A model generated the notes under the pieces. The model did no database searches. It was given only the letters and a program-made list of their open reading frames with translations, and was not told the DNA's origin. Position numbers and translations under genes: made by a program. Below, piece after piece: positions 1 to 64,000 of a stretch of DNA of 64,000 nt. This DNA comes from Labia minor. Lineage: Eukaryota; Arthropoda; Insecta; Dermaptera; Spongiphoridae. Each line of letters begins with the position of its first letter. The first letter of the stretch is position 1. The stretch lies in the NCBI GenBank assembly GCA_963082975.1, contig OY720345.1, positions 25,738,611-25,802,610 on the forward strand, given 5' to 3'.

Positions 1-198
1 AAATGACTGAGGAATCTCTTTCCGGTCATTGTACCAAAATATTTCCTTTTTTATAATCTTCTTAACAAGAAAGGTTGGATTAAAACGATGGGATATGACA
101 AACAATTTTACCGAATCTCAAACGCTAATACCTAATATGACATGAAGATTGGTGTTAAAAGTATCTAGGACTATTAGGTATTTATAGAATTTATATGG

Positions 199-1005
199 AG
201 ATGGGTGAAACCATACCATATCGATACTCGATACCGTAAAATATCGATACCAATTCGATATTTATTGAAAAATATCGATACCAATTCGATATTTATTGAA
301 AAATATCGATACCAATTCGATATTTATTGAAAAATATCGATACTTACTCGTATCGGTAGAATTTCTTGTAAATAATAACAGCAAAAAGTACTGCTATTAC
401 TATTTATTGAAATAGACAAATATATATATTGAAGAAATAAATTTAAATATGATCGGATAGATTAAGCTAAGAAAAAAATTATTTTTTTGATTTGCTCCCT
501 AAAAATAATAGTTTTTCTAGATGTTTTTTGTAATCGCAAATTATTCATAAATAAAATTATGAAATTTCATTTATTTTAGTATAATTAGTTTCAAATATGT
601 ATATTATTTTACAATTTCAAATATTGTTTACAAACACGAAATCACAGTTCCATAGGAAAGAGAAATAAAATGAAAGACGAAGTTAGATAAAATCTCATAT
701 TGCTAATAACCAACAATAAAAATAAAATGTTACTGTTCTTCTGAACGAACTTCAGCTTGTGTTACAGAATCATAAAGTAAACTATTCCACTTCTTTCTAA
801 TACAATTTAGTTGAAATTTACTAAATAAAATATAAATATTATTCCTTCAAACTAATTATTGCGGACGTGTACTGAGTATCGATACAAGAATTTTTGACCG
901 ATACCTACTTGGTACTCGATTCCAAATAATCGGTTCCAAAAGTACTTGGTATCGAAAGAAAAGTATCGACTAAGTACTTGTATTTACTCGTATCGTTTCA
1001 TCCCT
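199..1005. mobile_element. Probable non-autonomous hAT-like element
   Basis: The left end begins AGATGGGTGAAACC and the right end reads, on the other strand, AGGGATGAAACGATAC, giving imperfect terminal inverted repeats. Both ends are rich in variants of TATCGATACC. This block is absent from repeat X copy 2, so it looks like an insertion. Flanking bases share only ATATG and no clean 8-bp duplication is seen, so the superfamily is inferred from the end sequence. No ORF is present. Confidence 0.5.
241..347. repeat. 31-bp tandem repeat, about 3.4 units
   Basis: A 31-bp unit starting ATATCGATACCAATTCGAT recurs at 241, 272, 303 and 334 (partial). It is an expansion of the subterminal motif of the surrounding element. 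Confidence 0.85.
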
Positions 1006-1752
1006 AGATATGATTCAACCGGTGTGATTGGGATTTATATGAAATAACACGTAATTCAAACATAAAAACTCAGAAAGATGAAATGCTTGTATATTTAATT
1101 ATGTAAGTTGTAAATATTAAAAGAATACATAATTTAAATAACATATTTACATGTTTCTGGAACAATGAATATTTCCTTTGTCTTACTAAATTGTTTGAGG
1201 GGTATAATTTTACTCAAAACCGGGGACCACTACACTCCACCTTGAAATAAATATGATGAAATTTCACTTGTGTTGATCTTCTAAAGCAGTGGTTCTTAAA
1301 CTGTGGTCCGCGGACCCCTGGGGGTCCGCGAAGCCTTTACTGGGGGTCCGCGGTCCTCGGAAAAAAATCATCGTAAAAATATATACATATATAAATATTT
1401 AAAGTTCATTGTTTAACTATATCCTCCTAGAGAATTACGGCTATAATTTAATACTATTAATAATACTATTTTATTTTATTAAATTGATAATTATGTCAAT
1501 TAATTTTTTGTGAATAAATAAACATATATAAAAAACTATATATAAAATTTGAATTTTCATCCATTCATTCATTTAAAATCATTTTTCGATTGTTCCTTTA
1601 AAATAACCCCTCTTAGGGGCTCGGAAGGGGAGGCATATAAGGGAATTTTCTTTCACTTTGTTATTGGGGAAAACCAGGGGAGGGGACAGTCTTACCCGGA
1701 AAAACCCAAATTGTCAGCGTCCACTCTGGGATTTTAAACAGTTTTAAAGCAA

Positions 1753-1862
1753 ATGTTAATTATAAGTTCATTTCTCAACGAGTTGTATCTTTAAATTATT
1801 TTTATTAATGTTAATTATAAGTTCATTTCTCAACGAGTTGTATCTTTAAATTATTTTTATTA
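1753..1862 (+). repeat. 55-bp tandem duplication in hAT 5' region
   Basis: The unit beginning ATGTTAATTATAAG at 1753 is repeated exactly at 1808, upstream of the transposase ORF. The same duplication is in the second copy (about 59670-59779), so it predates their separation. Further short repeats (CATTTAAAATGAT units, 2125-2250) follow, and the 24-bp length difference between copies falls in these. Confidence 0.85.
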
Positions 1863-2326
1863 ATTTAATTAATTATAATTAAATTATAGCTAATAATAGT
1901 TTATTATAGCTAATAATTTTTTTTAATTTTTAGTGTAATTTGCATGATCATTATTTTATAAAAACACTAAACACATTTTGCAATTTCCCTGAAAGGCTGT
2001 TTTTGAGAGTAAGTATAAGTTAGTTTTATGAATAAAAAATATTTATTTTAATAATATTTTAGAATCAAATTACGAAATTAATAATATTTTAGAATCAAAT
2101 TACGAAATATATTTATTATATAAATTAATATTCATTTAAAATGATATTAAATCATTTATTTAAAATGATTTAAAACATTTATTAAAATGATTTAAAACAT
2201 TCATTTAAAATGATATTAAAACATTCATTTAAAATCATATTAAAACATAGCTAGTAAATAATAATTCGTTATATTTATATTATATTTATATTATTGTAGT
2301 TCAATGTTAATAAATTACTCCATAAA

Positions 2327-4186
2327 ATGGATCGTTGGCTACAAACTGGTTCAACACAGAAACGGAAAGAATCAGATGATGAGGCATCAACAGCAAACTC
2401 TACCAAGAAACGCAAAACTAGAAAATATTCGGATGATTATTTATCATTTGGATTTACTTATATTTGCAACAATGATGTGGAAAGACCAGTCTGCGTTCTA
2501 TGTCAGGAAAGTTTATCCAATGAAAGTATGAAACCTGCTAATCTCAGACGTCATTTACAAACAAAGCACAGCGAGCATGTTAGTAAGTCTATCGAATTTT
2601 TTAAAATGAAAAAAGAAGAACTTAATTCAAGTCAGAAATTGATGGTAAAGACGGGATCTGGTGGTATGAGTAAGAAAGCAGTAATGGCATCATATGAAGT
2701 AGCTCTACTTATTGCTAAAGCAGGAAAGCCGCATAATATAGCAGAGCAATTAATTCTTCCTGCTACAAAAGTAATTACAAATATAATGTTAGGAACTAAA
2801 GCAGCAAACGATATAAATTTGATTTCATTATCAAATGATACGGTTAAGAATAGGATTGAAGACATGTCATGTAATATAAAAGAAGAATTAATATCGAGAG
2901 TGCGCAAAAGTCACTATTACTCATTACAATTGGATGAAAGTACTGATGTCACTAATAATGCCAATTTGTTAGCTTTCATTAGATATGAGTTTGAAAATCA
3001 AATACAAGAAGATGTATTGTTTTGTGATTCACTACCTTCACGAACGACAGCTAATGACATATTTAACAGTTTGAATAATTTTATAACCGAAAATGAAATA
3101 GAGTGGCCAAAATGTGTTGGAATTTGCACTGATGGTGCTCGTGCAATGTCAGGTACAAGAACTGGATTGATTGCTCTTATTCAAAATGTTGCGCCTCAGG
3201 TTGTTTGGAATCATTGCTGCATTCACAGAGAATCATTAGCAGCCAAAAATATGTCACCAGATTTGAAAAGAACATTAGACGAAGTAGTTAAAATTGTCAA
3301 TTTCATTAAGGCTCGTCCACTTAATTCCAGAGTTTTTAAAATTTTGTGTGAGGAAATGGGTAGTCAACATACACATTTATTATTACATACAGATGTACGT
3401 TGGTTGTCCCGCGGGAAAGTACTCATTCGCCTTTTTGAGCTTCGAGATGAAATACGATTGTTTTTAATAGATGCGCATTTTGAACTGACCGAATGTTTCA
3501 ATGATTTTATCTGGTTAGCTAAGGTGGCTTACTTGACTGATATTTTTACAAAATTGAACGAACTTAATTTGAGCCTGCAAGGTACTGTTGTAAATATATT
3601 TAAAGTTGAAGATAAAATAGAAGCAATGATTAAAAAAATCGACTTGTGGTCGAAACGCATCCAGAACGGTGTATATGAGTCTTTTCCAACTCTCAATGAT
3701 TTCATAGAAAGCTCCAGTGAAAAATTGCTTAATCAAACGCGTCAATTATTTGTTGAACATTTAATTACTTTGAAAAGCAACTTCAGGAAGTATTTTTCTA
3801 CTCCTGATCCTTGCAATAACTGGATCAAAGATCCATTTAATATGGAAATTACAAATGCTAAACATTTATCTGCACCTGAACAAGATATTCTCGTGGAATT
3901 ATCATGTGATACAACTTATAAACTAAAATTTAACAAAACTGAATTGAGCAACTTTTGGTTACTTCTCAGGTCAGATTATCCTGCGCTTGCAAATAAAGCA
4001 CTTCAACACTTGATTCCATTCTGCACAACATATTTATGCGAACAAGCTTTTTCGGTACTATTTTATATTAAGTCTAAATATAGAAACAAATTAAATGTAG
4101 AGCCGGATCTTAGATTAAAAGTTTCCAATATTAAGCCAGATATTGAGATTCTTGTTTCAAGAAAACAACTGCATACATCTCATTAA
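2327..4186 (+). CDS. hAT transposase, 619 aa, intact (copy A)
   Basis: Cut-and-paste transposase expected to bind the element's ends and excise and reinsert it in the nucleus. Visible parts: a basic N-terminus (KKRKTRK, residues 27-33); a BED-type zinc finger with C56-x2-C59 and H76-x4-H81; the RNase H-like core with D203 in LQLDESTD, D269 in CTDGARAMSG, a C297-x2-H300 motif, W359 in DVRWLSRG, and the probable third acidic residue E572 in CEQAFSVL; and the C-terminal hAT dimerisation region (about 555-619). The family includes the host-domesticated ZBED5/FAM200/SCAND3 proteins, all Buster derivatives. The ORF is uninterrupted and intron-free. The start was chosen because it precedes the basic region and zinc finger in the only long frame. 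The copy at 60220-62079 encodes an identical protein. Activity is inferred, not shown. Confidence 0.95.
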   Translation: MDRWLQTGSTQKRKESDDEASTANSTKKRKTRKYSDDYLSFGFTYICNNDVERPVCVLCQESLSNESMKPANLRRHLQTKHSEHVSKSIEFFKMKKEELNSSQKLMVKTGSGGMSKKAVMASYEVALLIAKAGKPHNIAEQLILPATKVITNIMLGTKAANDINLISLSNDTVKNRIEDMSCNIKEELISRVRKSHYYSLQLDESTDVTNNANLLAFIRYEFENQIQEDVLFCDSLPSRTTANDIFNSLNNFITENEIEWPKCVGICTDGARAMSGTRTGLIALIQNVAPQVVWNHCCIHRESLAAKNMSPDLKRTLDEVVKIVNFIKARPLNSRVFKILCEEMGSQHTHLLLHTDVRWLSRGKVLIRLFELRDEIRLFLIDAHFELTECFNDFIWLAKVAYLTDIFTKLNELNLSLQGTVVNIFKVEDKIEAMIKKIDLWSKRIQNGVYESFPTLNDFIESSSEKLLNQTRQLFVEHLITLKSNFRKYFSTPDPCNNWIKDPFNMEITNAKHLSAPEQDILVELSCDTTYKLKFNKTELSNFWLLLRSDYPALANKALQHLIPFCTTYLCEQAFSVLFYIKSKYRNKLNVEPDLRLKVSNIKPDIEILVSRKQLHTSH

Positions 4187-4221
4187 ATATGTAAGTTATA
4201 TTTAATGAGATAGATGCAGTT
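4167..4221 (+). repeat. Hairpin spanning the transposase stop codon (copy A)
   Basis: Arms 4167-4190 and 4198-4221 are inverted repeats with one mismatch in 24 positions and a 7-base loop; the TAA stop lies in the left arm. The left arm begins AACTGCATAC and the right ends GATGCAGTT. It could act in RNA 3' processing or form short double-stranded RNA; function is unknown. It is also present in copy B. Confidence 0.85.
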
Positions 4222-4780
4222 ATTTTTTAAAATATTTCTTATTTAATATTTTCTGAAAAAAATTATAAAATATTTATATGAATTTAATGTAAGTACCCAT
4301 TATAATTTGTGAGATTTGTTGCTATGACAATGTTTGTATTTTCTTTCTTCAATATTATAATTTCTAATAAAATGTGTTCTACAATATGCAAAAAAATCGT
4401 TATTCACCAATCACTGTTAGAAATATTCATCATATATCCTTGTCCTTATGAGATCGTAAGCCAGAAATTAATTAATAAAATGACGTAAAGTACCTAAAGT
4501 TGTGATGGGGGTCCGTCAAAAAAATTTTTTTCAAGTGGGGGTCCGTGGAGTACATAAGTTTAAGAACCTATGTTCTAAAGGGTGGACAAAACAAAGCCCC
4601 CTTAAACGACGATTCGCTTATAACTGGGGTATGCTTAATCTGGTGGCTTAATATAGGTGGTTGTTATCGTTCCCTAATGCCTTTCCTATGCCAAATACCT
4701 AGTTTTCGAGATATAGAAAACGTCCCATATCCCTCACTTTTATTATATATATAAGTGTAATTTTTTGCTCTGGTTAAAAA

Positions 4781-5817
4781 AATACAATTTTGAAGAGAAA
4801 TATATATTTGTAATGTATAATATATTATTAATTGAATTTAATCCAAATTTTACATTTGAAACTTTTTCTTTCAAATGCTCCTCTTTTTTTTAAGGGTTCT
4901 GACGTAAGAGTAACCTTGAAATAATTTTCTCCTCTAAATTTCTTCTTTTCATGTTTAGTCAAAATTTTTAAAAGTTACAAAATTTGCAATTATTTCTGGA
5001 ATTATGATATAGGTATGTTCAAAATATATTTAAAATAGATAAAACTTCCTAATAGGTGTAACTATACTTAGTAAATTTGAACTCAATCAGATATATGGGG
5101 GGGGGGGGGGGGGTTACAATCCGTCACTTGTCCCCCTCCTCAATACATATAAAAAATGAACATTAAAAAAAAAAAAAAAATTTGTAACCTTTAAATGTAA
5201 ATAATCATAAAAATCTCATATTCGACTCTTTTTAACATAAACATTTATTTATGTTCTTCTCGTTTTTTGTTGAATTTAAATAGAAAAATTTAATTCAAGA
5301 ATCGAAAATGTCTTATCACTCCAACTGGCAACTAATTTTTAAATTTCGGTTGAAAAATAATATTTTAATTTTGTGAAATCTCTTTATTTTGAAAATGTCC
5401 CAAATTAAAAAGACATCTCAATAAGTGCGTGGGCGGTCTGCTGGGTCGTGTATTGATCATTTGCTGCTATGTAATGGCAAAGAGCCCACACCAATCCTTA
5501 AACTTCATCCCCCAACTCCAAGTTTGATTCATGCGCACCATAAAAATGACAATTTTTTTTATAAAATAAACAAAAAACAAAACAAAAGAAAATATTGAAA
5601 AACAATAACAAACTTTGAATTTCCATATACAATATAATAAGCATAAATGTTTTTAATTAAAATGGAAAAATTACTAATTAATTATTTCTTGAAAAAAAAA
5701 AAATATAAAAAGAAATAGCATTTGTGTGATAAAATTATTTTTCTTTACAGTCAAGAGAAAAAATATAAATTTATGAAGATAATGCTAATAAATATAAAAT
5801 ATTTTAAAATAATTAAC

Positions 5818-5861
<44 letters not shown>

Positions 5862-6162
5862 TATTTAATATAAAATTAAGAAAATAAATATTTATAGTTA
5901 CTTTATAGTTTGTTTATTAAGATCTCTCTATTCACTTATCTTTTAAATCTAGATATCATCTTTCATTTTTATATAATTGGTTTTATAAAAGAAAATCTGT
6001 TAAAAGATGATATCAATGTCGGGTCAACTTTGTCGACTAACGAACCATCAAAACATATCTTTTTATTCTGAACCCTTTTTTTATTATATTTCCTGGTACA
6101 TCAATTTTATGCGACAATAGTATTCAAGGTATTTTAAAATACAATTATTTGTAACATTTATG
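4781..6162. other. AT-rich spacer with homopolymer and TA runs
   Basis: No coding sequence recognised. Contains a run of 17 G at 5097-5113, an A run at about 5164-5180, and a TA microsatellite at about 5824-5854. Confidence 0.7.
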
Positions 6163-6380
6163 GGCCGGAAAAAAGATGAGATTACTGAAGAATGGCGGTG
6201 ATTACATAACAAGTAATTTCATGACCACTCTAAAAACATACAATCATAGGAAGCGTAGCGTGAGTGAAAGCTTGCAAGAAGTTAGATTAAGAGGAAATCA
6301 ATTGGAAAACCACCGGTGAGAAGACCAAGAACACAGTATAAATTGAAAGTAATGTGGTTACTACGGCCAAGAACATTTGA
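6163..6380 (+). mobile_element. LINE reverse-transcriptase C-terminal fragment
   Basis: Translation in shifting frames gives pieces such as KKDEITEEWR, LHNK and NQLENHR, which resemble the conserved tail of a common arthropod non-LTR retrotransposon reverse transcriptase (family pattern GPKKDEVTGEWRRLHN). Only the 3' portion remains, with several stops and frameshifts. It belongs to the same family as the minus-strand fragments at 34.5, 38.6 and 44.8 kb. Confidence 0.6.
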
Positions 6381-6664
6381 GTTTAACAATACCACAGAAA
6401 ACTTTTCACTCATCTCAATTAATTACAATGTCTTTCTTATATTATTTCCTATTAAATTTTAGAAAATAAAGTTATTTATTATTAACATATCTTTAGATTT
6501 ATGGTTTATTAATATTAAAAAAAAATACGTTTCAGTAGTTTGAGTTAAATTTGAATAGTATTATTAATAAAATAATGTTTAATATAAAATTAATATTTTA
6601 AAATCATTTTTTTCAACTAAAAATAAATATTTTTCTATCAAGAATTTTTAAACATTTCAATATA

Positions 6665-7550
6665 CAAGGTCTGTTCAAAAGAAAGTGAATTTTGAATTTT
6701 CTCTGGCTATATACATTCTATTAACGAAATTTTTTGTTTGTTATGTTGGTACACACATGTTTCTCATATGTTGACATTATCAGTCATTTTGGATTAGTAG
6801 TTTGTTTTTGAAAACTGAAAAAGTTAGTCACGTTTTTGTGTGTTCTTCAATTTTTAAACAATCTGTATTAAATTTTGCTTTAAAAATGGAATAAAGTGCT
6901 CCAAGCACTTAAAATGTTGACTAAGACATTTGCTGAGTCTACTTTGTCTCAAAAAAATGTTTATAAGTGGTACAAACACTTTAAAAAAGCACGCCAATTT
7001 CGATCAAATGTGAAGCTGCAGTTTTCCTCGATTTCAATGGCGTGGTGCATCATGAGTTCTTGCCAACAGTTCGTACTGTTAATATGGAATACTACAAGGA
7101 AGTTATGCAACGTTAGCGTGAAGCAATAAGGCTCAAACGATCGGAATTGTAGAAAAACAAATAATGGATAATCCACCAGCTCATACATCATTGCTTGTTC
7201 GTAATTTTTTGGCCAAAACCAACACCGTAATCATGAGTTAACCACCGTATTCACGAGATTTGGCTCCCTACGAATTTTACCTATTCACAAAACTGAAGAG
7301 ACTAATGAAAGGAAAGGGTTTTGCCACAATTGATGAGATAAAGTTGGAGTCGAAGAACGAGCTGATAGCCATACCGAAAAGCTCATAACAGAAGTGCTTT
7401 GAGAATTGGAAGAAGCGCTGGCATAAGTGTATTATATCTGAGGGAAATTACTTAGAAGGGAACAAAATGGATATAATAATGGATATTGATAAATAAATAA
7501 ATAAATTTCGAAATAATTCGAAATTCACCTTTTCTTTTGAACAAACCTAG
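6665..7550 (+). mobile_element. Mariner element, degraded (family M)
   Basis: An 886-bp element with TA on both sides and inverted ends CAAGGTCTGTTCAAAAG and CTAGGTTTGTTCAAAAG. The interior keeps fragments of a mariner transposase on the + strand: an N-terminal helix-turn-helix region with QKNVYKWYKHF (about 6950), and a C-terminal part with PYSRDLAPYEF and GKGFATIDEIK (7245-7345). Stops, frameshifts and internal deletion leave no functional ORF. In this copy the third catalytic position is E rather than D. Same family as the elements at 18.1 and 22.1 kb. Confidence 0.85.
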
Positions 7551-7552
7551 TA

Positions 7553-8782
7553 TATCTCTTCATTTCCACCCTTCATGATCTTAAATAAATTATTCTAATT
7601 ATATGAGAAGATTTTTAAAAATTATATATAATTTCTCTTCTCAATTCTTCATAATCTTCAAGTCACCAATATCGCAGTAATAATTTAATATTTAAATTAA
7701 ACAATTTTAAATTTTCATTTATTTATACTGATATTGATTTTCTTATATTTCTTCTTGAAATTATTACATTCATTATTACAAATCCTATTAAATCTTTAAA
7801 GATTAAATTAAATAATCATTTGATTTGATTTATTTGATTTGTTTAGTTATATTATTATATTATTTCAATCATTAATTAATATTATATATATAAATGTTCA
7901 TTTTCAAAATAGCAAAACATTCAATGGAGAATGTGCGATTCAAATATGAATAAAGCAATTTCAATTCTGTTGTGTTAAATAACTTTCAATTGTTAAATTC
8001 AAATTCAAAATAATTTCAAAAGTTTATTTTATGTTGCTTTGTCAATGAATTTTAAAAAAAATGATGAATTAAAAAATTATTAATTATCTAATATGTACAA
8101 TTTTTAATTCTTGAAAGGAATATTTTTGTCCTTGAACTGATGAGTTAATATGAATCAATAATATTCGTATATATATATATGTTAGATAAGTATAATTGCA
8201 TATGTTTCATTTTAAATAAAAATACAATAAAATATTCAATATTCTATGTGTATTATATTAAATTAAAACTCGAAGTTAACTGTAATAATAACAATAAGAA
8301 GAAGAATCGATTAAATTATTAATTATATATTGATAATAATTAAAGAAACCTGGAAAATTGGATTTTAATTATATAAACATTCTACTAAAATATAGTTATA
8401 ATTTTCAGAATGCAATATGCTGAGTTTATTATTGGCATAGAACAGGTGATATTCGATAGAGAATACAGTATAAGTAAATGTAAATAGATGTAAATGGATC
8501 TTTGAAAGTGCCAGTTTGAATAAAGCTTTTGATTAAGTTCTTGTCATAATATTATTTGCTATCCAATGAATTGGAAAGTCAAAGTACGAGTATCATGGTA
8601 TCATCATTCGTATAAAGTTAATCTGGATATTGTATAAATATCAATAGACAAAACCTTGGTAGCTTTTAAGGGTTTTCAATCTCAGAATGGTGAACTTTGA
8701 TCTCTTGAAAATAGAATCTTCTCCTTTACCAAAATATAAAATCTATTTTATCTGTGTTAATTTGGTAAATTCATATGGGAAT
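7553..8782. other. AT-rich spacer
   Basis: I see no ORF, RNA gene or recognisable repeat here. Confidence 0.6.
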
Positions 8783-8784
8783 AT

Positions 8785-8905
8785 ACTCTGAGGATCACGC
8801 AGAGCTTTAAAGAGAAATTATTAATTATTGAATTTCCCTAAGCCCGAACAAGAGTCTTCAGTGTGGTAGACTGTCGTGCTAACCACTAAACGACTAAAGA
8901 GTCTT
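8785..8905 (-). mobile_element. tRNA-derived SINE, copy 1
   Basis: Read on the minus strand this has a tRNA-like head: an A-box-like GTTTAGTGGTTAGC, an anticodon-arm-like CAGT-7 nt-ACTG hairpin, and a B-box-like CTTGTTCGGGCT, followed by an unrelated tail. The same unit is at 55101-55305. Stems are too degenerate for a working tRNA; two dispersed copies indicate a SINE family. Confidence 0.65.
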
Positions 8906-8906
8906 T

Positions 8907-9858
8907 TATAATATCATAATTATTATTATTCATATTATTTTCAAGTAAAATTGAACAGCAGTGTGTTCATTTGATGTTAATGTATATATAATGATAATAA
9001 TAAATTTTATTGGAATGATGAAACGAATTGAATGATTAGTTTAAATAATCAATATTCAATAAGCAATCCATAAAAAAATGATTATATCATTTCTATCATA
9101 AGAATATAAAATTATAATAACTTTCAACACACACACACAGAATCTATTATATTTAAAAAATTATAAATAAATAATTTATTGATAATTGCAAATTAATTTA
9201 ATTTAAAAATAAGAAATTTCATTATATTTTTGCATAGGGTTGGTTGAAGAATAGGACACAAATGTGGATTAAAAAAAATAATAGTAATCATCTATATCTA
9301 TATTATTATATAATATATTATATATATATATATATATATCATTTAAAAATATCCGTATGTAAAAAGAAGTAGATAAATCTCCCTTGAGTGTAAAATAATA
9401 AGAAATACATTGAATATAGAAAAGAATCAGGTTGTTTTTCTTTATAGGCGACTTCTCTAATCCCAACAAAAACGATGTTCTCATTAAATCCCGAGAGAAA
9501 TTCAATTCGCCTATCTCGACCTGACCAGAATTTATCGTTAACTTTCGACTTTAAGTAAATGCAAAGAATTGTCTTTTCTTGAATTACTTTGTAAAAATTC
9601 TTTTTCTTTGTTTCTATTTAGTTTTAGAATTCAGCTAATGCATTGTTTAATTGAACACAGTTTATGGTAGAAAATTCTATCGGAAATAAATAAATCAATC
9701 AAAATTAAACTTGGATAGAAAATCCCGGTCCATTGTGAAAAGAATTAAGAATTATAGTTTTTTTGAGGAGGAACACGGAAAACAAAATCTTCGTCCAAAA
9801 GGCATCTGTAAGAATTAAAATAATTCTAGAAATGTATATATCTGTAAGAGGGGTTGTT
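8907..9858. other. AT-rich spacer
   Basis: TA-rich runs near 9315-9340; nothing coding is seen. Confidence 0.6.
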
Positions 9859-9908
9859 TTTTAGTAATGTAATTCTCTATTATCACTATCTCTATTACAT
9901 TACTAAAA
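9859..9908. repeat. Perfect 15-bp inverted repeat, 20-nt loop
   Basis: TTTTAGTAATGTAAT at 9859-9873 is followed by its exact complement at 9894-9908. It lies 66 bp left of a Tc1-like MITE and could be the end of another foldback element. No function assigned. Confidence 0.75.
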
Positions 9909-9974
9909 TTAAAACTTCTTATTCTGGAAAGTAAATTCCTAACCACCCCTCAGTTTCTATATTTCCTCTTTATA

Positions 9975-10377
9975 CTGGGTTTCTCTAAATGAATATCGGA
10001 GTTTTATCCCTCTATAATATTTAGTACATCAAACTTATAATGATAAATTTCAAATGAAAGAGCAACTAAAATAGTTTTACCAAGAAAGTCTTTATTCGAG
10101 TTCTTCCCAAACGTTGATCAGTGTGTTGACATTAATTGTTGCAACAGCTGCTTCAATCTTGTTTCTTTATTCAGAGAGGTCTGCTGGTAGCGGAGGCACA
10201 TATTTAAATAAATATTCAACCAATCTCGTACTTCGTTTTACCAGTGAGGTGGGCTAGCGGATTGCAACGGAAACTGTTTGAGTTGCTCTTTCATTTGACA
10301 TATCATTTATCATTGTAAGTTTAATATACTAAATATTTTTAAATGTTAAAACTCCGATATTCTTTTCGGACATCCCG
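9975..10377 (-). mobile_element. Internally deleted Tc1/mariner-like element
   Basis: Ends of about 100 bp are inverted repeats of each other, sharing GAATATCGGAGTTTTA and ATTTCAAATGAAAGAGCAAC-type sequence, with TA outside both. The centre, on the minus strand, encodes a remnant like the extreme C-terminus of a Tc1-like transposase (PPL-PADLSE, EAAVATINVNTL, WEELE-type residues around 10095-10200, in broken frames). Roughly 400 bp remain, so it cannot move on its own. Confidence 0.75.
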
Positions 10378-10379
10378 TA

Positions 10380-13206
10380 TAATTTATTTATCAGCCCAAT
10401 GCGTCTTTAATTTACAATGATTCCTCAATTTGTTTGATTATTTAATTTTTTAATTGCTTTTCTTTTCTTCACCTACTAAGATGGGTTTTGAGATTTAATC
10501 AATAAAGATCATTAATAAAATTGTTTATCTTAACGATAAAAAAAAATATAAATAAAGGAAGAAAAAATCTTTAAATAAATTATTTTTTTCTAAAATATTT
10601 AATAAGTAAAATGTCGACCTGACTTTAAACAGGTTAAAGACTAGAACTTTAAACCCCTTCCCTCAATTAGTTATCATTGTAAAATTAAATAAAAAAATTC
10701 GTGAAACTTTAAAACGTAACACAAAACTAAATTCCCAGTATAATTACAATACTTTCGTTTACATATTGATGGACTGATTACAAAAATCCATCAAGGGAGA
10801 ATATTAATGTCCATTTTATTATATTTTTATATCAATGTCATAAACTTACTCTACATCTGTTATAAAAAGATTTTTATCCATAAAATTTCTACCGTACCAA
10901 AAGAAATTTCTTTAACTATTATGATAGTAATACATTAAGAAAATAGTAAAAAAGTCATCTGTACGCTTAGCGAAATTACTATCAATTAGATTAATATTTG
11001 TTTAATATATTTATATATATCCTACACCACCCATATAATATATTTGGGAAAAATAATATCAATTTTAATATCTTTAGAGAAGCATCTCATAAAAAATTTT
11101 AAACTCACAGATTAAGTTAATTTATTCTTCTATAATTGAGTAAGATTTTTTTATACATAAAAAGAGAAAACTATATAAGTATTTATATACTATATATATC
11201 TCTTAAAAATATAAAAGTAAGTTAATATTTAGTTCAATTATTTTTATCTTTTAACTATAATAAAAATTGAATTGAACATATAAAAAATTGACATAGGAAA
11301 AGAAAAGAAAAAATAAATAGTGAAAATAATTGATTTTATCTTTGTTTATTGGAATTATATAAAAAGAAAATATAACAGGAAACATCTGAATGTTTACAAA
11401 GCAAAATCTGATATGCTCCTTGAGGATAAAGGTGTCAAGTGAAATTGATTAAATATCATTTAAATTATTTTTTTCCTAAGCCTGAAATGAGGAGGTTGGT
11501 TTAATTCAGAGTTACAAATTAAATCTTTAAATTATATTTTTATACATATTTACAAGATCGATTTTATAGATCGAACATTCATTTTGAACAGATAACAAAA
11601 AAAAAATTATATTTTCAATTCTAATAAAGTTTTATTTTTATAAATAAAATTTTATCTAAAATTCATGAAATCAAAATGCCTTATGAACGCTTTAAATTTT
11701 AGCTTAACTATTGTATTTGATATCAGATTTCATGAAAAAAAAATACTTAATCTGATTATATTTTCATTAACAAATATTAAATCAATTTTATGAATTTTTT
11801 TGAAAAAAAAAAAAATATTAATTAAAATTTGGATACATGCCTTTAAAGACTTATTCAAGAACTATTCAAGAACCAAAGTTGTTCAGTAGTTATGGATATT
11901 GTAAGAAGAAAAAAGAAAATGAAAAATACTAAACGGTTTTCAAGAAAAAGTACCTAAAAATGACCATTCGTGAATTTAATCATACATCAAGTAAAAGTAA
12001 CATTTATTTTAGTACAGCCTTAGCAATCACAGGGTGGTTCCTCAAGTAAGTTATATCAATTAGAAGGAGACAATACTCAATTACAATTATATTCGATTAA
12101 AATAAATAGATCTAAAAAATCTACACAGGTCGTAGAAGATTAATATTAAATAATTATCGTTGGTTTGATTAGATCTCAAATATTAATATTATAAAAAATT
12201 AAATTATTTTTATTTAACATTTATTAAATATTAGAAAAAACACAGAGATTAGTCTATTCTCCATTCCCCTTAATGAAATAATTAAAATATTTTTTTAAGA
12301 ATAGTATACTAAAATTAATCAGATTTATTGTATAAAAGTGAAATCATTATTTTTCTAATTTAATTGAAAGATAATTTAATTTTTTTTATATCAATCTCTC
12401 AAATGACAAATTATATAATATGGTATATAATTTATTCATAATTTTGATTGAATTAAAATGTCATGTTTGAAATAAAAGAGTTAATTGATACATTTGTATA
12501 AATTACTTCGATTGATTAATGATTCATAACATATAATAAATTAATAAATTCATTAATTAAAATATTTCTGTAAATGTGAACATTTTAATTTATTTTCTAT
12601 CTCTTTCATAAATCGTGAATATTCTATAAACGAAAAATGTAGAAAATGAAATAATTTTTTTTTAGATAAGTTATTCCATTCCTGTGAGGGATAAAATAAA
12701 AAATTTGTAGAGAATATTAAACAGACAAAATAAAATTTATATAAAAATAAAAATAAAAAAAATTCCTTTTGGTTGTAATCATTTTATTGAGTCGATATTG
12801 TCACCCTCTTTAAATTTATATTCGTTATTTTACGTCGTTTTCCAAGGCACCCAAACGGGAATAATCATCAATAATAATTTTATCAATTTTTAAAAGGAAA
12901 ATCGATTTAGTATTAAAAATTTTCTAAGTATCATATGAAAAAATAATATTTGAATTATATTCTGATATATATGAACAACCTTTCAACTATAAACCGTATA
13001 AATATAATAAAAATAATAAAAATATATAATAATATAAAAAAGGTTTTATTTTTCAATTAATCTCAAAGGAAGGCATTTATCAAATTATGTAAATTAATTA
13101 GAGTTATTCATGGTCAACTATACCCACATGTTGCTTAACTGACTTATTGATTGTCTTCGTATACATACATGCAAAATTTATATTATGATTTTTTTTAAAT
13201 AAAATT
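10380..13206. other. AT-rich spacer
   Basis: About 2.8 kb of AT-rich DNA. No exon, RNA gene or transposon end recognised on either strand. Confidence 0.6.
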
Positions 13207-13275
13207 TAAATTAATAAATATTTTTTCTTAATTAAAACGTTAATTTTTCATATATTTATAATATATTTTTCTAAT
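13207..13275 (+). repeat. Direct repeat flanking CpG-rich island, left copy
   Basis: About 68 bp containing AAAACGTTAATTTTTCATAT, repeated with small indels at 14255-14323. The pair brackets the GC-rich block at 13.63-13.92 kb. Confidence 0.75.
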
Positions 13276-13629
13276 TAATATCAATTCTACTAAAATTCGT
13301 AAAAAAATTTTCAAATTTTTCTCATTAGTGAATTATTCAATTTCTTCTTTAATTTAAAAATTAAAAATTAAATAAATTAATCAGTATGTTTAAGGATTTA
13401 TATATATACATTTATAATTGTAATTAAATAATTTTTTTTTAAATATTTTAAATAAGTATATGAATATATTATAATGTTTATATATGATTACAATTTATTA
13501 AAACTATTTATTTAACTTTTAAATATAAATAAAATTTAGAATTTATAAAAAATTAAATGAATTATGATCAAATTTATTTATTTTTGTAATTTATAGATTT
13601 TTTTTAGAGAAAATTTTAAAAATATACTT

Positions 13630-13921
13630 GTGTCATATGATTGATGATGAGTGAATTGATGTGAGCATGTGCTGGAACTCACTTGGTGGATGTGGTGGTG
13701 GAGGTGGTTGTAGATAAGAGAGAGGGTTGTCAGAAAGCACCTGGATGAATAGCCGAATGGTTAGCGACTGGTGGCAGCTGCGACGATCCACTGAAACCAG
13801 GCATGCGCCTTGCACTTCGGCACCCCACTGCTCTGTTGATAGAACTGATGAATGAACCACAGTCACCACCAATACGAAGAAACCAACCCCTAAACATCTC
13901 CCCCCCCGACCTTCTCAGCAT
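13630..13921. other. Isolated GC-rich, CpG-bearing island; possible exon or promoter
   Basis: About 290 bp of markedly higher GC than its surroundings, with several CpGs (13755-13830). Two overlapping minus-strand frames are open (13730-13921 and 13633-13872), the second ending in a proline/histidine-rich stretch (QPPPPPHPP). On the minus strand a plausible acceptor (TCATCCAG, near 13740) and donor (CAA|GTGAGT, near 13680) would bound a small exon VLSDNPLSYLQPPPPPHPP. No protein family is recognised, and two open frames at once argue against firm coding. It may be a host exon, promoter or foreign insert. Confidence 0.35.
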
Positions 13922-14254
13922 CCATACGAATCACTTAAATAATTAATTCCATATTGGTCAGGTGAAATTAATAATAAATATTTTATCAAAAAATAAATTA
14001 TCTACGACTTCTTTAACCTCATCGACTTTGATAACTCTCATTACATAGATAAATTTAATTGGAGTCAAATCATTACATTTTTTCCAAGGAATAAATATAT
14101 ATATATATATATATATAATTATAGCTAATTATAATAATAATAATATGAAAATAAAAATTTGATAAGTTTCTTATACTGGTACCACGATAGTTAATGTAAA
14201 AATTGGTGTGTAATAACGGTTTGATTTAATACAGATAATTATTAAGATATTAAA

Positions 14255-14323
14255 CTTTAAATAAATAAATATTTTTTCTTTAAAACGTTAATTTTTCATA
14301 TATTTATAATATATTTTTCTAAT
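14255..14323 (+). repeat. Direct repeat flanking CpG-rich island, right copy
   Basis: Second copy of the repeat at 13207-13275; the two differ mainly by a short indel next to AAAACGTTAA. Confidence 0.75.
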
Positions 14324-16006
14324 GAAAGATAATTTGAAAGTCTTTAAGGGAATGATATTTTTTTTTAATATTTTAAAATTTAAATTAAAAACAACCATTA
14401 TTAATAAATATTTCATTTTATTACTGTCGTATAAATAATTTTAAAGGTTAAAAAACAAAATTAAATATTCATAAGAATGTCATGTCACGAATCAATATTT
14501 CAATTCATATATGGTCTATAGAAATTCAAATCAACAGAAAAATTAATTCAATAGAGTTCAGAAGTCTATTCTCCATTATTAAAGTTAAATGTTCGCCAAC
14601 TTTTTACAAGCAAAAGTAATATCCTCATATTTGTTTTAATTAATTAATTAAATTAATTAAATACACAATTTATATGGGATATTTTTTTAAGAAGTATATT
14701 ACTTTGAGATAATTGTAATTTTATGTTATTAGGAATCTATATAGAATGGAAGAAAAACTCAGCCATTAATTATATATATATATATATATTTCTTCTTTAT
14801 ATTAATTACACAAAAACAGATTAAATCTTGCATTCATCTATACGACTAATAGCCTATTATGAAAATTAATTTTTCCTAATTATTATATTTATTTTGAAAT
14901 TCCTGTTTAATTTGCAATCATATTTTGTTTGAAGTCATCTCTTATAAAATATGTTTATTAACAAACTTTGATCTTTGTTTCTAAAATAATTATAAATCTG
15001 TTGAGCTAAATTCAATTTAGAATGTCATTGAATAATGTGATTGAATTTGCATAGGTAATCAACTTTCAACTTTCTGAATCAACAATGTTTTTGTAAACAA
15101 TGAACTTCAGTTAAGCAAAAGTTTACAAAAATTTTGTAACATTATGTAGATAGTAAATTATTCTACATCAAGGCAGATGAAATTTGCAGTTGAACTTATG
15201 TGGAATAAATTATAATAGATGATAAAGTTTTAATTAATAAATTTTATCGATCGATTTTACTGTATATATTGATAGAATTTGTAAAGAATGTAAATAATTT
15301 TTGATGTCTTAAGAATATTATAAAAAAATATATGTGTGTTTTTTTAGGGTATATCATTCGGGAGCAAAAACAGAAAAAAGTTGTCATCATTTGAAAAAAT
15401 TAAATATACTAAATTAATAACAAATGGAATGGGTTAAGATTAATATTGACAGTTCTAAAATTATACGGCATATAAATGTGTAAATATTTATCTTCGAAAT
15501 TCAAAGTCGATTTCATCTTTTGGTTGACATGCACGTTTGATAATTTAACCGCAAAGTAATAATAATAGAATTATATTTGATTAACTTGATACTTTTTAGT
15601 ATTTAAATCATATTCAATTAGTGGCAAATAACAAATAGAATCTATATTTTTAGAACATTTCTTTATTTTCAATGATTGATGAAATAATCAAATATATTTT
15701 AATTTTTTTAAACCAAAAATTTATATTATATTTTGAGATGTGTTCATTTTAATAAAAAAATCATAAATACATAAATTATATGATAAAATGAATAAATAAT
15801 AGCATTTTTTTCATATATTAATAAATTAAATTATAATTCTATACAAGATCAGAGAAGTTTGTTGTTTTCTACTTTTTAGTCAGATAAAAAAAAACAAATT
15901 TTGAAACTTGAAATTTTCCCATAAAAATAACTGACTTTTGTACATCCTACGTAAGGACAACGCCTATCAAGTCTGTTACATTAATTAGGTGGCCTATGAT
16001 CAATAG
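14324..16006. other. AT-rich spacer
   Basis: No coding feature seen; short TA run at about 14770-14790. Confidence 0.6.
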
Positions 16007-16371
16007 AACGGGTCCTATCAACCTTTACCTTGATTTTCTTGATCGGAGGCGCTACTTTTTATCAAGTAACTTTTGATCCCGAAGGCTGGGTTGAATCCTT
16101 TCTATAGACCCCAACTAGAAAATCCCTTGCCATGCCCGGGACTGAAATTTTCTCATAATTAACATATTTAATAATACATTGATAAATTAAACGGGTCCTA
16201 TCAACCTTTACCTTGATTTTCTTGATCGGAGGCGCTACTTTTTATCAAGTAACTTTTGATCCCGAAGGCTGGGTTGAATCCTTTCTATAGACCCAACTAG
16301 AAAATCCCTTGCCACGCCCGGGACTGAAATTTTCTCATAATTAACATATTTAATAATACATTGATAAATTA
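16007..16371. repeat. Tandem duplication of a 182-183 bp unit
   Basis: The unit starting AACGGGTCCTATCAACC at 16007 is repeated at 16190. The copies differ by about one base and one single-base indel, so the duplication is recent. The unit is more GC-rich than its surroundings and includes GATCCCGAAGGCTGGG. No ORF or known element recognised; it could be part of an unclassified repeat. Confidence 0.9.
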
Positions 16372-18070
16372 ATGGGGATTTATTAGAAGTGATTGACAAT
16401 TGGATCTCATTTTCTTCGTTATTTCATTAGGTATTTTTTTTACAATTAAATAAATCCTATTTTCAAATTATTTTAATTAATTTTGAACTGATAATCATAA
16501 AATCAATAATTCCTAATTTTATTCTTGGAACCACTGGAATCAATATCGAATTAATAATGATTTGGAAAATTATTTGGCAAATGAACTCGATATTTAAAAA
16601 TAAAATTTGAAAATAATAAATTATTATAAAAATTGAATTTCTTATAAGTATTTATTTTGTATCTAATCGATAAATTACAAAAATACAAAATGATATTCAA
16701 AACATAATCACATTCTTTTATTTTTTTTTATTTATATATTTATTATTATTATTATTATTATTATTAGTGGTAAAGTGAACATTCTTTTATCGTTAAAATC
16801 AAAAATAATAATGATTTTTACTACTTTTGACATGTATTTGATGTGGTTGTCAGTTGAAGATTGATGAATTTCATTAAATCTCTCATTCTATTTCTTCCCC
16901 TTCCTTTCTCTTTTATTCTTTTGCCCTCAGCTTCCTTTATAAATATATCAATATTAATACTAAATGCCATCTCATATTTTTTATTTTAATCAATATTTAT
17001 TCTATAAGTTTCTTACTAATTAAAGCTCAATATTATCTCATCAATTTAGTAGACATTTTTTCACATTATTTACATAAAAAAAGAAAATTTCTAAAATTAT
17101 TTGACCATTAAGAGCAATGTAATTTTACATTGATTAATTTAATAAATATAAAAGTGAGCATGTTTCAAGCAGCGACATTTAAATAGTATGCCTGTTATCT
17201 ATGCAACCATCTTTACTGACATACCTATTATTTATGCTATTAACCATACTCTCTTTTTAAGGAAGATAAGTTTTAGGTAATATAATTATCAAGAGTAAAT
17301 TAAACGTCGATTTACATATATTATACTCGAATAAGGAGGTATATTATGTATTTAACCAGAAGAACGATCAATGCTTATCAACATGCAGCTTTAAAGTATT
17401 TTAAAGCAAACTTCTCTAACTTGTAATTGGCATCCCCATGGAGATCCTCTTATCGTTTTCATTATTATCAAAACCATCTCATAGTTCTTTAATTTTTTCT
17501 CTTATTTTACTTATTCTGTTGATTAAGATAATTGTTTCAATTTTCTTTTATAATTAAAAGAATTAGGTAATAATTTAATAAAAAATTTTAATTTCAATAT
17601 GAATTAATGAATTTTTTTATTTAAGTAATTATTAAAATAATTGAAATTAAAGAATTCATTTATACTTACCAGCATCTATTCAAAATTTTTTCATATAAAT
17701 TTTTCTTGATTTGTGAAATTATTAAGGACATTTTAATTTTTTTATATGTAGAGAAATGTTTATCAATTTTTGTTATATATCTTTAAAGATATCTTTACTT
17801 TCTTTTAGAAATGTTGTTCTTTTAATATTATTTTCTCCAATGATAATATAGAAATGCAAAGAGATGAGGATTTTAAATAAAAAATTCTTTCTTAAGAAAA
17901 AAACAAAAAAAGAAGTGAAAAATAAAATATTCTTTAAGGAATAAACAAAAATGATATTGAACAACGGTATATATATATTTTGTTTAGTTTTTTGTAAAAA
18001 TTAATATTTTGTATAATAATTAAAAACACATTTATATCATGTTTTTTTAATTTTATTATAAAAATACATA
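16372..18070. other. AT-rich spacer with TTA microsatellite
   Basis: A (TTA)n tract lies at about 16741-16765. Nothing coding is recognised. Confidence 0.6.
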
Positions 18071-18072
18071 TA

Positions 18073-18931
18073 CGAGATACGTTGAAAAGAAAAGCTGAAT
18101 TTTGAATTTTCTCGGGCTGTGTACTTTCGATTATTGAAATTTTTTTGTTGTGCTGGTACATATATGTTTCTCATATGTTGACATTATCAGCCATTTTGGA
18201 TTAGTAGTTTGTCTATGACAACTGAATAAGTTAGTCACGTTTTTGTGTGTTCTTCAATTTTTTACATAAAAAATTGGATCAAAGAATCTGTATTAAATTT
18301 TGCTTTAAAAATGGAATAAAGTGCACCAAAGCATTTAAAATGTTGATTGTGGCATTCGGCGAGTTTACTTTGTCTCAACAAAATGTTTATAAGTGGTCAA
18401 AATCCGATCAAATGTGAAGATTTTGCTCACTGTTTTCTTCGATTACAATGGCGTGGTGCATCATGAATTCTTACCAACAGGTCGTAGTGTTAATAAGGAA
18501 TAATACAAGAAAGTTATGCAACTTTCGCGAAAAGCAATAAGGAAAAGCAATAATGGATTCTGCATCACGACAATGCACCAGCTCACACATTATTGCTTGT
18601 TCGTGATTTTTTGGGCAAAAACAACACCCTAATCATGCCTCAATTACCGTATTCACCAGATTTGGCTCCCTGCGAACTTTTCCTATTCCGAAAACTGAAG
18701 AAACCAATGAAAGGAAAGCGTTTTGCCACAACTGATGAGATAAAGTTTGAATCGAAGAATGGTCATACGGAAAAGCGTATTTCAGAAGTGCTTCGACGCT
18801 TGGAAGAAGCGCTGGCATAAGTGCATTATTCTGAGGGTAATTACTTTGATGGGGACAAAATGGATATTTATGAATAAATAAATACTTCTCGAAATAATTC
18901 AAAATTCGCCTTTTCTTTTGAACAAACCTCG
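18073..18931 (+). mobile_element. Mariner element, degraded (family M)
   Basis: An 859-bp element flanked by TA, with ends CGAGATACGTTGAAAAG and CGAGGTTTGTTCAAAAG. The best-preserved portion (18565-18820) encodes HDNAPAHTLLLVRDFLGKNN and PYSPDLAPCELFLFRKLKK, the second and third catalytic motifs of a mariner transposase. The spacing from the D of HDN to the acidic residue after APC is 34 residues, but that residue is E. The N-terminal half is heavily deleted. Related to the copies at 6.7 and 22.1 kb. Confidence 0.88.
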
Positions 18932-19074
18932 TATATTTTTAATTAAAAATTTCAAATAAAAAAAAAAAATAATAAATTAAAAATAAAATAAAAAACAACA
19001 TTGAAAAGTGAAAAGTTATTTTTTTTTTTTTGATATGATATTAGCTGACATGAATATGTCTTGAATTTTGGATA

Positions 19075-19215
19075 AGCGTGTAGGTGATTCTCTTTCTCTC
19101 TCTCTTTCGGGGGTGGCACTCGTCAGGGGAGGAGGTCCGTAGCAACGCAGCGATCGATCCTAGCGCCGCCTGGACGCCCACGCAAAGAAACAAGTCCATT
19201 GTCCATCCACCCCAG
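19075..19215. other. CpG-rich island with short ORF; possible promoter or exon
   Basis: About ten CpGs in roughly 110 bp, an abrupt contrast with the AT-rich surroundings, preceded on the + strand by a CT-rich tract (19088-19108). Two + frames are open across the block. On the minus strand a 52-codon ORF (19041-19199) begins MDLFLCVGVQAALG, has a hydrophobic first 20 residues and a basic RKRERKR motif. No family is recognised. It may be the CpG promoter or 5' exon of a host gene, for example one continuing into the exon at 23239, but no clear donor site is seen. Confidence 0.35.
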
Positions 19216-22094
19216 GATATTATTCACTATTTTTTTTCAAAATAAAAACAACAACAAATCTTCTTAAAAACATAAATATCCGTTACACGATCTTAGTTTG
19301 TATTATTAAAAATATATTTTTTTTACAAAATTATTAATTTTATAATTTATTGTTAAGATCAAACTACCTATATGATGATGATTCATAATCATGAAAGTAG
19401 TTCAAATTAACTTCTACCATTAAACACTATTAAATTAGAATGTTATTAGAAGTTAACGTGACTTGTTAATTAACGACCTTTAGAGACAAATGCGAAATGA
19501 CTTGAAAAATATAGCTCTTTATTTGTTATTAAAAATTTAATTGTAAACATTAATTAGAAATTCAAATTAAATTTCTTAGAATTATTATATAGATTGTCTT
19601 TTAACATTTATAAAAATTCATAGCACTAACACAAATTAAGACATTTTCCAACTCAACAATTTAATTATATCTTAAATCAAATACTTTTTTGGAAGACAAA
19701 CACCTCCTGAACAACAGTACAAGGAAAATACCACGATTTAATTCATGTCCTTTTTCATGAGGTTTTTTCATTTTCACATTTCTTTTAAAAATAATTTTGT
19801 GAGCCTCATTTTTTATTTAATATCTTTTTGAAGTAAAAGTTTTTTTTTATTTTGTTTTTAATTAAAAAGCTTTTCACCTCCTACGCTTTAAAGCAATTTA
19901 TTATTCAGGGATCGATGTTTTAATACTGATTTTTCCTACCCAGAACAATAAATCATTTTTTTTTTATCTTGTTCTGAATACTTCCATTTTCTCAGATTAT
20001 ATCTATACGTTATTTCCTGATCGAATTGTTCAATTCAAATCCACTGAGACATTTGTATAAACTATATCTTATTTTTAACGAGTTTTCTTGTTTCTTCATC
20101 CATTTCGACATTAATTTAGCTATTTGACTGTTCTTTGATAAAAAAAAAGTCCAATTTTTCTTCATTCTTCCAAAATATAATAAATATTTCCATTGAGTGT
20201 CTAACATGATTGTGCCATTTTTCTTGTTTTACTATCATTTTTTTTCTTATTTTTTTAAAAAAAATTTCACTAGATTATCATCATTCTTCAATTTTCATTT
20301 TTATAAAATGTTAGTCAAATATTGTCAAAGCTTATCGGACTTGGACCAAAAGAAAAATTCTATCAAAATGAAATTTAAAACTTTTTGTTGCTTCTAAGAA
20401 GATTAAAAAAAAAATCAGCAAAGCCAAATATAACTTTACTAAGTATTTATAAAGTATCTTTCATGAGTTTTTTTTTCATAAATTAAATATTTATTTATTA
20501 AATAAAAAATAATTTCTATAAAAATATAAAAAAATTTAAAAGATAGATTGAATATATTTTAATTAATTATCATAATTATACTATACAATTTAATATTGAA
20601 GTACAATAAATATTAATTTGGTGTTAAAAAAGAAAAGAATTATTTATTTACATATTTAATCAATCATACATTTGTTTAATTAATTTTTTTTTTATAATTA
20701 ATTGGTTGAATTCATTTTTGAAAATTAAACATGAATTAATTTTATTCTTTCTTTTCATACTATTTTTTACAATTTATTTATGAAAAAGACTAATAAATTG
20801 GTTCGTTTAGAGTTACTTTACTATTTTAATATGTATTATTTGAATGTAAATTTCTCTCAAACGTTAAGCTTATTATAAAAAAAAAAAATTATATTCCAAA
20901 AATTAATAAAGCGAAAAATTGAAAGGGATCTTTTTACTAATTTTTTTTTTAACTTTAATAAAAAACAAAACAAAAAATAGCTATTTGAATAATTCTTTTT
21001 TTAATCACATTACAAATAAGTATACTATTTTAAAAAATATTTAACATTTATACTACAAACATCATTTTTTTTTAGATTAATTAAGTTATGAGCACCTTTC
21101 AAGAAGTGATTGATTTACTACGTTCCTCATTCTCATCCCATTCCAATATCACTTAGGATCTAATTGACTTGGGTTGATGGACTTCAATAGATTTGTCAAT
21201 TAAGGGTTAAAGATACAAATTACATTAAATAAATTGAATTATTTTGAAACCTTATGAAATTCACCATTATTTTGAGAACACAGAAATTCACAATTCTTAT
21301 AGTAGTACGTCCTACACTCATTGGTAATATATAAGTATATACTATACTTAAATACCGGCGGGCTGATAAATAAAGGCAGAAAAATGAACTATTTATAAAA
21401 ATTTATTTACATATTTAATTTAGGAAAGATAAGATAAACTACTCTACTCTCCATTGAGTACTATAGCCAAAACTAATATCAACATATGTTTACATTTATA
21501 TATATATATCTTATATATAATATATATATAGAGAGAGAGAGAGAGTTTAGAATGCCAATGAAATCAACTTTAATAATCTGAAATAAACAACAAAATTTTT
21601 TGTCCGAAATGAACGTTGACCTCTGGGATATTGATAATATGCTCTCCCATCTTTCAACTCGCAGTTCTTGTTCGTTTCCCGGTTGTGATATTTAATCAAA
21701 AATCAATTAGACTATTTGCTCTTCTTGATTATAGATAATAAAAAATGATCTAAATGATAATGTTTATATATAACCAACTAGTGATATTTTTTCACGTACT
21801 TTTTATTAAAATACATAAAATGGTTCTTGTGTATTAATTCTAGCCTATACGATGAATTGGATTTTGGAGTTTATTCAGGAAAATAAATATTTGGTAAGAA
21901 TTCATAAATTTATATATATAGTATATTATAGAATATATTATCAAATAGTTAAAAGTTTCTACCATTTATATCCTTTGCAATTTAAAAAATATGGTTAATA
22001 TTTAAATATTTGATGTGCCCATACCAACGTTTGATAAATAAATATTATTAATAAAATATTTATTTTAAACAATAGATATATTTCTCTTATAATA
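19216..22094. other. AT-rich spacer
   Basis: Nothing coding is recognised. Contains a TA/GA microsatellite at about 21503-21546. Confidence 0.6.
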
Positions 22095-22096
22095 TA

Positions 22097-22724
22097 CTAG
22101 GTTTGTTCAAAAGAAAAGGTGAATTTTGAATTATTTCGAAAAGTATTTATTTATTCATCAATATCTATTTTGTCGCCTTCAAAGTAATTCTCCTGAGATA
22201 TAATGCGCTTATGTCAACGTCCAATCGTCGAAGCTCGTCTGAAATGCGCTTTTCGATGGCCATCAGCTCGTTCTTTGGTTCCGACTTTATCTCATCAATT
22301 GTGGAAAACGCTTTCCTTTCAATGGTCTCTTCAGTTGTGGGTATAGGAAAAAGTCACAGGGAACCAAATCTGGTGAATACGGAGGGTGAAGCATGATTAC
22401 GGTGTTGTTGTTTTTGGCCAAAAAATCACGAACAAGCAATTATGTGTCAGCTGGTGCAGAATCCATGAATTGTTTTACCATAATTCCGATCGTTTGTACT
22501 GTGCTTCACGAAAACGTTGCATAACTTCCTTGTAGTAAGCCCGATTTTTTTTAAGTAAAAAAATTGAAGAACAGACAAAACATGACTAACTTTTTCAGTT
22601 GTCGTAAACAAACTACTAATCCAAAATGGCTGATAATGTCAATATAGGAGAAACATATGTGTACCAACATAAAAAAATTTCGATAATCGAATGTACACAG
22701 CCCGAGAAAATTGAACAGACCTCG
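22097..22724 (-). mobile_element. Mariner element, internally deleted (family M)
   Basis: A 628-bp minus-strand copy with TA on both sides and ends CTAGGTTTGTTC and, reversed, CGAGGTCTGTTCAA. The minus strand keeps transposase C-terminal motifs, including PPYSPDL and PCDFFL around 22340-22385, here with D at the third catalytic position, and a GKR-FATIDEIK-like stretch near 22290. About one third of a full element is missing. Confidence 0.85.
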
Positions 22725-22726
22725 TA

Positions 22727-23238
22727 TAATAATAATAGATAATAATAGATTCAACGATAATGTTTATATAATAGTGGGAATAACTATTCATAACTTATCT
22801 AATGTCATTTAAGTATTTATTCATAAAAAATATTAACCTTATATTATTATATTTATTTTAAATTTTATCTAAAAAGAAAAATATTAAAAATTTATTAATA
22901 AATTCTTTAATTTTTTTAATTAGATAAATATATAATTTTAATTATCGGGTTATTAAAAACACAAACTCATTTTGACGTATTTTGACAATATTGATATTAT
23001 CGCGTTTCTTTATGTTATTGGTATATATAATAGTTTATAGACAGACATTATTAGAAAATATTATATTGAATGAATAAATTTAATTTTATTAGTTAAACAA
23101 TATCAGACCATTTAATAATAATTAATGTTAAACAAAATTTAAAAATAATCTGAAATAAAAAATAAAAAATATTATTTTAAAAATTATAATATATATATTT
23201 TTTAAATTGTTTATAATTATATTTGATTTGTTTCATAG
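22727..23238. other. AT-rich spacer
   Basis: No feature recognised; the last bases (TTTGATTTGTTTCATAG) form the acceptor of the exon at 23239. Confidence 0.55.
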
Positions 23239-23373
23239 TTGGAGTGAAGGATGAATCCATACCGACGTCGAGCATCGAATTCTCAACCTCTTTGGCCTGT
23301 TCAGGGGCTAATCACTGTAACAACCGGTAATGGAGTACATTTTGATAAATACGGCAGTATTCAAATGGAACCG
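23239..23373 (+). CDS. Putative host exon with start codon, product unknown
   Basis: An internal-type exon: a good acceptor (TTTCATAG) precedes 23239, a short leader leads to ATG at 23251, 41 codons follow, and a strong donor (CCG|GTATGT) follows 23373. The peptide begins MNPYRRRASNSQPLWPVQGL and ends YGSIQMEP. The codons are far less AT-rich than flanking DNA, which supports coding use. I do not recognise the family. The exon ends in phase 0, as does the first exon of the SPCA gene at 47146, so one possibility is an alternative N-terminal exon of that gene across a 31-kb intron; equally it may start another + strand gene whose other exons I could not find. The acceptor implies an upstream non-coding exon. 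Confidence 0.5.
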
Positions 23374-23530
23374 GTATGTAAAATAATAAAAGTTTGTTTA
23401 TTTTTAATTTATTTTTAAAATTTTTCACAAGTTATTTGAATACATTATTTTCAAATTTATTGGAATTTAATTGAATATTATTTTTTATAATATAATTTTC
23501 AAATCTTTAATGTTAACGGATGAGTTAGAT

Positions 23531-23821
23531 CATGGGCCGCCAAACATTTTTTATCATCGACCCTTATATAATATTTTGAAATCTCCATCGACTCCCATAA
23601 AAGTAATTTTCAGATAATTAAAATAAAACTCTATTAGTATAGTGTCTTTGTCCATTTACTTCATGATTTTAAACATTTATTAAAGTAATAGTACATTGTG
23701 TAACAATAATTTATTGGAAAATATATTAATGTTGAAATTTAAATACTTTAATATTTATTCTACCCCTACTTTTGTTAAACAGACCCCTGGGGGTCTAAAT
23801 AGACCACTATGGCGACCTCTG
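23531..23821. mobile_element. Non-autonomous hAT element (291 bp)
   Basis: Flanked by a perfect 8-bp duplication AGTTAGAT (23523-23530, 23822-23829). Imperfect inverted ends CATGGGCCGCCAAAC and, reversed, CAGAGGTCGCCATAG. No ORF. The target duplication again has TA at its centre. Confidence 0.8.
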
Positions 23822-23829
23822 AGTTAGAT

Positions 23830-24689
23830 TTTAATAATAAAACGAAATTTTCTGTACTATTTAACATTAGGATCTAAATTCTCGAATATAACACACATAA
23901 TTCAGTTAAGGTAAAAGATGTTCTAACTTTATGAATCAATTTAAATAAAATAAAATATCTAAAATATTTTTAATTCTCTAAAGTGCTTCTTATCCACATG
24001 TAGTATTGTATCGAAGTAAATTATCTAATTTATAAAATTATAAATACTTACATTTGTGGAAATGATATATGTGTGAGTAAAATAATTCCAAGTTAAAATT
24101 AAATTTCAATTTATTTTATGAAACATTTATAATAATTACTCTGTCTGTCAAATATATTAATTTTCGTATTCACTCACATATGTTCTTTGAACTTTTTAAT
24201 CATTTAAATTAATTGAAAATTCATACCGGGAATGCTATTCAAAAATATTGAAAAGATCGTTCTTTCGTAAAAAAATACAAAAAAATTGATAAATCATTAA
24301 TTTTATGTAACTACGTGTTTATGAATTAGATAATATTTTTAATAATACCCAAAACACATTACTAGAGTATGTATATTATTTTCTCTTAAATTATAATTTA
24401 TTTTAGTTATTTTAATTTTATTTACCCAATCTTTATTTGCCCATATTATTTGTAAAATTAAAAACAAAATAACTTAATTATTTAGTAATTATCACATAAA
24501 ATTAATATATATTTATTTATTATTAAATAATATAATAGGTGCTTGCATATATTTTGATGAGGGACATCTATTGGTGAAGATACTAAATACCAATGCAGAC
24601 AAACTAACATAGCTATTAAATTAGATGGTTTTGACAATTCTCTTCATAAAATAACTGTTCCATTTAGTATGATTGAGTTATTCACACTC
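23830..24689. other. AT-rich spacer
   Basis: No coding sequence recognised. Confidence 0.55.
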
Positions 24690-25005
24690 TATAGACACTC
24701 CATGGTACGCTCAAATTGCATTTTCAACATTCATTACTTTTGTTTGATTTGAAGAAGCCTATCAAACACTTTTAGTAACTTATAATGATGCTGCTCCGTC
24801 ATATTTCAATTGTCGGTTTTGATTTTAACGATTTAAAAGTGGTAATTTTAATGTCAATGTCAAAGAACAGTCTGGAGGACCAAAAAAGTTCACATACAAT
24901 GTATTGTAAGACTTATTAGACGAGAACCCAGCTCAAACTTCTAAATAGTTTAGAAGTTGACAAATCAGACTGTTTCGAAAATTATCAGAATACATGCAAG
25001 CACCA
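24690..25005 (+). mobile_element. Mariner 5' remnant, strongly degraded
   Basis: Shifting + frames give fragments like SLLLFDLKK, LLVTYNDAAPSY, NCRFWF-FKSGNFNVNVKE and ENPAQTSK, matching the N-terminal DNA-binding part of an irritans-like mariner transposase. Catalytic motifs are absent and no terminal repeats are identified. It differs from family M. Confidence 0.65.
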
Positions 25006-25884
25006 AATATATATATATTTAAGGTATTCAATTTATATTGTATAATATTGGCATTTCGAAAAAAGAGATAGTCAAATTCAAAACAATTCCTATAAGAGAT
25101 AATTTTATAAATTAAAAACAAATATTTTTATTACGTCAATCAATTAAGCTTTTTTCTGACTTTAACATTATAATAAATTCCTATCTTTCTTTGACTATTT
25201 TTTTAATGCAAAAGAGAAATAAACATACAAATAGATATCACTACTGTACAACTTAAAATGATCTCATATATTTATATATAATATTTATCATAATCATATA
25301 TTTTCAAACTCTCAGTATTATTAAATTAAATAGTTATTTTAAATTTATTTATTTAATCATTTATTTTCTAGGAAATACATCCTAACTTTAAATAAAACTT
25401 TGACATTAAAAGGCCGGCACTAAATTGATAATGTCATTATTATAAAATCTAATATATATTATTATTATTATAAGCAGTAGGGTCGGGCCAGGGAGGGGGA
25501 TACGTGCCCTCCAAACATTGTGCAAAAAATAAATTTAAAAGTGATTAGTTTTGTAACTGAGAACCCAAAAGAAAAAAAAACATCTTTAAATTACGTATAA
25601 GTATAGTCTAAAAGTTATGAATAAATAAATAATTTGAGGATGAAATTTCAAACCTCACCAAATTCACCAAAAATTAAAAAATAGAATATTTAATATAACG
25701 GAATCAAAATAAGTAATTTTTTAAAGTGGCTAATAAGAGTTTAGATCTCTAGAGCTAATAAAAAAATAATTGGCATGTACGCAAATAATTAAATGGTTAT
25801 TAATTGAATTTTGAAATTTGATTGGAATTCATTGAAATTACTGTTTCCACTTGACCAGTGACTTGACTGCTAGACCCCATTTTC
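25006..25884. other. AT-rich spacer with possible transposon end
   Basis: A GC-rich patch at 25475-25525 (GGGTCGGGCCAGGGAGGG) looks like the terminus of a DNA transposon, but no partner end was found. Nothing coding. Confidence 0.4.
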
Positions 25885-25990
25885 CGTATCTATCTATGGG
25901 GCTCTACGGAACTCGAAAGTTCTTGGCGGTCACAACCACATTCCTCCAAGTGCCCCTATCCTGATTCACAACCATCCCCTTATTCCGTAA
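25885..25990 (-). mobile_element. LINE 3' end fragment, very short
   Basis: Matches the 3' end of the LINE family at 34.5 and 44.8 kb (ACTCGAAAGTTCTTGGC, then CACAACCACATT), with TATC units on the left that correspond to a microsatellite tail. Only about 100 bp remain. Confidence 0.6.
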
Positions 25991-27859
25991 TATTAACAAA
26001 ACAACAACCTTATATAATTTTTCGATTTGAATATATCTCAATTTGTTATAAAGAAAAATAATCAGGTTTTAAAGATGGTATATGTAGGTATACATTAATA
26101 TTTGATAAACACGTTTAAAATCGGTTCATAATAGTATCAAATTTAAAGGAAGATAAGTTTGAATGAAGATAATATCATCCAATGTCATAGAAGATTAATG
26201 GTAACTTTATTCTATTATAATTTCATTAATTTAATATCATATAAAGCAAAAACAAAAACAATGTTACTAATATCTCATTAAGTTTCCAAAGTAAAATAAC
26301 TTCTTAAATGAATAAACTTCAAAACATTTCATTTCATTCAAAAACATGTGACAACTCTTTCGTAGATAAAAATCTTCATCCAATGAGGATTTTTACAAAC
26401 TTTATCAGATTTCTATACAATATAAGTTATAATGAACTAAATTCATACAATAATTATTAAAATGGAAAAACGTTGAGATAAAAAAGTTAATATAGCTACA
26501 TTATATTATATCAATGTTCATTTTATTTTTTTATCAAATAAAAAGAAAATAAAATACACTTGAAAAGGTCAGGGGGAGGGAATGCAAGAAATATATAATC
26601 GAATTTTATAATCGAATTATTATTTACCAAATAAATAAAAAAAGACAAAAAAAATAATAATAAATCGAGGACAGAACTATATCGATGAGCTCAGTTTGTT
26701 TAAAATATTAAATGCATATATATATTTGACTTTCAATTACAAATAATTGAATTTTAAATATTATTAAAAAACAATCCATTCTCTAATTGCATTTCAATGA
26801 AAGCTTTATTAATGATTTTGCGTTTTAATTATTTTATTCACAGAAATAAAAGTTATATTTTTTTTTAAGATAGAGTTTACGATTTAGTTGTTAGAGGGAG
26901 AAACGCTTACTCATAACCTTAATGTTATTATTATTTATGATCAAATTTTCAGAAATTCAATTATTTTTTTATAAAGTTAATATATGATTGATCGATGTTT
27001 TTGTTTTTATTTATTTAATTAAATATTGCTATATTTGATTAATATAAAAAATATCTATATTTTATTGTTTTTTTTTTAATTAAAATTAAAAAAAACATTC
27101 TTTTGAAAGAGAAGAGGGGATCAAAAGTTATGATCAACTCCATTCATAAGTCGATAAACAGTTTGTGGTGATTGAACTGTAATCAAATGAACGCTATATT
27201 TTTTTATTTAAAAATGTTTTGGCATTATTCCCAGTATTCACTTTGAGCGCCAAGAATTGCCTTGAGGCGACTTAAAAAACATGAGACTCATTCTCAATAA
27301 GGTAGAGATGACCAATGTTTGTGTGTCTTTTAGTCCTAATTTTGAGAGAGACCTGGAATGTGATAGAAATTTTGTTGGCCAAAAACTTCATCAATGACTT
27401 TAAAACGGTTATTTTGTTAATGCTAGTCAAAAATGTGAATTTTCGAAAACTTTTTCCTGGAAAATATTTTTACTTAATTGTAAATGAGACCGGATAAGAA
27501 TTTCGATAATTACCGTATCCAATTTTTAATACTGATAGTAACTTTTTTGTTCCTTCTAATATGACTTTCTTTGAGGATATTTTGGCGTATCCTCAGTTCA
27601 GGTGCCATCTTTTTATTGCTATGAGGATTTCTTCATAGTATTTTTAACTAAACTAGAATCATTGTGTCTTTTGATCAAACAATTTATGAATATTATGAAC
27701 TGTTTTAAATCTTGAGCTGAAAACTATCAACTTTTACCACCAAATAAAACGCAATAAGACTTATAGTTTCCTTATTTTTGCTTATAAACAAACCACCGAT
27801 AGAAATGCTTCTGTGTGTAAGTAATTTAAATACAATAAACTGCTATTATACAAAAACCT
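25991..27859. other. Spacer; unrecognised moderate-complexity stretch
   Basis: The part at about 27100-27840 is less repetitive than its surroundings and could be a decayed element. I see no protein motif or termini in it. Confidence 0.4.
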
Positions 27860-28560
27860 GAGCACAGTCTTGTACTGTTTGGCAGATATCGCAGTTTGAA
27901 GTTGAATATATTATTGATTGGTGTTAATAGTACCCAGGTCTATTAGGTATTCTTAGCAAAAATTTCAGCTTCATTCTTAAAATAAGTATTACTAAAATTT
28001 ACAAAAATAAAATTAGTCAACTTTTCAACGTTTAATTATTTGATTAGATAAGTTTTAAGAATTAAAAGAGTACATAATTTAATATATTTACATAAGTCTG
28101 GGACTATATGAATATTGTCTTAATAAATTTTTTGGGAGATCAAATTTTCTTATTAAGCTAAGGTAAAATCCCCTATCCCTCATATCCCTCACACACACGA
28201 TGCGTCATTACACTTCTTTGACAAAATTTGAGATAGACTTGCATATTAGTAAACAATGAGGGATTGAGAATAAATAAATCTTAATATTGATTTTAAAGAA
28301 TGTGCGAAAACCTAAAATACACTATACTTGCAACTAAAAATTGCAAAAGAAATATGATGAAATTTCGCATTGGCGGACAAAACAAATCCTCTTTACACGA
28401 CGGTTCGCTTATAAATAAGGTAAAGACCCTTCATCTGGTCGCGAAGGTGGCTACTATTTTTCCCCAAACCCTTTCCATCACCAAAAGAGTTAGTTTTCGA
28501 GATATATCTCTCGGTTTTACCATAAGTATAATTTAGTCCGTTAAAATTAATATAAACTAA
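27860..28560. repeat. Interspersed repeat X, copy 2, uninterrupted
   Basis: Counterpart of the split repeat at 95-4780. It lacks both insertions found there, so it acts as the empty-site reference. The class is unknown, and it abuts a Tc1-like element on the right. Confidence 0.6.
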
Positions 28561-28565
28561 ATGTA

Positions 28566-29468
28566 CAGGGTGTTCGGGATAAATTTGACAGTTTCGTAAG
28601 GAAAAAGAAAATCTTCTTTCTAACTATTAAATTTAATGAATTGACAAAAAAAATTACAGGCAGAGTAAATTACAATACTATCAACAAGATTCACTCAAAA
28701 TAACCACCATTAGCATCAATCACAGCTTCAATCCTGCTTTGGAACCTCGAACAAGCTGATGCTACAGTCTCTCTGAGAAGGGCCTCAAAAACTGTTTTAA
28801 TTTTACCATAAACTGGGCTTTTGTATTACTGGAAGTATGATTGGTGTCTTTTTCAAATGTGCCACATACAAAATAATGCATGGGGTTAAGGTCTGGGGAG
28901 TTTGGAGGCCAAACATTTAGACTGGTGAAGTCGTAGAAATTTCCAGAAAACTATTTTCTGTGAGTAGCTGAACTTTAAGGCGCTTGTATGAATTGTAGCG
29001 AAGGTCTTCATTGAGTGCAAGCTTCATAGTAGAGGTTGCAACATTCATTTCACGTGACAAAGCCCGAATTCCAATGCCAGGGTTCTTTAACACCTGTTTC
29101 TGCAGATTTGCGAGGATTTCTGTTGTACAAACGCAATCAGATCGTCTACTTGGGATCTTTCTTCTTTCTACATCCTCCTAGTCACCATTGAAAGTCTCTA
29201 GTTTATGCCTGATTGTTTTTATTGTGTTCAGGGAGCTTTGGGTATTAGTCATAAAATCCTTATTTTGATGGCCGGCGCGTATCATCATAATGCAAGTTAT
29301 TCTCTTCCATGATTCAGGTGGCTTCCAGTCATCCAATCTTTCTGCCATCTTTAATATGAATAAAGAAAGGTTCAAACTTTTAAATGAGTAGTAGTTTATG
29401 TTAATACCTCTAACCTACAGAAAAATATAATCAATTATAAATATGTCAAATTTATCCCGAACACCCTT
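28566..29468 (-). mobile_element. Tc1-like element, degraded (903 bp)
   Basis: TA flanks both ends; the ends CAGGGTGTTCGGGATAAATT and, reversed, AAGGGTGTTCGGGATAAATT are near-perfect inverted repeats. On the minus strand an N-terminal DNA-binding piece is open (29178-29375: MAERLDDWKPPESWKRI and on), and a C-terminal piece near 28800-28915 reads WPPNSPDLNPMHYFV and FEKDTNHTSSNTKAQ, the third catalytic region of Tc1-like (maT-like) transposases. The region that would carry the first two catalytic aspartates is missing or scrambled, so it is inactive. Confidence 0.85.
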
Positions 29469-29470
29469 TA

Positions 29471-31018
29471 TATTATTTGTAGGGAAGAATCAAATACCTA
29501 AATAAATAAATAAAATATAATTTATTGTATATACATATTGGCTGACTGGCAATTAAAATTAAATTAATTATAAATTAGTAACAAATTCTTCAACCAAATA
29601 AAGAAATGTTTATAATTTACAAAGTCTTTAATAATTTATCACTTTTTCAATGAATAAAGTTATATAGATGTTTATGTTTTATTTTTAATTCGCTTAGTCT
29701 GTTATAATCATATTGTATTTAACATAATGTGTAGGAGTAAAAGGAGATAATTTAAAAACTAGTAATTAAAACTTACTTATCGATTAATAACTTTGTAAAG
29801 TTCTTCTTTTGTTAATTAGCTTATGTACACTTTCATTTAAACTTTAGTATACTCTTAGATAAATACGTTTAAGCCACTAAAATCACTTTCCAATATTGCT
29901 AATCTTCTTTTATTAAAATACTTTTAACAAATTTAATCAACATATTTGAAAGGGCATACCTAAATATAAAGAGAGTTTCCTATATATTTAGTTAAAGCAA
30001 TAATAATAATAATAATTGAAATAAAGAGGGAATCGATAAAGCATATCCCGGGGCTCAGTATTTTCTCTTCTACCTCATCATTTCCAACCAATTATTTATA
30101 TATCCATCTATCTGTGATGAAACCTCTCTTTTGTGAATCATCCTCACTCAATATAAAAAATTAAATATTCAAATAAATATTTTTAAAGCCTTTTATTTAA
30201 TTCAATGGCAGTAATACATACAATTTTCAATGAATAATTAGTAAATTATGAATTTTTTATTCAATATGATAGTTAGAACAAACATTTAGTGAGTGTAAAA
30301 TGTAGTTGTAAACAAATATCAACCCTATCAAAGAGAGATAAAAAGAAATTCTTTTTAATAGAGAGACGCATAAGGGTCTGTTTGTTTTACAGTTGTAATA
30401 AATATATTTATATAATGTCAACAAAATATATATAGTATAAACACAAATAACGACTCTCTGGACGGTTGCCAGAACCAGAGAAAAAAGACAGTTTTATAAA
30501 ATCAAGAATAAATAAAAATAACAAATTTCTATATTTGTTGTTGAAAATTTTTTAATTATTAAGAATTTTGAAACTATACACGAACAATATTTATAATATA
30601 TTTTTCTTAAAAATAATTGTAAATCATTCCAATAACCTTCCAAGAATGGATTTAACGTTTGTTTTTCTATGTGTTTGCATGAGTTCATTCATTTTCAAAA
30701 TCTTTTATAAATTTCAATTTGGAATTTTCTTGTCATATTGATTTCAACTAGTATTTCTTTAATTCTATCTTACTAATGTTCAGAAGTTCAGAAAATCCCA
30801 TTAAAAGAACTGCTGACATTTTGAATTGAAAGATTTCAAACGATTTTGTGATTGCAATTTAAAAAGCTTGATGATTATTTAATTACAAAACCACCATTCT
30901 TTTTGACAAATAATTAAGTAAATGAAAAATTAACCAATCTTTAAATTGATAATATAATACTTGAATAGATTATAAAATCTATCTTGACTTGAATTAATCA
31001 AGAATTGATTAATAGGAG
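29471..31018. other. AT-rich spacer
   Basis: No gene recognised. A small inverted repeat, CTCTGG and CCAGAG, lies at about 30455-30480. Confidence 0.6.
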
Positions 31019-31648
31019 AATAAAAAATGAGCTGTGGCCAGGCTCAGAACTGTCCGACGATTTTAAATAAATTAATTTCCAAACAACATTGTATATGGTA
31101 TATACTAGGCGAACCCGTTGCAAACGGTGTTTGCAATTTAAGTTTAAACTGAATTTGTAACTAACTTCATAATGTTACAGACATCACATATAAACAACGG
31201 AAACTATATATTAATATAAATGTATACATTATTGAGTGTAAAGTATAAAAAAATATTTTTAAAACTTATTTTTAAGACTAAATTATATTATCTTGATTTT
31301 TATCTTTAGTTTAATTACTCAATTATTAATTAATAATATATTTTAAGTGAAATATTTTCCAACAATGAATATAAAATTAATTCTTTTAAAAGTACCACCT
31401 TCGGTTTCCAGATATACACCAAAAGTTGATGAATTCATGCTACTGATGCATTAAGTGAATATACCAAATTTTATCAAAATCCGTTGAGTCGTTCAAGTTA
31501 TACACATCTATACGGACACACAAGGGACAGACGGACGGACGGACAGACAACATGCTAAAAATACTGCATGATTCGTGGAAATATGTAAAAATCTCCATAT
31601 GTCAATTGGGTGTGAAAACAATACCTTCCCTTCCTATCGTCTGTCGGT
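31019..31648 (-). mobile_element. Helentron-like non-autonomous element, family 1, divergent copy
   Basis: Minus-oriented, about 630 bp and more diverged than the other copies. The 5' end (right) reads TTTTTACCGACAGACGATAG on the minus strand; the 3' end (left) keeps CGTCGGACAGTT and the hairpin-like GCCTGGCCACAGCTC. The GACG/GACA microsatellite lies at about 31522-31548. Its central segment (31100-31400) differs from other copies and includes GCAAACACCGTTTGCAACGG on the minus strand. Confidence 0.7.
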
Positions 31649-32331
31649 AAAAAGGAAAAAGATGCTCTTAAGAACAAAAATTAATTTTAATTAATAAAAA
31701 ATTCATTTTTTTTTAATCATTGTCTTATTAAATAATTAAAATTGTAAAAAAGCAGAAAAATAAATTATAGTAAATATCAAAAGAAAAAAGCTTTATGTAA
31801 AAATAATAAGAGTTGTTTTATAAAGAGTTAATTGTTCTTAAGGTAAAATAACAAATTAACTTTTGTTTTGTTATTGTTGTTATATATTCTTTTATTAGTT
31901 TTAAGCCGTTATCCTTTTGTCCTTTCAACCCCCTTGACAGCTATTAAAATAAAAAAAAAAGCCTGAATAAGCATAAAACTCCATTAATGCAGTAATAGAT
32001 ATCAACAGGTGGGTCATGTAGGCTGGAGAACTGTGGGGATCTATCAACTTTTGAGTTTTTGGGATTATAAAGTTTTTTTTTTTTAATTAAGACATTTATT
32101 TTATTTTATTTTCTTTAATATTATCACTCTAATTAACTTTCAATAATAAGTATCGAAGGCGATACAATTTAATAATTATGGACGTCTTAAAGATTTATAA
32201 AATAAAAATATCTTAAATGCATATTTTTAGTTTGATTTTAAACGCGCTTTAATATTATTATTGTTCAATATTTCAAAAATTTAAACAAATTAATAAAAAT
32301 TTCTAAATTTCTATCATTTTTACTATCTCGC
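31649..32331. other. AT-rich spacer
   Basis: No feature recognised between two Helentron-like elements. Confidence 0.55.
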
Positions 32332-32883
32332 CAGAGATAGCATTGCGATCACGAAAATTTTCGATCGAGATTTTGATCTTTTTATCCGTTTTGAAGGCTC
32401 TTGAGTCATTTTCACATTGTAAGGTTGAGAAAAATGTCTCTCTGTGTCTGTATGTAGACAAGATTACGCAAAAATGGTTTGAGCTAGAATCAAGAAATTT
32501 GGTATACGGGGATTATTCAAAATTCGTTGTTTTCTATCTACTTTTGAGAAATGTAGCTCATCCGGAACTACATCCCAACCTACCACGTTTTCATTTTTTT
32601 TCCTCTAAACTGATCGTAAAAATAAAGATATATGTTTGATAATTTTTCACATTATTAAAAATTGTATAAAACTGCTATATATAGAATTTCAGCTTGATTG
32701 AATCGCTGAAAGTACCTGCAAATCACGCGCCAGGTTCCATCAACAAAGAGCCAAACACGCACTGGTTTAATAAATATTATTTATTGATTTTACTTTATAA
32801 TTTAATTAATTAAATTTAATTTAAATATAACATATGTTATTTAATCCAATTCAAATTGCGAGTGGAGACCCTCCAGATTGTTT
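32332..32883 (+). mobile_element. Helentron-like non-autonomous element, family 2, copy 1
   Basis: The 5' end is ACTATCTCGCCAGAGATAG (itself a small hairpin) preceded by TTTTT; the 3' end near 32860-32883 is decayed (GCGAGTGGAGACCCTCCAG). The interior matches, in order, the copies at 42691-43293 and 54113-54454. The open frame at 32343-32639 is not conserved between copies, so I do not call it coding. Confidence 0.7.
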
Positions 32884-33407
32884 TATCAAAATGTTACAAG
32901 AACCTTTCTCCTAAGGGAGTTAGGTAAGGTCAAATATTGTGCCCCCTTCTACCATCTCTACTAATAAGTAAATTATAGTAAAATTGAATACTTTAATTTC
33001 ATAATGGTTATTTTTATCTTTTGTTTTAAGATTCTTTATATAATTATATGAAAAATTATTTAAACTTTTATAAATGGTAATTACTTGATTGTTATATATC
33101 GTTTAAATTTAAATTAAAATAATTGATTTTTAAATAACATGTTATTATTTTTAAATTATAAAGAGTTACTGTATTTAGCATATAGATGTGCTTTTAGATT
33201 CATTTAGAGTATGACTATGAACAAAGGAAAATAATATTATACACAAACATTTTTCAACTTTTTTACATTACTTTTTAAATTTATTCATATGTTTATATAA
33301 TAATATAATTGTATATATGCAAAATAACAAATTATAACAACACTATATATGCATCTAATTTTTATAATTTCCTCTGTTTTTTTTATATTAATAAATTGTG
33401 TATCTTT
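32884..33407. other. AT-rich spacer
   Basis: Contains the 3' flank of the minus-strand exon ending at 33408; no canonical AATAAA seen immediately downstream. Confidence 0.5.
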
Positions 33408-33591
33408 TTAATACATATTTATCTTTACTTCTTTTCCTCTTTCATTTTGAATAGGAACAGTTGAAGTAGCAGATGATTTCAAATCTCCAAAACTGGGTAT
33501 GACACTACATTTATTATTGGAAACTAAGTACATAAATGGATTGCAAATATCTTGGAACAATTTCAGACATAAAAGAAAAATTGGACATCTT
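33408..33591 (-). CDS. Possible last exon of a rhodopsin-like GPCR
   Basis: On the minus strand, an acceptor (TTTGTAATAG) precedes an open stretch of about 60 codons ending in TAA at 33408. It begins RCPIFLLCLKLFQDICNPFM, followed by YLVSNNKCSV. The hydrophobic run ending CNPFMY fits transmembrane helix 7 with the NPxxY motif of class A G-protein-coupled receptors, followed by a short hydrophilic cytoplasmic tail rich in S, T, K and E and ending KINMY. Upstream exons would lie at higher coordinates on the minus strand; I could not identify them. The receptor type cannot be told from this piece. A chance ORF is the alternative, but the motif and the unusual non-AT codons make an exon or receptor pseudogene fragment plausible. 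Confidence 0.45.
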
Positions 33592-33831
33592 CTATTACAA
33601 ATATTACACATTACATAATAGAACCAATATCAAAAGAATAGAATTAGAAATACTAAGATTCATAGAAATTCTTTCTCTTCCTCCTCCCTCTTAAAAAAAT
33701 TACTAGTAATTTTATCTTAAAATAATCAAGAACACATTAATCCTCTAATATTCCAATTTCAAGAATTTTTCAAGAAAACTCGCAATTGACTTAATTATTT
33801 TGTTTATTTTAAGCAATTTTTACCGACCGAC

Positions 33832-34306
33832 GATAGTAAGGGAGGTATTGTTTTCACACCAAATTTCACATGTGGAGATTTTTACATATCTCCACGAATC
33901 ATGCATTTTCTAAACAGAAAAAAGTATTTTTAGCATGATGTCTGTCCGTCCGTCTGTCCGTCTGTCCGTCCGTCTGTCCGTCCGTCCGTATAGATGTGTA
34001 CAGCCTGAACGGCTCAACCGATTTTGATGAAATTTGGTATATTTACTTAATGCATCAGTGGGATGAATTGATCAACTTTTGGTGCAATTCCGGAAACCGG
34101 AAGTGGTAGTATTAGCGTACGACGATAGGAAGGAAAGGGTTATTTTCACACCAAAGGAGATTTTTTTATTTATCACCACGAATCATGCACTTTGTATTGG
34201 TTTTATCCTCGAGAGAAATCATATTTATTAGTTTTTTCTTGATTTAAACTTATATGACGTCATCCAGCCATTCATGACGTCACAGCCTGGTCTTGCATAT
34301 ATATTA
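33832..34306 (+). mobile_element. Helentron-like element, family 1, 5' part
   Basis: Begins ACCGACCGACGATAGTAAGG after a T tract and follows the other family-1 copies through the CCGT/CTGT microsatellite (33943-33989) to GCATATATAT. It then departs from them at about 34306, where a palindromic GC block follows. The matching 3' half is missing here or displaced. Confidence 0.8.
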
Positions 34307-34308
34307 CT

Positions 34309-34378
34309 AGCTGCTCAGAGCGCCTTCGGCGCTCTTCACACCTAGACGGGGGCTCCGCCCCCTGTACCCCCGAGTGGT
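34309..34378. repeat. GC-rich double palindrome
   Basis: Two perfect hairpins: AGAGCGCC-TTC-GGCGCTCT at 34317-34335 and GGGGGC-TCC-GCCCCC at 34348-34362. It lies where other family-1 elements carry different GC-rich bits, so it may be a variable core or the end of another repeat. Confidence 0.7.
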
Positions 34379-34536
34379 ACATAGTATTTGGTGGTTGAAA
34401 GTAGTAAAAGGTTTTCATCCATTTTGTTTCAATCAGTATATTACATAAAACATTCATTTCTTTTTGTGTTCTTATTTAAAAAATATATTTTAATTTAATC
34501 ACTATATTAATTATATATATTATTATTGTATATGTT

Positions 34537-34935
34537 ATATCTATCTACCTATGTGGCTCAAAGATACTCGAAAGTTCTTAGCCGCAACAACCACATTTCT
34601 CCAAGTGTCCCTATCCTGAGCCCTTGTTCCATCTCTCTTACGTCCCTTCCTACGCGTCATTGGTTTTCCAAGCGGACGTTTTCCAATCGGTCTTCCCACA
34701 AATATCTTTTTCCTCTCCCATTCTAGCCACGTGCCCTGCCTATCGCAGCTTTTTCCCTTTTATAACCCTAACTATTTCTGAAGATGCAGAGAGATCATGC
34801 AATATCTTGTTATGCTGTCTCCCCCATTCCCCGGTGACCTCATCTTTCTTTGGCCAATAAATGCAGGGAAGAATCCTATTCTCAAACACTCTGAATCTAC
34901 TCTCATCTCCCATATAATGCAACAGGCAAAATAAT
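34537..34935 (-). mobile_element. LINE 3' fragment (reverse-transcriptase C-terminus)
   Basis: The minus strand has an open stretch (34740-34922) including RFRVFENRILPCIYWPKKD and EVTGEWGRQHNK, the conserved C-terminal region of an arthropod non-LTR reverse transcriptase, then a shifted frame ending in the typical WRNVVVAAKNFRV-like tail. It is 5'-truncated, and TATC units at 34539-34549 form a microsatellite-like 3' tail. The strongest member of this family in the window. Confidence 0.8.
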
Positions 34936-37179
34936 TTTTTTATATATTCCCTTTGATAATAATTTTGAAGAGATAAGCCTCTTTATAAATTCTTCTCAAA
35001 TATTATTATCCTTCGTGATTACATTCAATTTTTCTACATATTCAAATTCTACATTTTGTATCTTAAGATTTTGTATGTCAATACTCTTCCTCTTTGTTAC
35101 TAAATATTTTTTCTTATCACTATTAATTTCAAACCTCCATTAATTTTTCCTCGCTATCTGCAATTGCAATTTCCTAATCTCCTATTATATTTAAGTCGTC
35201 TGGGTAACCTAACATTTTACAATTGATTTCTTCATCTTATTTTTTCTTTACTACCTTCAAGACAAATTTGAAGATCAAAATTTGAAAAAGTTTATGCTGA
35301 TCTATATTGAGTCATGCGTATGTTTTACTAAAGTCTACAAATAATTAGTGAACAGAAATATTGAATTCGCAGTTTTTTTCCTAATATCTGTCATAATGAA
35401 AATATCTTAATTAATGTTGATCGATTTGGCCTTAACCCGCAATGATATCTCCTAATATTTCCACCGCCTATGGTTCTTAAGTATTTTCTATGTTATTATA
35501 GTGAAATAGAGTATAATATTTCTTGATCATTACATTTTGATATTTTATTTTCATTGCTAGATTATTATTGAATATTTTTAATTATAATGAAACTTGGGAA
35601 AATGCAAAAATAGAGACTTGAGACAATTTATAAAAATTAACGGTATAAAACTATAGATAAATTACCAATATATACATTCATTAATAGTATTAATTTAAAT
35701 TAATTGATTTATTTGTTTTTTTATTATTAAGTTCATTTATTAATTTTTTTAGATCATAGTTATTTTCCTCCCTTAAAATAAACTTATCTAATTCTGGTGG
35801 TGCTAGGGGACTTGAAAATTATTCGTCGCAATATGAAGATTTCGCTTACAGTTTCTGTCATGTCCGACCTCCATCCAACAGTTATTTTTCTCAAGTTTTT
35901 TGCTTCTCTTAATCATGTGATCTATATATTTAATTTTTTTTGATTCATTATAATAAAATTTAAACAAATAAAAATTTTTACTTTGTTAATTTATATAAAT
36001 TTCAATATAAACTGATTGTGAGTGATACGCTTAGCCAATACTCTGAATAATTTGTGTACAAAAATATTGAATGTTCTTAGCGAGATTTGATATAATGTTG
36101 TACGATTTGTCCTAAATCTGAATTAGAAGAAAATTATAAATTGCCTCCTTTTCCAGCTCAATTCATTTACCCACCCATGTTGCATATGGCATCTAAATTT
36201 CTTAAAACTCCGTTTTTTTAATTTAAAATAGAAGGAGAGAAAGAGTTTTAAATTATATTCGAATAGTCTATATATTCTATATATCAGTATTTTTTTTCTG
36301 AATTTAATAGCAAGTTGATTTTAAAAATTTTCCATTCTTAATGCATATGATTGATTACATGTGTTAAAATTTAAAAAAATTCAAATATTCTAATTTTTAT
36401 ATTTATATACAATTTAATATTATTTTTTATTAATATCATATCAAAAAAAAGAGAATTTATTAAAATTAAAAATAAAAAAAGAAGCCTATTAATAAAAAAT
36501 TGAATGGTGATTTAAATATTTTATTAAATTAATTAAAATGAGACCTTTTAGAATAAATTATTTAATTGAAATGATATTTAAATATAAGAATTTAAAAAAA
36601 TATTATATTCTTTGTTTGGCAATTGTTATTTAATTATGTGCAACATGATTCGACTTGCACAGAGCATCGTTATTTTTTATTAATATCACATAATAAAAAT
36701 GAATCTTTTAAACATAATAAATAAAAAAGACATTTTAATAAATTTAAAAAATATACCCAATTTAAAAATGTCAAAAATTTAAAACAACTTTATATCATCA
36801 TATTTTAATTTTTATATAATATATATATATATTTAGTAATTAATAATAGAGTAATTAAATTAAAATAAAAAACAAAGATAATATAATTCAGTCATTTTAA
36901 TTCAGGTTAAATAATATTTTTTTTTATTATTCAATGATAAAATTTATATATTATTATATATATATTATAGAAAAGAAGAAATATTCAATTAAATAAAAAA
37001 TAATTTAAGATAAAAATATGATCTAATAAATATTTTAATTAAATTGAGAACTTTTAGAATAAATTATTTAATTGAATTGATATTTGTATATTAGAATTTA
37101 AAATAAAGTGAAATATTATAATAATTCTTTGATTGGGAATAGCTATGATAATTCATTGTTTGAAATGATTCCGCTAGGC
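34936..37179. other. AT-rich spacer
   Basis: More than 2 kb without recognisable gene. A direct repeat, TTTAGAATAAATTATTTAATTG, occurs near 36547 and 37053 with similar flanks, suggesting an old duplicated segment. Confidence 0.5.
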
Positions 37180-37500
37180 CGGCAGTGAGCCGCGAGCTGC
37201 TCTTGAATGAACAACACGGAGAATTATATAAACTTTAAAAAATTAATTTCTGCGGTTATTGATAAGATATTAATAAAATGTATAGCCTATGTTACTCTAG
37301 AGGTATATAAGAATATTGTGATGTAATTTCAAAGAAATCGGTTCAGCCAATTCTGAGTCTATAAAATAGTAATTTTCCGGACAGACAGACAGACAGACAG
37401 ACGTGAAAAATTCTAAAGTCACTTTTGGATTCTAGAGGTCATGAAACGCGAAGATATGCAAAAATTTTTAAATTCTGAGCAATGTGCAGACAAAAACCTT
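37180..37500. repeat. Unclassified repeat with GACA microsatellite
   Basis: Contains GGCCGGCAGTGAGCCGC, then TATAGCCTATGTTACTC, AAATCGGTTCAGCCAATTCT and a (GACA)n tract at 37379-37402. This order resembles 3' regions of interspersed repeats common in arthropods. No ORF or clear ends. Confidence 0.45.
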
Positions 37501-37504
37501 TTTT

Positions 37505-37682
37505 TATATATATAGATAAATAAAATAAAATTAAAAATGTTTATATTTATTATTTATGTATCCATATCTGTTTTTATTACATTAATAGATATATTAAAAT
37601 TATTTGAAATTGTTTCTGTAGCTGGAAATTAATTTATTTCAAACAGTCGGTCGGTTCGGACCTGGCCACAGGTCAACTTATT
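37505..37682 (+). mobile_element. Helentron-like element, family 1, 3' end fragment
   Basis: Carries the family-1 3' end: AGTCGGTCGGTTCGG, the hairpin ACCTGGCCACAGGT and the terminal CAACTTATT. It lies only 41 bp left of a complete family-1 copy. Confidence 0.8.
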
Positions 37683-37723
37683 ATTCAATGTAAATAGGAA
37701 TTATTAAAAAATTTATCATTTTT

Positions 37724-38315
37724 ACCGACCGACGATAGTAAGGGAGGTATTGTTTTCACACCAAATTTCACATGTGGAGATTTTTACATATCTCCACGAA
37801 TCATGGATTTTCTTAACAGAAAAAAGTATTTTTAGCATGAGGTCTGTCCGTCCGTCCGTCCGTATAGATGTGTACAGCTTGAACGGCCCGACGGATTTTG
37901 ATGAAATTTGGTGTAATTACTTAATGCATCAGTATGATGAATTGGTCAACTTTTGGTGTATATCCGGAAACCAGAAGTGGTAGTATTTGCGATCGACGAT
38001 AGGAAGGGAAGGGTTATTTTAACACCAAATTTTTTTCACATAAGGAGATTTTTTACATATCTATACGAATCATGCACTTTGTATTGGTTTTATCCTCGGG
38101 ATAAATCATCTGCATTAGTTTTTTCTTAATTTAAAATTATATGACGTCATCCAGCCATTCATTCATTCAAATTAAAAATATTTATGTTCTATCCATATCT
38201 GTTTTTTATTACATTAATAGGCATATTAAAATTATTTGAAATTGTTTCTGTAGCTGGAAATTAATTTTTTTCAAACCGTGGCTCGGTTCTGTGCCTGGCT
38301 ACAGGTCAACTTATT
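37724..38315 (+). mobile_element. Helentron-like non-autonomous element, family 1
   Basis: About 592 bp, from ACCGACCGACGATAG (after TTTTT) to CAACTTATT. It shows the short CCGT tract (37847-37863), the conserved mid-part and the 3' hairpin region, here slightly decayed (TGCCTGGCTACAGG). Its open frame at 37750-37983 is shared with sister copies only as repeat sequence. Confidence 0.8.
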
Positions 38316-38587
38316 AACCTTTTTTCTTATATTTGTTATAAATCTTAGTTATTTTATATTGATAAAGAGTATTACTTACAAAAACGATGTCGAATAAGAG
38401 AAAGAAAATATATAAAAATTCATTTAATGTATACAATTTTAATAAATAAATAAATAATTTTTAAAAAATTGACTAATTTTGGAAATTTAAAGATAAATAT
38501 AAAAAATTATTAAAAATTCTCTTTTCAATATATTTAAATCTCTTTTGTGATTTTATGTGGAAGAAAAATATTTGATTTTTAAACTAT

Positions 38588-38945
38588 ATATATCTATCTA
38601 TCTATCCTATCCTCTCCCATCTCTCTCACGTCCTTTCCCATATTATCCACCTTGGTTTTCCAAGAGGACGTTTCCCACGTCTCCCCACCAATATAATTTT
38701 CGCCTTTCTATCCTCCCATTTTAGCCCCGTGTCCTGCCCACCCTCTCGATAATATAATTCTAACTATATCTGGAGATACATAGAGGTTCGTTCCTCGTAC
38801 TTCGCCATACCCCGGTGACCTCATCTTTCTTTGCCCCATAAATGCTTCGCAGAATCCTATTCCCAAATCCTCTAAATCTACTCTCGTCACCTAAGGTCAT
38901 AGACCATGCCTCACATCCATATAATCCAACCGGTAAAATAATATT
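38588..38945 (-). mobile_element. LINE 3' fragment
   Basis: Minus-strand pieces (38708-38890) read MGQRKMRSPGYGEVRGTNLY and RGWAGHGAKMGG, a decayed version of the same reverse-transcriptase C-terminus as at 34.5 kb. TATC units at its left edge are the 3' tail. It is 5'-truncated. Confidence 0.75.
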
Positions 38946-39289
38946 TTTTTAGTATTTTATTATATATATACCTATATTTATATAAGAGGATCATTCAATA
39001 AGTAAAGAGACAAATGGCTATTGCTCAAATTCTTACAAAATTCAGGCTATTTCCAATTTATTGAATATTCTTCGAACATATATATATAGACATTTAGGGA
39101 CATCCGACACCTTTAGGAGAATTGATGAATAACAGAAAAGATTTATTCGTATATTTTTGCTTAGCCTTAAAATAAATAAATAAAATACAACAAAAAACAT
39201 ATAAGTGAAAAGAGTGGGAGATCTCGACAACGGGACAAGTGCAATTCAGACCAATAGACTTTCTAAGTAGAAACCAATCCAAACACATA

Positions 39290-39687
39290 CGAGGGTGGGG
39301 TGAAAAGTTTCTGGCCTGAACAAGAAGAAAAACGATGTTTTTAAATTTTTTATTTTTTTTTTTGCTTTATTTTTCAACATTCAAGATAGCTGAGACATGT
39401 ACGATGTCAACTGATCGTGTGCGAAATATTTTGCACAACCATTTGAATATGGAAAGCTGTGTGCAACGGGGGGCCGCGTTTGCTAACGTTAGACCAAAAA
39501 CTGCTTTGAAAAACCATTTCTACGGTCAATTTGTAGGCGTAATCCAAACGAATTTTTGCGACGATTCATAACTGTTGATGAGACTTAAAATGTATCAGTG
39601 TGTGATTATGTTGAAAAATATAGCAAAAAAAAAATTTAAAATCATCGTTTTTCTTGACCAGGCCGGAAACTTTTCACCCCACCCTCG
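39290..39687 (+). mobile_element. Internally deleted mariner (398 bp)
   Basis: TA-flanked with long inverted ends (CGAGGGTGGGGTGAAAAGTT on both, one mismatch soon after). The interior keeps two pieces of a mariner transposase on the + strand: RVRNILHNHLNMESC (39418-39465) and NPNEFLRRFITVDET (39546-39588), the latter containing the first catalytic aspartate. The other catalytic regions are deleted. A family distinct from M. Confidence 0.85.
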
Positions 39688-39689
39688 TA

Positions 39690-40472
39690 TTAACAAGTCA
39701 ACAATATATTCCTTACCTATAACTATGATCATATGTTACAAGTAAACTTGAGTTGATTGCCAGCGTTTTCAAGTACACTCAAGGTACAGAGTTGAGTTCC
39801 TTCCTAACTAATTAATTAATTAAATTAGTAAATACGTGAGGCGCTGTCCTCTTACATAAATAAATAAAGTATTTTTTCAGACATGACTTAAAATATACAG
39901 GCAATACTTTTTTTCTCTGTTTCAGTGCATATAGTCACGTTTAAGGGCTGTACGTTTTATGACTATTTTTTTTATAATTTATGTTCTTCTAAATTATTTG
40001 AAATTGTTTCATATATTTTGTCGTTTATTTATTTTAAATAATAATCTTAATCTTCAATATTCCTAGTTCATAAGGAATAATTTCCTGAACCATGTATAAT
40101 AAGTGTAAAATATAATTTCACCAATTCATGTTAAATATTTCATGACATTTTAATAAATGATCTGAATCTATTGCAAAGTATTCACTCATTTTTTTTTTGA
40201 CCGATCGGCGGCTCGGTGAACCATGTACTGTATAGTTAAGATGGAAACTGAATAATTTAGAAATTTCCAATCTATTTTAAATTTGTAATAGTTAAAGAAA
40301 GTGTTTATACTAATTTTTAAATTTATGTGCCTGTTGAAACTTAAAATCTCCATAATGGTATCGTCCAATTCATTGGACTGAGGTATAAGTTTCTACTAAG
40401 GGACAAAATCAGCTAATGTCTCTAAATATTTATAAGTAAGGAATGTGTGTAGAACAGACAAAAATAAGTTGA
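39690..40472. other. AT-rich spacer
   Basis: No feature recognised. Confidence 0.55.
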
Positions 40473-41114
40473 CCTGTGGCCAGGTCCGAACCGACCGACG
40501 GTTTGAAATAAATTAATTTCCAGCTACAGAAACAATTTCAAATAATTTTCATATATCTATTAATGTAATTAAAAACAGATATGGATACATAAATAATAAA
40601 TAAGTATAAACATTTTTAATTTTATTTTATTTATAATATATATGCAAGACCAGGCTGTGACGTCATGAATGGCTGGATGACGTCATATAATTTTAAATCA
40701 AGAAAAAACTAATAAATATGATTTTTCTCGAGGATAAAACCAATACAAAGTGCATGATTCGTGGTGATATATAAAAAAATCTCCTTTGGTGTGAAAATAA
40801 CCATTTCCTTCCTATCGTCGATCGCTAATACTACCACTTCCGGTTTCCGGAATTGCACCAAAAGTTGATCAATTCATCCCACTGATGCATTAAGTAAATA
40901 TACCAAATTTCATCAAAATCGGTTGAGCCGTTCAGGCTGTACACATCTATACGGACGGACAGACGGACAGACGGACGGACAGACGGACGGACAGACATCA
41001 TGCTAAAAATACTTTTTTCTGTTTAGAAAATGCATGATTCGTGGAGATATGTAAAAATCTCCACATGTGAAATTTGGTGTGAAAACAATACCTCCCTTAC
41101 TATCGTCGGTCGGT
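40473..41114 (-). mobile_element. Helentron-like non-autonomous element, family 1
   Basis: A full-length minus-oriented copy, 642 bp, reading on the minus strand from ACCGACCGACGATAGTAAGG (after TTTTTT) to CAACTTATT. The CGGACAGA microsatellite lies at 40951-40996. The inverted mate of the 5' motif (CGTCGGTCGGT on the minus strand) and the ACCTGGCCACAGGT hairpin are intact. It is followed by TTTG rather than A, which limits the element's 3' end to CTTATT. Confidence 0.85.
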
Positions 41115-41225
41115 AAAAAATCGATTTAAATTATCATTATTTAAAGTTTAAGTATAGCTCTAATTTTATAAAATGTTAAATCTTATGTTTACTTAAGACT
41201 TTTTAATTAGATTTCTTTACTTTCC

Positions 41226-41266
<41 letters not shown>

Positions 41267-41286
41267 AAAATGTATTATTATAACTA

Positions 41287-42650
41287 TTGGGTTGGCAACT
41301 AAGTCATTGCCTATTTCATTCATAGATGACTTCAGTTGAATTTTTACCGACCGACGATAGTAAGGGAGGTATTGTTTTCACACCAAATTTCACATGTGGA
41401 GATTTTTACATATCTCCACGAATCATGCATTTTCTTAACAGAAAAAAGTATTTTTAGCATGATGTCTGTCCGTCCGTCTGTCCGTCTGTCCGTCTGTCCG
41501 TCTGTCCGTCTGTCCGTCCGTCTGTCCGTCCGTATAGATGTGTACAGCCTGAACGGCTTAACGGATTTTGATGAAATTTGGTATATTTACTTAATGCATC
41601 AGTGGGATGAATTGATCAACTTTTGGTGCAAATCCGGAAACCGGAAGTGGTAGTATTAGCGATCGACGATAAGAAGGGAAGGGTTATTTTCGCACCAAAT
41701 TTCACATAAGGAGATTTTTTGACATATCACCACGAATGTATTGGTTTTATCCTCGGGAAAAATCATCTTCATTATGTTTTTCTTAATTTAAAATTATATG
41801 ACGTCACAGCCTCGGGTAACGCCGGCAACGCCGGCTACTCCAGCTATATTTATATATAAAATAAAATTAAAAATATGTATGTTCTATCCATATCTGTTTT
41901 TTATTACATTAATAGATATATTAAAATTATTTGAAATTGTTTCTGAAGCTGGAAATTAATTTATTTCAAACCGTCGGTCGGTTCGGACCTGGCCACAGGT
42001 CAACTTATTAGGTTTGCCGACCTAGTCCAAATGTAAAACACATTTTGCTATTTGATAGTTGGTAATTCAGCTGTCAATCAGTAAAAAAGGTTTTTTGATC
42101 GGTTCCGTAGTTTTCGTTTGACGTTCGTTGAAAAATGGAAGATCAAAAGGAACATTAAGTGTTTTTCAATTCATGTATGTGATACCTGAAGCTTCTCTGA
42201 ATCTCACGTGTTGTAGTGTGACGATCCGAATCGGTTATTGCTTTGATTAGGTCGATATCAAATTCAACTGGACGACCAGAGTGTTTTTCATCTTTGAGTG
42301 AAAAATCTCCAGAACGAAATTTGGCAAACCAATTTTGACACTGCCGTTCCTTTAAGGCTTCGTCACCATAAACAGCTTATAACTTCTTATGAGCTTGCGA
42401 TGCGTTTTTCCCTTTGCGGAAATAAAAAAGCAAAATATGACGAAAATGTTCCTTTTGATCTTCTATTTTTCAACGAACGTCAAACGAAAACTACGAAACC
42501 GATCAAAAAACTTTTTTTACTGATTGACAGTTGAATTACCAACTATCAAATACCAAAATGTGTTTTACATTTGGACTACGTCGGTAAACCTAAAAATTCA
42601 ACTGAAGTCATCTATGAATGAAATCGGCAATGACTTAGTTGCCAACCTAA
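41287..42650 (-). mobile_element. Mellifera-type mariner foldback, with nested element
   Basis: TA-flanked ends TTGGGTTGGCAACTAAGTC and its inverted counterpart are typical of mellifera-subfamily mariners. The minus strand from about 42480 down to 42200 encodes an N-terminal transposase piece with EDQKEHFRHILLFYFRKGKN, KERQCQNWFAKFRSGDFSLK and SDRHTTTRE, but no catalytic domain. The left arm (41287-41345 plus 42010-42156) is an inverted copy of the element's own 5' end (42444-42650) through the first transposase codons, so both termini derive from the same end. In the minus-strand ORF the start ATG is ATA, while the inverted arm keeps ATG. A 664-bp Helentron-like element is inserted in the left arm. 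Confidence 0.85.
41346..42009 (+). mobile_element. Helentron-like element, family 1, nested in mariner
   Basis: Exactly 664 bp separate the two halves of the mariner arm. The uninterrupted arm shows TTGAATTTTTAGGTTT, so the insertion lies between the T run and AGG, and the element runs ACCGACCGACG...CAACTTATT. Its structure is a 5' terminal ACCGACCGACG, an inverted mate CGTCGGTCGGT at 41972-41982, a hairpin ACCTG-GCCA-CAGGT at 41987-42000, and the end at 42009. A CCGT/CTGT microsatellite fills 41465-41533. No Rep/helicase ORF. This fits a Helentron-associated non-autonomous element (HINE); the class is inferred from architecture. Confidence 0.88.
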
Positions 42651-42690
42651 TATATTCATCATAAAATAAAATTGATTTAGTAATTAAGTT

Positions 42691-43293
42691 AAAAAATCTG
42701 GAGTGTCTCTACTCGACTATCTCACAAATTTGAATTGGATTAATTACATTTATTATATTTAAATGAAATTTAATTTATTATAAATTATAAATTAAAATTA
42801 ATCAATATATGTTAAACCAGTGCGTGTTTGGCTCTTTGTTGATGACACCACGTTACGTCCTAGCGCGTTATTTGCAGTCGTGTTAAAAAATTAATATGGG
42901 TACTTTCAGCTATTCTAATATAGCAGTTTTATACAATTTTTAATAATGTGAAAAATTATCAAAAATATATCTTTATTTTTACGGTCAGTTTAGAGGGAAA
43001 AAAATGAAAAAGTGGAAGGTAATGAATGACCCTCTTCCGCATGAGCTACATTTCTCAAAAGTTGATACGACTATAACTACGAATTTTGAATAATGCCCGT
43101 GTATCAAATTTCATTATTCTAGTTCAAATCGTTTTTGAGTAATCTTGTCTACATAGAGACTCAGACATACACACAGATATTCTTCTCAACCTTAGTGAAA
43201 ATGACTCAGGGGCCTTAAAAACGTATAAAACGTATATCAAAATCTCGACATCGAAAATTTTCGTGATCGCAATACTATCTCTGGCGAGATAGT
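42691..43293 (-). mobile_element. Helentron-like non-autonomous element, family 2, copy 2
   Basis: About 603 bp, minus-oriented. The 5' end (right) is ACTATCTCGCCAGAGATAG preceded by TTTTT on the minus strand; the 3' end carries GAGATAGTCGAGTAGAGACA and CTCCAGAT. It lies 40 bp from the mellifera mariner. The minus-strand ORF at 43124-43375 runs across its border and is not credible. Confidence 0.75.
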
Positions 43294-43776
43294 AAAAATA
43301 AAGAGGAAATAAAATAATAATGAATATGATAATATACAGATTATAAAATAATAAATGTAAAGCAATTACATACAAACATACTTAAAATACTATTCATCAC
43401 TCTGGGGGTATCCTATACAATAGCCAAAGCCCATGATTACGGAAATATTAGTTAGTATACAACATAAATTTAAATATCTAATTATTAAAATTTATTTGAG
43501 TATTATTATAGTTGGATTTCAATACATTGAGTGGTTTGTTGTCTTTAATTTATAGCATTTGGGTATGTGTTTAGAAATGTAATGAACTTGAATCATTAAG
43601 TCTACTTGACAATTTTCAATTAAATTACAGGCATTACTAGTGGGAATTAGTTGTTCAATCAATCAAAAACGTAACGCATGTATGTGTAATATTGTTAAGA
43701 ATTAAATTAATCATAGAATGTATAGTTTCATGTTTCATTAAAAATAGAGCTTATATAGTATGAATATATGAATATA

Positions 43777-44290
43777 TAGGTCAATAAATCCGTGAATTTT
43801 TGAATGAAACACTTGTTTTTGGATAAAAAATTATTTTATTTTTCAACGTAGTCTCCTCTTTGAGCTCTATAAAAAAACTTCGTCCAACTTTCCTTTGAGC
43901 TCTATAAACTTCGTCCAACTTTTCTCCAATTTTTTTTTTATCTCTACCAAAAAATAAGATTTGTCAAGGACATCAAAATAAGTATTTGTTTGTGAGATAA
44001 TTTCATCGTTGAAATCAATCTCTTTTCGCCTAGTCATTTCTTCAGGTTTGGAAAGGGAGCAATTCGTATCCCAATTCATGGATTTCATGGAAATTCAATT
44101 TTTTCCATTTTCTTCTCAAATCACGAGGTAGTCTGCTATTAATGGATGTCAAACAAAATCTAAAAGACCCACCAGGTTTAAATTTTGACAGAAGTCAGAT
44201 GATAGTTGTATGCTGACAGGTGCAGTGTTGCCATTTCATTTAAGAGTCAGAAAATTCAAAAAGTCACGCACTTATTGACCAGGCCTCGTG
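43777..44290 (-). mobile_element. Mariner, internally deleted (about 514 bp)
   Basis: The ends share GGTCAATAAGTGCGTGAC and GGTCAATAAATCCGTGAA in inverted orientation, flanked by TA-rich sequence. The minus strand keeps the C-terminal part of a mariner transposase (NDEIISQTNTYFDVLDKSYF, then KKLEKSWTKFIELKG). The catalytic core is lost. Related to the fragment at 50.3 kb. Confidence 0.75.
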
Positions 44291-44770
44291 TATATATATA
44301 TATATATATATATTAGAATTTATTTTCATAGATAAATAATTCTCCCAATCGAGAAATGCTTAATATTAGCTTTCCAGTTTTTGTTGACTTTTTCAACAAA
44401 TATTCTCTTGTTTACAATATTTTATTTAACTTACTCTTTTTAAGTAGAATTTTTTTTTGAATTATTACTAACTTTTAATTAACTGATTCATTCATTGCAA
44501 TTTCACTTGTAAACTATGACAAAATACTAATCGTCAAATTCACTAAACAATTGAATTATAAATGGAAATTTATTACTAATATTTTTATTCTAATGACTTT
44601 TGTTGACTTTGATAAAAAAATGAAGCTATCTGATTGCGTCAATACTTTTTTTATAAATTACTTTTTTCGACAAAATAGACAAATTACTAATATAATTAAT
44701 AATTACGTTGCATCTACAGTTATTTATTAAAAATTTCTCATTTCTCGGTTATCATTCTAAAGTGATTTAT
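44291..44770. other. AT-rich spacer
   Basis: Starts with a TA microsatellite (44291-44313). No coding feature seen. Confidence 0.55.
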
Positions 44771-45114
44771 CCATCTTTGTGACTCTACGGAACTCGAAAG
44801 TTCTTGGCCGCAGAAACCACATTTTCTCTAGGAGTCCCTATCCTGTACTACACCCATCCAACTCCTATTTTTTTCCATCTCTCTTACGTCTAAATTGTCC
44901 GTCCAGTGTCTTCCATCCTGACGTTTTCCAATCGGTCTCCCCATAAATTCACCTCTTCCCACGTGTCATGTTCATCGCAACCTTCTCGTTTTTAATATTC
45001 TAATTATGTCTTGGGATGCATAGAGATCATGTAATTACTCCAATTGTTTCCACCATTCCCCACTAACTCTATCTTTCTATAGCTCATAAATCTGCGAAGA
45101 ATTCTGATTCTAAA
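44771..45114 (-). mobile_element. LINE 3' fragment
   Basis: Shares ACTCGAAAGTTCTTGGCCGC, ATCTCTCTTACGTC and GACGTTTTCCAATCGGTC with the fragment at 34537-34935, and is more decayed. 5'-truncated, minus strand. Confidence 0.75.
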
Positions 45115-45398
45115 GTGATAAAAGAGTTAAAATCACACTTGAATTTGTCTTAGAGTTAAGAGTGGGTATAGATTAAAAACAAAAACAAAAAAATTACTAA
45201 ATTTTTTTAAGAAAAGAAACATTTTTCTAATATAAACAAAATTTTATTAAAAATTTTTCTTTGATTTTTTTAAATAACAATTATACATTAGAAGTTTTTA
45301 TGAAATAAAGAACCCCTCCTCTTCCTCCCACACACACCCAAAATATAAAAATTTCAAATCCAAATTGAAGGAATATACAGTAATAAAATTGATTACAC

Positions 45399-45503
45399 CT
45401 GCGTTGTATCATTGTTTTTGAAGATAAGATAATTTTGAAGAGGTTCGTGTGAATGCCATGGGACACGTAGCAAACAAGACTACGTAGTCGAAGCGCACTC
45501 ATC
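45399..45503 (-). other. Candidate short exon, unknown
   Basis: On the minus strand an acceptor (TGTCATAG) precedes GATGAGTGCG, a 34-codon open stretch starting MSALRLRSLVCYVSHGIHTN, then a donor-like CAG|GTGTAA. The segment is less AT-rich than its surroundings. No family recognised, and the opposite strand also has a short open frame, so this is only a candidate. Confidence 0.2.
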
Positions 45504-46699
45504 CTATGACAACATTATAATTCTAATCTTAATTAATCGTCATATGAACTCATTAGATTAAAGTATTCAAAATATTGTGAAAACTTTACTAACAAATCAT
45601 TATTTGAAAAAAAAACAAATTATTAAATTCAATTTAATTATTAATTTGTTGGTTGTAGGCAAGAATTTAATTTAAAGTAAGATAATAGATTATAATCAAC
45701 TTCTTTTTAGAGAAAAAATAAAAATACTGGACTGGAATATTAATAAATTAAAATAAAACAAGATAAAAGATAAATAATAAATATGTAATGGAAAGAGAGG
45801 ATGGCATCTGGTTTGTTATAAATGATTAAAAGTAGCAATCACTATACACCTTCATTTTACTATAATAAATAAATATATGTTAAAAAAACAATTTTTAATT
45901 TATTATAGAACAAAAATAATTTTTTTTTACTTTCGATTTTATTAGGTATTTTAAAATAAGTATTTTCTAAAAAAAAAGGTCTTTATCATAAAGCTATTAA
46001 CTAAATGAACTGATAAAAAAATCATAAAAAGTGTTTATTAAAAAAAAAAGTTAAATTTATATATTATTAGATCTTACAATAAGTAAAATTTAATTTCATA
46101 ATAATATGTATTAGTTTTTATTCATTAGATCATTATTTATTATAAATGATCTATCATTGAATTATAATAGATTATATATTACTTAATTATTTGTTTTTAG
46201 CTCACAGTATTCAATTTCTTTAAAAAAAGGGCTATCAATTAAAAAAATAAATAAGAGAAGCGTTAGTCTCAGCCTATTATCGTATAATCTTAAATACTTC
46301 AACTTTTTATCATATTTTTTTTTTTGTATTTTTTATAAAAATCAATTATCAATTATATTTATTAAAATTAAAATAAAATTCGAAAAATTGTTTATGCGAG
46401 AATTTTTCATAATAATTATGAAAAAAATATTTTTTTTTATGTCCTCCTCCCAACAACTATGTCTTATCCATCTCTTCCAATCTCCTTTTATATTAAATTG
46501 AATATTAATAAAATAATTAGATTTATTTTTTTAAATTCAATTAAATGTGAAACACACATATGAAATTAGTAAAAAAAAAATATTTATATCTAAATAAAAA
46601 TTAAAATTTATTTATAATGTATAAATATTTCTAATGATAGATAGATAGATAAATATAGATATAGAATAAATTAATAATGAGTAGGATTATTATTTTCTA
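45504..46699. other. AT-rich spacer
   Basis: No gene seen; A/T homopolymers and a GATA microsatellite at 46639-46654. Confidence 0.6.
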
Positions 46700-47145
46700 A
46701 ATAGGCAATAATCATTGTGGAAGGGGTTTTCGTTCCTTGAGTTGGTCAATGTTCTGGTTTTCGTTGCCTGGCTCGATTCTCAATTTATCGACTGTTTGAA
46801 CTGCGTGCGCTTAATACTGTTTTTGCGCATGCGTATTGTCCTCCTGTCTCCATGTTTCCTTCCCCCACTGGTAGTTGCTCGCGCACCGCTCGCTCTCGCT
46901 CACTTGGTCAGTCGGCCATTCGTCACCATTTCACTTTGTTTTGACAAAATATCCAAATCATTCCGATTCGTCACTTTACTCACCAATTATTTCCTCTCTA
47001 CTCTATACTATCTATTCCCAATCACCAATTAATTCAATTCATTTGATAAACTATCCATGTCTATTTTGTCATGTAAATATTTAAGTTAGAAATACAAATC
47101 CCCAGTCATCCCGGCGGGTGATTTTGTCGTGTAAAAGAAAAGAAA
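46700..47145 (+). promoter_or_regulatory. TATA-less promoter and 5' UTR of the SPCA-like gene
   Basis: A relatively GC-rich block upstream of the first coding exon. It contains TGCGCATGCGT at about 46824-46834, a near-perfect NRF1-type palindrome, clusters of GCTCGCGC/CGCTCGCTCTCGCTC, and an arthropod-type initiator TCAGT at 46908-46912 without an obvious TATA box 30 bp upstream. Transcription from about 46910 would give a 236-nt leader before ATG 47146. A short open frame in this block (46715-47032) lacks coding character. The assignment is inference from motifs. Confidence 0.55.
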
Positions 47146-47247
47146 ATGAAATATACTAATAATTCAAAATATGAAAAGCTTAGCCAAGCTGAAAAGAAGA
47201 ATAAAGAAATCGAAGAAGAAAAACCAGACACACCATCCGTAGCCGAG
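47146..47247 (+). CDS. Probable first coding exon of SPCA-type Ca2+ ATPase
   Basis: ATG in the context AGAAAATGA opens 34 codons (MKYTNNSKYEKLSQAEKKNK..., ending DTPSVAE) followed by a donor GAG|GTAGGT. The peptide is charged and lysine/glutamate-rich, as expected for a cytosolic N-terminal tail; such tails vary in this family, so it shows no homology by itself. The exon ends in phase 0 and the exon at 54603 begins in phase 0, giving a continuous frame ...SVAE|VDAQET.... Linking the two rests on phase, strand, the promoter upstream and the lack of other exons between. It could instead start a different gene. Confidence 0.5.
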
Positions 47248-47621
47248 GTAGGTCCACTTGCTACATAAACTTAGTATTGATTATTGACTTTTTTACCTTA
47301 TTGACATTTTATTTCCGACTTTCATTTTATTAAACCATACTTCAATAAGAAATCGATAATTATAAATTTAATTGACACTATTATTCAAAACTAATAACGA
47401 GAAATATAGAATATGTTCATCCCTTTCCATATCCAATTAATAAATTTTATTTTGAAAGTTCTAATGACTTATATTATTAATAATAATTTATACAAATTAC
47501 ATCGAATATTTTTATACTTACATTGAATAATATTTAAATAACATTAATTCAACTATACGTTATACATAATATATCAATAAAATATTCAAATTTTATTTTG
47601 AAAATATTTCATTGACAAGTA

Positions 47622-47639
47622 GGCAGGTATTCACCTGCC
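47622..47639. repeat. 18-bp palindrome with E-box core
   Basis: GGCAGGTATTCACCTGCC: 7-bp arms around ATTC, in an otherwise AT-rich intron start, followed by a CTA/ACT triplet run. CACCTG is an E-box of the Snail/ZEB type; regulatory use is speculative. Confidence 0.4.
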
Positions 47640-50272
47640 GCTATTGCTACTACTACTACTACTTCTATTTAACATTCTTCTTGACATCTCCAATCCATTT
47701 TTTATTTATTTTATCATTTATTTCACCTTAATATTATTTATTTTTAGGAGTCCTATTAATTATCCTAAATAATAAAGGGAAATATACCTTGGCAAACAAC
47801 GTGAGCACCTTTTATTTTTTTTTTTTAGTTTTATTTTCTTTAAATTTAATCCATTCAATGGTGATGATAGATATCAATATTATTAACTGTTATTGCTACT
47901 TACATTTATTAATAATAAAGTCAAGAATCGATTATTTTATAAAGATATGCATATTAATAAATTGACTCCAAGTCACTAAAAATTCCTATAATAAATAAAC
48001 ACTAACACAAATTATTTCAGCTTGATTAATAAAATTTATAGTTTTATATTAATGATTTTATTCAATAAATTATATATATATAAATATATATAGCTAAAAA
48101 ATCTGCACATATATAGTAATAAAGAATAAATTAAAATTGGTTTTAACTGATTGTATTTTTTAATTTTTATGCAATATTATATTATTTTAATCGTATTGTT
48201 TATGTATATATTTATAGATAATAAAATCATTTAATCTATACTATATTAAATCATGCTAAAAATAATATATTGTTTTGCTGATTAATCACTATAAATCATA
48301 TCTTTCTACAAAGATTGATATATATATATGAAAAATTATTTTAGATTATATAGATTATATATATAAATTATATATATAAATATTTTAATATTTTAAAGGA
48401 TGTAATATTATATTATGCAGAAGTAGAATGAGTCAAAGATACTTAAATTCACAGAGGCTATATTTATACTTTAAAATTATTATTTAATGAATTTTCAAGA
48501 ATCATTTTTTTAGTTCATTCATATTTTATATATTATATAAAGCAAAAACCAAAAAGCATAATTTTAATCGATGTGGAAGCTGAGATTGTCTTTAAAAAAT
48601 TGCCTTTTCTATTTCTTCAATTTCAGTTGATGGTTTTAGAAGGATGTTTTTTTAAAATATTACAAAAAAAAATCTTTAAAATTATGTAGAAAACAGATTT
48701 TTAAAAATTGTTATTGCCTAATTAATAATAATAACGGCATGAACTGCTTTATTTTGTTAATTTGCATTATTAGTGTCTTCATTTCCTTTAAATACAATAG
48801 TATTTGAAATATTCATAACTTTAATATTGATTAAAAAAATGTTTAAAAAAGGTAATATTATTATTGTTTACTAATTTATAATATAAATTTTTATAATAAA
48901 ATGATTGTGTTACTTATATATTTTTTTTCATAATCTATTGTTTATTAAAATATAGCTAATAATTTTTTTTAGTATCCTTTTCTATTTCTACATATTTTAT
49001 ATAGAATATAAAAATATATAATATCCCTTACATAAAAAAATATTTAAGTAATAAGTGTCCATAATTATAATCATAATTAACAAATAAAAAAATATATTTT
49101 TATAAGAATACCCCCCCCCCATTTTAGACAAGTAGTGCAATTTCGTGCAAATCTTTCAAAATTACTCAATGTTATAAATTAATGATTTGGAAAAATTTGT
49201 ATCTATATACAAATAAGTAAGATAAAATTTATTAATTTTTTATATATATTTTTCTAATTTTTAAATCAAAATTTCTTTTGTATTAAAATATTTTCATATT
49301 AAGCAAGTATTTTTCAAAAAAAGAAAATGAGAATTTTTAGTTTTTTATTTTTATTTTATAAAAATTATATTTATTATGCTTAGCTAAACCATATATTTAT
49401 TAGATTAATACAATAATTTTATTTATTTATATTATTCAATTTGATCTTTCTTAAATTATAATTAATTATTATTCAGAATTCTTTCTTTTGCATATTTATT
49501 TGATGTTTTACATTTAGATTTTGTAAGTGATTAAATAAATATGTTTAAGATTTCACTCTTTTAGAAACAGGAAATTTATATGGAAACATTAAAAAATTTC
49601 TTAGCTTAAAAATGAATGAATTTTTTTCTATTTCAATAGAAATTCACTGAATCAAGTAAATTATTTTATGTCTATAAAAAGAGTAATATGAGATTCTCAT
49701 AGAACTAAAGAATATAAATGGCAATAGAATATATAACTATAAAAGTAATGAATAACTATAAAAGTAATGAATAACAAGAAACAGGATTCATCATTTTTAC
49801 AATAAAATTTAAAAGAAGAAGAAAGGGTGGTTGACTAAAATATATTTGATCTTTTCTTAATATCCCTTGCTTTTTTATATAAAACGACAAAATTGTCGTT
49901 TAAATGCTAAAATAAACGCCTTATTAGTACACAATATAGGCAATTACATTCACATTTGCAAGCAATTAAAGTACTTAAATAATCTCTTTAAATATATCAT
50001 ATTAGAAATATTTATGTGATTCTTTGTCTGATATATCGAGATAATAGGTTTTGATTTGTCCAGAATTCTTGAAAGTTACCACCCTAAACAGAACCCACAA
50101 ATGAAGCCACGAAAACATTTGGAACCATCCACTAATTAAAAAACCTCCAATTGCCCTTTCAGAAAACATTCCATTTCATATCCTCTGATTACCTCTCCTA
50201 TAGTTTAAGCTACTTTTTTAGCATTATATGACAGAGCAGAACATAAATAGTAGGTAAGATTAAGACAGTTTA

Positions 50273-50545
50273 GGACACGAATTGCTCCCTCATTCGCCCT
50301 TTTCTCTGGATTTAACCAAGAGTGACTATTTCTTGTTTCCAAACTTGAAGAAATGGCTCGGCGGAAAGATATTTGACTCCAACATTGAAATCATCTCTCA
50401 AACAAATCTATTTTGAAGTTCTCGACAAATCTTATTTTTTTGGAAGGGATAAAAAAAGTGGAGAAACTTTAGACGAAATGTTTAAAGCACAAGGAGACTA
50501 CGTTGAAAAATAAAATAATTTTTTATCAAAAAACCTATGTTTCAT
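50273..50545 (+). mobile_element. Mariner 3' fragment
   Basis: Broken + frames give KKWLGGKIFDSNIEIISQTN, FEVLDKSYFFGRD and FKAQGDYVEK, the last with its stop near 50511, matching the transposase C-terminus of the mariner at 43.8 kb. No 5' half or left terminus is present. Confidence 0.7.
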
Positions 50546-52480
50546 GACTTTCCCTCGACAAAGTTACTCTGTGTCAAACAAACAGCCCTGATCGCATATC
50601 ACCTTCAAGCTCGCCCTGTTCCCAACACTTCTATTCAATTATCCACGATACGCGATACTACAAGGCAGCTATAAACTCTTGAGATCATCAACGATTTCAC
50701 ATTACATTTCACAAATAGTCCATTAAACATACACTTACATTTAGATTTCTGATACTCCAATATACGCAATCCAATACTAACTTACTCGAAGCGTTATACT
50801 CCCGAATCTTTAGTGACCCGATTTCATAAAGATCAATTAATACCATTTCTATATTAAATTGGACTTTACATTATCATTTAAATTATTATTTATTTTAATA
50901 AAAGCAATATATGCTAATTCTAACATTTATTCAAAAATCCAATATATACATATTCATTAAATTGAATTTTTTAATATTTAGCTACCCATCTACTTTTGAT
51001 TTTAATACAAAGCTTAACTATGTGCCGAACCAATATCCTTCAAAAGTCCATCCAAGCTTCATTTTGAAATTATCATCATTTTTTATTAATCTTTCTTATG
51101 ATTAATCATCTCATACCAAAAATGAATTCTTCATATTTCATCTGGAATTATTCCAGCCTGTTATTGTAGAATCCTATTTTTCTCTGAATGTTTACTTAAA
51201 TCATAATGTATATGTATACTTTAAAATTTATCACCTATAATTAAATTTAAAATCACATGCTTAAATGCTATAAGTTATAATTATGTAATTATATCTGATT
51301 GATTTTGATTTTAAATATTAAATAAATAACAAATTATATATTATAATATTTATTATAGATAAGAAACCAAAATTAAATAAAATTAAAAGGTAATATATTA
51401 ATTAAATATTTAGGATAAGAATAAACAATATAATAAACACTTAACTAAGTTCTCTAAAAACTTATTAATCATAAACAAGGGTCATGTAGATATTTTGTAT
51501 TTTAATTAGATCCTGATTTTTAGTGATAAAATAAAATTAAAATCGTATTTAAATCAATGGCACTTTTTAAATACTGAAAATAGATTTGACCCAATCCTAA
51601 TTATATCATTGATCAAGGATTGCTACATAATAATACATAATAATTAGTTTATTTAATGTTATAATTATTAAATATTTATTTATTTACTTTCAAATTATAT
51701 TCAAAATATACTTCAATTCTTTATATATTATTTATTGTCAATATATATTAATTCATTTTGAGAGAATGATTACTTTTTAATTAATTTGTTATTATTAATT
51801 ATTATTATTAATTATTGTTTTTATTAACTTTAATTATAGATAGATATAAATAGAGAGCACTCTTATTTTTTCTGTTAATTATTAGTTTGTTTTATCAATG
51901 GTAATATCTATATTTTGATAAAGTTAATTCTTTTTTGCTTTATTTTTAAAACTTATTACATAGGTACATATCATAAGGAATAATACATTGAATCCAAAAA
52001 TTGATTATAAGTATAAATCAAATACAAATTTTTTTTTAAGATAAGATTAATAAGAGATTTTTTTTCTCAAAATGAATGATCACATTAAATTTTAATTTAT
52101 TTACAATATTTTCTTAATTCATCCAAAGTTAATTTTTTTACTTTATCAAAAATATTTATTATATATATAATATATATATTATTTTAATTTACTAACAAAA
52201 TTCTATATTTATATATAAAATTTTCTTATTTCTTGTCTTGAAAAGATTTTTATTAAACTAATATAGATCCGAGGGATTTTAAGATCAATAATCCATAAGT
52301 ATAGATCTTATTATGCAAAATCATTTAGTCCCTTCTTAATTCAAGTAATTAATATAACAATATCTATACAAATAAAAAAAAATTAGTTATCTGACTTTGG
52401 AAACATAAGATAATTTAATGTTTAACATAGATATACATCTAAATATATTTGCTCGTTTAGGTTTCCTTGTAAGGTTTTAT

Positions 52481-52785
52481 TATTATGGAAAAATATTTCC
52501 GGGTTATTTTCACGTTTAATTAGTAGATTAGAGTGTCGACCATGTCTCGACGTTTCGGCGCCCATTTTGGCGCCATTTTCAAGAGGAGATTTAGGAGGGA
52601 TTTTTTTTTTGATTCTTGGTCGTAATTTGTGTGACCATGAGCCGATGTTGGGATTTTGGGTTGAATGGGGGAAAGATTTTGGTCCGAATCTCCTAAATAA
52701 ATTATCTTCAAAATGGGCGCCTAAACGTCGAGACTCAAATCTCACAATTAACAGTGAAAATACTAGGAAATAATTTTTCATAATA
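52481..52785. mobile_element. Foldback MITE, about 305 bp
   Basis: Long inverted repeats run from both ends inwards: TATTATGGAAAA, ATTTCC, TATTTTCAC, GTCTCGACGTTT and GGCGCCCATTTT on the left each have a counterpart on the right (one or two mismatches per motif). About 100 bp per arm leave a roughly 90-bp centre. The flanks are TA-rich, consistent with a TA target. The overlapping small ORFs on both strands are by-products of the inverted repeat. Confidence 0.7.
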
Positions 52786-53992
52786 TATATATATATGTTT
52801 TCTTAAATGATTATGAGATTTCATTCTAGTTTATTATTAACCATTCCCTTCACTTAACATCTTAAATTTATTATTCGCTTCATCCGATTTACCTTTACAA
52901 ATAATTTATCTATTAAAAAAATCTACATTTTTATATTTAAAGAGTATTCATTTTCTATAATAAAATATTTTGCTTACTTTTTACCTTTTAGAATATTTTC
53001 AATCAGTATTATGATAAATAAATATAAAAATACGTTAAAATATTGAACAAATAGAAGTCGTCGTGTTATTTATTCTCTTCTGATCTCATTTATTATTATT
53101 ATATTTTTTGTTATTCACGTATGTATTCCATTATTTGTTTTTCTTTCTATATTACATCAAATTTTACTAAATATTTTATTTATTTTTATATTATTAAATT
53201 AGATTAAGGATAGGGATTTCCTTATTAAAATAAATAAATGTAAAGTCATTATTTATTTTACTTAAAATGAATATTTATCTTAAGTCTCAATGGAGAAAAA
53301 AATTATCTTTTAAAAACATATATGAATATATAATACTTTTATATAAAATTAAATATAATTTACCCGAATGTAAAATTTCTATGAATAAATATTAATTGAT
53401 AGTAAGTTGATTATTCATAAATATTAATATAAAAATGTATTTTGCAAGAAATCATGAATAATTTGTCTGTCTATCATTCTGAAGTAAATTTCTAGTATTT
53501 AAAGTTACAAAAAAATACTTGTTATCATCATTCAAAAATAATACAAATTTATATTTATTTTTATCTATTTGTTAATATAGGTATTATATAAAATAATATT
53601 CATAATTTATAAATTCGCGTGATATAATAATATTTAACTTAAAATTCTTTTTAGATTAATATCAATTAGTGTAAAAGTTTTCTAATTCATCTTCAATCTT
53701 TTACTTTTATTGCATTTCTTTTTTCCATTAAATTCTAATGTCATTAAATAATTGATTAAAAACGAAATTGATTTTATTATTGATTATTTCTGTAAAAATA
53801 TTAATGGAAATGTATTAATCATACTTTCAATTATGTAAATTATTATTAAAAAAAAAAAAAATACTATCCTAATTTACTTTTATATTAAATTGTTTTCATA
53901 CATATTTTTATCCGGATTATTTTATAATTATGTAAAAAGGTTTACACATTCAATTAACCAATTTGATAAATTTTTAATTAAAACATCTACAA

Positions 53993-54112
53993 CAGGGGTA
54001 GTTAACACGAGGTCAATTTTGTTGTGACACATGGAACTGGGTCAAATGAACATAAATGTGAGCCTGATTGTATACATATCATCAAACTTACAGTTCGTAC
54101 TTTTCTAAAATT
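53993..54112. mobile_element. Possible hAT end fragment
   Basis: Begins CAGGGGTAGTTAACACGAGG, which looks like a hAT terminus, and runs into the family-2 element. No partner end or target duplication found. Confidence 0.3.
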
Positions 54113-54454
54113 TTTTGAGAAATGTAGCTCAATCGGAAGAGGATCATTACCTACAACGTTTTGATTTTTTTCCTCTAAAGTGTCCGTAAAAATAAAGATA
54201 TATGTTTGATAGTTTTTCACAAAATTAAAAATTGTATAAAACTATCTATAGAATTTCAGCTTGATTAATTTGCTGAAAGTACCGTAATTAATTTTTTAAC
54301 ACTGCAAATCACGCGCCAACACGTGACCAAACATGCGCTGGTTAAATAAATATTATTTATTAATTTTAATTTATAATTAATTAAATTTAATTTAAATATA
54401 ATATGTGTCCAATTCAAATTGCGAGATAGTCGAGCGGAGACACTCCAGCTTATT
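54113..54454 (+). mobile_element. Helentron-like element, family 2, 3' part
   Basis: Matches the second half of the copies at 32.3 and 42.7 kb, from TTTTGAGAAATGTAGCTCA to the best-preserved 3' end of the family: GCGAGATAGT (mate of the 5' motif, 54421-54430), a hairpin AGC-GGAG-ACA-CTCC-A-GCT, then CTTATT at 54449-54454. It ends 148 bp before SPCA exon 2. Confidence 0.8.
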
Positions 54455-54602
54455 TAAAAAAAAATAATATATTTTTCGATAAATGATATTGGATTAAAAG
54501 GATTAAACTAAAAATTAATTAAAATTATTCTAACTCAAACTTTAGCAGAAATATGAAATAATTTAAATGATAAATAAATATTGGAATGTGGGATCTGTAC
54601 AG

Positions 54603-54800
54603 GTTGATGCCCAGGAGACCATGTGGCTGACAACGAGCGATGCTTGTCAGCTGAGCGCTGAGGAGGTGGCTGCTCGGCTACGCGTCGACCTGAGGACGGG
54701 TTTGCGATGGAGAGAGGCTGAGTTACGTAGACAACTTGCGGGATTCAACGAGCTCACCGTCCGGGAGGACGACCCCACATGGAAAAAATACATTGAACAG
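54603..54800 (+). CDS. Exon of secretory-pathway Ca2+/Mn2+ ATPase (SPCA family)
   Basis: Exactly 66 codons between TACAG and the donor CAG|GTAACT. The peptide includes TSDACQLSAEEVAARLRVDL, RTGL, GFNELTVREDDPTWKKYIEQ. It follows the N-terminal cytosolic domain of animal SPCA pumps: human ATP2C1 has the pattern S-x-L-x-x-x-EVA-x-x-L-x-x-DL-x-x-GL ... G-x-NE-x-x-x-x-EDEPLWKKYI-x-Q just before the first membrane helix. These P-type ATPases load the Golgi with Ca2+ and Mn2+. The codons are strikingly GC-rich compared with the introns. In-frame stops upstream and the lack of another AG leave 54602 as the most likely acceptor. The rest of the gene (membrane helices, DKTGT site) must lie beyond the window. 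Paralogue not resolved; a retained pseudo-exon is unlikely. Confidence 0.85.
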
Positions 54801-55100
54801 GTAACTAACTCAATTAACCCGCTTTCCCTGACACACACTGTCACAAATTAGAACATCAAAGATCTATTCTTGAAATGAATGAGCAGCTTTTTCTTTTTAT
54901 TCAGATCAACCCCTCCATTATAACACAATATAACAAAATATTTATTCACTATAATAAAGCAAAAATTAAATATAAACGATTAAATTCACATCTCCATAAT
55001 TTTACTTTTATCATAAAAGATTCATATAATTGAAAAATAAAAATAAACACCAACACTGAATCATTTTTTTATCAATATTATTATTATTATTATTTACGGA

Positions 55101-55305
55101 TAGACCTGGAGGATCACAGAGACCTTTAATTATTGAATTTCCCTATACCCGAACTCGAGTCTTCAGTGTGGTAGACTGTCGTGCTAACCACTATTTTTTT
55201 TATTTAAAATGTGTTTATTGAGCCAATAATATACAATTTATAATTACAAAGATTATCCCACGTTGGTTTTTACATGTGCTAACTACTAAACCACTGAAGA
55301 GTCAT
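55101..55305 (-). mobile_element. tRNA-derived SINE, copy 2, interrupted
   Basis: Minus-strand SINE as at 8785-8905, with B-box-like CGAGTTCGGGTA and A-box-like AGTGGTTAGCAC. It is split by an 82-bp insertion at 55194-55275. Confidence 0.65.
55194..55275 (-). mobile_element. Retroposed 82-bp insert inside the SINE
   Basis: Flanked by GTGCTAACCACTA (55181-55193) and GTGCTAACTACTA (55276-55288), a 13-bp target duplication with one change. On the minus strand the insert has CAATAAAC and ends in an A run, so it is a short reverse-transcribed piece, perhaps a LINE or mRNA 3' end. Confidence 0.7.
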
Positions 55306-57339
55306 TTATCAATATATATCTATTATATATATATTGAAATTTATTTTATCATTTCTATCTTAAATATATATATTTATGTAAAATATGTACGCTTAAGTAA
55401 TATAATTTTTTTTAAGATAAAATTAAAAATATCTTATGAAAAATTCAAAAATGAAAATAAATAAATGGAATGTTTCCATAAACCAAAATTTTATTTTCAC
55501 TTATCCAAGCATTTAGCTTTTATAATAATAAATTAATATTGACAAGTGCAAGCGTTAGTGATGGAATCCTTTTCAGCTGCTTGTCGGAGTTTATTCTGAT
55601 GGAAAAAGAAAATAAACATGAACGCCTTTTTAGAATTTTTCATTCAGATAAATAGAATTATAGCCAAATCATATGCCATATGGAAAAGTCATGTTTCCTG
55701 TTTCTTTTTTCATAAACATCTACTTAATCTAGAAAGATTTTTAAACAAATTGAAAAATTAAATTTGAATAAATAAAAAAAAAAATTAATAAATTTATTGA
55801 GTGCATTTAGAATCATGGATCAATAGTCATTGATATATTTAGGCAGGAAATGTGGATGTCTCATATTTAGGGTCAGATTAGGGAAAACTAAAAATAAAAT
55901 TTAGATTAATTTAAAATAGAGAATCTCATAAATGAAAAAATAAATTTTTCAATTTTTAAATGTAAAAATATTTTTCATAGCTCTATGGATTAATAAGTTG
56001 TAATGTTTGTATGTTTATAAAATTGTATAAATTTAGTCAGGTCAAGTTCTACATTCTTCATAAGATTGATTTGTTCAAATAAAAAAAATAGCTTCGAATT
56101 CTTGATGTCATTTGTCCCATTAGCACAAATGAAAATTAATCGATTTAAAAACAAAACTAGGCAATCAAAATAACATAATATTTATTTTCCCATCAATATT
56201 TATAAAAATATATTTATTAAATACTATCTATTTTAACGATATCAATTGATTTTTATTGTGTTTAGATCGTAATAAAATTGACAAAAGTCCAATCACTTAT
56301 AAAAACAAATGAAATGAAGTAGAAAACCTATTTAGAAGATTAATTAATTACATCAACACTATAATTGAAATAAAACATTATTAAATTATTTCCTTTGAGG
56401 AAAGTAAACTATTGTACTTGCAAACTAAAAACCCTCCAAAATTAAAACTATTAGAATGGTGAATCAATATGATAATTTAATGAATATCAAGGGCTCACTA
56501 GCATTTAAATGTGTTATTTATTTATCATTATTCTATTATTCGACAAAAAGTTTAGATGCATGAAATTTATTAATTAACGATTGAAATGATTAATAATTAA
56601 GTAAATAATAATTTTTTCCTTTAATCTAAGAAAATAAAACTTTTATATAAATGATTTGACATTATTATTTAAAATTTATTCTTTTTAAAAAATTGACATA
56701 ACACAAATTTTATGTAAAAATCGTCGATGGAAAATATTAAAATTGGTTTTATTATAATTAAATGTTCTTTTTTTTAAATGACCATTCACATCAACATTAA
56801 AGTTTGATTGATTCCTTATCAATATCTAACTCCTGAGTATAAAGAGGTCAAAAGGGCACAAGCATGTTAATTCATTTTTCTATTTTATCTACAAGAAATT
56901 AAAAAACAACAAAAAAAAATTGAAATATACCATATACCTCAGTATATTTGATTTTTTCTTGTACAAACAGTCAATTAATTTAATAAATTGTACTACTGTT
57001 TATTTTTTCTATATGTATTCTACTTTATTTTAAAAATAAATAACCTTTATTTACATATACATTTAAGATTTATTTAATGCGAATCCTTTTTAATTTAATT
57101 GATACTTACATTATTTATTTTATTAATGAATATTTTAAACTTTATAATCTATTATATAAATTTATAATTAAACTTCATTCAAAATTGATTTCTTTTTATT
57201 AAATATTATAATTTATTGTAGTTATTTTTAAATATAAATGGTGATAATCTTATCTTATTATACTAGCAAAAATTGTATATATATAATATATATATTTGTA
57301 TATTTTTGAGATATTAAACCACTCTAACGTTTTATTGAA

Positions 57340-57470
57340 ATTCACACCATAGATAATATTTATAAAGAAAAATCGATCTGTATTGGTTTCAGTCTCAGAA
57401 AAAAATCAACTTTATTAGTATTTTCTTAATTTAAAATAGTAAATTTAAATGACGTCACTATGTCATTCAT
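57340..57470 (+). mobile_element. Helentron-like element, family 1, old internal fragment
   Basis: Contains TTCACACCA, CTGTATTGGTTTCAGTCTC, TTATTAGTATTTTCTTAATT and ATGACGTCA in the same order as family-1 copies (compare 34146-34280). Both ends are lost. Confidence 0.5.
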
Positions 57471-57539
57471 ATTGAAATTTGCCTGTCTCCTTTTTTTTAA
57501 TTGATATTGTATTAATATTTTTTTATATTTTTATTAATA

Positions 57540-58705
57540 AATAAAAGGAAAAAAATATAACCTCCTTTCTTAATCCTACTTTCTTATTTAAAATAATATA
57601 GACAAGTATCGGTGTTAATACAATTTCAGAATTAATATTATTATCAGTAATAATCCTTGGTCGAAACAGTCTATAAGCTATTGCTACTTTAAAAATTATA
57701 AAACTGAAGTCATTTAATTATAACAACATATATATATATATATGAATATATATAATATAGGATCAAATATTTTATAAAGTAAATGTGAATATATTTTTCA
57801 TCTTGAATGAAAATCAAGTTACTTTAATTAATTTGTACCATTTTAGGAAATAAATTTTTTCTGGGTCATTTGTAGAAAACCCATTTAAAAATTTTAATAA
57901 ATAATTAAAAAATTGTAAAATTTTTAATAAAGTTTATAATAATAAATTGTATAAATTTGTTAAAGGGTCGAGCGACAGGTACTTAATATTATAATATATT
58001 AAATATTAGTTTTTATTATTATTATGGTTATTTATAAAATTAATATTTAGATATTTATTTTTATGGTTTAAAATTATTATTTCATAAATGGCGAAAACTT
58101 TTGACAAGCACTGTAGATATAACAAAGTGAGGATTGATTGTTTAGTAGATCATCGATGGGCGTATCGTGTCATTTGAGAATGTCCGTTCAACTTTCAGCT
58201 ATCAGTAACATACTACCCTACTACCATGAAGTATTTTAAAAAAACATGACAAGTATCTTAATGAGTTATTCAAAAAAATAAAAATATCGGAAACATTATA
58301 GAAAGTTAAAACTGTATATTATTTATTTATGGTAAATATTACTAAATATTAAAAATAATATAACTTTTCAAATACCATGTTCACTTCGTTCCTTGGTTAA
58401 GACGTATGTCTAAATTCTCCCCTAAATATAAACAACACGCCTTATAGTTATGCAACATTTACATAACAAAATCAATTATTTCGTGATCAAATAAATATAG
58501 GTATGTCTTCTTAAATATCTTTTTTTAGGCTTTTGTAGTTTGAAATTATTTTCAAATTAAATTTACCAAACCAACTTATAGACTGTTTCGAGCAAGAAAT
58601 ACTACTGATAATAATATTAATTCTGAAATTATATTGACACCTGTACTTCTCTATATTATTTTAAATAAGAAAAGTTATATTTTTTCTTTTTGTATTTAAA
58701 AAAAA
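57540..58705. mobile_element. Unclassified element with about 100-bp inverted ends
   Basis: 57577-57685 and 58560-58675 are inverted repeats sharing CTTATTTAAAATAATATAGA, TTTCAGAATTAATATTATTA and CGAAACAGTCTATAAG. Weaker similarity (AAAAAATATAAC) extends outwards to about 57545 and 58700. The 0.9-kb interior has no recognisable ORF. Target duplication not determined in the AT-rich flanks. Confidence 0.7.
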
Positions 58706-60219
58706 AATATTTTTAATTTAACAATTTAATTACTTTTTATTTTATTTTGTAAATTGTGTTAATAAACTATATATTATATAAATCACTCTTAGTAAATGAT
58801 AAATAAATGATTAAAAATAATCATTTTAAAATAAAATAATAATAATAATTAAAACTTAAAGTAAAAGATATAAATTAAATTTATTATCGTAATTATATTA
58901 ACACATTATTACTTAAATTCATTAATCTTTATTAATTTTTTTCATTTTTAATTTATTGATTTTCCATTATTGTGGTAAATTAATTAATCAAATAATACAT
59001 ATATTTTCAATTTTTAGTTAAATTCTTCATTGTCTATGATTAAATAGAATATTGATGTAATATTTTCATTACAAATTTATTATTTTATTATCTATTATTT
59101 ATTTTATTTAATTTCAGCGGTTCAATTTAATTTTGATTTTCTAAACATTAGTATTAATGTAATGATATCCTGTCTACTTTCAATAAATTACAATTCTTTA
59201 TTCCAGTGGTTCTTAAACTGTGGTCCGCGGACCCCTGGGGGTCCGCGAAGCCTTTACTGGGGGTCCGCGGTCCTCGGAAAAAAATCATCGTAAAAATATA
59301 TACATATATAAATATTTAAAGTTCATTGTTTAACTATATCCTCCTAGAGAATTACGGCTATAATTTAATACTATTAATAATACTATTTTATTTTATTAAA
59401 TTGATAATTATGTCAATTAATTTTTTGTGAATAAATAAACATATATAAAAAACTATATATAAAATTTGAATTTTCATCCATTCATTCATTTAAAATCATT
59501 TTTCGATTGTTCCTTTAAAATAACCCCTCTTAGGGGCTCGGAAGGGGAGGCATATAAGGGAATTTTCTTTCACTTTGTTATTGGGGAAAACCAGGGGAGG
59601 GGACAGTCTTACCCGGAAAAACCCAAATTGTCAGCGTCCACTCTGGGGTTTTAAACAGTTTTAAAGCAAATGTTAATTATAAGTTCATTTCTCAACGAGT
59701 TGTATCTTTAAATTATTTTTATTAATGTTAATTATAAGTTCATTTCTCAACGAGTTGTATCTTTAAATTATTTTTATTAATTTAATTAATTATAATTAAA
59801 TTATAGCTAATAATAGTTTATTATAGCTAATAATTTTTTTTAATTTTTAGTGTAATTTGCATGATCATTATTTTATAAAAACACTAAACACATTTTGCAA
59901 TTTCCCTGAAAGGCTGTTTTTGAGAGTAAGTATAAGTTAGTTTTATGAATAAAAAATATTTATTTTAATAATATTTTAGAATCAAATTACGAAATTAATA
60001 ATATTTTAGAATCAAATTACGAAATATATTTATTATATAAATTAATATTCATTTAAAATGATTTAAAACATTTATTAAAATGATTTAAAACATTCATTTA
60101 AAATGATATTAAAACATTCATTTAAAATCATATTAAAACATAGCTAGTAAATAATAATTCGTTATATTTATATTATATTTATATTATTGTAGTTCAATGT
60201 TAATAAATTACTCCATAAA

Positions 60220-62079
60220 ATGGATCGTTGGCTACAAACTGGTTCAACACAGAAACGGAAAGAATCAGATGATGAGGCATCAACAGCAAACTCTACCAAG
60301 AAACGCAAAACTAGAAAATATTCGGATGATTATTTATCATTTGGATTTACTTATATTTGCAACAATGATGTGGAAAGACCAGTCTGCGTTCTATGTCAGG
60401 AAAGTTTATCCAATGAAAGTATGAAACCTGCTAATCTCAGACGTCATTTACAAACAAAGCACAGCGAGCATGTTAGTAAGTCTATCGAATTTTTTAAAAT
60501 GAAAAAAGAAGAACTTAATTCAAGTCAGAAATTGATGGTAAAGACGGGATCTGGTGGTATGAGTAAGAAAGCAGTAATGGCATCATATGAAGTAGCTCTA
60601 CTTATTGCTAAAGCAGGAAAGCCGCATAATATAGCAGAGCAATTAATTCTTCCTGCTACAAAAGTAATTACAAATATAATGTTAGGAACTAAAGCAGCAA
60701 ACGATATAAATTTGATTTCATTATCAAATGATACGGTTAAGAATAGGATTGAAGACATGTCATGTAATATAAAAGAAGAATTAATATCGAGAGTGCGCAA
60801 AAGTCACTATTACTCATTACAATTGGATGAAAGTACTGATGTCACTAATAATGCCAATTTGTTAGCTTTCATTAGATATGAGTTTGAAAATCAAATACAA
60901 GAAGATGTATTGTTTTGTGATTCACTACCTTCACGAACGACAGCTAATGACATATTTAACAGTTTGAATAATTTTATAACCGAAAATGAAATAGAGTGGC
61001 CAAAATGTGTTGGAATTTGCACTGATGGTGCTCGTGCAATGTCAGGTACAAGAACTGGATTGATTGCTCTTATTCAAAATGTTGCGCCTCAGGTTGTTTG
61101 GAATCATTGCTGCATTCACAGAGAATCATTAGCAGCCAAAAATATGTCACCAGATTTGAAAAGAACATTAGACGAAGTAGTTAAAATTGTCAATTTCATT
61201 AAGGCTCGTCCACTTAATTCCAGAGTTTTTAAAATTTTGTGTGAGGAAATGGGTAGTCAACATACACATTTATTATTACATACAGATGTACGTTGGTTGT
61301 CCCGCGGGAAAGTACTCATTCGCCTTTTTGAGCTTCGAGATGAAATACGATTGTTTTTAATAGATGCGCATTTTGAACTGACCGAATGTTTCAATGATTT
61401 TATCTGGTTAGCTAAGGTGGCTTACTTGACTGATATTTTTACAAAATTGAACGAACTTAATTTGAGCCTGCAAGGTACTGTTGTAAATATATTTAAAGTT
61501 GAAGATAAAATAGAAGCAATGATTAAAAAAATCGACTTGTGGTCGAAACGCATCCAGAACGGTGTATATGAGTCTTTTCCAACTCTCAATGATTTCATAG
61601 AAAGCTCCAGTGAAAAATTGCTTAATCAAACGCGTCAATTATTTGTTGAACATTTAATTACTTTGAAAAGCAACTTCAGGAAGTATTTTTCTACTCCTGA
61701 TCCTTGCAATAACTGGATCAAAGATCCATTTAATATGGAAATTACAAATGCTAAACATTTATCTGCACCTGAACAAGATATTCTCGTGGAATTATCATGT
61801 GATACAACTTATAAACTAAAATTTAACAAAACTGAATTGAGCAACTTTTGGTTACTTCTCAGGTCAGATTATCCTGCGCTTGCAAATAAAGCACTTCAAC
61901 ACTTGATTCCATTCTGCACAACATATTTATGCGAACAAGCTTTTTCGGTACTATTTTATATTAAGTCTAAATATAGAAACAAATTAAATGTAGAGCCGGA
62001 TCTTAGATTAAAAGTTTCCAATATTAAGCCAGATATTGAGATTCTTGTTTCAAGAAAACAACTGCATACATCTCATTAA
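60220..62079 (+). CDS. hAT transposase, 619 aa, intact (copy B)
   Basis: Identical in amino-acid sequence to the protein at 2327-4186, with all landmarks in place (BED finger C56/C59/H76/H81; D203, D269, E572; C297-x2-H300; W359). No stop or frameshift. Identity at protein level, with changes only in non-coding parts, fits either very recent copying or selection on the ORF; with so few differences the former suffices. Because it lies in sense orientation inside the SPCA intron, transcripts of the host gene would contain it before splicing. Confidence 0.95.
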   Translation: MDRWLQTGSTQKRKESDDEASTANSTKKRKTRKYSDDYLSFGFTYICNNDVERPVCVLCQESLSNESMKPANLRRHLQTKHSEHVSKSIEFFKMKKEELNSSQKLMVKTGSGGMSKKAVMASYEVALLIAKAGKPHNIAEQLILPATKVITNIMLGTKAANDINLISLSNDTVKNRIEDMSCNIKEELISRVRKSHYYSLQLDESTDVTNNANLLAFIRYEFENQIQEDVLFCDSLPSRTTANDIFNSLNNFITENEIEWPKCVGICTDGARAMSGTRTGLIALIQNVAPQVVWNHCCIHRESLAAKNMSPDLKRTLDEVVKIVNFIKARPLNSRVFKILCEEMGSQHTHLLLHTDVRWLSRGKVLIRLFELRDEIRLFLIDAHFELTECFNDFIWLAKVAYLTDIFTKLNELNLSLQGTVVNIFKVEDKIEAMIKKIDLWSKRIQNGVYESFPTLNDFIESSSEKLLNQTRQLFVEHLITLKSNFRKYFSTPDPCNNWIKDPFNMEITNAKHLSAPEQDILVELSCDTTYKLKFNKTELSNFWLLLRSDYPALANKALQHLIPFCTTYLCEQAFSVLFYIKSKYRNKLNVEPDLRLKVSNIKPDIEILVSRKQLHTSH

Positions 62080-62114
62080 ATATGTAAGTTATATTTAATG
62101 AGATAGATGCAGTT
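62060..62114 (+). repeat. Hairpin spanning the transposase stop codon (copy B)
   Basis: The same 24-bp-arm inverted repeat as at 4167-4221, unchanged. Confidence 0.85.
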
Positions 62115-63019
62115 ATTTTTTAAAATATTTCTTATTTAATATTTTCTGAAAAAAATTATAAAATATTTATATGAATTTAATGTAAGTACCCATTATAATT
62201 TGTGAGATTTGTTGCTATGACAATGTTTGTATTTTCTTTCTTCAATATTATAATTTCTAATAAAATGTGTTCTACAATATGCAAAAAAATCGTTATTCAC
62301 CAATCACTGTTAGAAATATTCATCATATATCCTTGTCCTTATGAGATCGTAAGCCAGAAATTAATTAATAAAATGACGAAAAGTACCTAAAGTTGTGATG
62401 GGGGTCCGTCAAAAAAAATTTTTTCAAGTGGGGGTCCGTGGAGTACATAAGTTTAAGAACCTATGCTTTATTCCATTATTATATAATGCTAATATGTTTA
62501 AATGTTTTTTTTCCAATTGCAAAAATAACTTTCATTTTTATTTTAAATATTTATAGTACCTATGGGTGAAAAAGATAATTAGATAAGATTTATTTATATT
62601 ATATTTGCATATATAAAGATATTTTTTTTTAAAAATTTTATTAACTAATTAAGGTGTTTTTTTCCTGAAAGTTAAATCAAATTTTTTGTCTTTTTATTAG
62701 CTTTTTATGTGAATTTACACTTCATCATTATGTTATCATATCAATATTTGTAAAATAAAAATATTAATATAAAAAAATCCTAATTCGAACTTGATTTTTT
62801 TTTAATTTCTTAAATGTTGCTTCTTTAAACCCTAAATTTTTAGAGGGATATTTAATAAATTATTAAATATTTAATATTTAATAAATTTTTTATAATAATA
62901 TAAAAATTAAATTTTAATGATCTTTATTACTCTTAATATTTACTAGTCTGCAAATGGGTATTTATTTGCCTAATTAGAATTGTTTTTCCCCAATCTTTCT
63001 TATTCCAAAACTTCTAAAA

Positions 63020-63391
63020 CAGTGATGGCGAACCTTTTTGAGAAGTGGGTCGTATTTTGATCATTATTTTTTTTTGATGTAGCTCGTGGGTCACTAAGTA
63101 TTTATAGTATTCACGGCCCAATTTTCAATCATAATTTTCATCGTGTCATTTGAAAATGTTTTCAGAGCGGCATCGCAAAATCATCTGACTATTTTTTTTT
63201 AGAACTATATTGAAAAAAATTGAAAAAAAAAAATCGAAAATGTTCAAAAGTTTGGTCATTAAATCGGCTTCTTTTTTATTTTTATAGAACCTATTGAAAA
63301 AAAAATTGAAAAAAAAATCGAAAATATTCAATTCAATTGAATTATGGGTGGTTTAGTGCCTGACCCACATGTCATAGATTCGCCATTACTG
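63020..63391. mobile_element. Non-autonomous hAT element (372 bp)
   Basis: A perfect 8-bp duplication TTCTAAAA (63012-63019, 63392-63399) and ends CAGTGATGGCGAACC and, reversed, CAGTAATGGCGAATC, typical of a widespread hAT group. The interior has a duplicated A-rich motif (TTGAAAAAAA...TCGAAAAT, twice). No coding capacity. Target central TA again. Confidence 0.9.
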
Positions 63392-64000
63392 TTCTAAAAA
63401 CTTAAATTGTCTTCCCATGTTATATATGCATAGATTTAAATATTAAAAAATTTTCATTGTTCACTAGGAATCCTAAATGATAGACTTCTGACTGCTCATC
63501 AATACTTTCCGCTGCCCCCCTGAAAAGTCAAATTGTCCCCCCCCTGAGGGACTCACGTTGGGAATGCTATAGATGGTTTATTTTAATCATTTAATTATCA
63601 AATAATTTTAATTTTCATATAAAATTTTGATTAAAAATGTTTTTTTTTGATGAAAAACAATTCTTGACATACCGATTTAAATATAAATATTCTTAATTAA
63701 ATATAAGTTGAGCTATTGAAAATGATTCTAATAATATTTTTATTTCAAAGTGTAAATCTTTTGTTGTAATTCTTATGTCACACATTAATTGACTTGTAAT
63801 ATATATTCTTTTTATTTAATAATTATTCTAGATTTAATGAATACATTTATACTTCAATATTCTATAATAAATGATTACATATTTACATATTTAATAAATC
63901 AATCAACATCATATTGTTTGCAAATATCTAAAAATAAATTATAAATTGATAGATTATAACCATTAAAATCTCACACTAAACTAATAATAAATCTACAAAC

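What the first reader, a model, noticed from the sequence alone, without database searches (positions are those of the whole stretch)
1287..62465. Two intact, near-identical Buster-type hAT transposons in one 64-kb window
Both copies have full ends, perfect target duplications and the same uninterrupted 619-aa transposase with all catalytic residues visible. Their few differences lie outside the ORF. This is what a family still moving, or stopped very recently, looks like; most other elements here are ruined.
Basis: partly seen in the sequence, partly recalled or inferred. Interest (0 to 1): 0.7.

Follow-up and report, generated by a model that had tools for sequence, protein, structure and literature searches.

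The report
Young transposon burst, 1,550 near-identical copies
The two matching "jumping genes" in this stretch of an insect genome belong to a very recent outburst of about 1,550 almost identical, mostly complete copies of one Buster-type hAT transposon, and these two share a variant found in no other copy, so one probably hopped locally from the other.

Summary
In detail: copies at 1287-4572 and 59204-62465 have identical 619-codon ORFs, perfect 8-bp target duplications, and differ by 3 substitutions and one 24-bp repeat unit. In the 604-Mb insect genome around them the element is no mere pair: 1545 exact 3' ends, 1525 exact 5' ends and 1557 coding stretches (up to 3 mismatches), reversed-pattern controls 0. 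Of 90 end-paired elements on C1 0-41 Mb, 82 are 3242-3419 bp and 3 shorter. Of 21 copies not chosen by similarity, 16 keep the full ORF. Mean pairwise divergence of 51 copies is 0.155%; 45 of 45 complete copies have perfect duplications, 44 fitting nnnTAnnn, the Buster consensus. A coding variant occurs only in the two window copies (2 against 1553), best read as a local hop, although by overall distance the pair is not unusually close. It is a new, very young member of a known family; what stands out is the number of intact autonomous copies and the scarcity of deletion derivatives. Present activity and horizontal arrival are not shown.

The parts
1287..4572 (+). copy 1 of the Buster-type hAT element, 3286 bp
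1279..1286 (.). target site duplication TTCTAAAG, left of copy 1
4573..4580 (.). target site duplication TTCTAAAG, right of copy 1
1287..1302 (+). 5' terminal inverted repeat CAGTGGTTCTTAAACT; the reverse complement of the 3' tip reads CATAGGTTCTTAAACT
1305..1350 (.). four GGTCCG sites near the 5' end, two of them forming the palindrome GGTCCGCGGACC at 1305-1316; candidate BED-domain binding sites
   Evidence: role inferred by analogy with Hermes
1752..2294 (+). AT-rich 5' region with tandem repeats (units of 55, 30, 24 and 11 bp) that appear to cause most length variation between copies
   Evidence: cause inferred from length steps
2327..4186 (+). transposase ORF, 619 aa; C56/C59/H76/H81 zinc-finger pattern, candidate catalytic D203, D269, E572; carries Q286 and K501
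   Evidence: catalytic assignment by recalled motif
3827..3829 (+). codon 501 (AAA); its 42-bp context with this A is found only in the two window copies
4510..4545 (.). two GGTCCG sites near the 3' end
59204..62465 (+). copy 2 of the same element, 3262 bp
59196..59203 (.). target site duplication CTTTATTC, left of copy 2
62466..62473 (.). target site duplication CTTTATTC, right of copy 2
60220..62079 (+). transposase ORF of copy 2, identical at DNA level to that of copy 1

Best explanation
This is an autonomous cut-and-paste hAT transposon of the Buster type that has very recently expanded to about 1,550 near-identical copies in one insect genome. Shown: two intact ends, 8-bp nnnTAnnn target duplications, an uninterrupted 619-aa ORF in most copies read, paralogous empty sites for one insertion, divergence near 0.15%, and a coding variant that only the two window copies share. 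Inferred: the transposase binds GGTCCG repeats near the ends through an N-terminal BED-type zinc finger, excises the element with a DDE active site and reinserts it with an 8-bp stagger; copy number rises by transposition during replication or by repair of the donor gap from a sister copy; one window copy arose from the other by a hop of about 58 kb. The burst is so young that most copies have not yet decayed and few deletion derivatives have formed.
For: Copy counts with zero controls: 1545, 1557, 1525. Lengths: 82 of 90 end-paired elements on C1 0-41 Mb are 3242-3419 bp, 3 shorter, 5 longer. TSDs: 45 of 45 perfect, T at position 4 in 45, A at position 5 in 44. Mean pairwise substitutions 0.155%, maximum 0.40% over 51 copies. 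ORF intact in 71 of 71 scored hits, of 3638 first-look candidates (best-ranked), and in 16 of 21 copies not chosen by similarity. Among 46 intact ORFs, 4 synonymous and 15 non-synonymous changes, against 24% synonymous expected without selection: copies look intact because young, not because each is under selection. Self-nesting: L053 inside L026. 42-mer with A1502 2 times, with G1502 1553 times. All 6 GGTCCG motifs of reference copy L016 lie within 70 bp of its ends.
Against: No transcript, small-RNA, excision or polymorphism data. Pfam matches are below the curated cut-offs (Dimer_Tnp_hAT 19.5 against 21.4, zf-BED 16.7 against 20.6); no PDB sequence match at E up to 1; the single-sequence fold was unusable (mean pLDDT 33). 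5 of 21 copies not chosen by similarity have a broken ORF. Against the local hop: by overall distance the window pair is not unusually close (3 substitutions in 3262; 23% of all pairs are as close or closer), and two of its three differing sites vary in other copies too, so gene conversion or recurrent change has been at work. Of the other neighbour pairs tested, L026/L053, L026/L027 and L018/L019 are among the closest 4-6% of pairs, L053/L027 among the closest 19%, but L054/L055, L055/L056, L054/L056 and L057/L058 are ordinary (41-76%).
Confidence: 0.87

Rival explanations
1. The burst is already over: the copies are young but silenced (for example by small RNAs) and now only decay.
For: 5 of 21 copies not chosen by similarity have broken ORFs, 2 by a stop without length change and 3 with small length changes. 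A stop some 10^5 generations ago or less would fit.
Against: No TSD change in 45 of 45; some copies differ by one base over about 2.6-3 kb; a nested insertion.
Confidence: 0.4
2. The two window copies, or the family, are a segmental or assembly duplication.
For: Near identity in one window.
Against: Different flanks and different perfect TSDs; paralogous empty sites for copy 1.
Confidence: 0.01
3. The family arrived recently by horizontal transfer, rather than expanding from an old resident lineage.
For: All 51 aligned copies lie within 0.40% of each other. A discontinuous distribution of Buster sequences has been ascribed to horizontal transfer (passage); other DNA transposons with over 87% identity between distant hosts are reported (abstract).
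Against: No donor found: one viral-contig scan gave no confirmed relative and no eukaryote collection could be searched. Diverged relatives in this genome could not be counted, because searches return best-ranked copies or at most 3 mismatches. Many other hAT domains exist in the genome (150 scored of 3604 candidates).
Confidence: 0.5
4. The shared variant of the window pair came by a third, lost copy, or by gene conversion between two independent neighbouring insertions, and not by a direct local hop.
For: Three substitutions and a repeat-unit difference separate the two, two at sites that vary in other copies; the pair ranks only within the closest 23% of pairs.
Against: The variant occurs nowhere else; Ac and other cut-and-paste elements are known to land near the donor (passages).
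Confidence: 0.35

Closest known systems
[quoted passage not shown]
   Same: 8-bp nnnTAnnn target duplications (against passages); single long transposase ORF with weak BED-type and hAT dimerisation matches
   Different: No sequence comparison with TcBuster could be made here; about 1,550 near-identical copies in one genome
Mar (Buster-type hAT of the Drosophila willistoni group)
   Same: Same TSD consensus (passages)
   Different: Mar is described as a MITE family with a relic transposase (passages); here 82 of 90 elements are full length and 16 of 21 ORFs intact
Hermes (Ac-type hAT)
   Same: Subterminal repeats near the tips, with a quasi-palindrome bound by BED domains (passages); here GGTCCGCGGACC lies at element nt 19-30
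   Different: Different motif; target consensus here nnnTAnnn, the Ac-type consensus nTnnnnAn being recalled, not from a call; no sequence match to any PDB chain at E up to 1
Harbinger-Snek in sea kraits
   Same: Recent explosive expansion of a DNA transposon (passages)
   Different: Different superfamily (recalled); 269 fully intact copies in L. colubrina, plus 2263 and 452 intact one-ORF variants and many short non-autonomous ones (passages)
Rpmar0 mariner lineage of Rhodnius prolixus
   Same: High-copy DNA transposon in an insect, more than 8000 copies (passages)
   Different: mariner, not hAT; several lineages there consist of internally deleted or rearranged copies (passages)

Membership tests
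hAT superfamily | 8-bp target site duplication | tested here: met
   45 of 45 copies with both exact tips
hAT superfamily | short terminal inverted repeats, element under 4 kb | tested here: met
   CAGTGGTTCTTAAACT against CATAGGTTCTTAAACT; 82 of 90 elements 3242-3419 bp; criteria from a passage. A minority variant is longer
hAT superfamily | C-terminal hAT dimerisation domain | tested here: inconclusive
   PF05699 at residues 536-590, E 0.00084, 19.5 bits, under the cut-off of 21.4
hAT superfamily | DDE catalytic residues | tested here: inconclusive
   Candidate D203, D269, E572 in LDESTD, CTDG, CEQAFS, assigned by recalled motif; no structural support
hAT superfamily | N-terminal BED zinc finger | tested here: inconclusive
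   zf-BED 16.7 bits, under the cut-off of 20.6; C-x2-C-x16-H-x4-H at 56-81
Buster family | target consensus nnnTAnnn | tested here: met
   T at position 4 in 45 of 45, A at position 5 in 44 of 45; consensus from passages
Buster family | transposase groups with Buster transposases in a phylogeny | not testable with these tools
   No Buster reference proteins at hand; the PDB search gave none

The most novel reading that the evidence does not exclude
This may be one of the largest populations of intact autonomous hAT copies in any animal genome, caught so early after a horizontal arrival that the family has not yet produced the usual swarm of deletion derivatives, and possibly amplifying by a route (faithful gap repair, or transposition during replication) that rarely leaves internal deletions.
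Probability: 0.25. Interest if true: 0.7.

Novelty: new member of a known kind. Interest (0 to 1): 0.52.

Why it matters
Bursts of DNA transposons are mostly studied afterwards, from decayed copies and MITEs. Here an autonomous family seems to lie within a few 10^5 generations of its expansion (rate assumed), with most copies read still coding and part of their descent readable from shared variants and repeat lengths. That allows direct tests of how a cut-and-paste element gains copies, how far it hops, when deletion derivatives appear, and whether the host has begun to silence it. Natural intact copies are also candidates for a gene-transfer tool of the TcBuster kind.

Tried and rejected
Segmental or assembly duplication: rejected by distinct flanks and TSDs. 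A family dominated by deletion derivatives: rejected for elements that keep these ends. Of the 100 listed 3' ends on C1 (0-41 Mb), 88 have the exact 190-bp coding stretch nearby; of the 12 without it, 10 pair with a 5' end at 3287-3327 bp, one is 1782 bp and one has no exact 5' end. Five of the 12 were read in full and are full-length elements (L046, L048, L049, L050, L056); L037 is a fragment of a sixth. Of the 97 listed 5' ends up to 41 Mb, 7 have no exact 3' end; 6 of these have the coding stretch at the expected distance (my comparison of the lists) and one (C1:9666194) has not. Derivatives with changed tips would be missed.

Selection on individual copies: no sign (4 synonymous of 19 changes). 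Local hopping as a general habit: weak. Viral carrier: one scan, 2 pattern matches, 0 confirmed. Structure from the single sequence: unusable, no fold search run. PDB sequence search: no match. NCBIfam: one match far under its cut-off. Rfam: nothing in the window at gathering threshold. Host: 83 matches to Pfam 7tm_6 (0 of 14 control genomes), which I recall as the insect odorant receptor family, say insect; no (TTAGG)6 (the tool notes that simple repeats may be skipped); species not identified.

Literature: seven searches listed no paper that, from titles and abstract openings, describes this element or a like number of intact hAT copies; an eighth was for local transposition. The library holds open papers only and no species name could be used. 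Papers were seen as passages or as an abstract with outline.

On re-checking I lowered the main confidence from 0.90 to 0.87 and raised the rival to the direct local hop, because the overall distance of the window pair is not exceptional.

Full report
What was checked. Both are there: 1287-4572 and 59204-62465, same strand, 99.2% identical with 3 mismatches and one gap. Their 1860-bp ORFs are identical at DNA level. The three substitutions and the single 24-bp difference fall outside the ORF; the 24 bp lie in a tandem array with a 24-bp unit. Each copy has its own perfect 8-bp target duplication.

Scale. The window is part of a 604-Mb, 71-contig genome with 83 matches to Pfam 7tm_6, recalled as the insect odorant receptor family. 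The 38-bp 3' end occurs exactly 1545 times, the 49-bp 5' end 1525 times, and a 190-bp coding stretch holding the putative catalytic glutamate 1557 times with up to 3 mismatches; reversed-pattern controls are 0 each time. At about 3.3 kb each this is about 5 Mb, near 0.85% of the genome (arithmetic). A protein search scored 71 of 3638 candidates; all 71 were full-length without stops, but these are the best-ranked and so biased.

Completeness without that bias. I paired the 100 listed 3' ends on C1 (0-41 Mb) with the listed 5' ends. Of these, 90 pair within 12 kb: 82 are 3242-3419 bp, 3 are shorter (1782, 2742, 2995) and 5 longer (3753 to 6658). The 2995-bp element is L019, whose ORF is intact; the 6658-bp value is the nested pair L026/L053. 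Ten 3' ends have no exact 5' end; two of them, L035 and L044, belong to a longer variant whose first 300 bases differ at two places from the common form. For ORF integrity I read copies chosen by position. Of the first three plus a systematic series (12 copies, L034-L036 and L039-L047), 9 are intact and 3 broken. One further member of that series, L030, was already held and is intact; it is not in the count. Three copies chosen because they lack the exact 190-mer gave 2 intact of 3, and six chosen for proximity gave 5 of 6. Together 16 of 21. L037 and L038 were fragments and are not counted; L038 is the same copy as L056. Scaled to about 1,550 copies this suggests some 1,200 intact ones; with so small a sample, all from C1, about 800 to 1,400 is possible (my estimate).

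Age. Over 51 aligned copies (45 complete, 6 as 2.6-kb tails; 28 of the 45 chosen by similarity) the mean pairwise substitution difference is 0.155% and the maximum 0.40%. With an assumed insect rate near 3e-9 per site per generation (recalled), the mean corresponds to about 2.6e5 generations or less. All 45 copies found with both exact tips have identical 8-bp duplications; copies with altered tips, such as L035/L044, were left out of that count, though L035 too is flanked by CTCTACTG on both sides. Among 46 intact ORFs the 19 distinct changes are 4 synonymous and 15 non-synonymous, close to the 24% synonymous expected without selection. So the copies are intact because they are young. Codon 286 shows three states (K, Q, E) among subfamilies.

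The window pair. Nucleotide 1502 of the ORF is A (K501) in both window copies. A 42-mer with that A occurs exactly twice in the genome, at the two window copies; the form with G occurs 1553 times. Two copies that alone share a variant and lie 58 kb apart are best read as the product of a local hop, a habit documented for Ac and other cut-and-paste elements (passages). Against this, the pair differs at 3 of 3262 sites, no closer than 23% of all pairs, and two of those three sites vary in other copies as well, so gene conversion or recurrent change has blurred descent. Across C1, neighbour gaps under 20 kb number 11 of 99 against 4.7 expected (0.6% of simulations reach it; one gap is the nested pair), while gaps under 60 kb show no excess (15 against 13.5). 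Of the eight other neighbour pairs tested, three are among the closest 4-6% of pairs, one among the closest 19%, four are ordinary. So the case for the window pair is good, that for a general habit is weak.

What it is and how it works. TSDs have T at position 4 in 45 of 45 and A at position 5 in 44 of 45, matching the Buster consensus nnnTAnnn quoted in PMC3517528 and PMC3499496 (passages). The protein carries weak traces of a BED-type finger near its start and of the hAT dimerisation region near its end, both below Pfam's cut-offs, and candidate catalytic residues D203, D269 and E572 by recalled motif. All six GGTCCG motifs of reference copy L016 lie within 70 bp of its ends, and two form the palindrome GGTCCGCGGACC at element nt 19-30. 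In Hermes, BED domains bind a quasi-palindrome of subterminal repeats (PMC10368747, passages), and proteins derived from hAT DNA-binding domains often prefer CGG or CGC (PMC8097297, passages). I infer that these repeats are the transposase's binding sites. The flanks of copy 1 belong to a dispersed repeat, and twelve paralogues run across the joined site, as expected for an insertion that duplicated 8 bp.

Novelty. The family is of a known kind. Unusual is the number of intact autonomous copies and the scarcity of deletion derivatives. For comparison, the Harbinger-Snek expansion in a sea krait counts 269 fully intact copies beside 2263 and 452 one-ORF variants and many short ones (PMC8437027, passages), and the Buster-type Mar is described as a MITE family with a relic transposase (passages). 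Named eukaryotic genomes could not be searched, so I cannot say whether this element has been catalogued. Seven literature searches listed nothing matching.

Limits. One assembly, no individuals, no expression, no relatives. Genome-wide figures are pattern counts; completeness was examined on 41 Mb of one contig. Older, diverged copies of this family could not be counted, so horizontal arrival is only one of two readings.

Noticed in passing
L051, L052 (C1:14307400-14310400, C1:838900-841600) with L044 and L035: A longer variant of the element carries about 2.1 kb of AT-rich DNA without long open frames after element nt 300, with nt 282-300 repeated on the far side; it holds a 188-bp direct repeat pair and a 160-bp inverted repeat pair. 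The 2.18-kb stretch is 99.5% identical at two sites, and both copies keep an intact ORF, so it seems to move as cargo.
   Followed up: partly
L026 with L053 (C1:13796705-13803216): One copy is inserted inside another copy of the same family, at about nt 138 of the outer one, with its own 8-bp duplication CTCTAGGA.
   Followed up: partly
2327-4186, codon 286: Three different residues (K, Q, E) at one first codon position mark subfamilies; cause unknown.
   Followed up: no
54567-54848: A GC-rich exon in this AT-rich window encodes a Cation_ATPase_N domain (PF00690, E 5.4e-11); it resembles SPCA-type calcium pumps from memory only.
   Followed up: partly
33816-34306, 37718-38162, 40634-42010: A dispersed repeat family with several copies in both orientations, the closest pair 97.6% identical.
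   Followed up: no
G000, whole genome: Many other hAT C-terminal domain hits (150 scored of 3604 candidates), three of them in open frames of 636, 865 and 868 codons; no (TTAGG)6 found.
   Followed up: no
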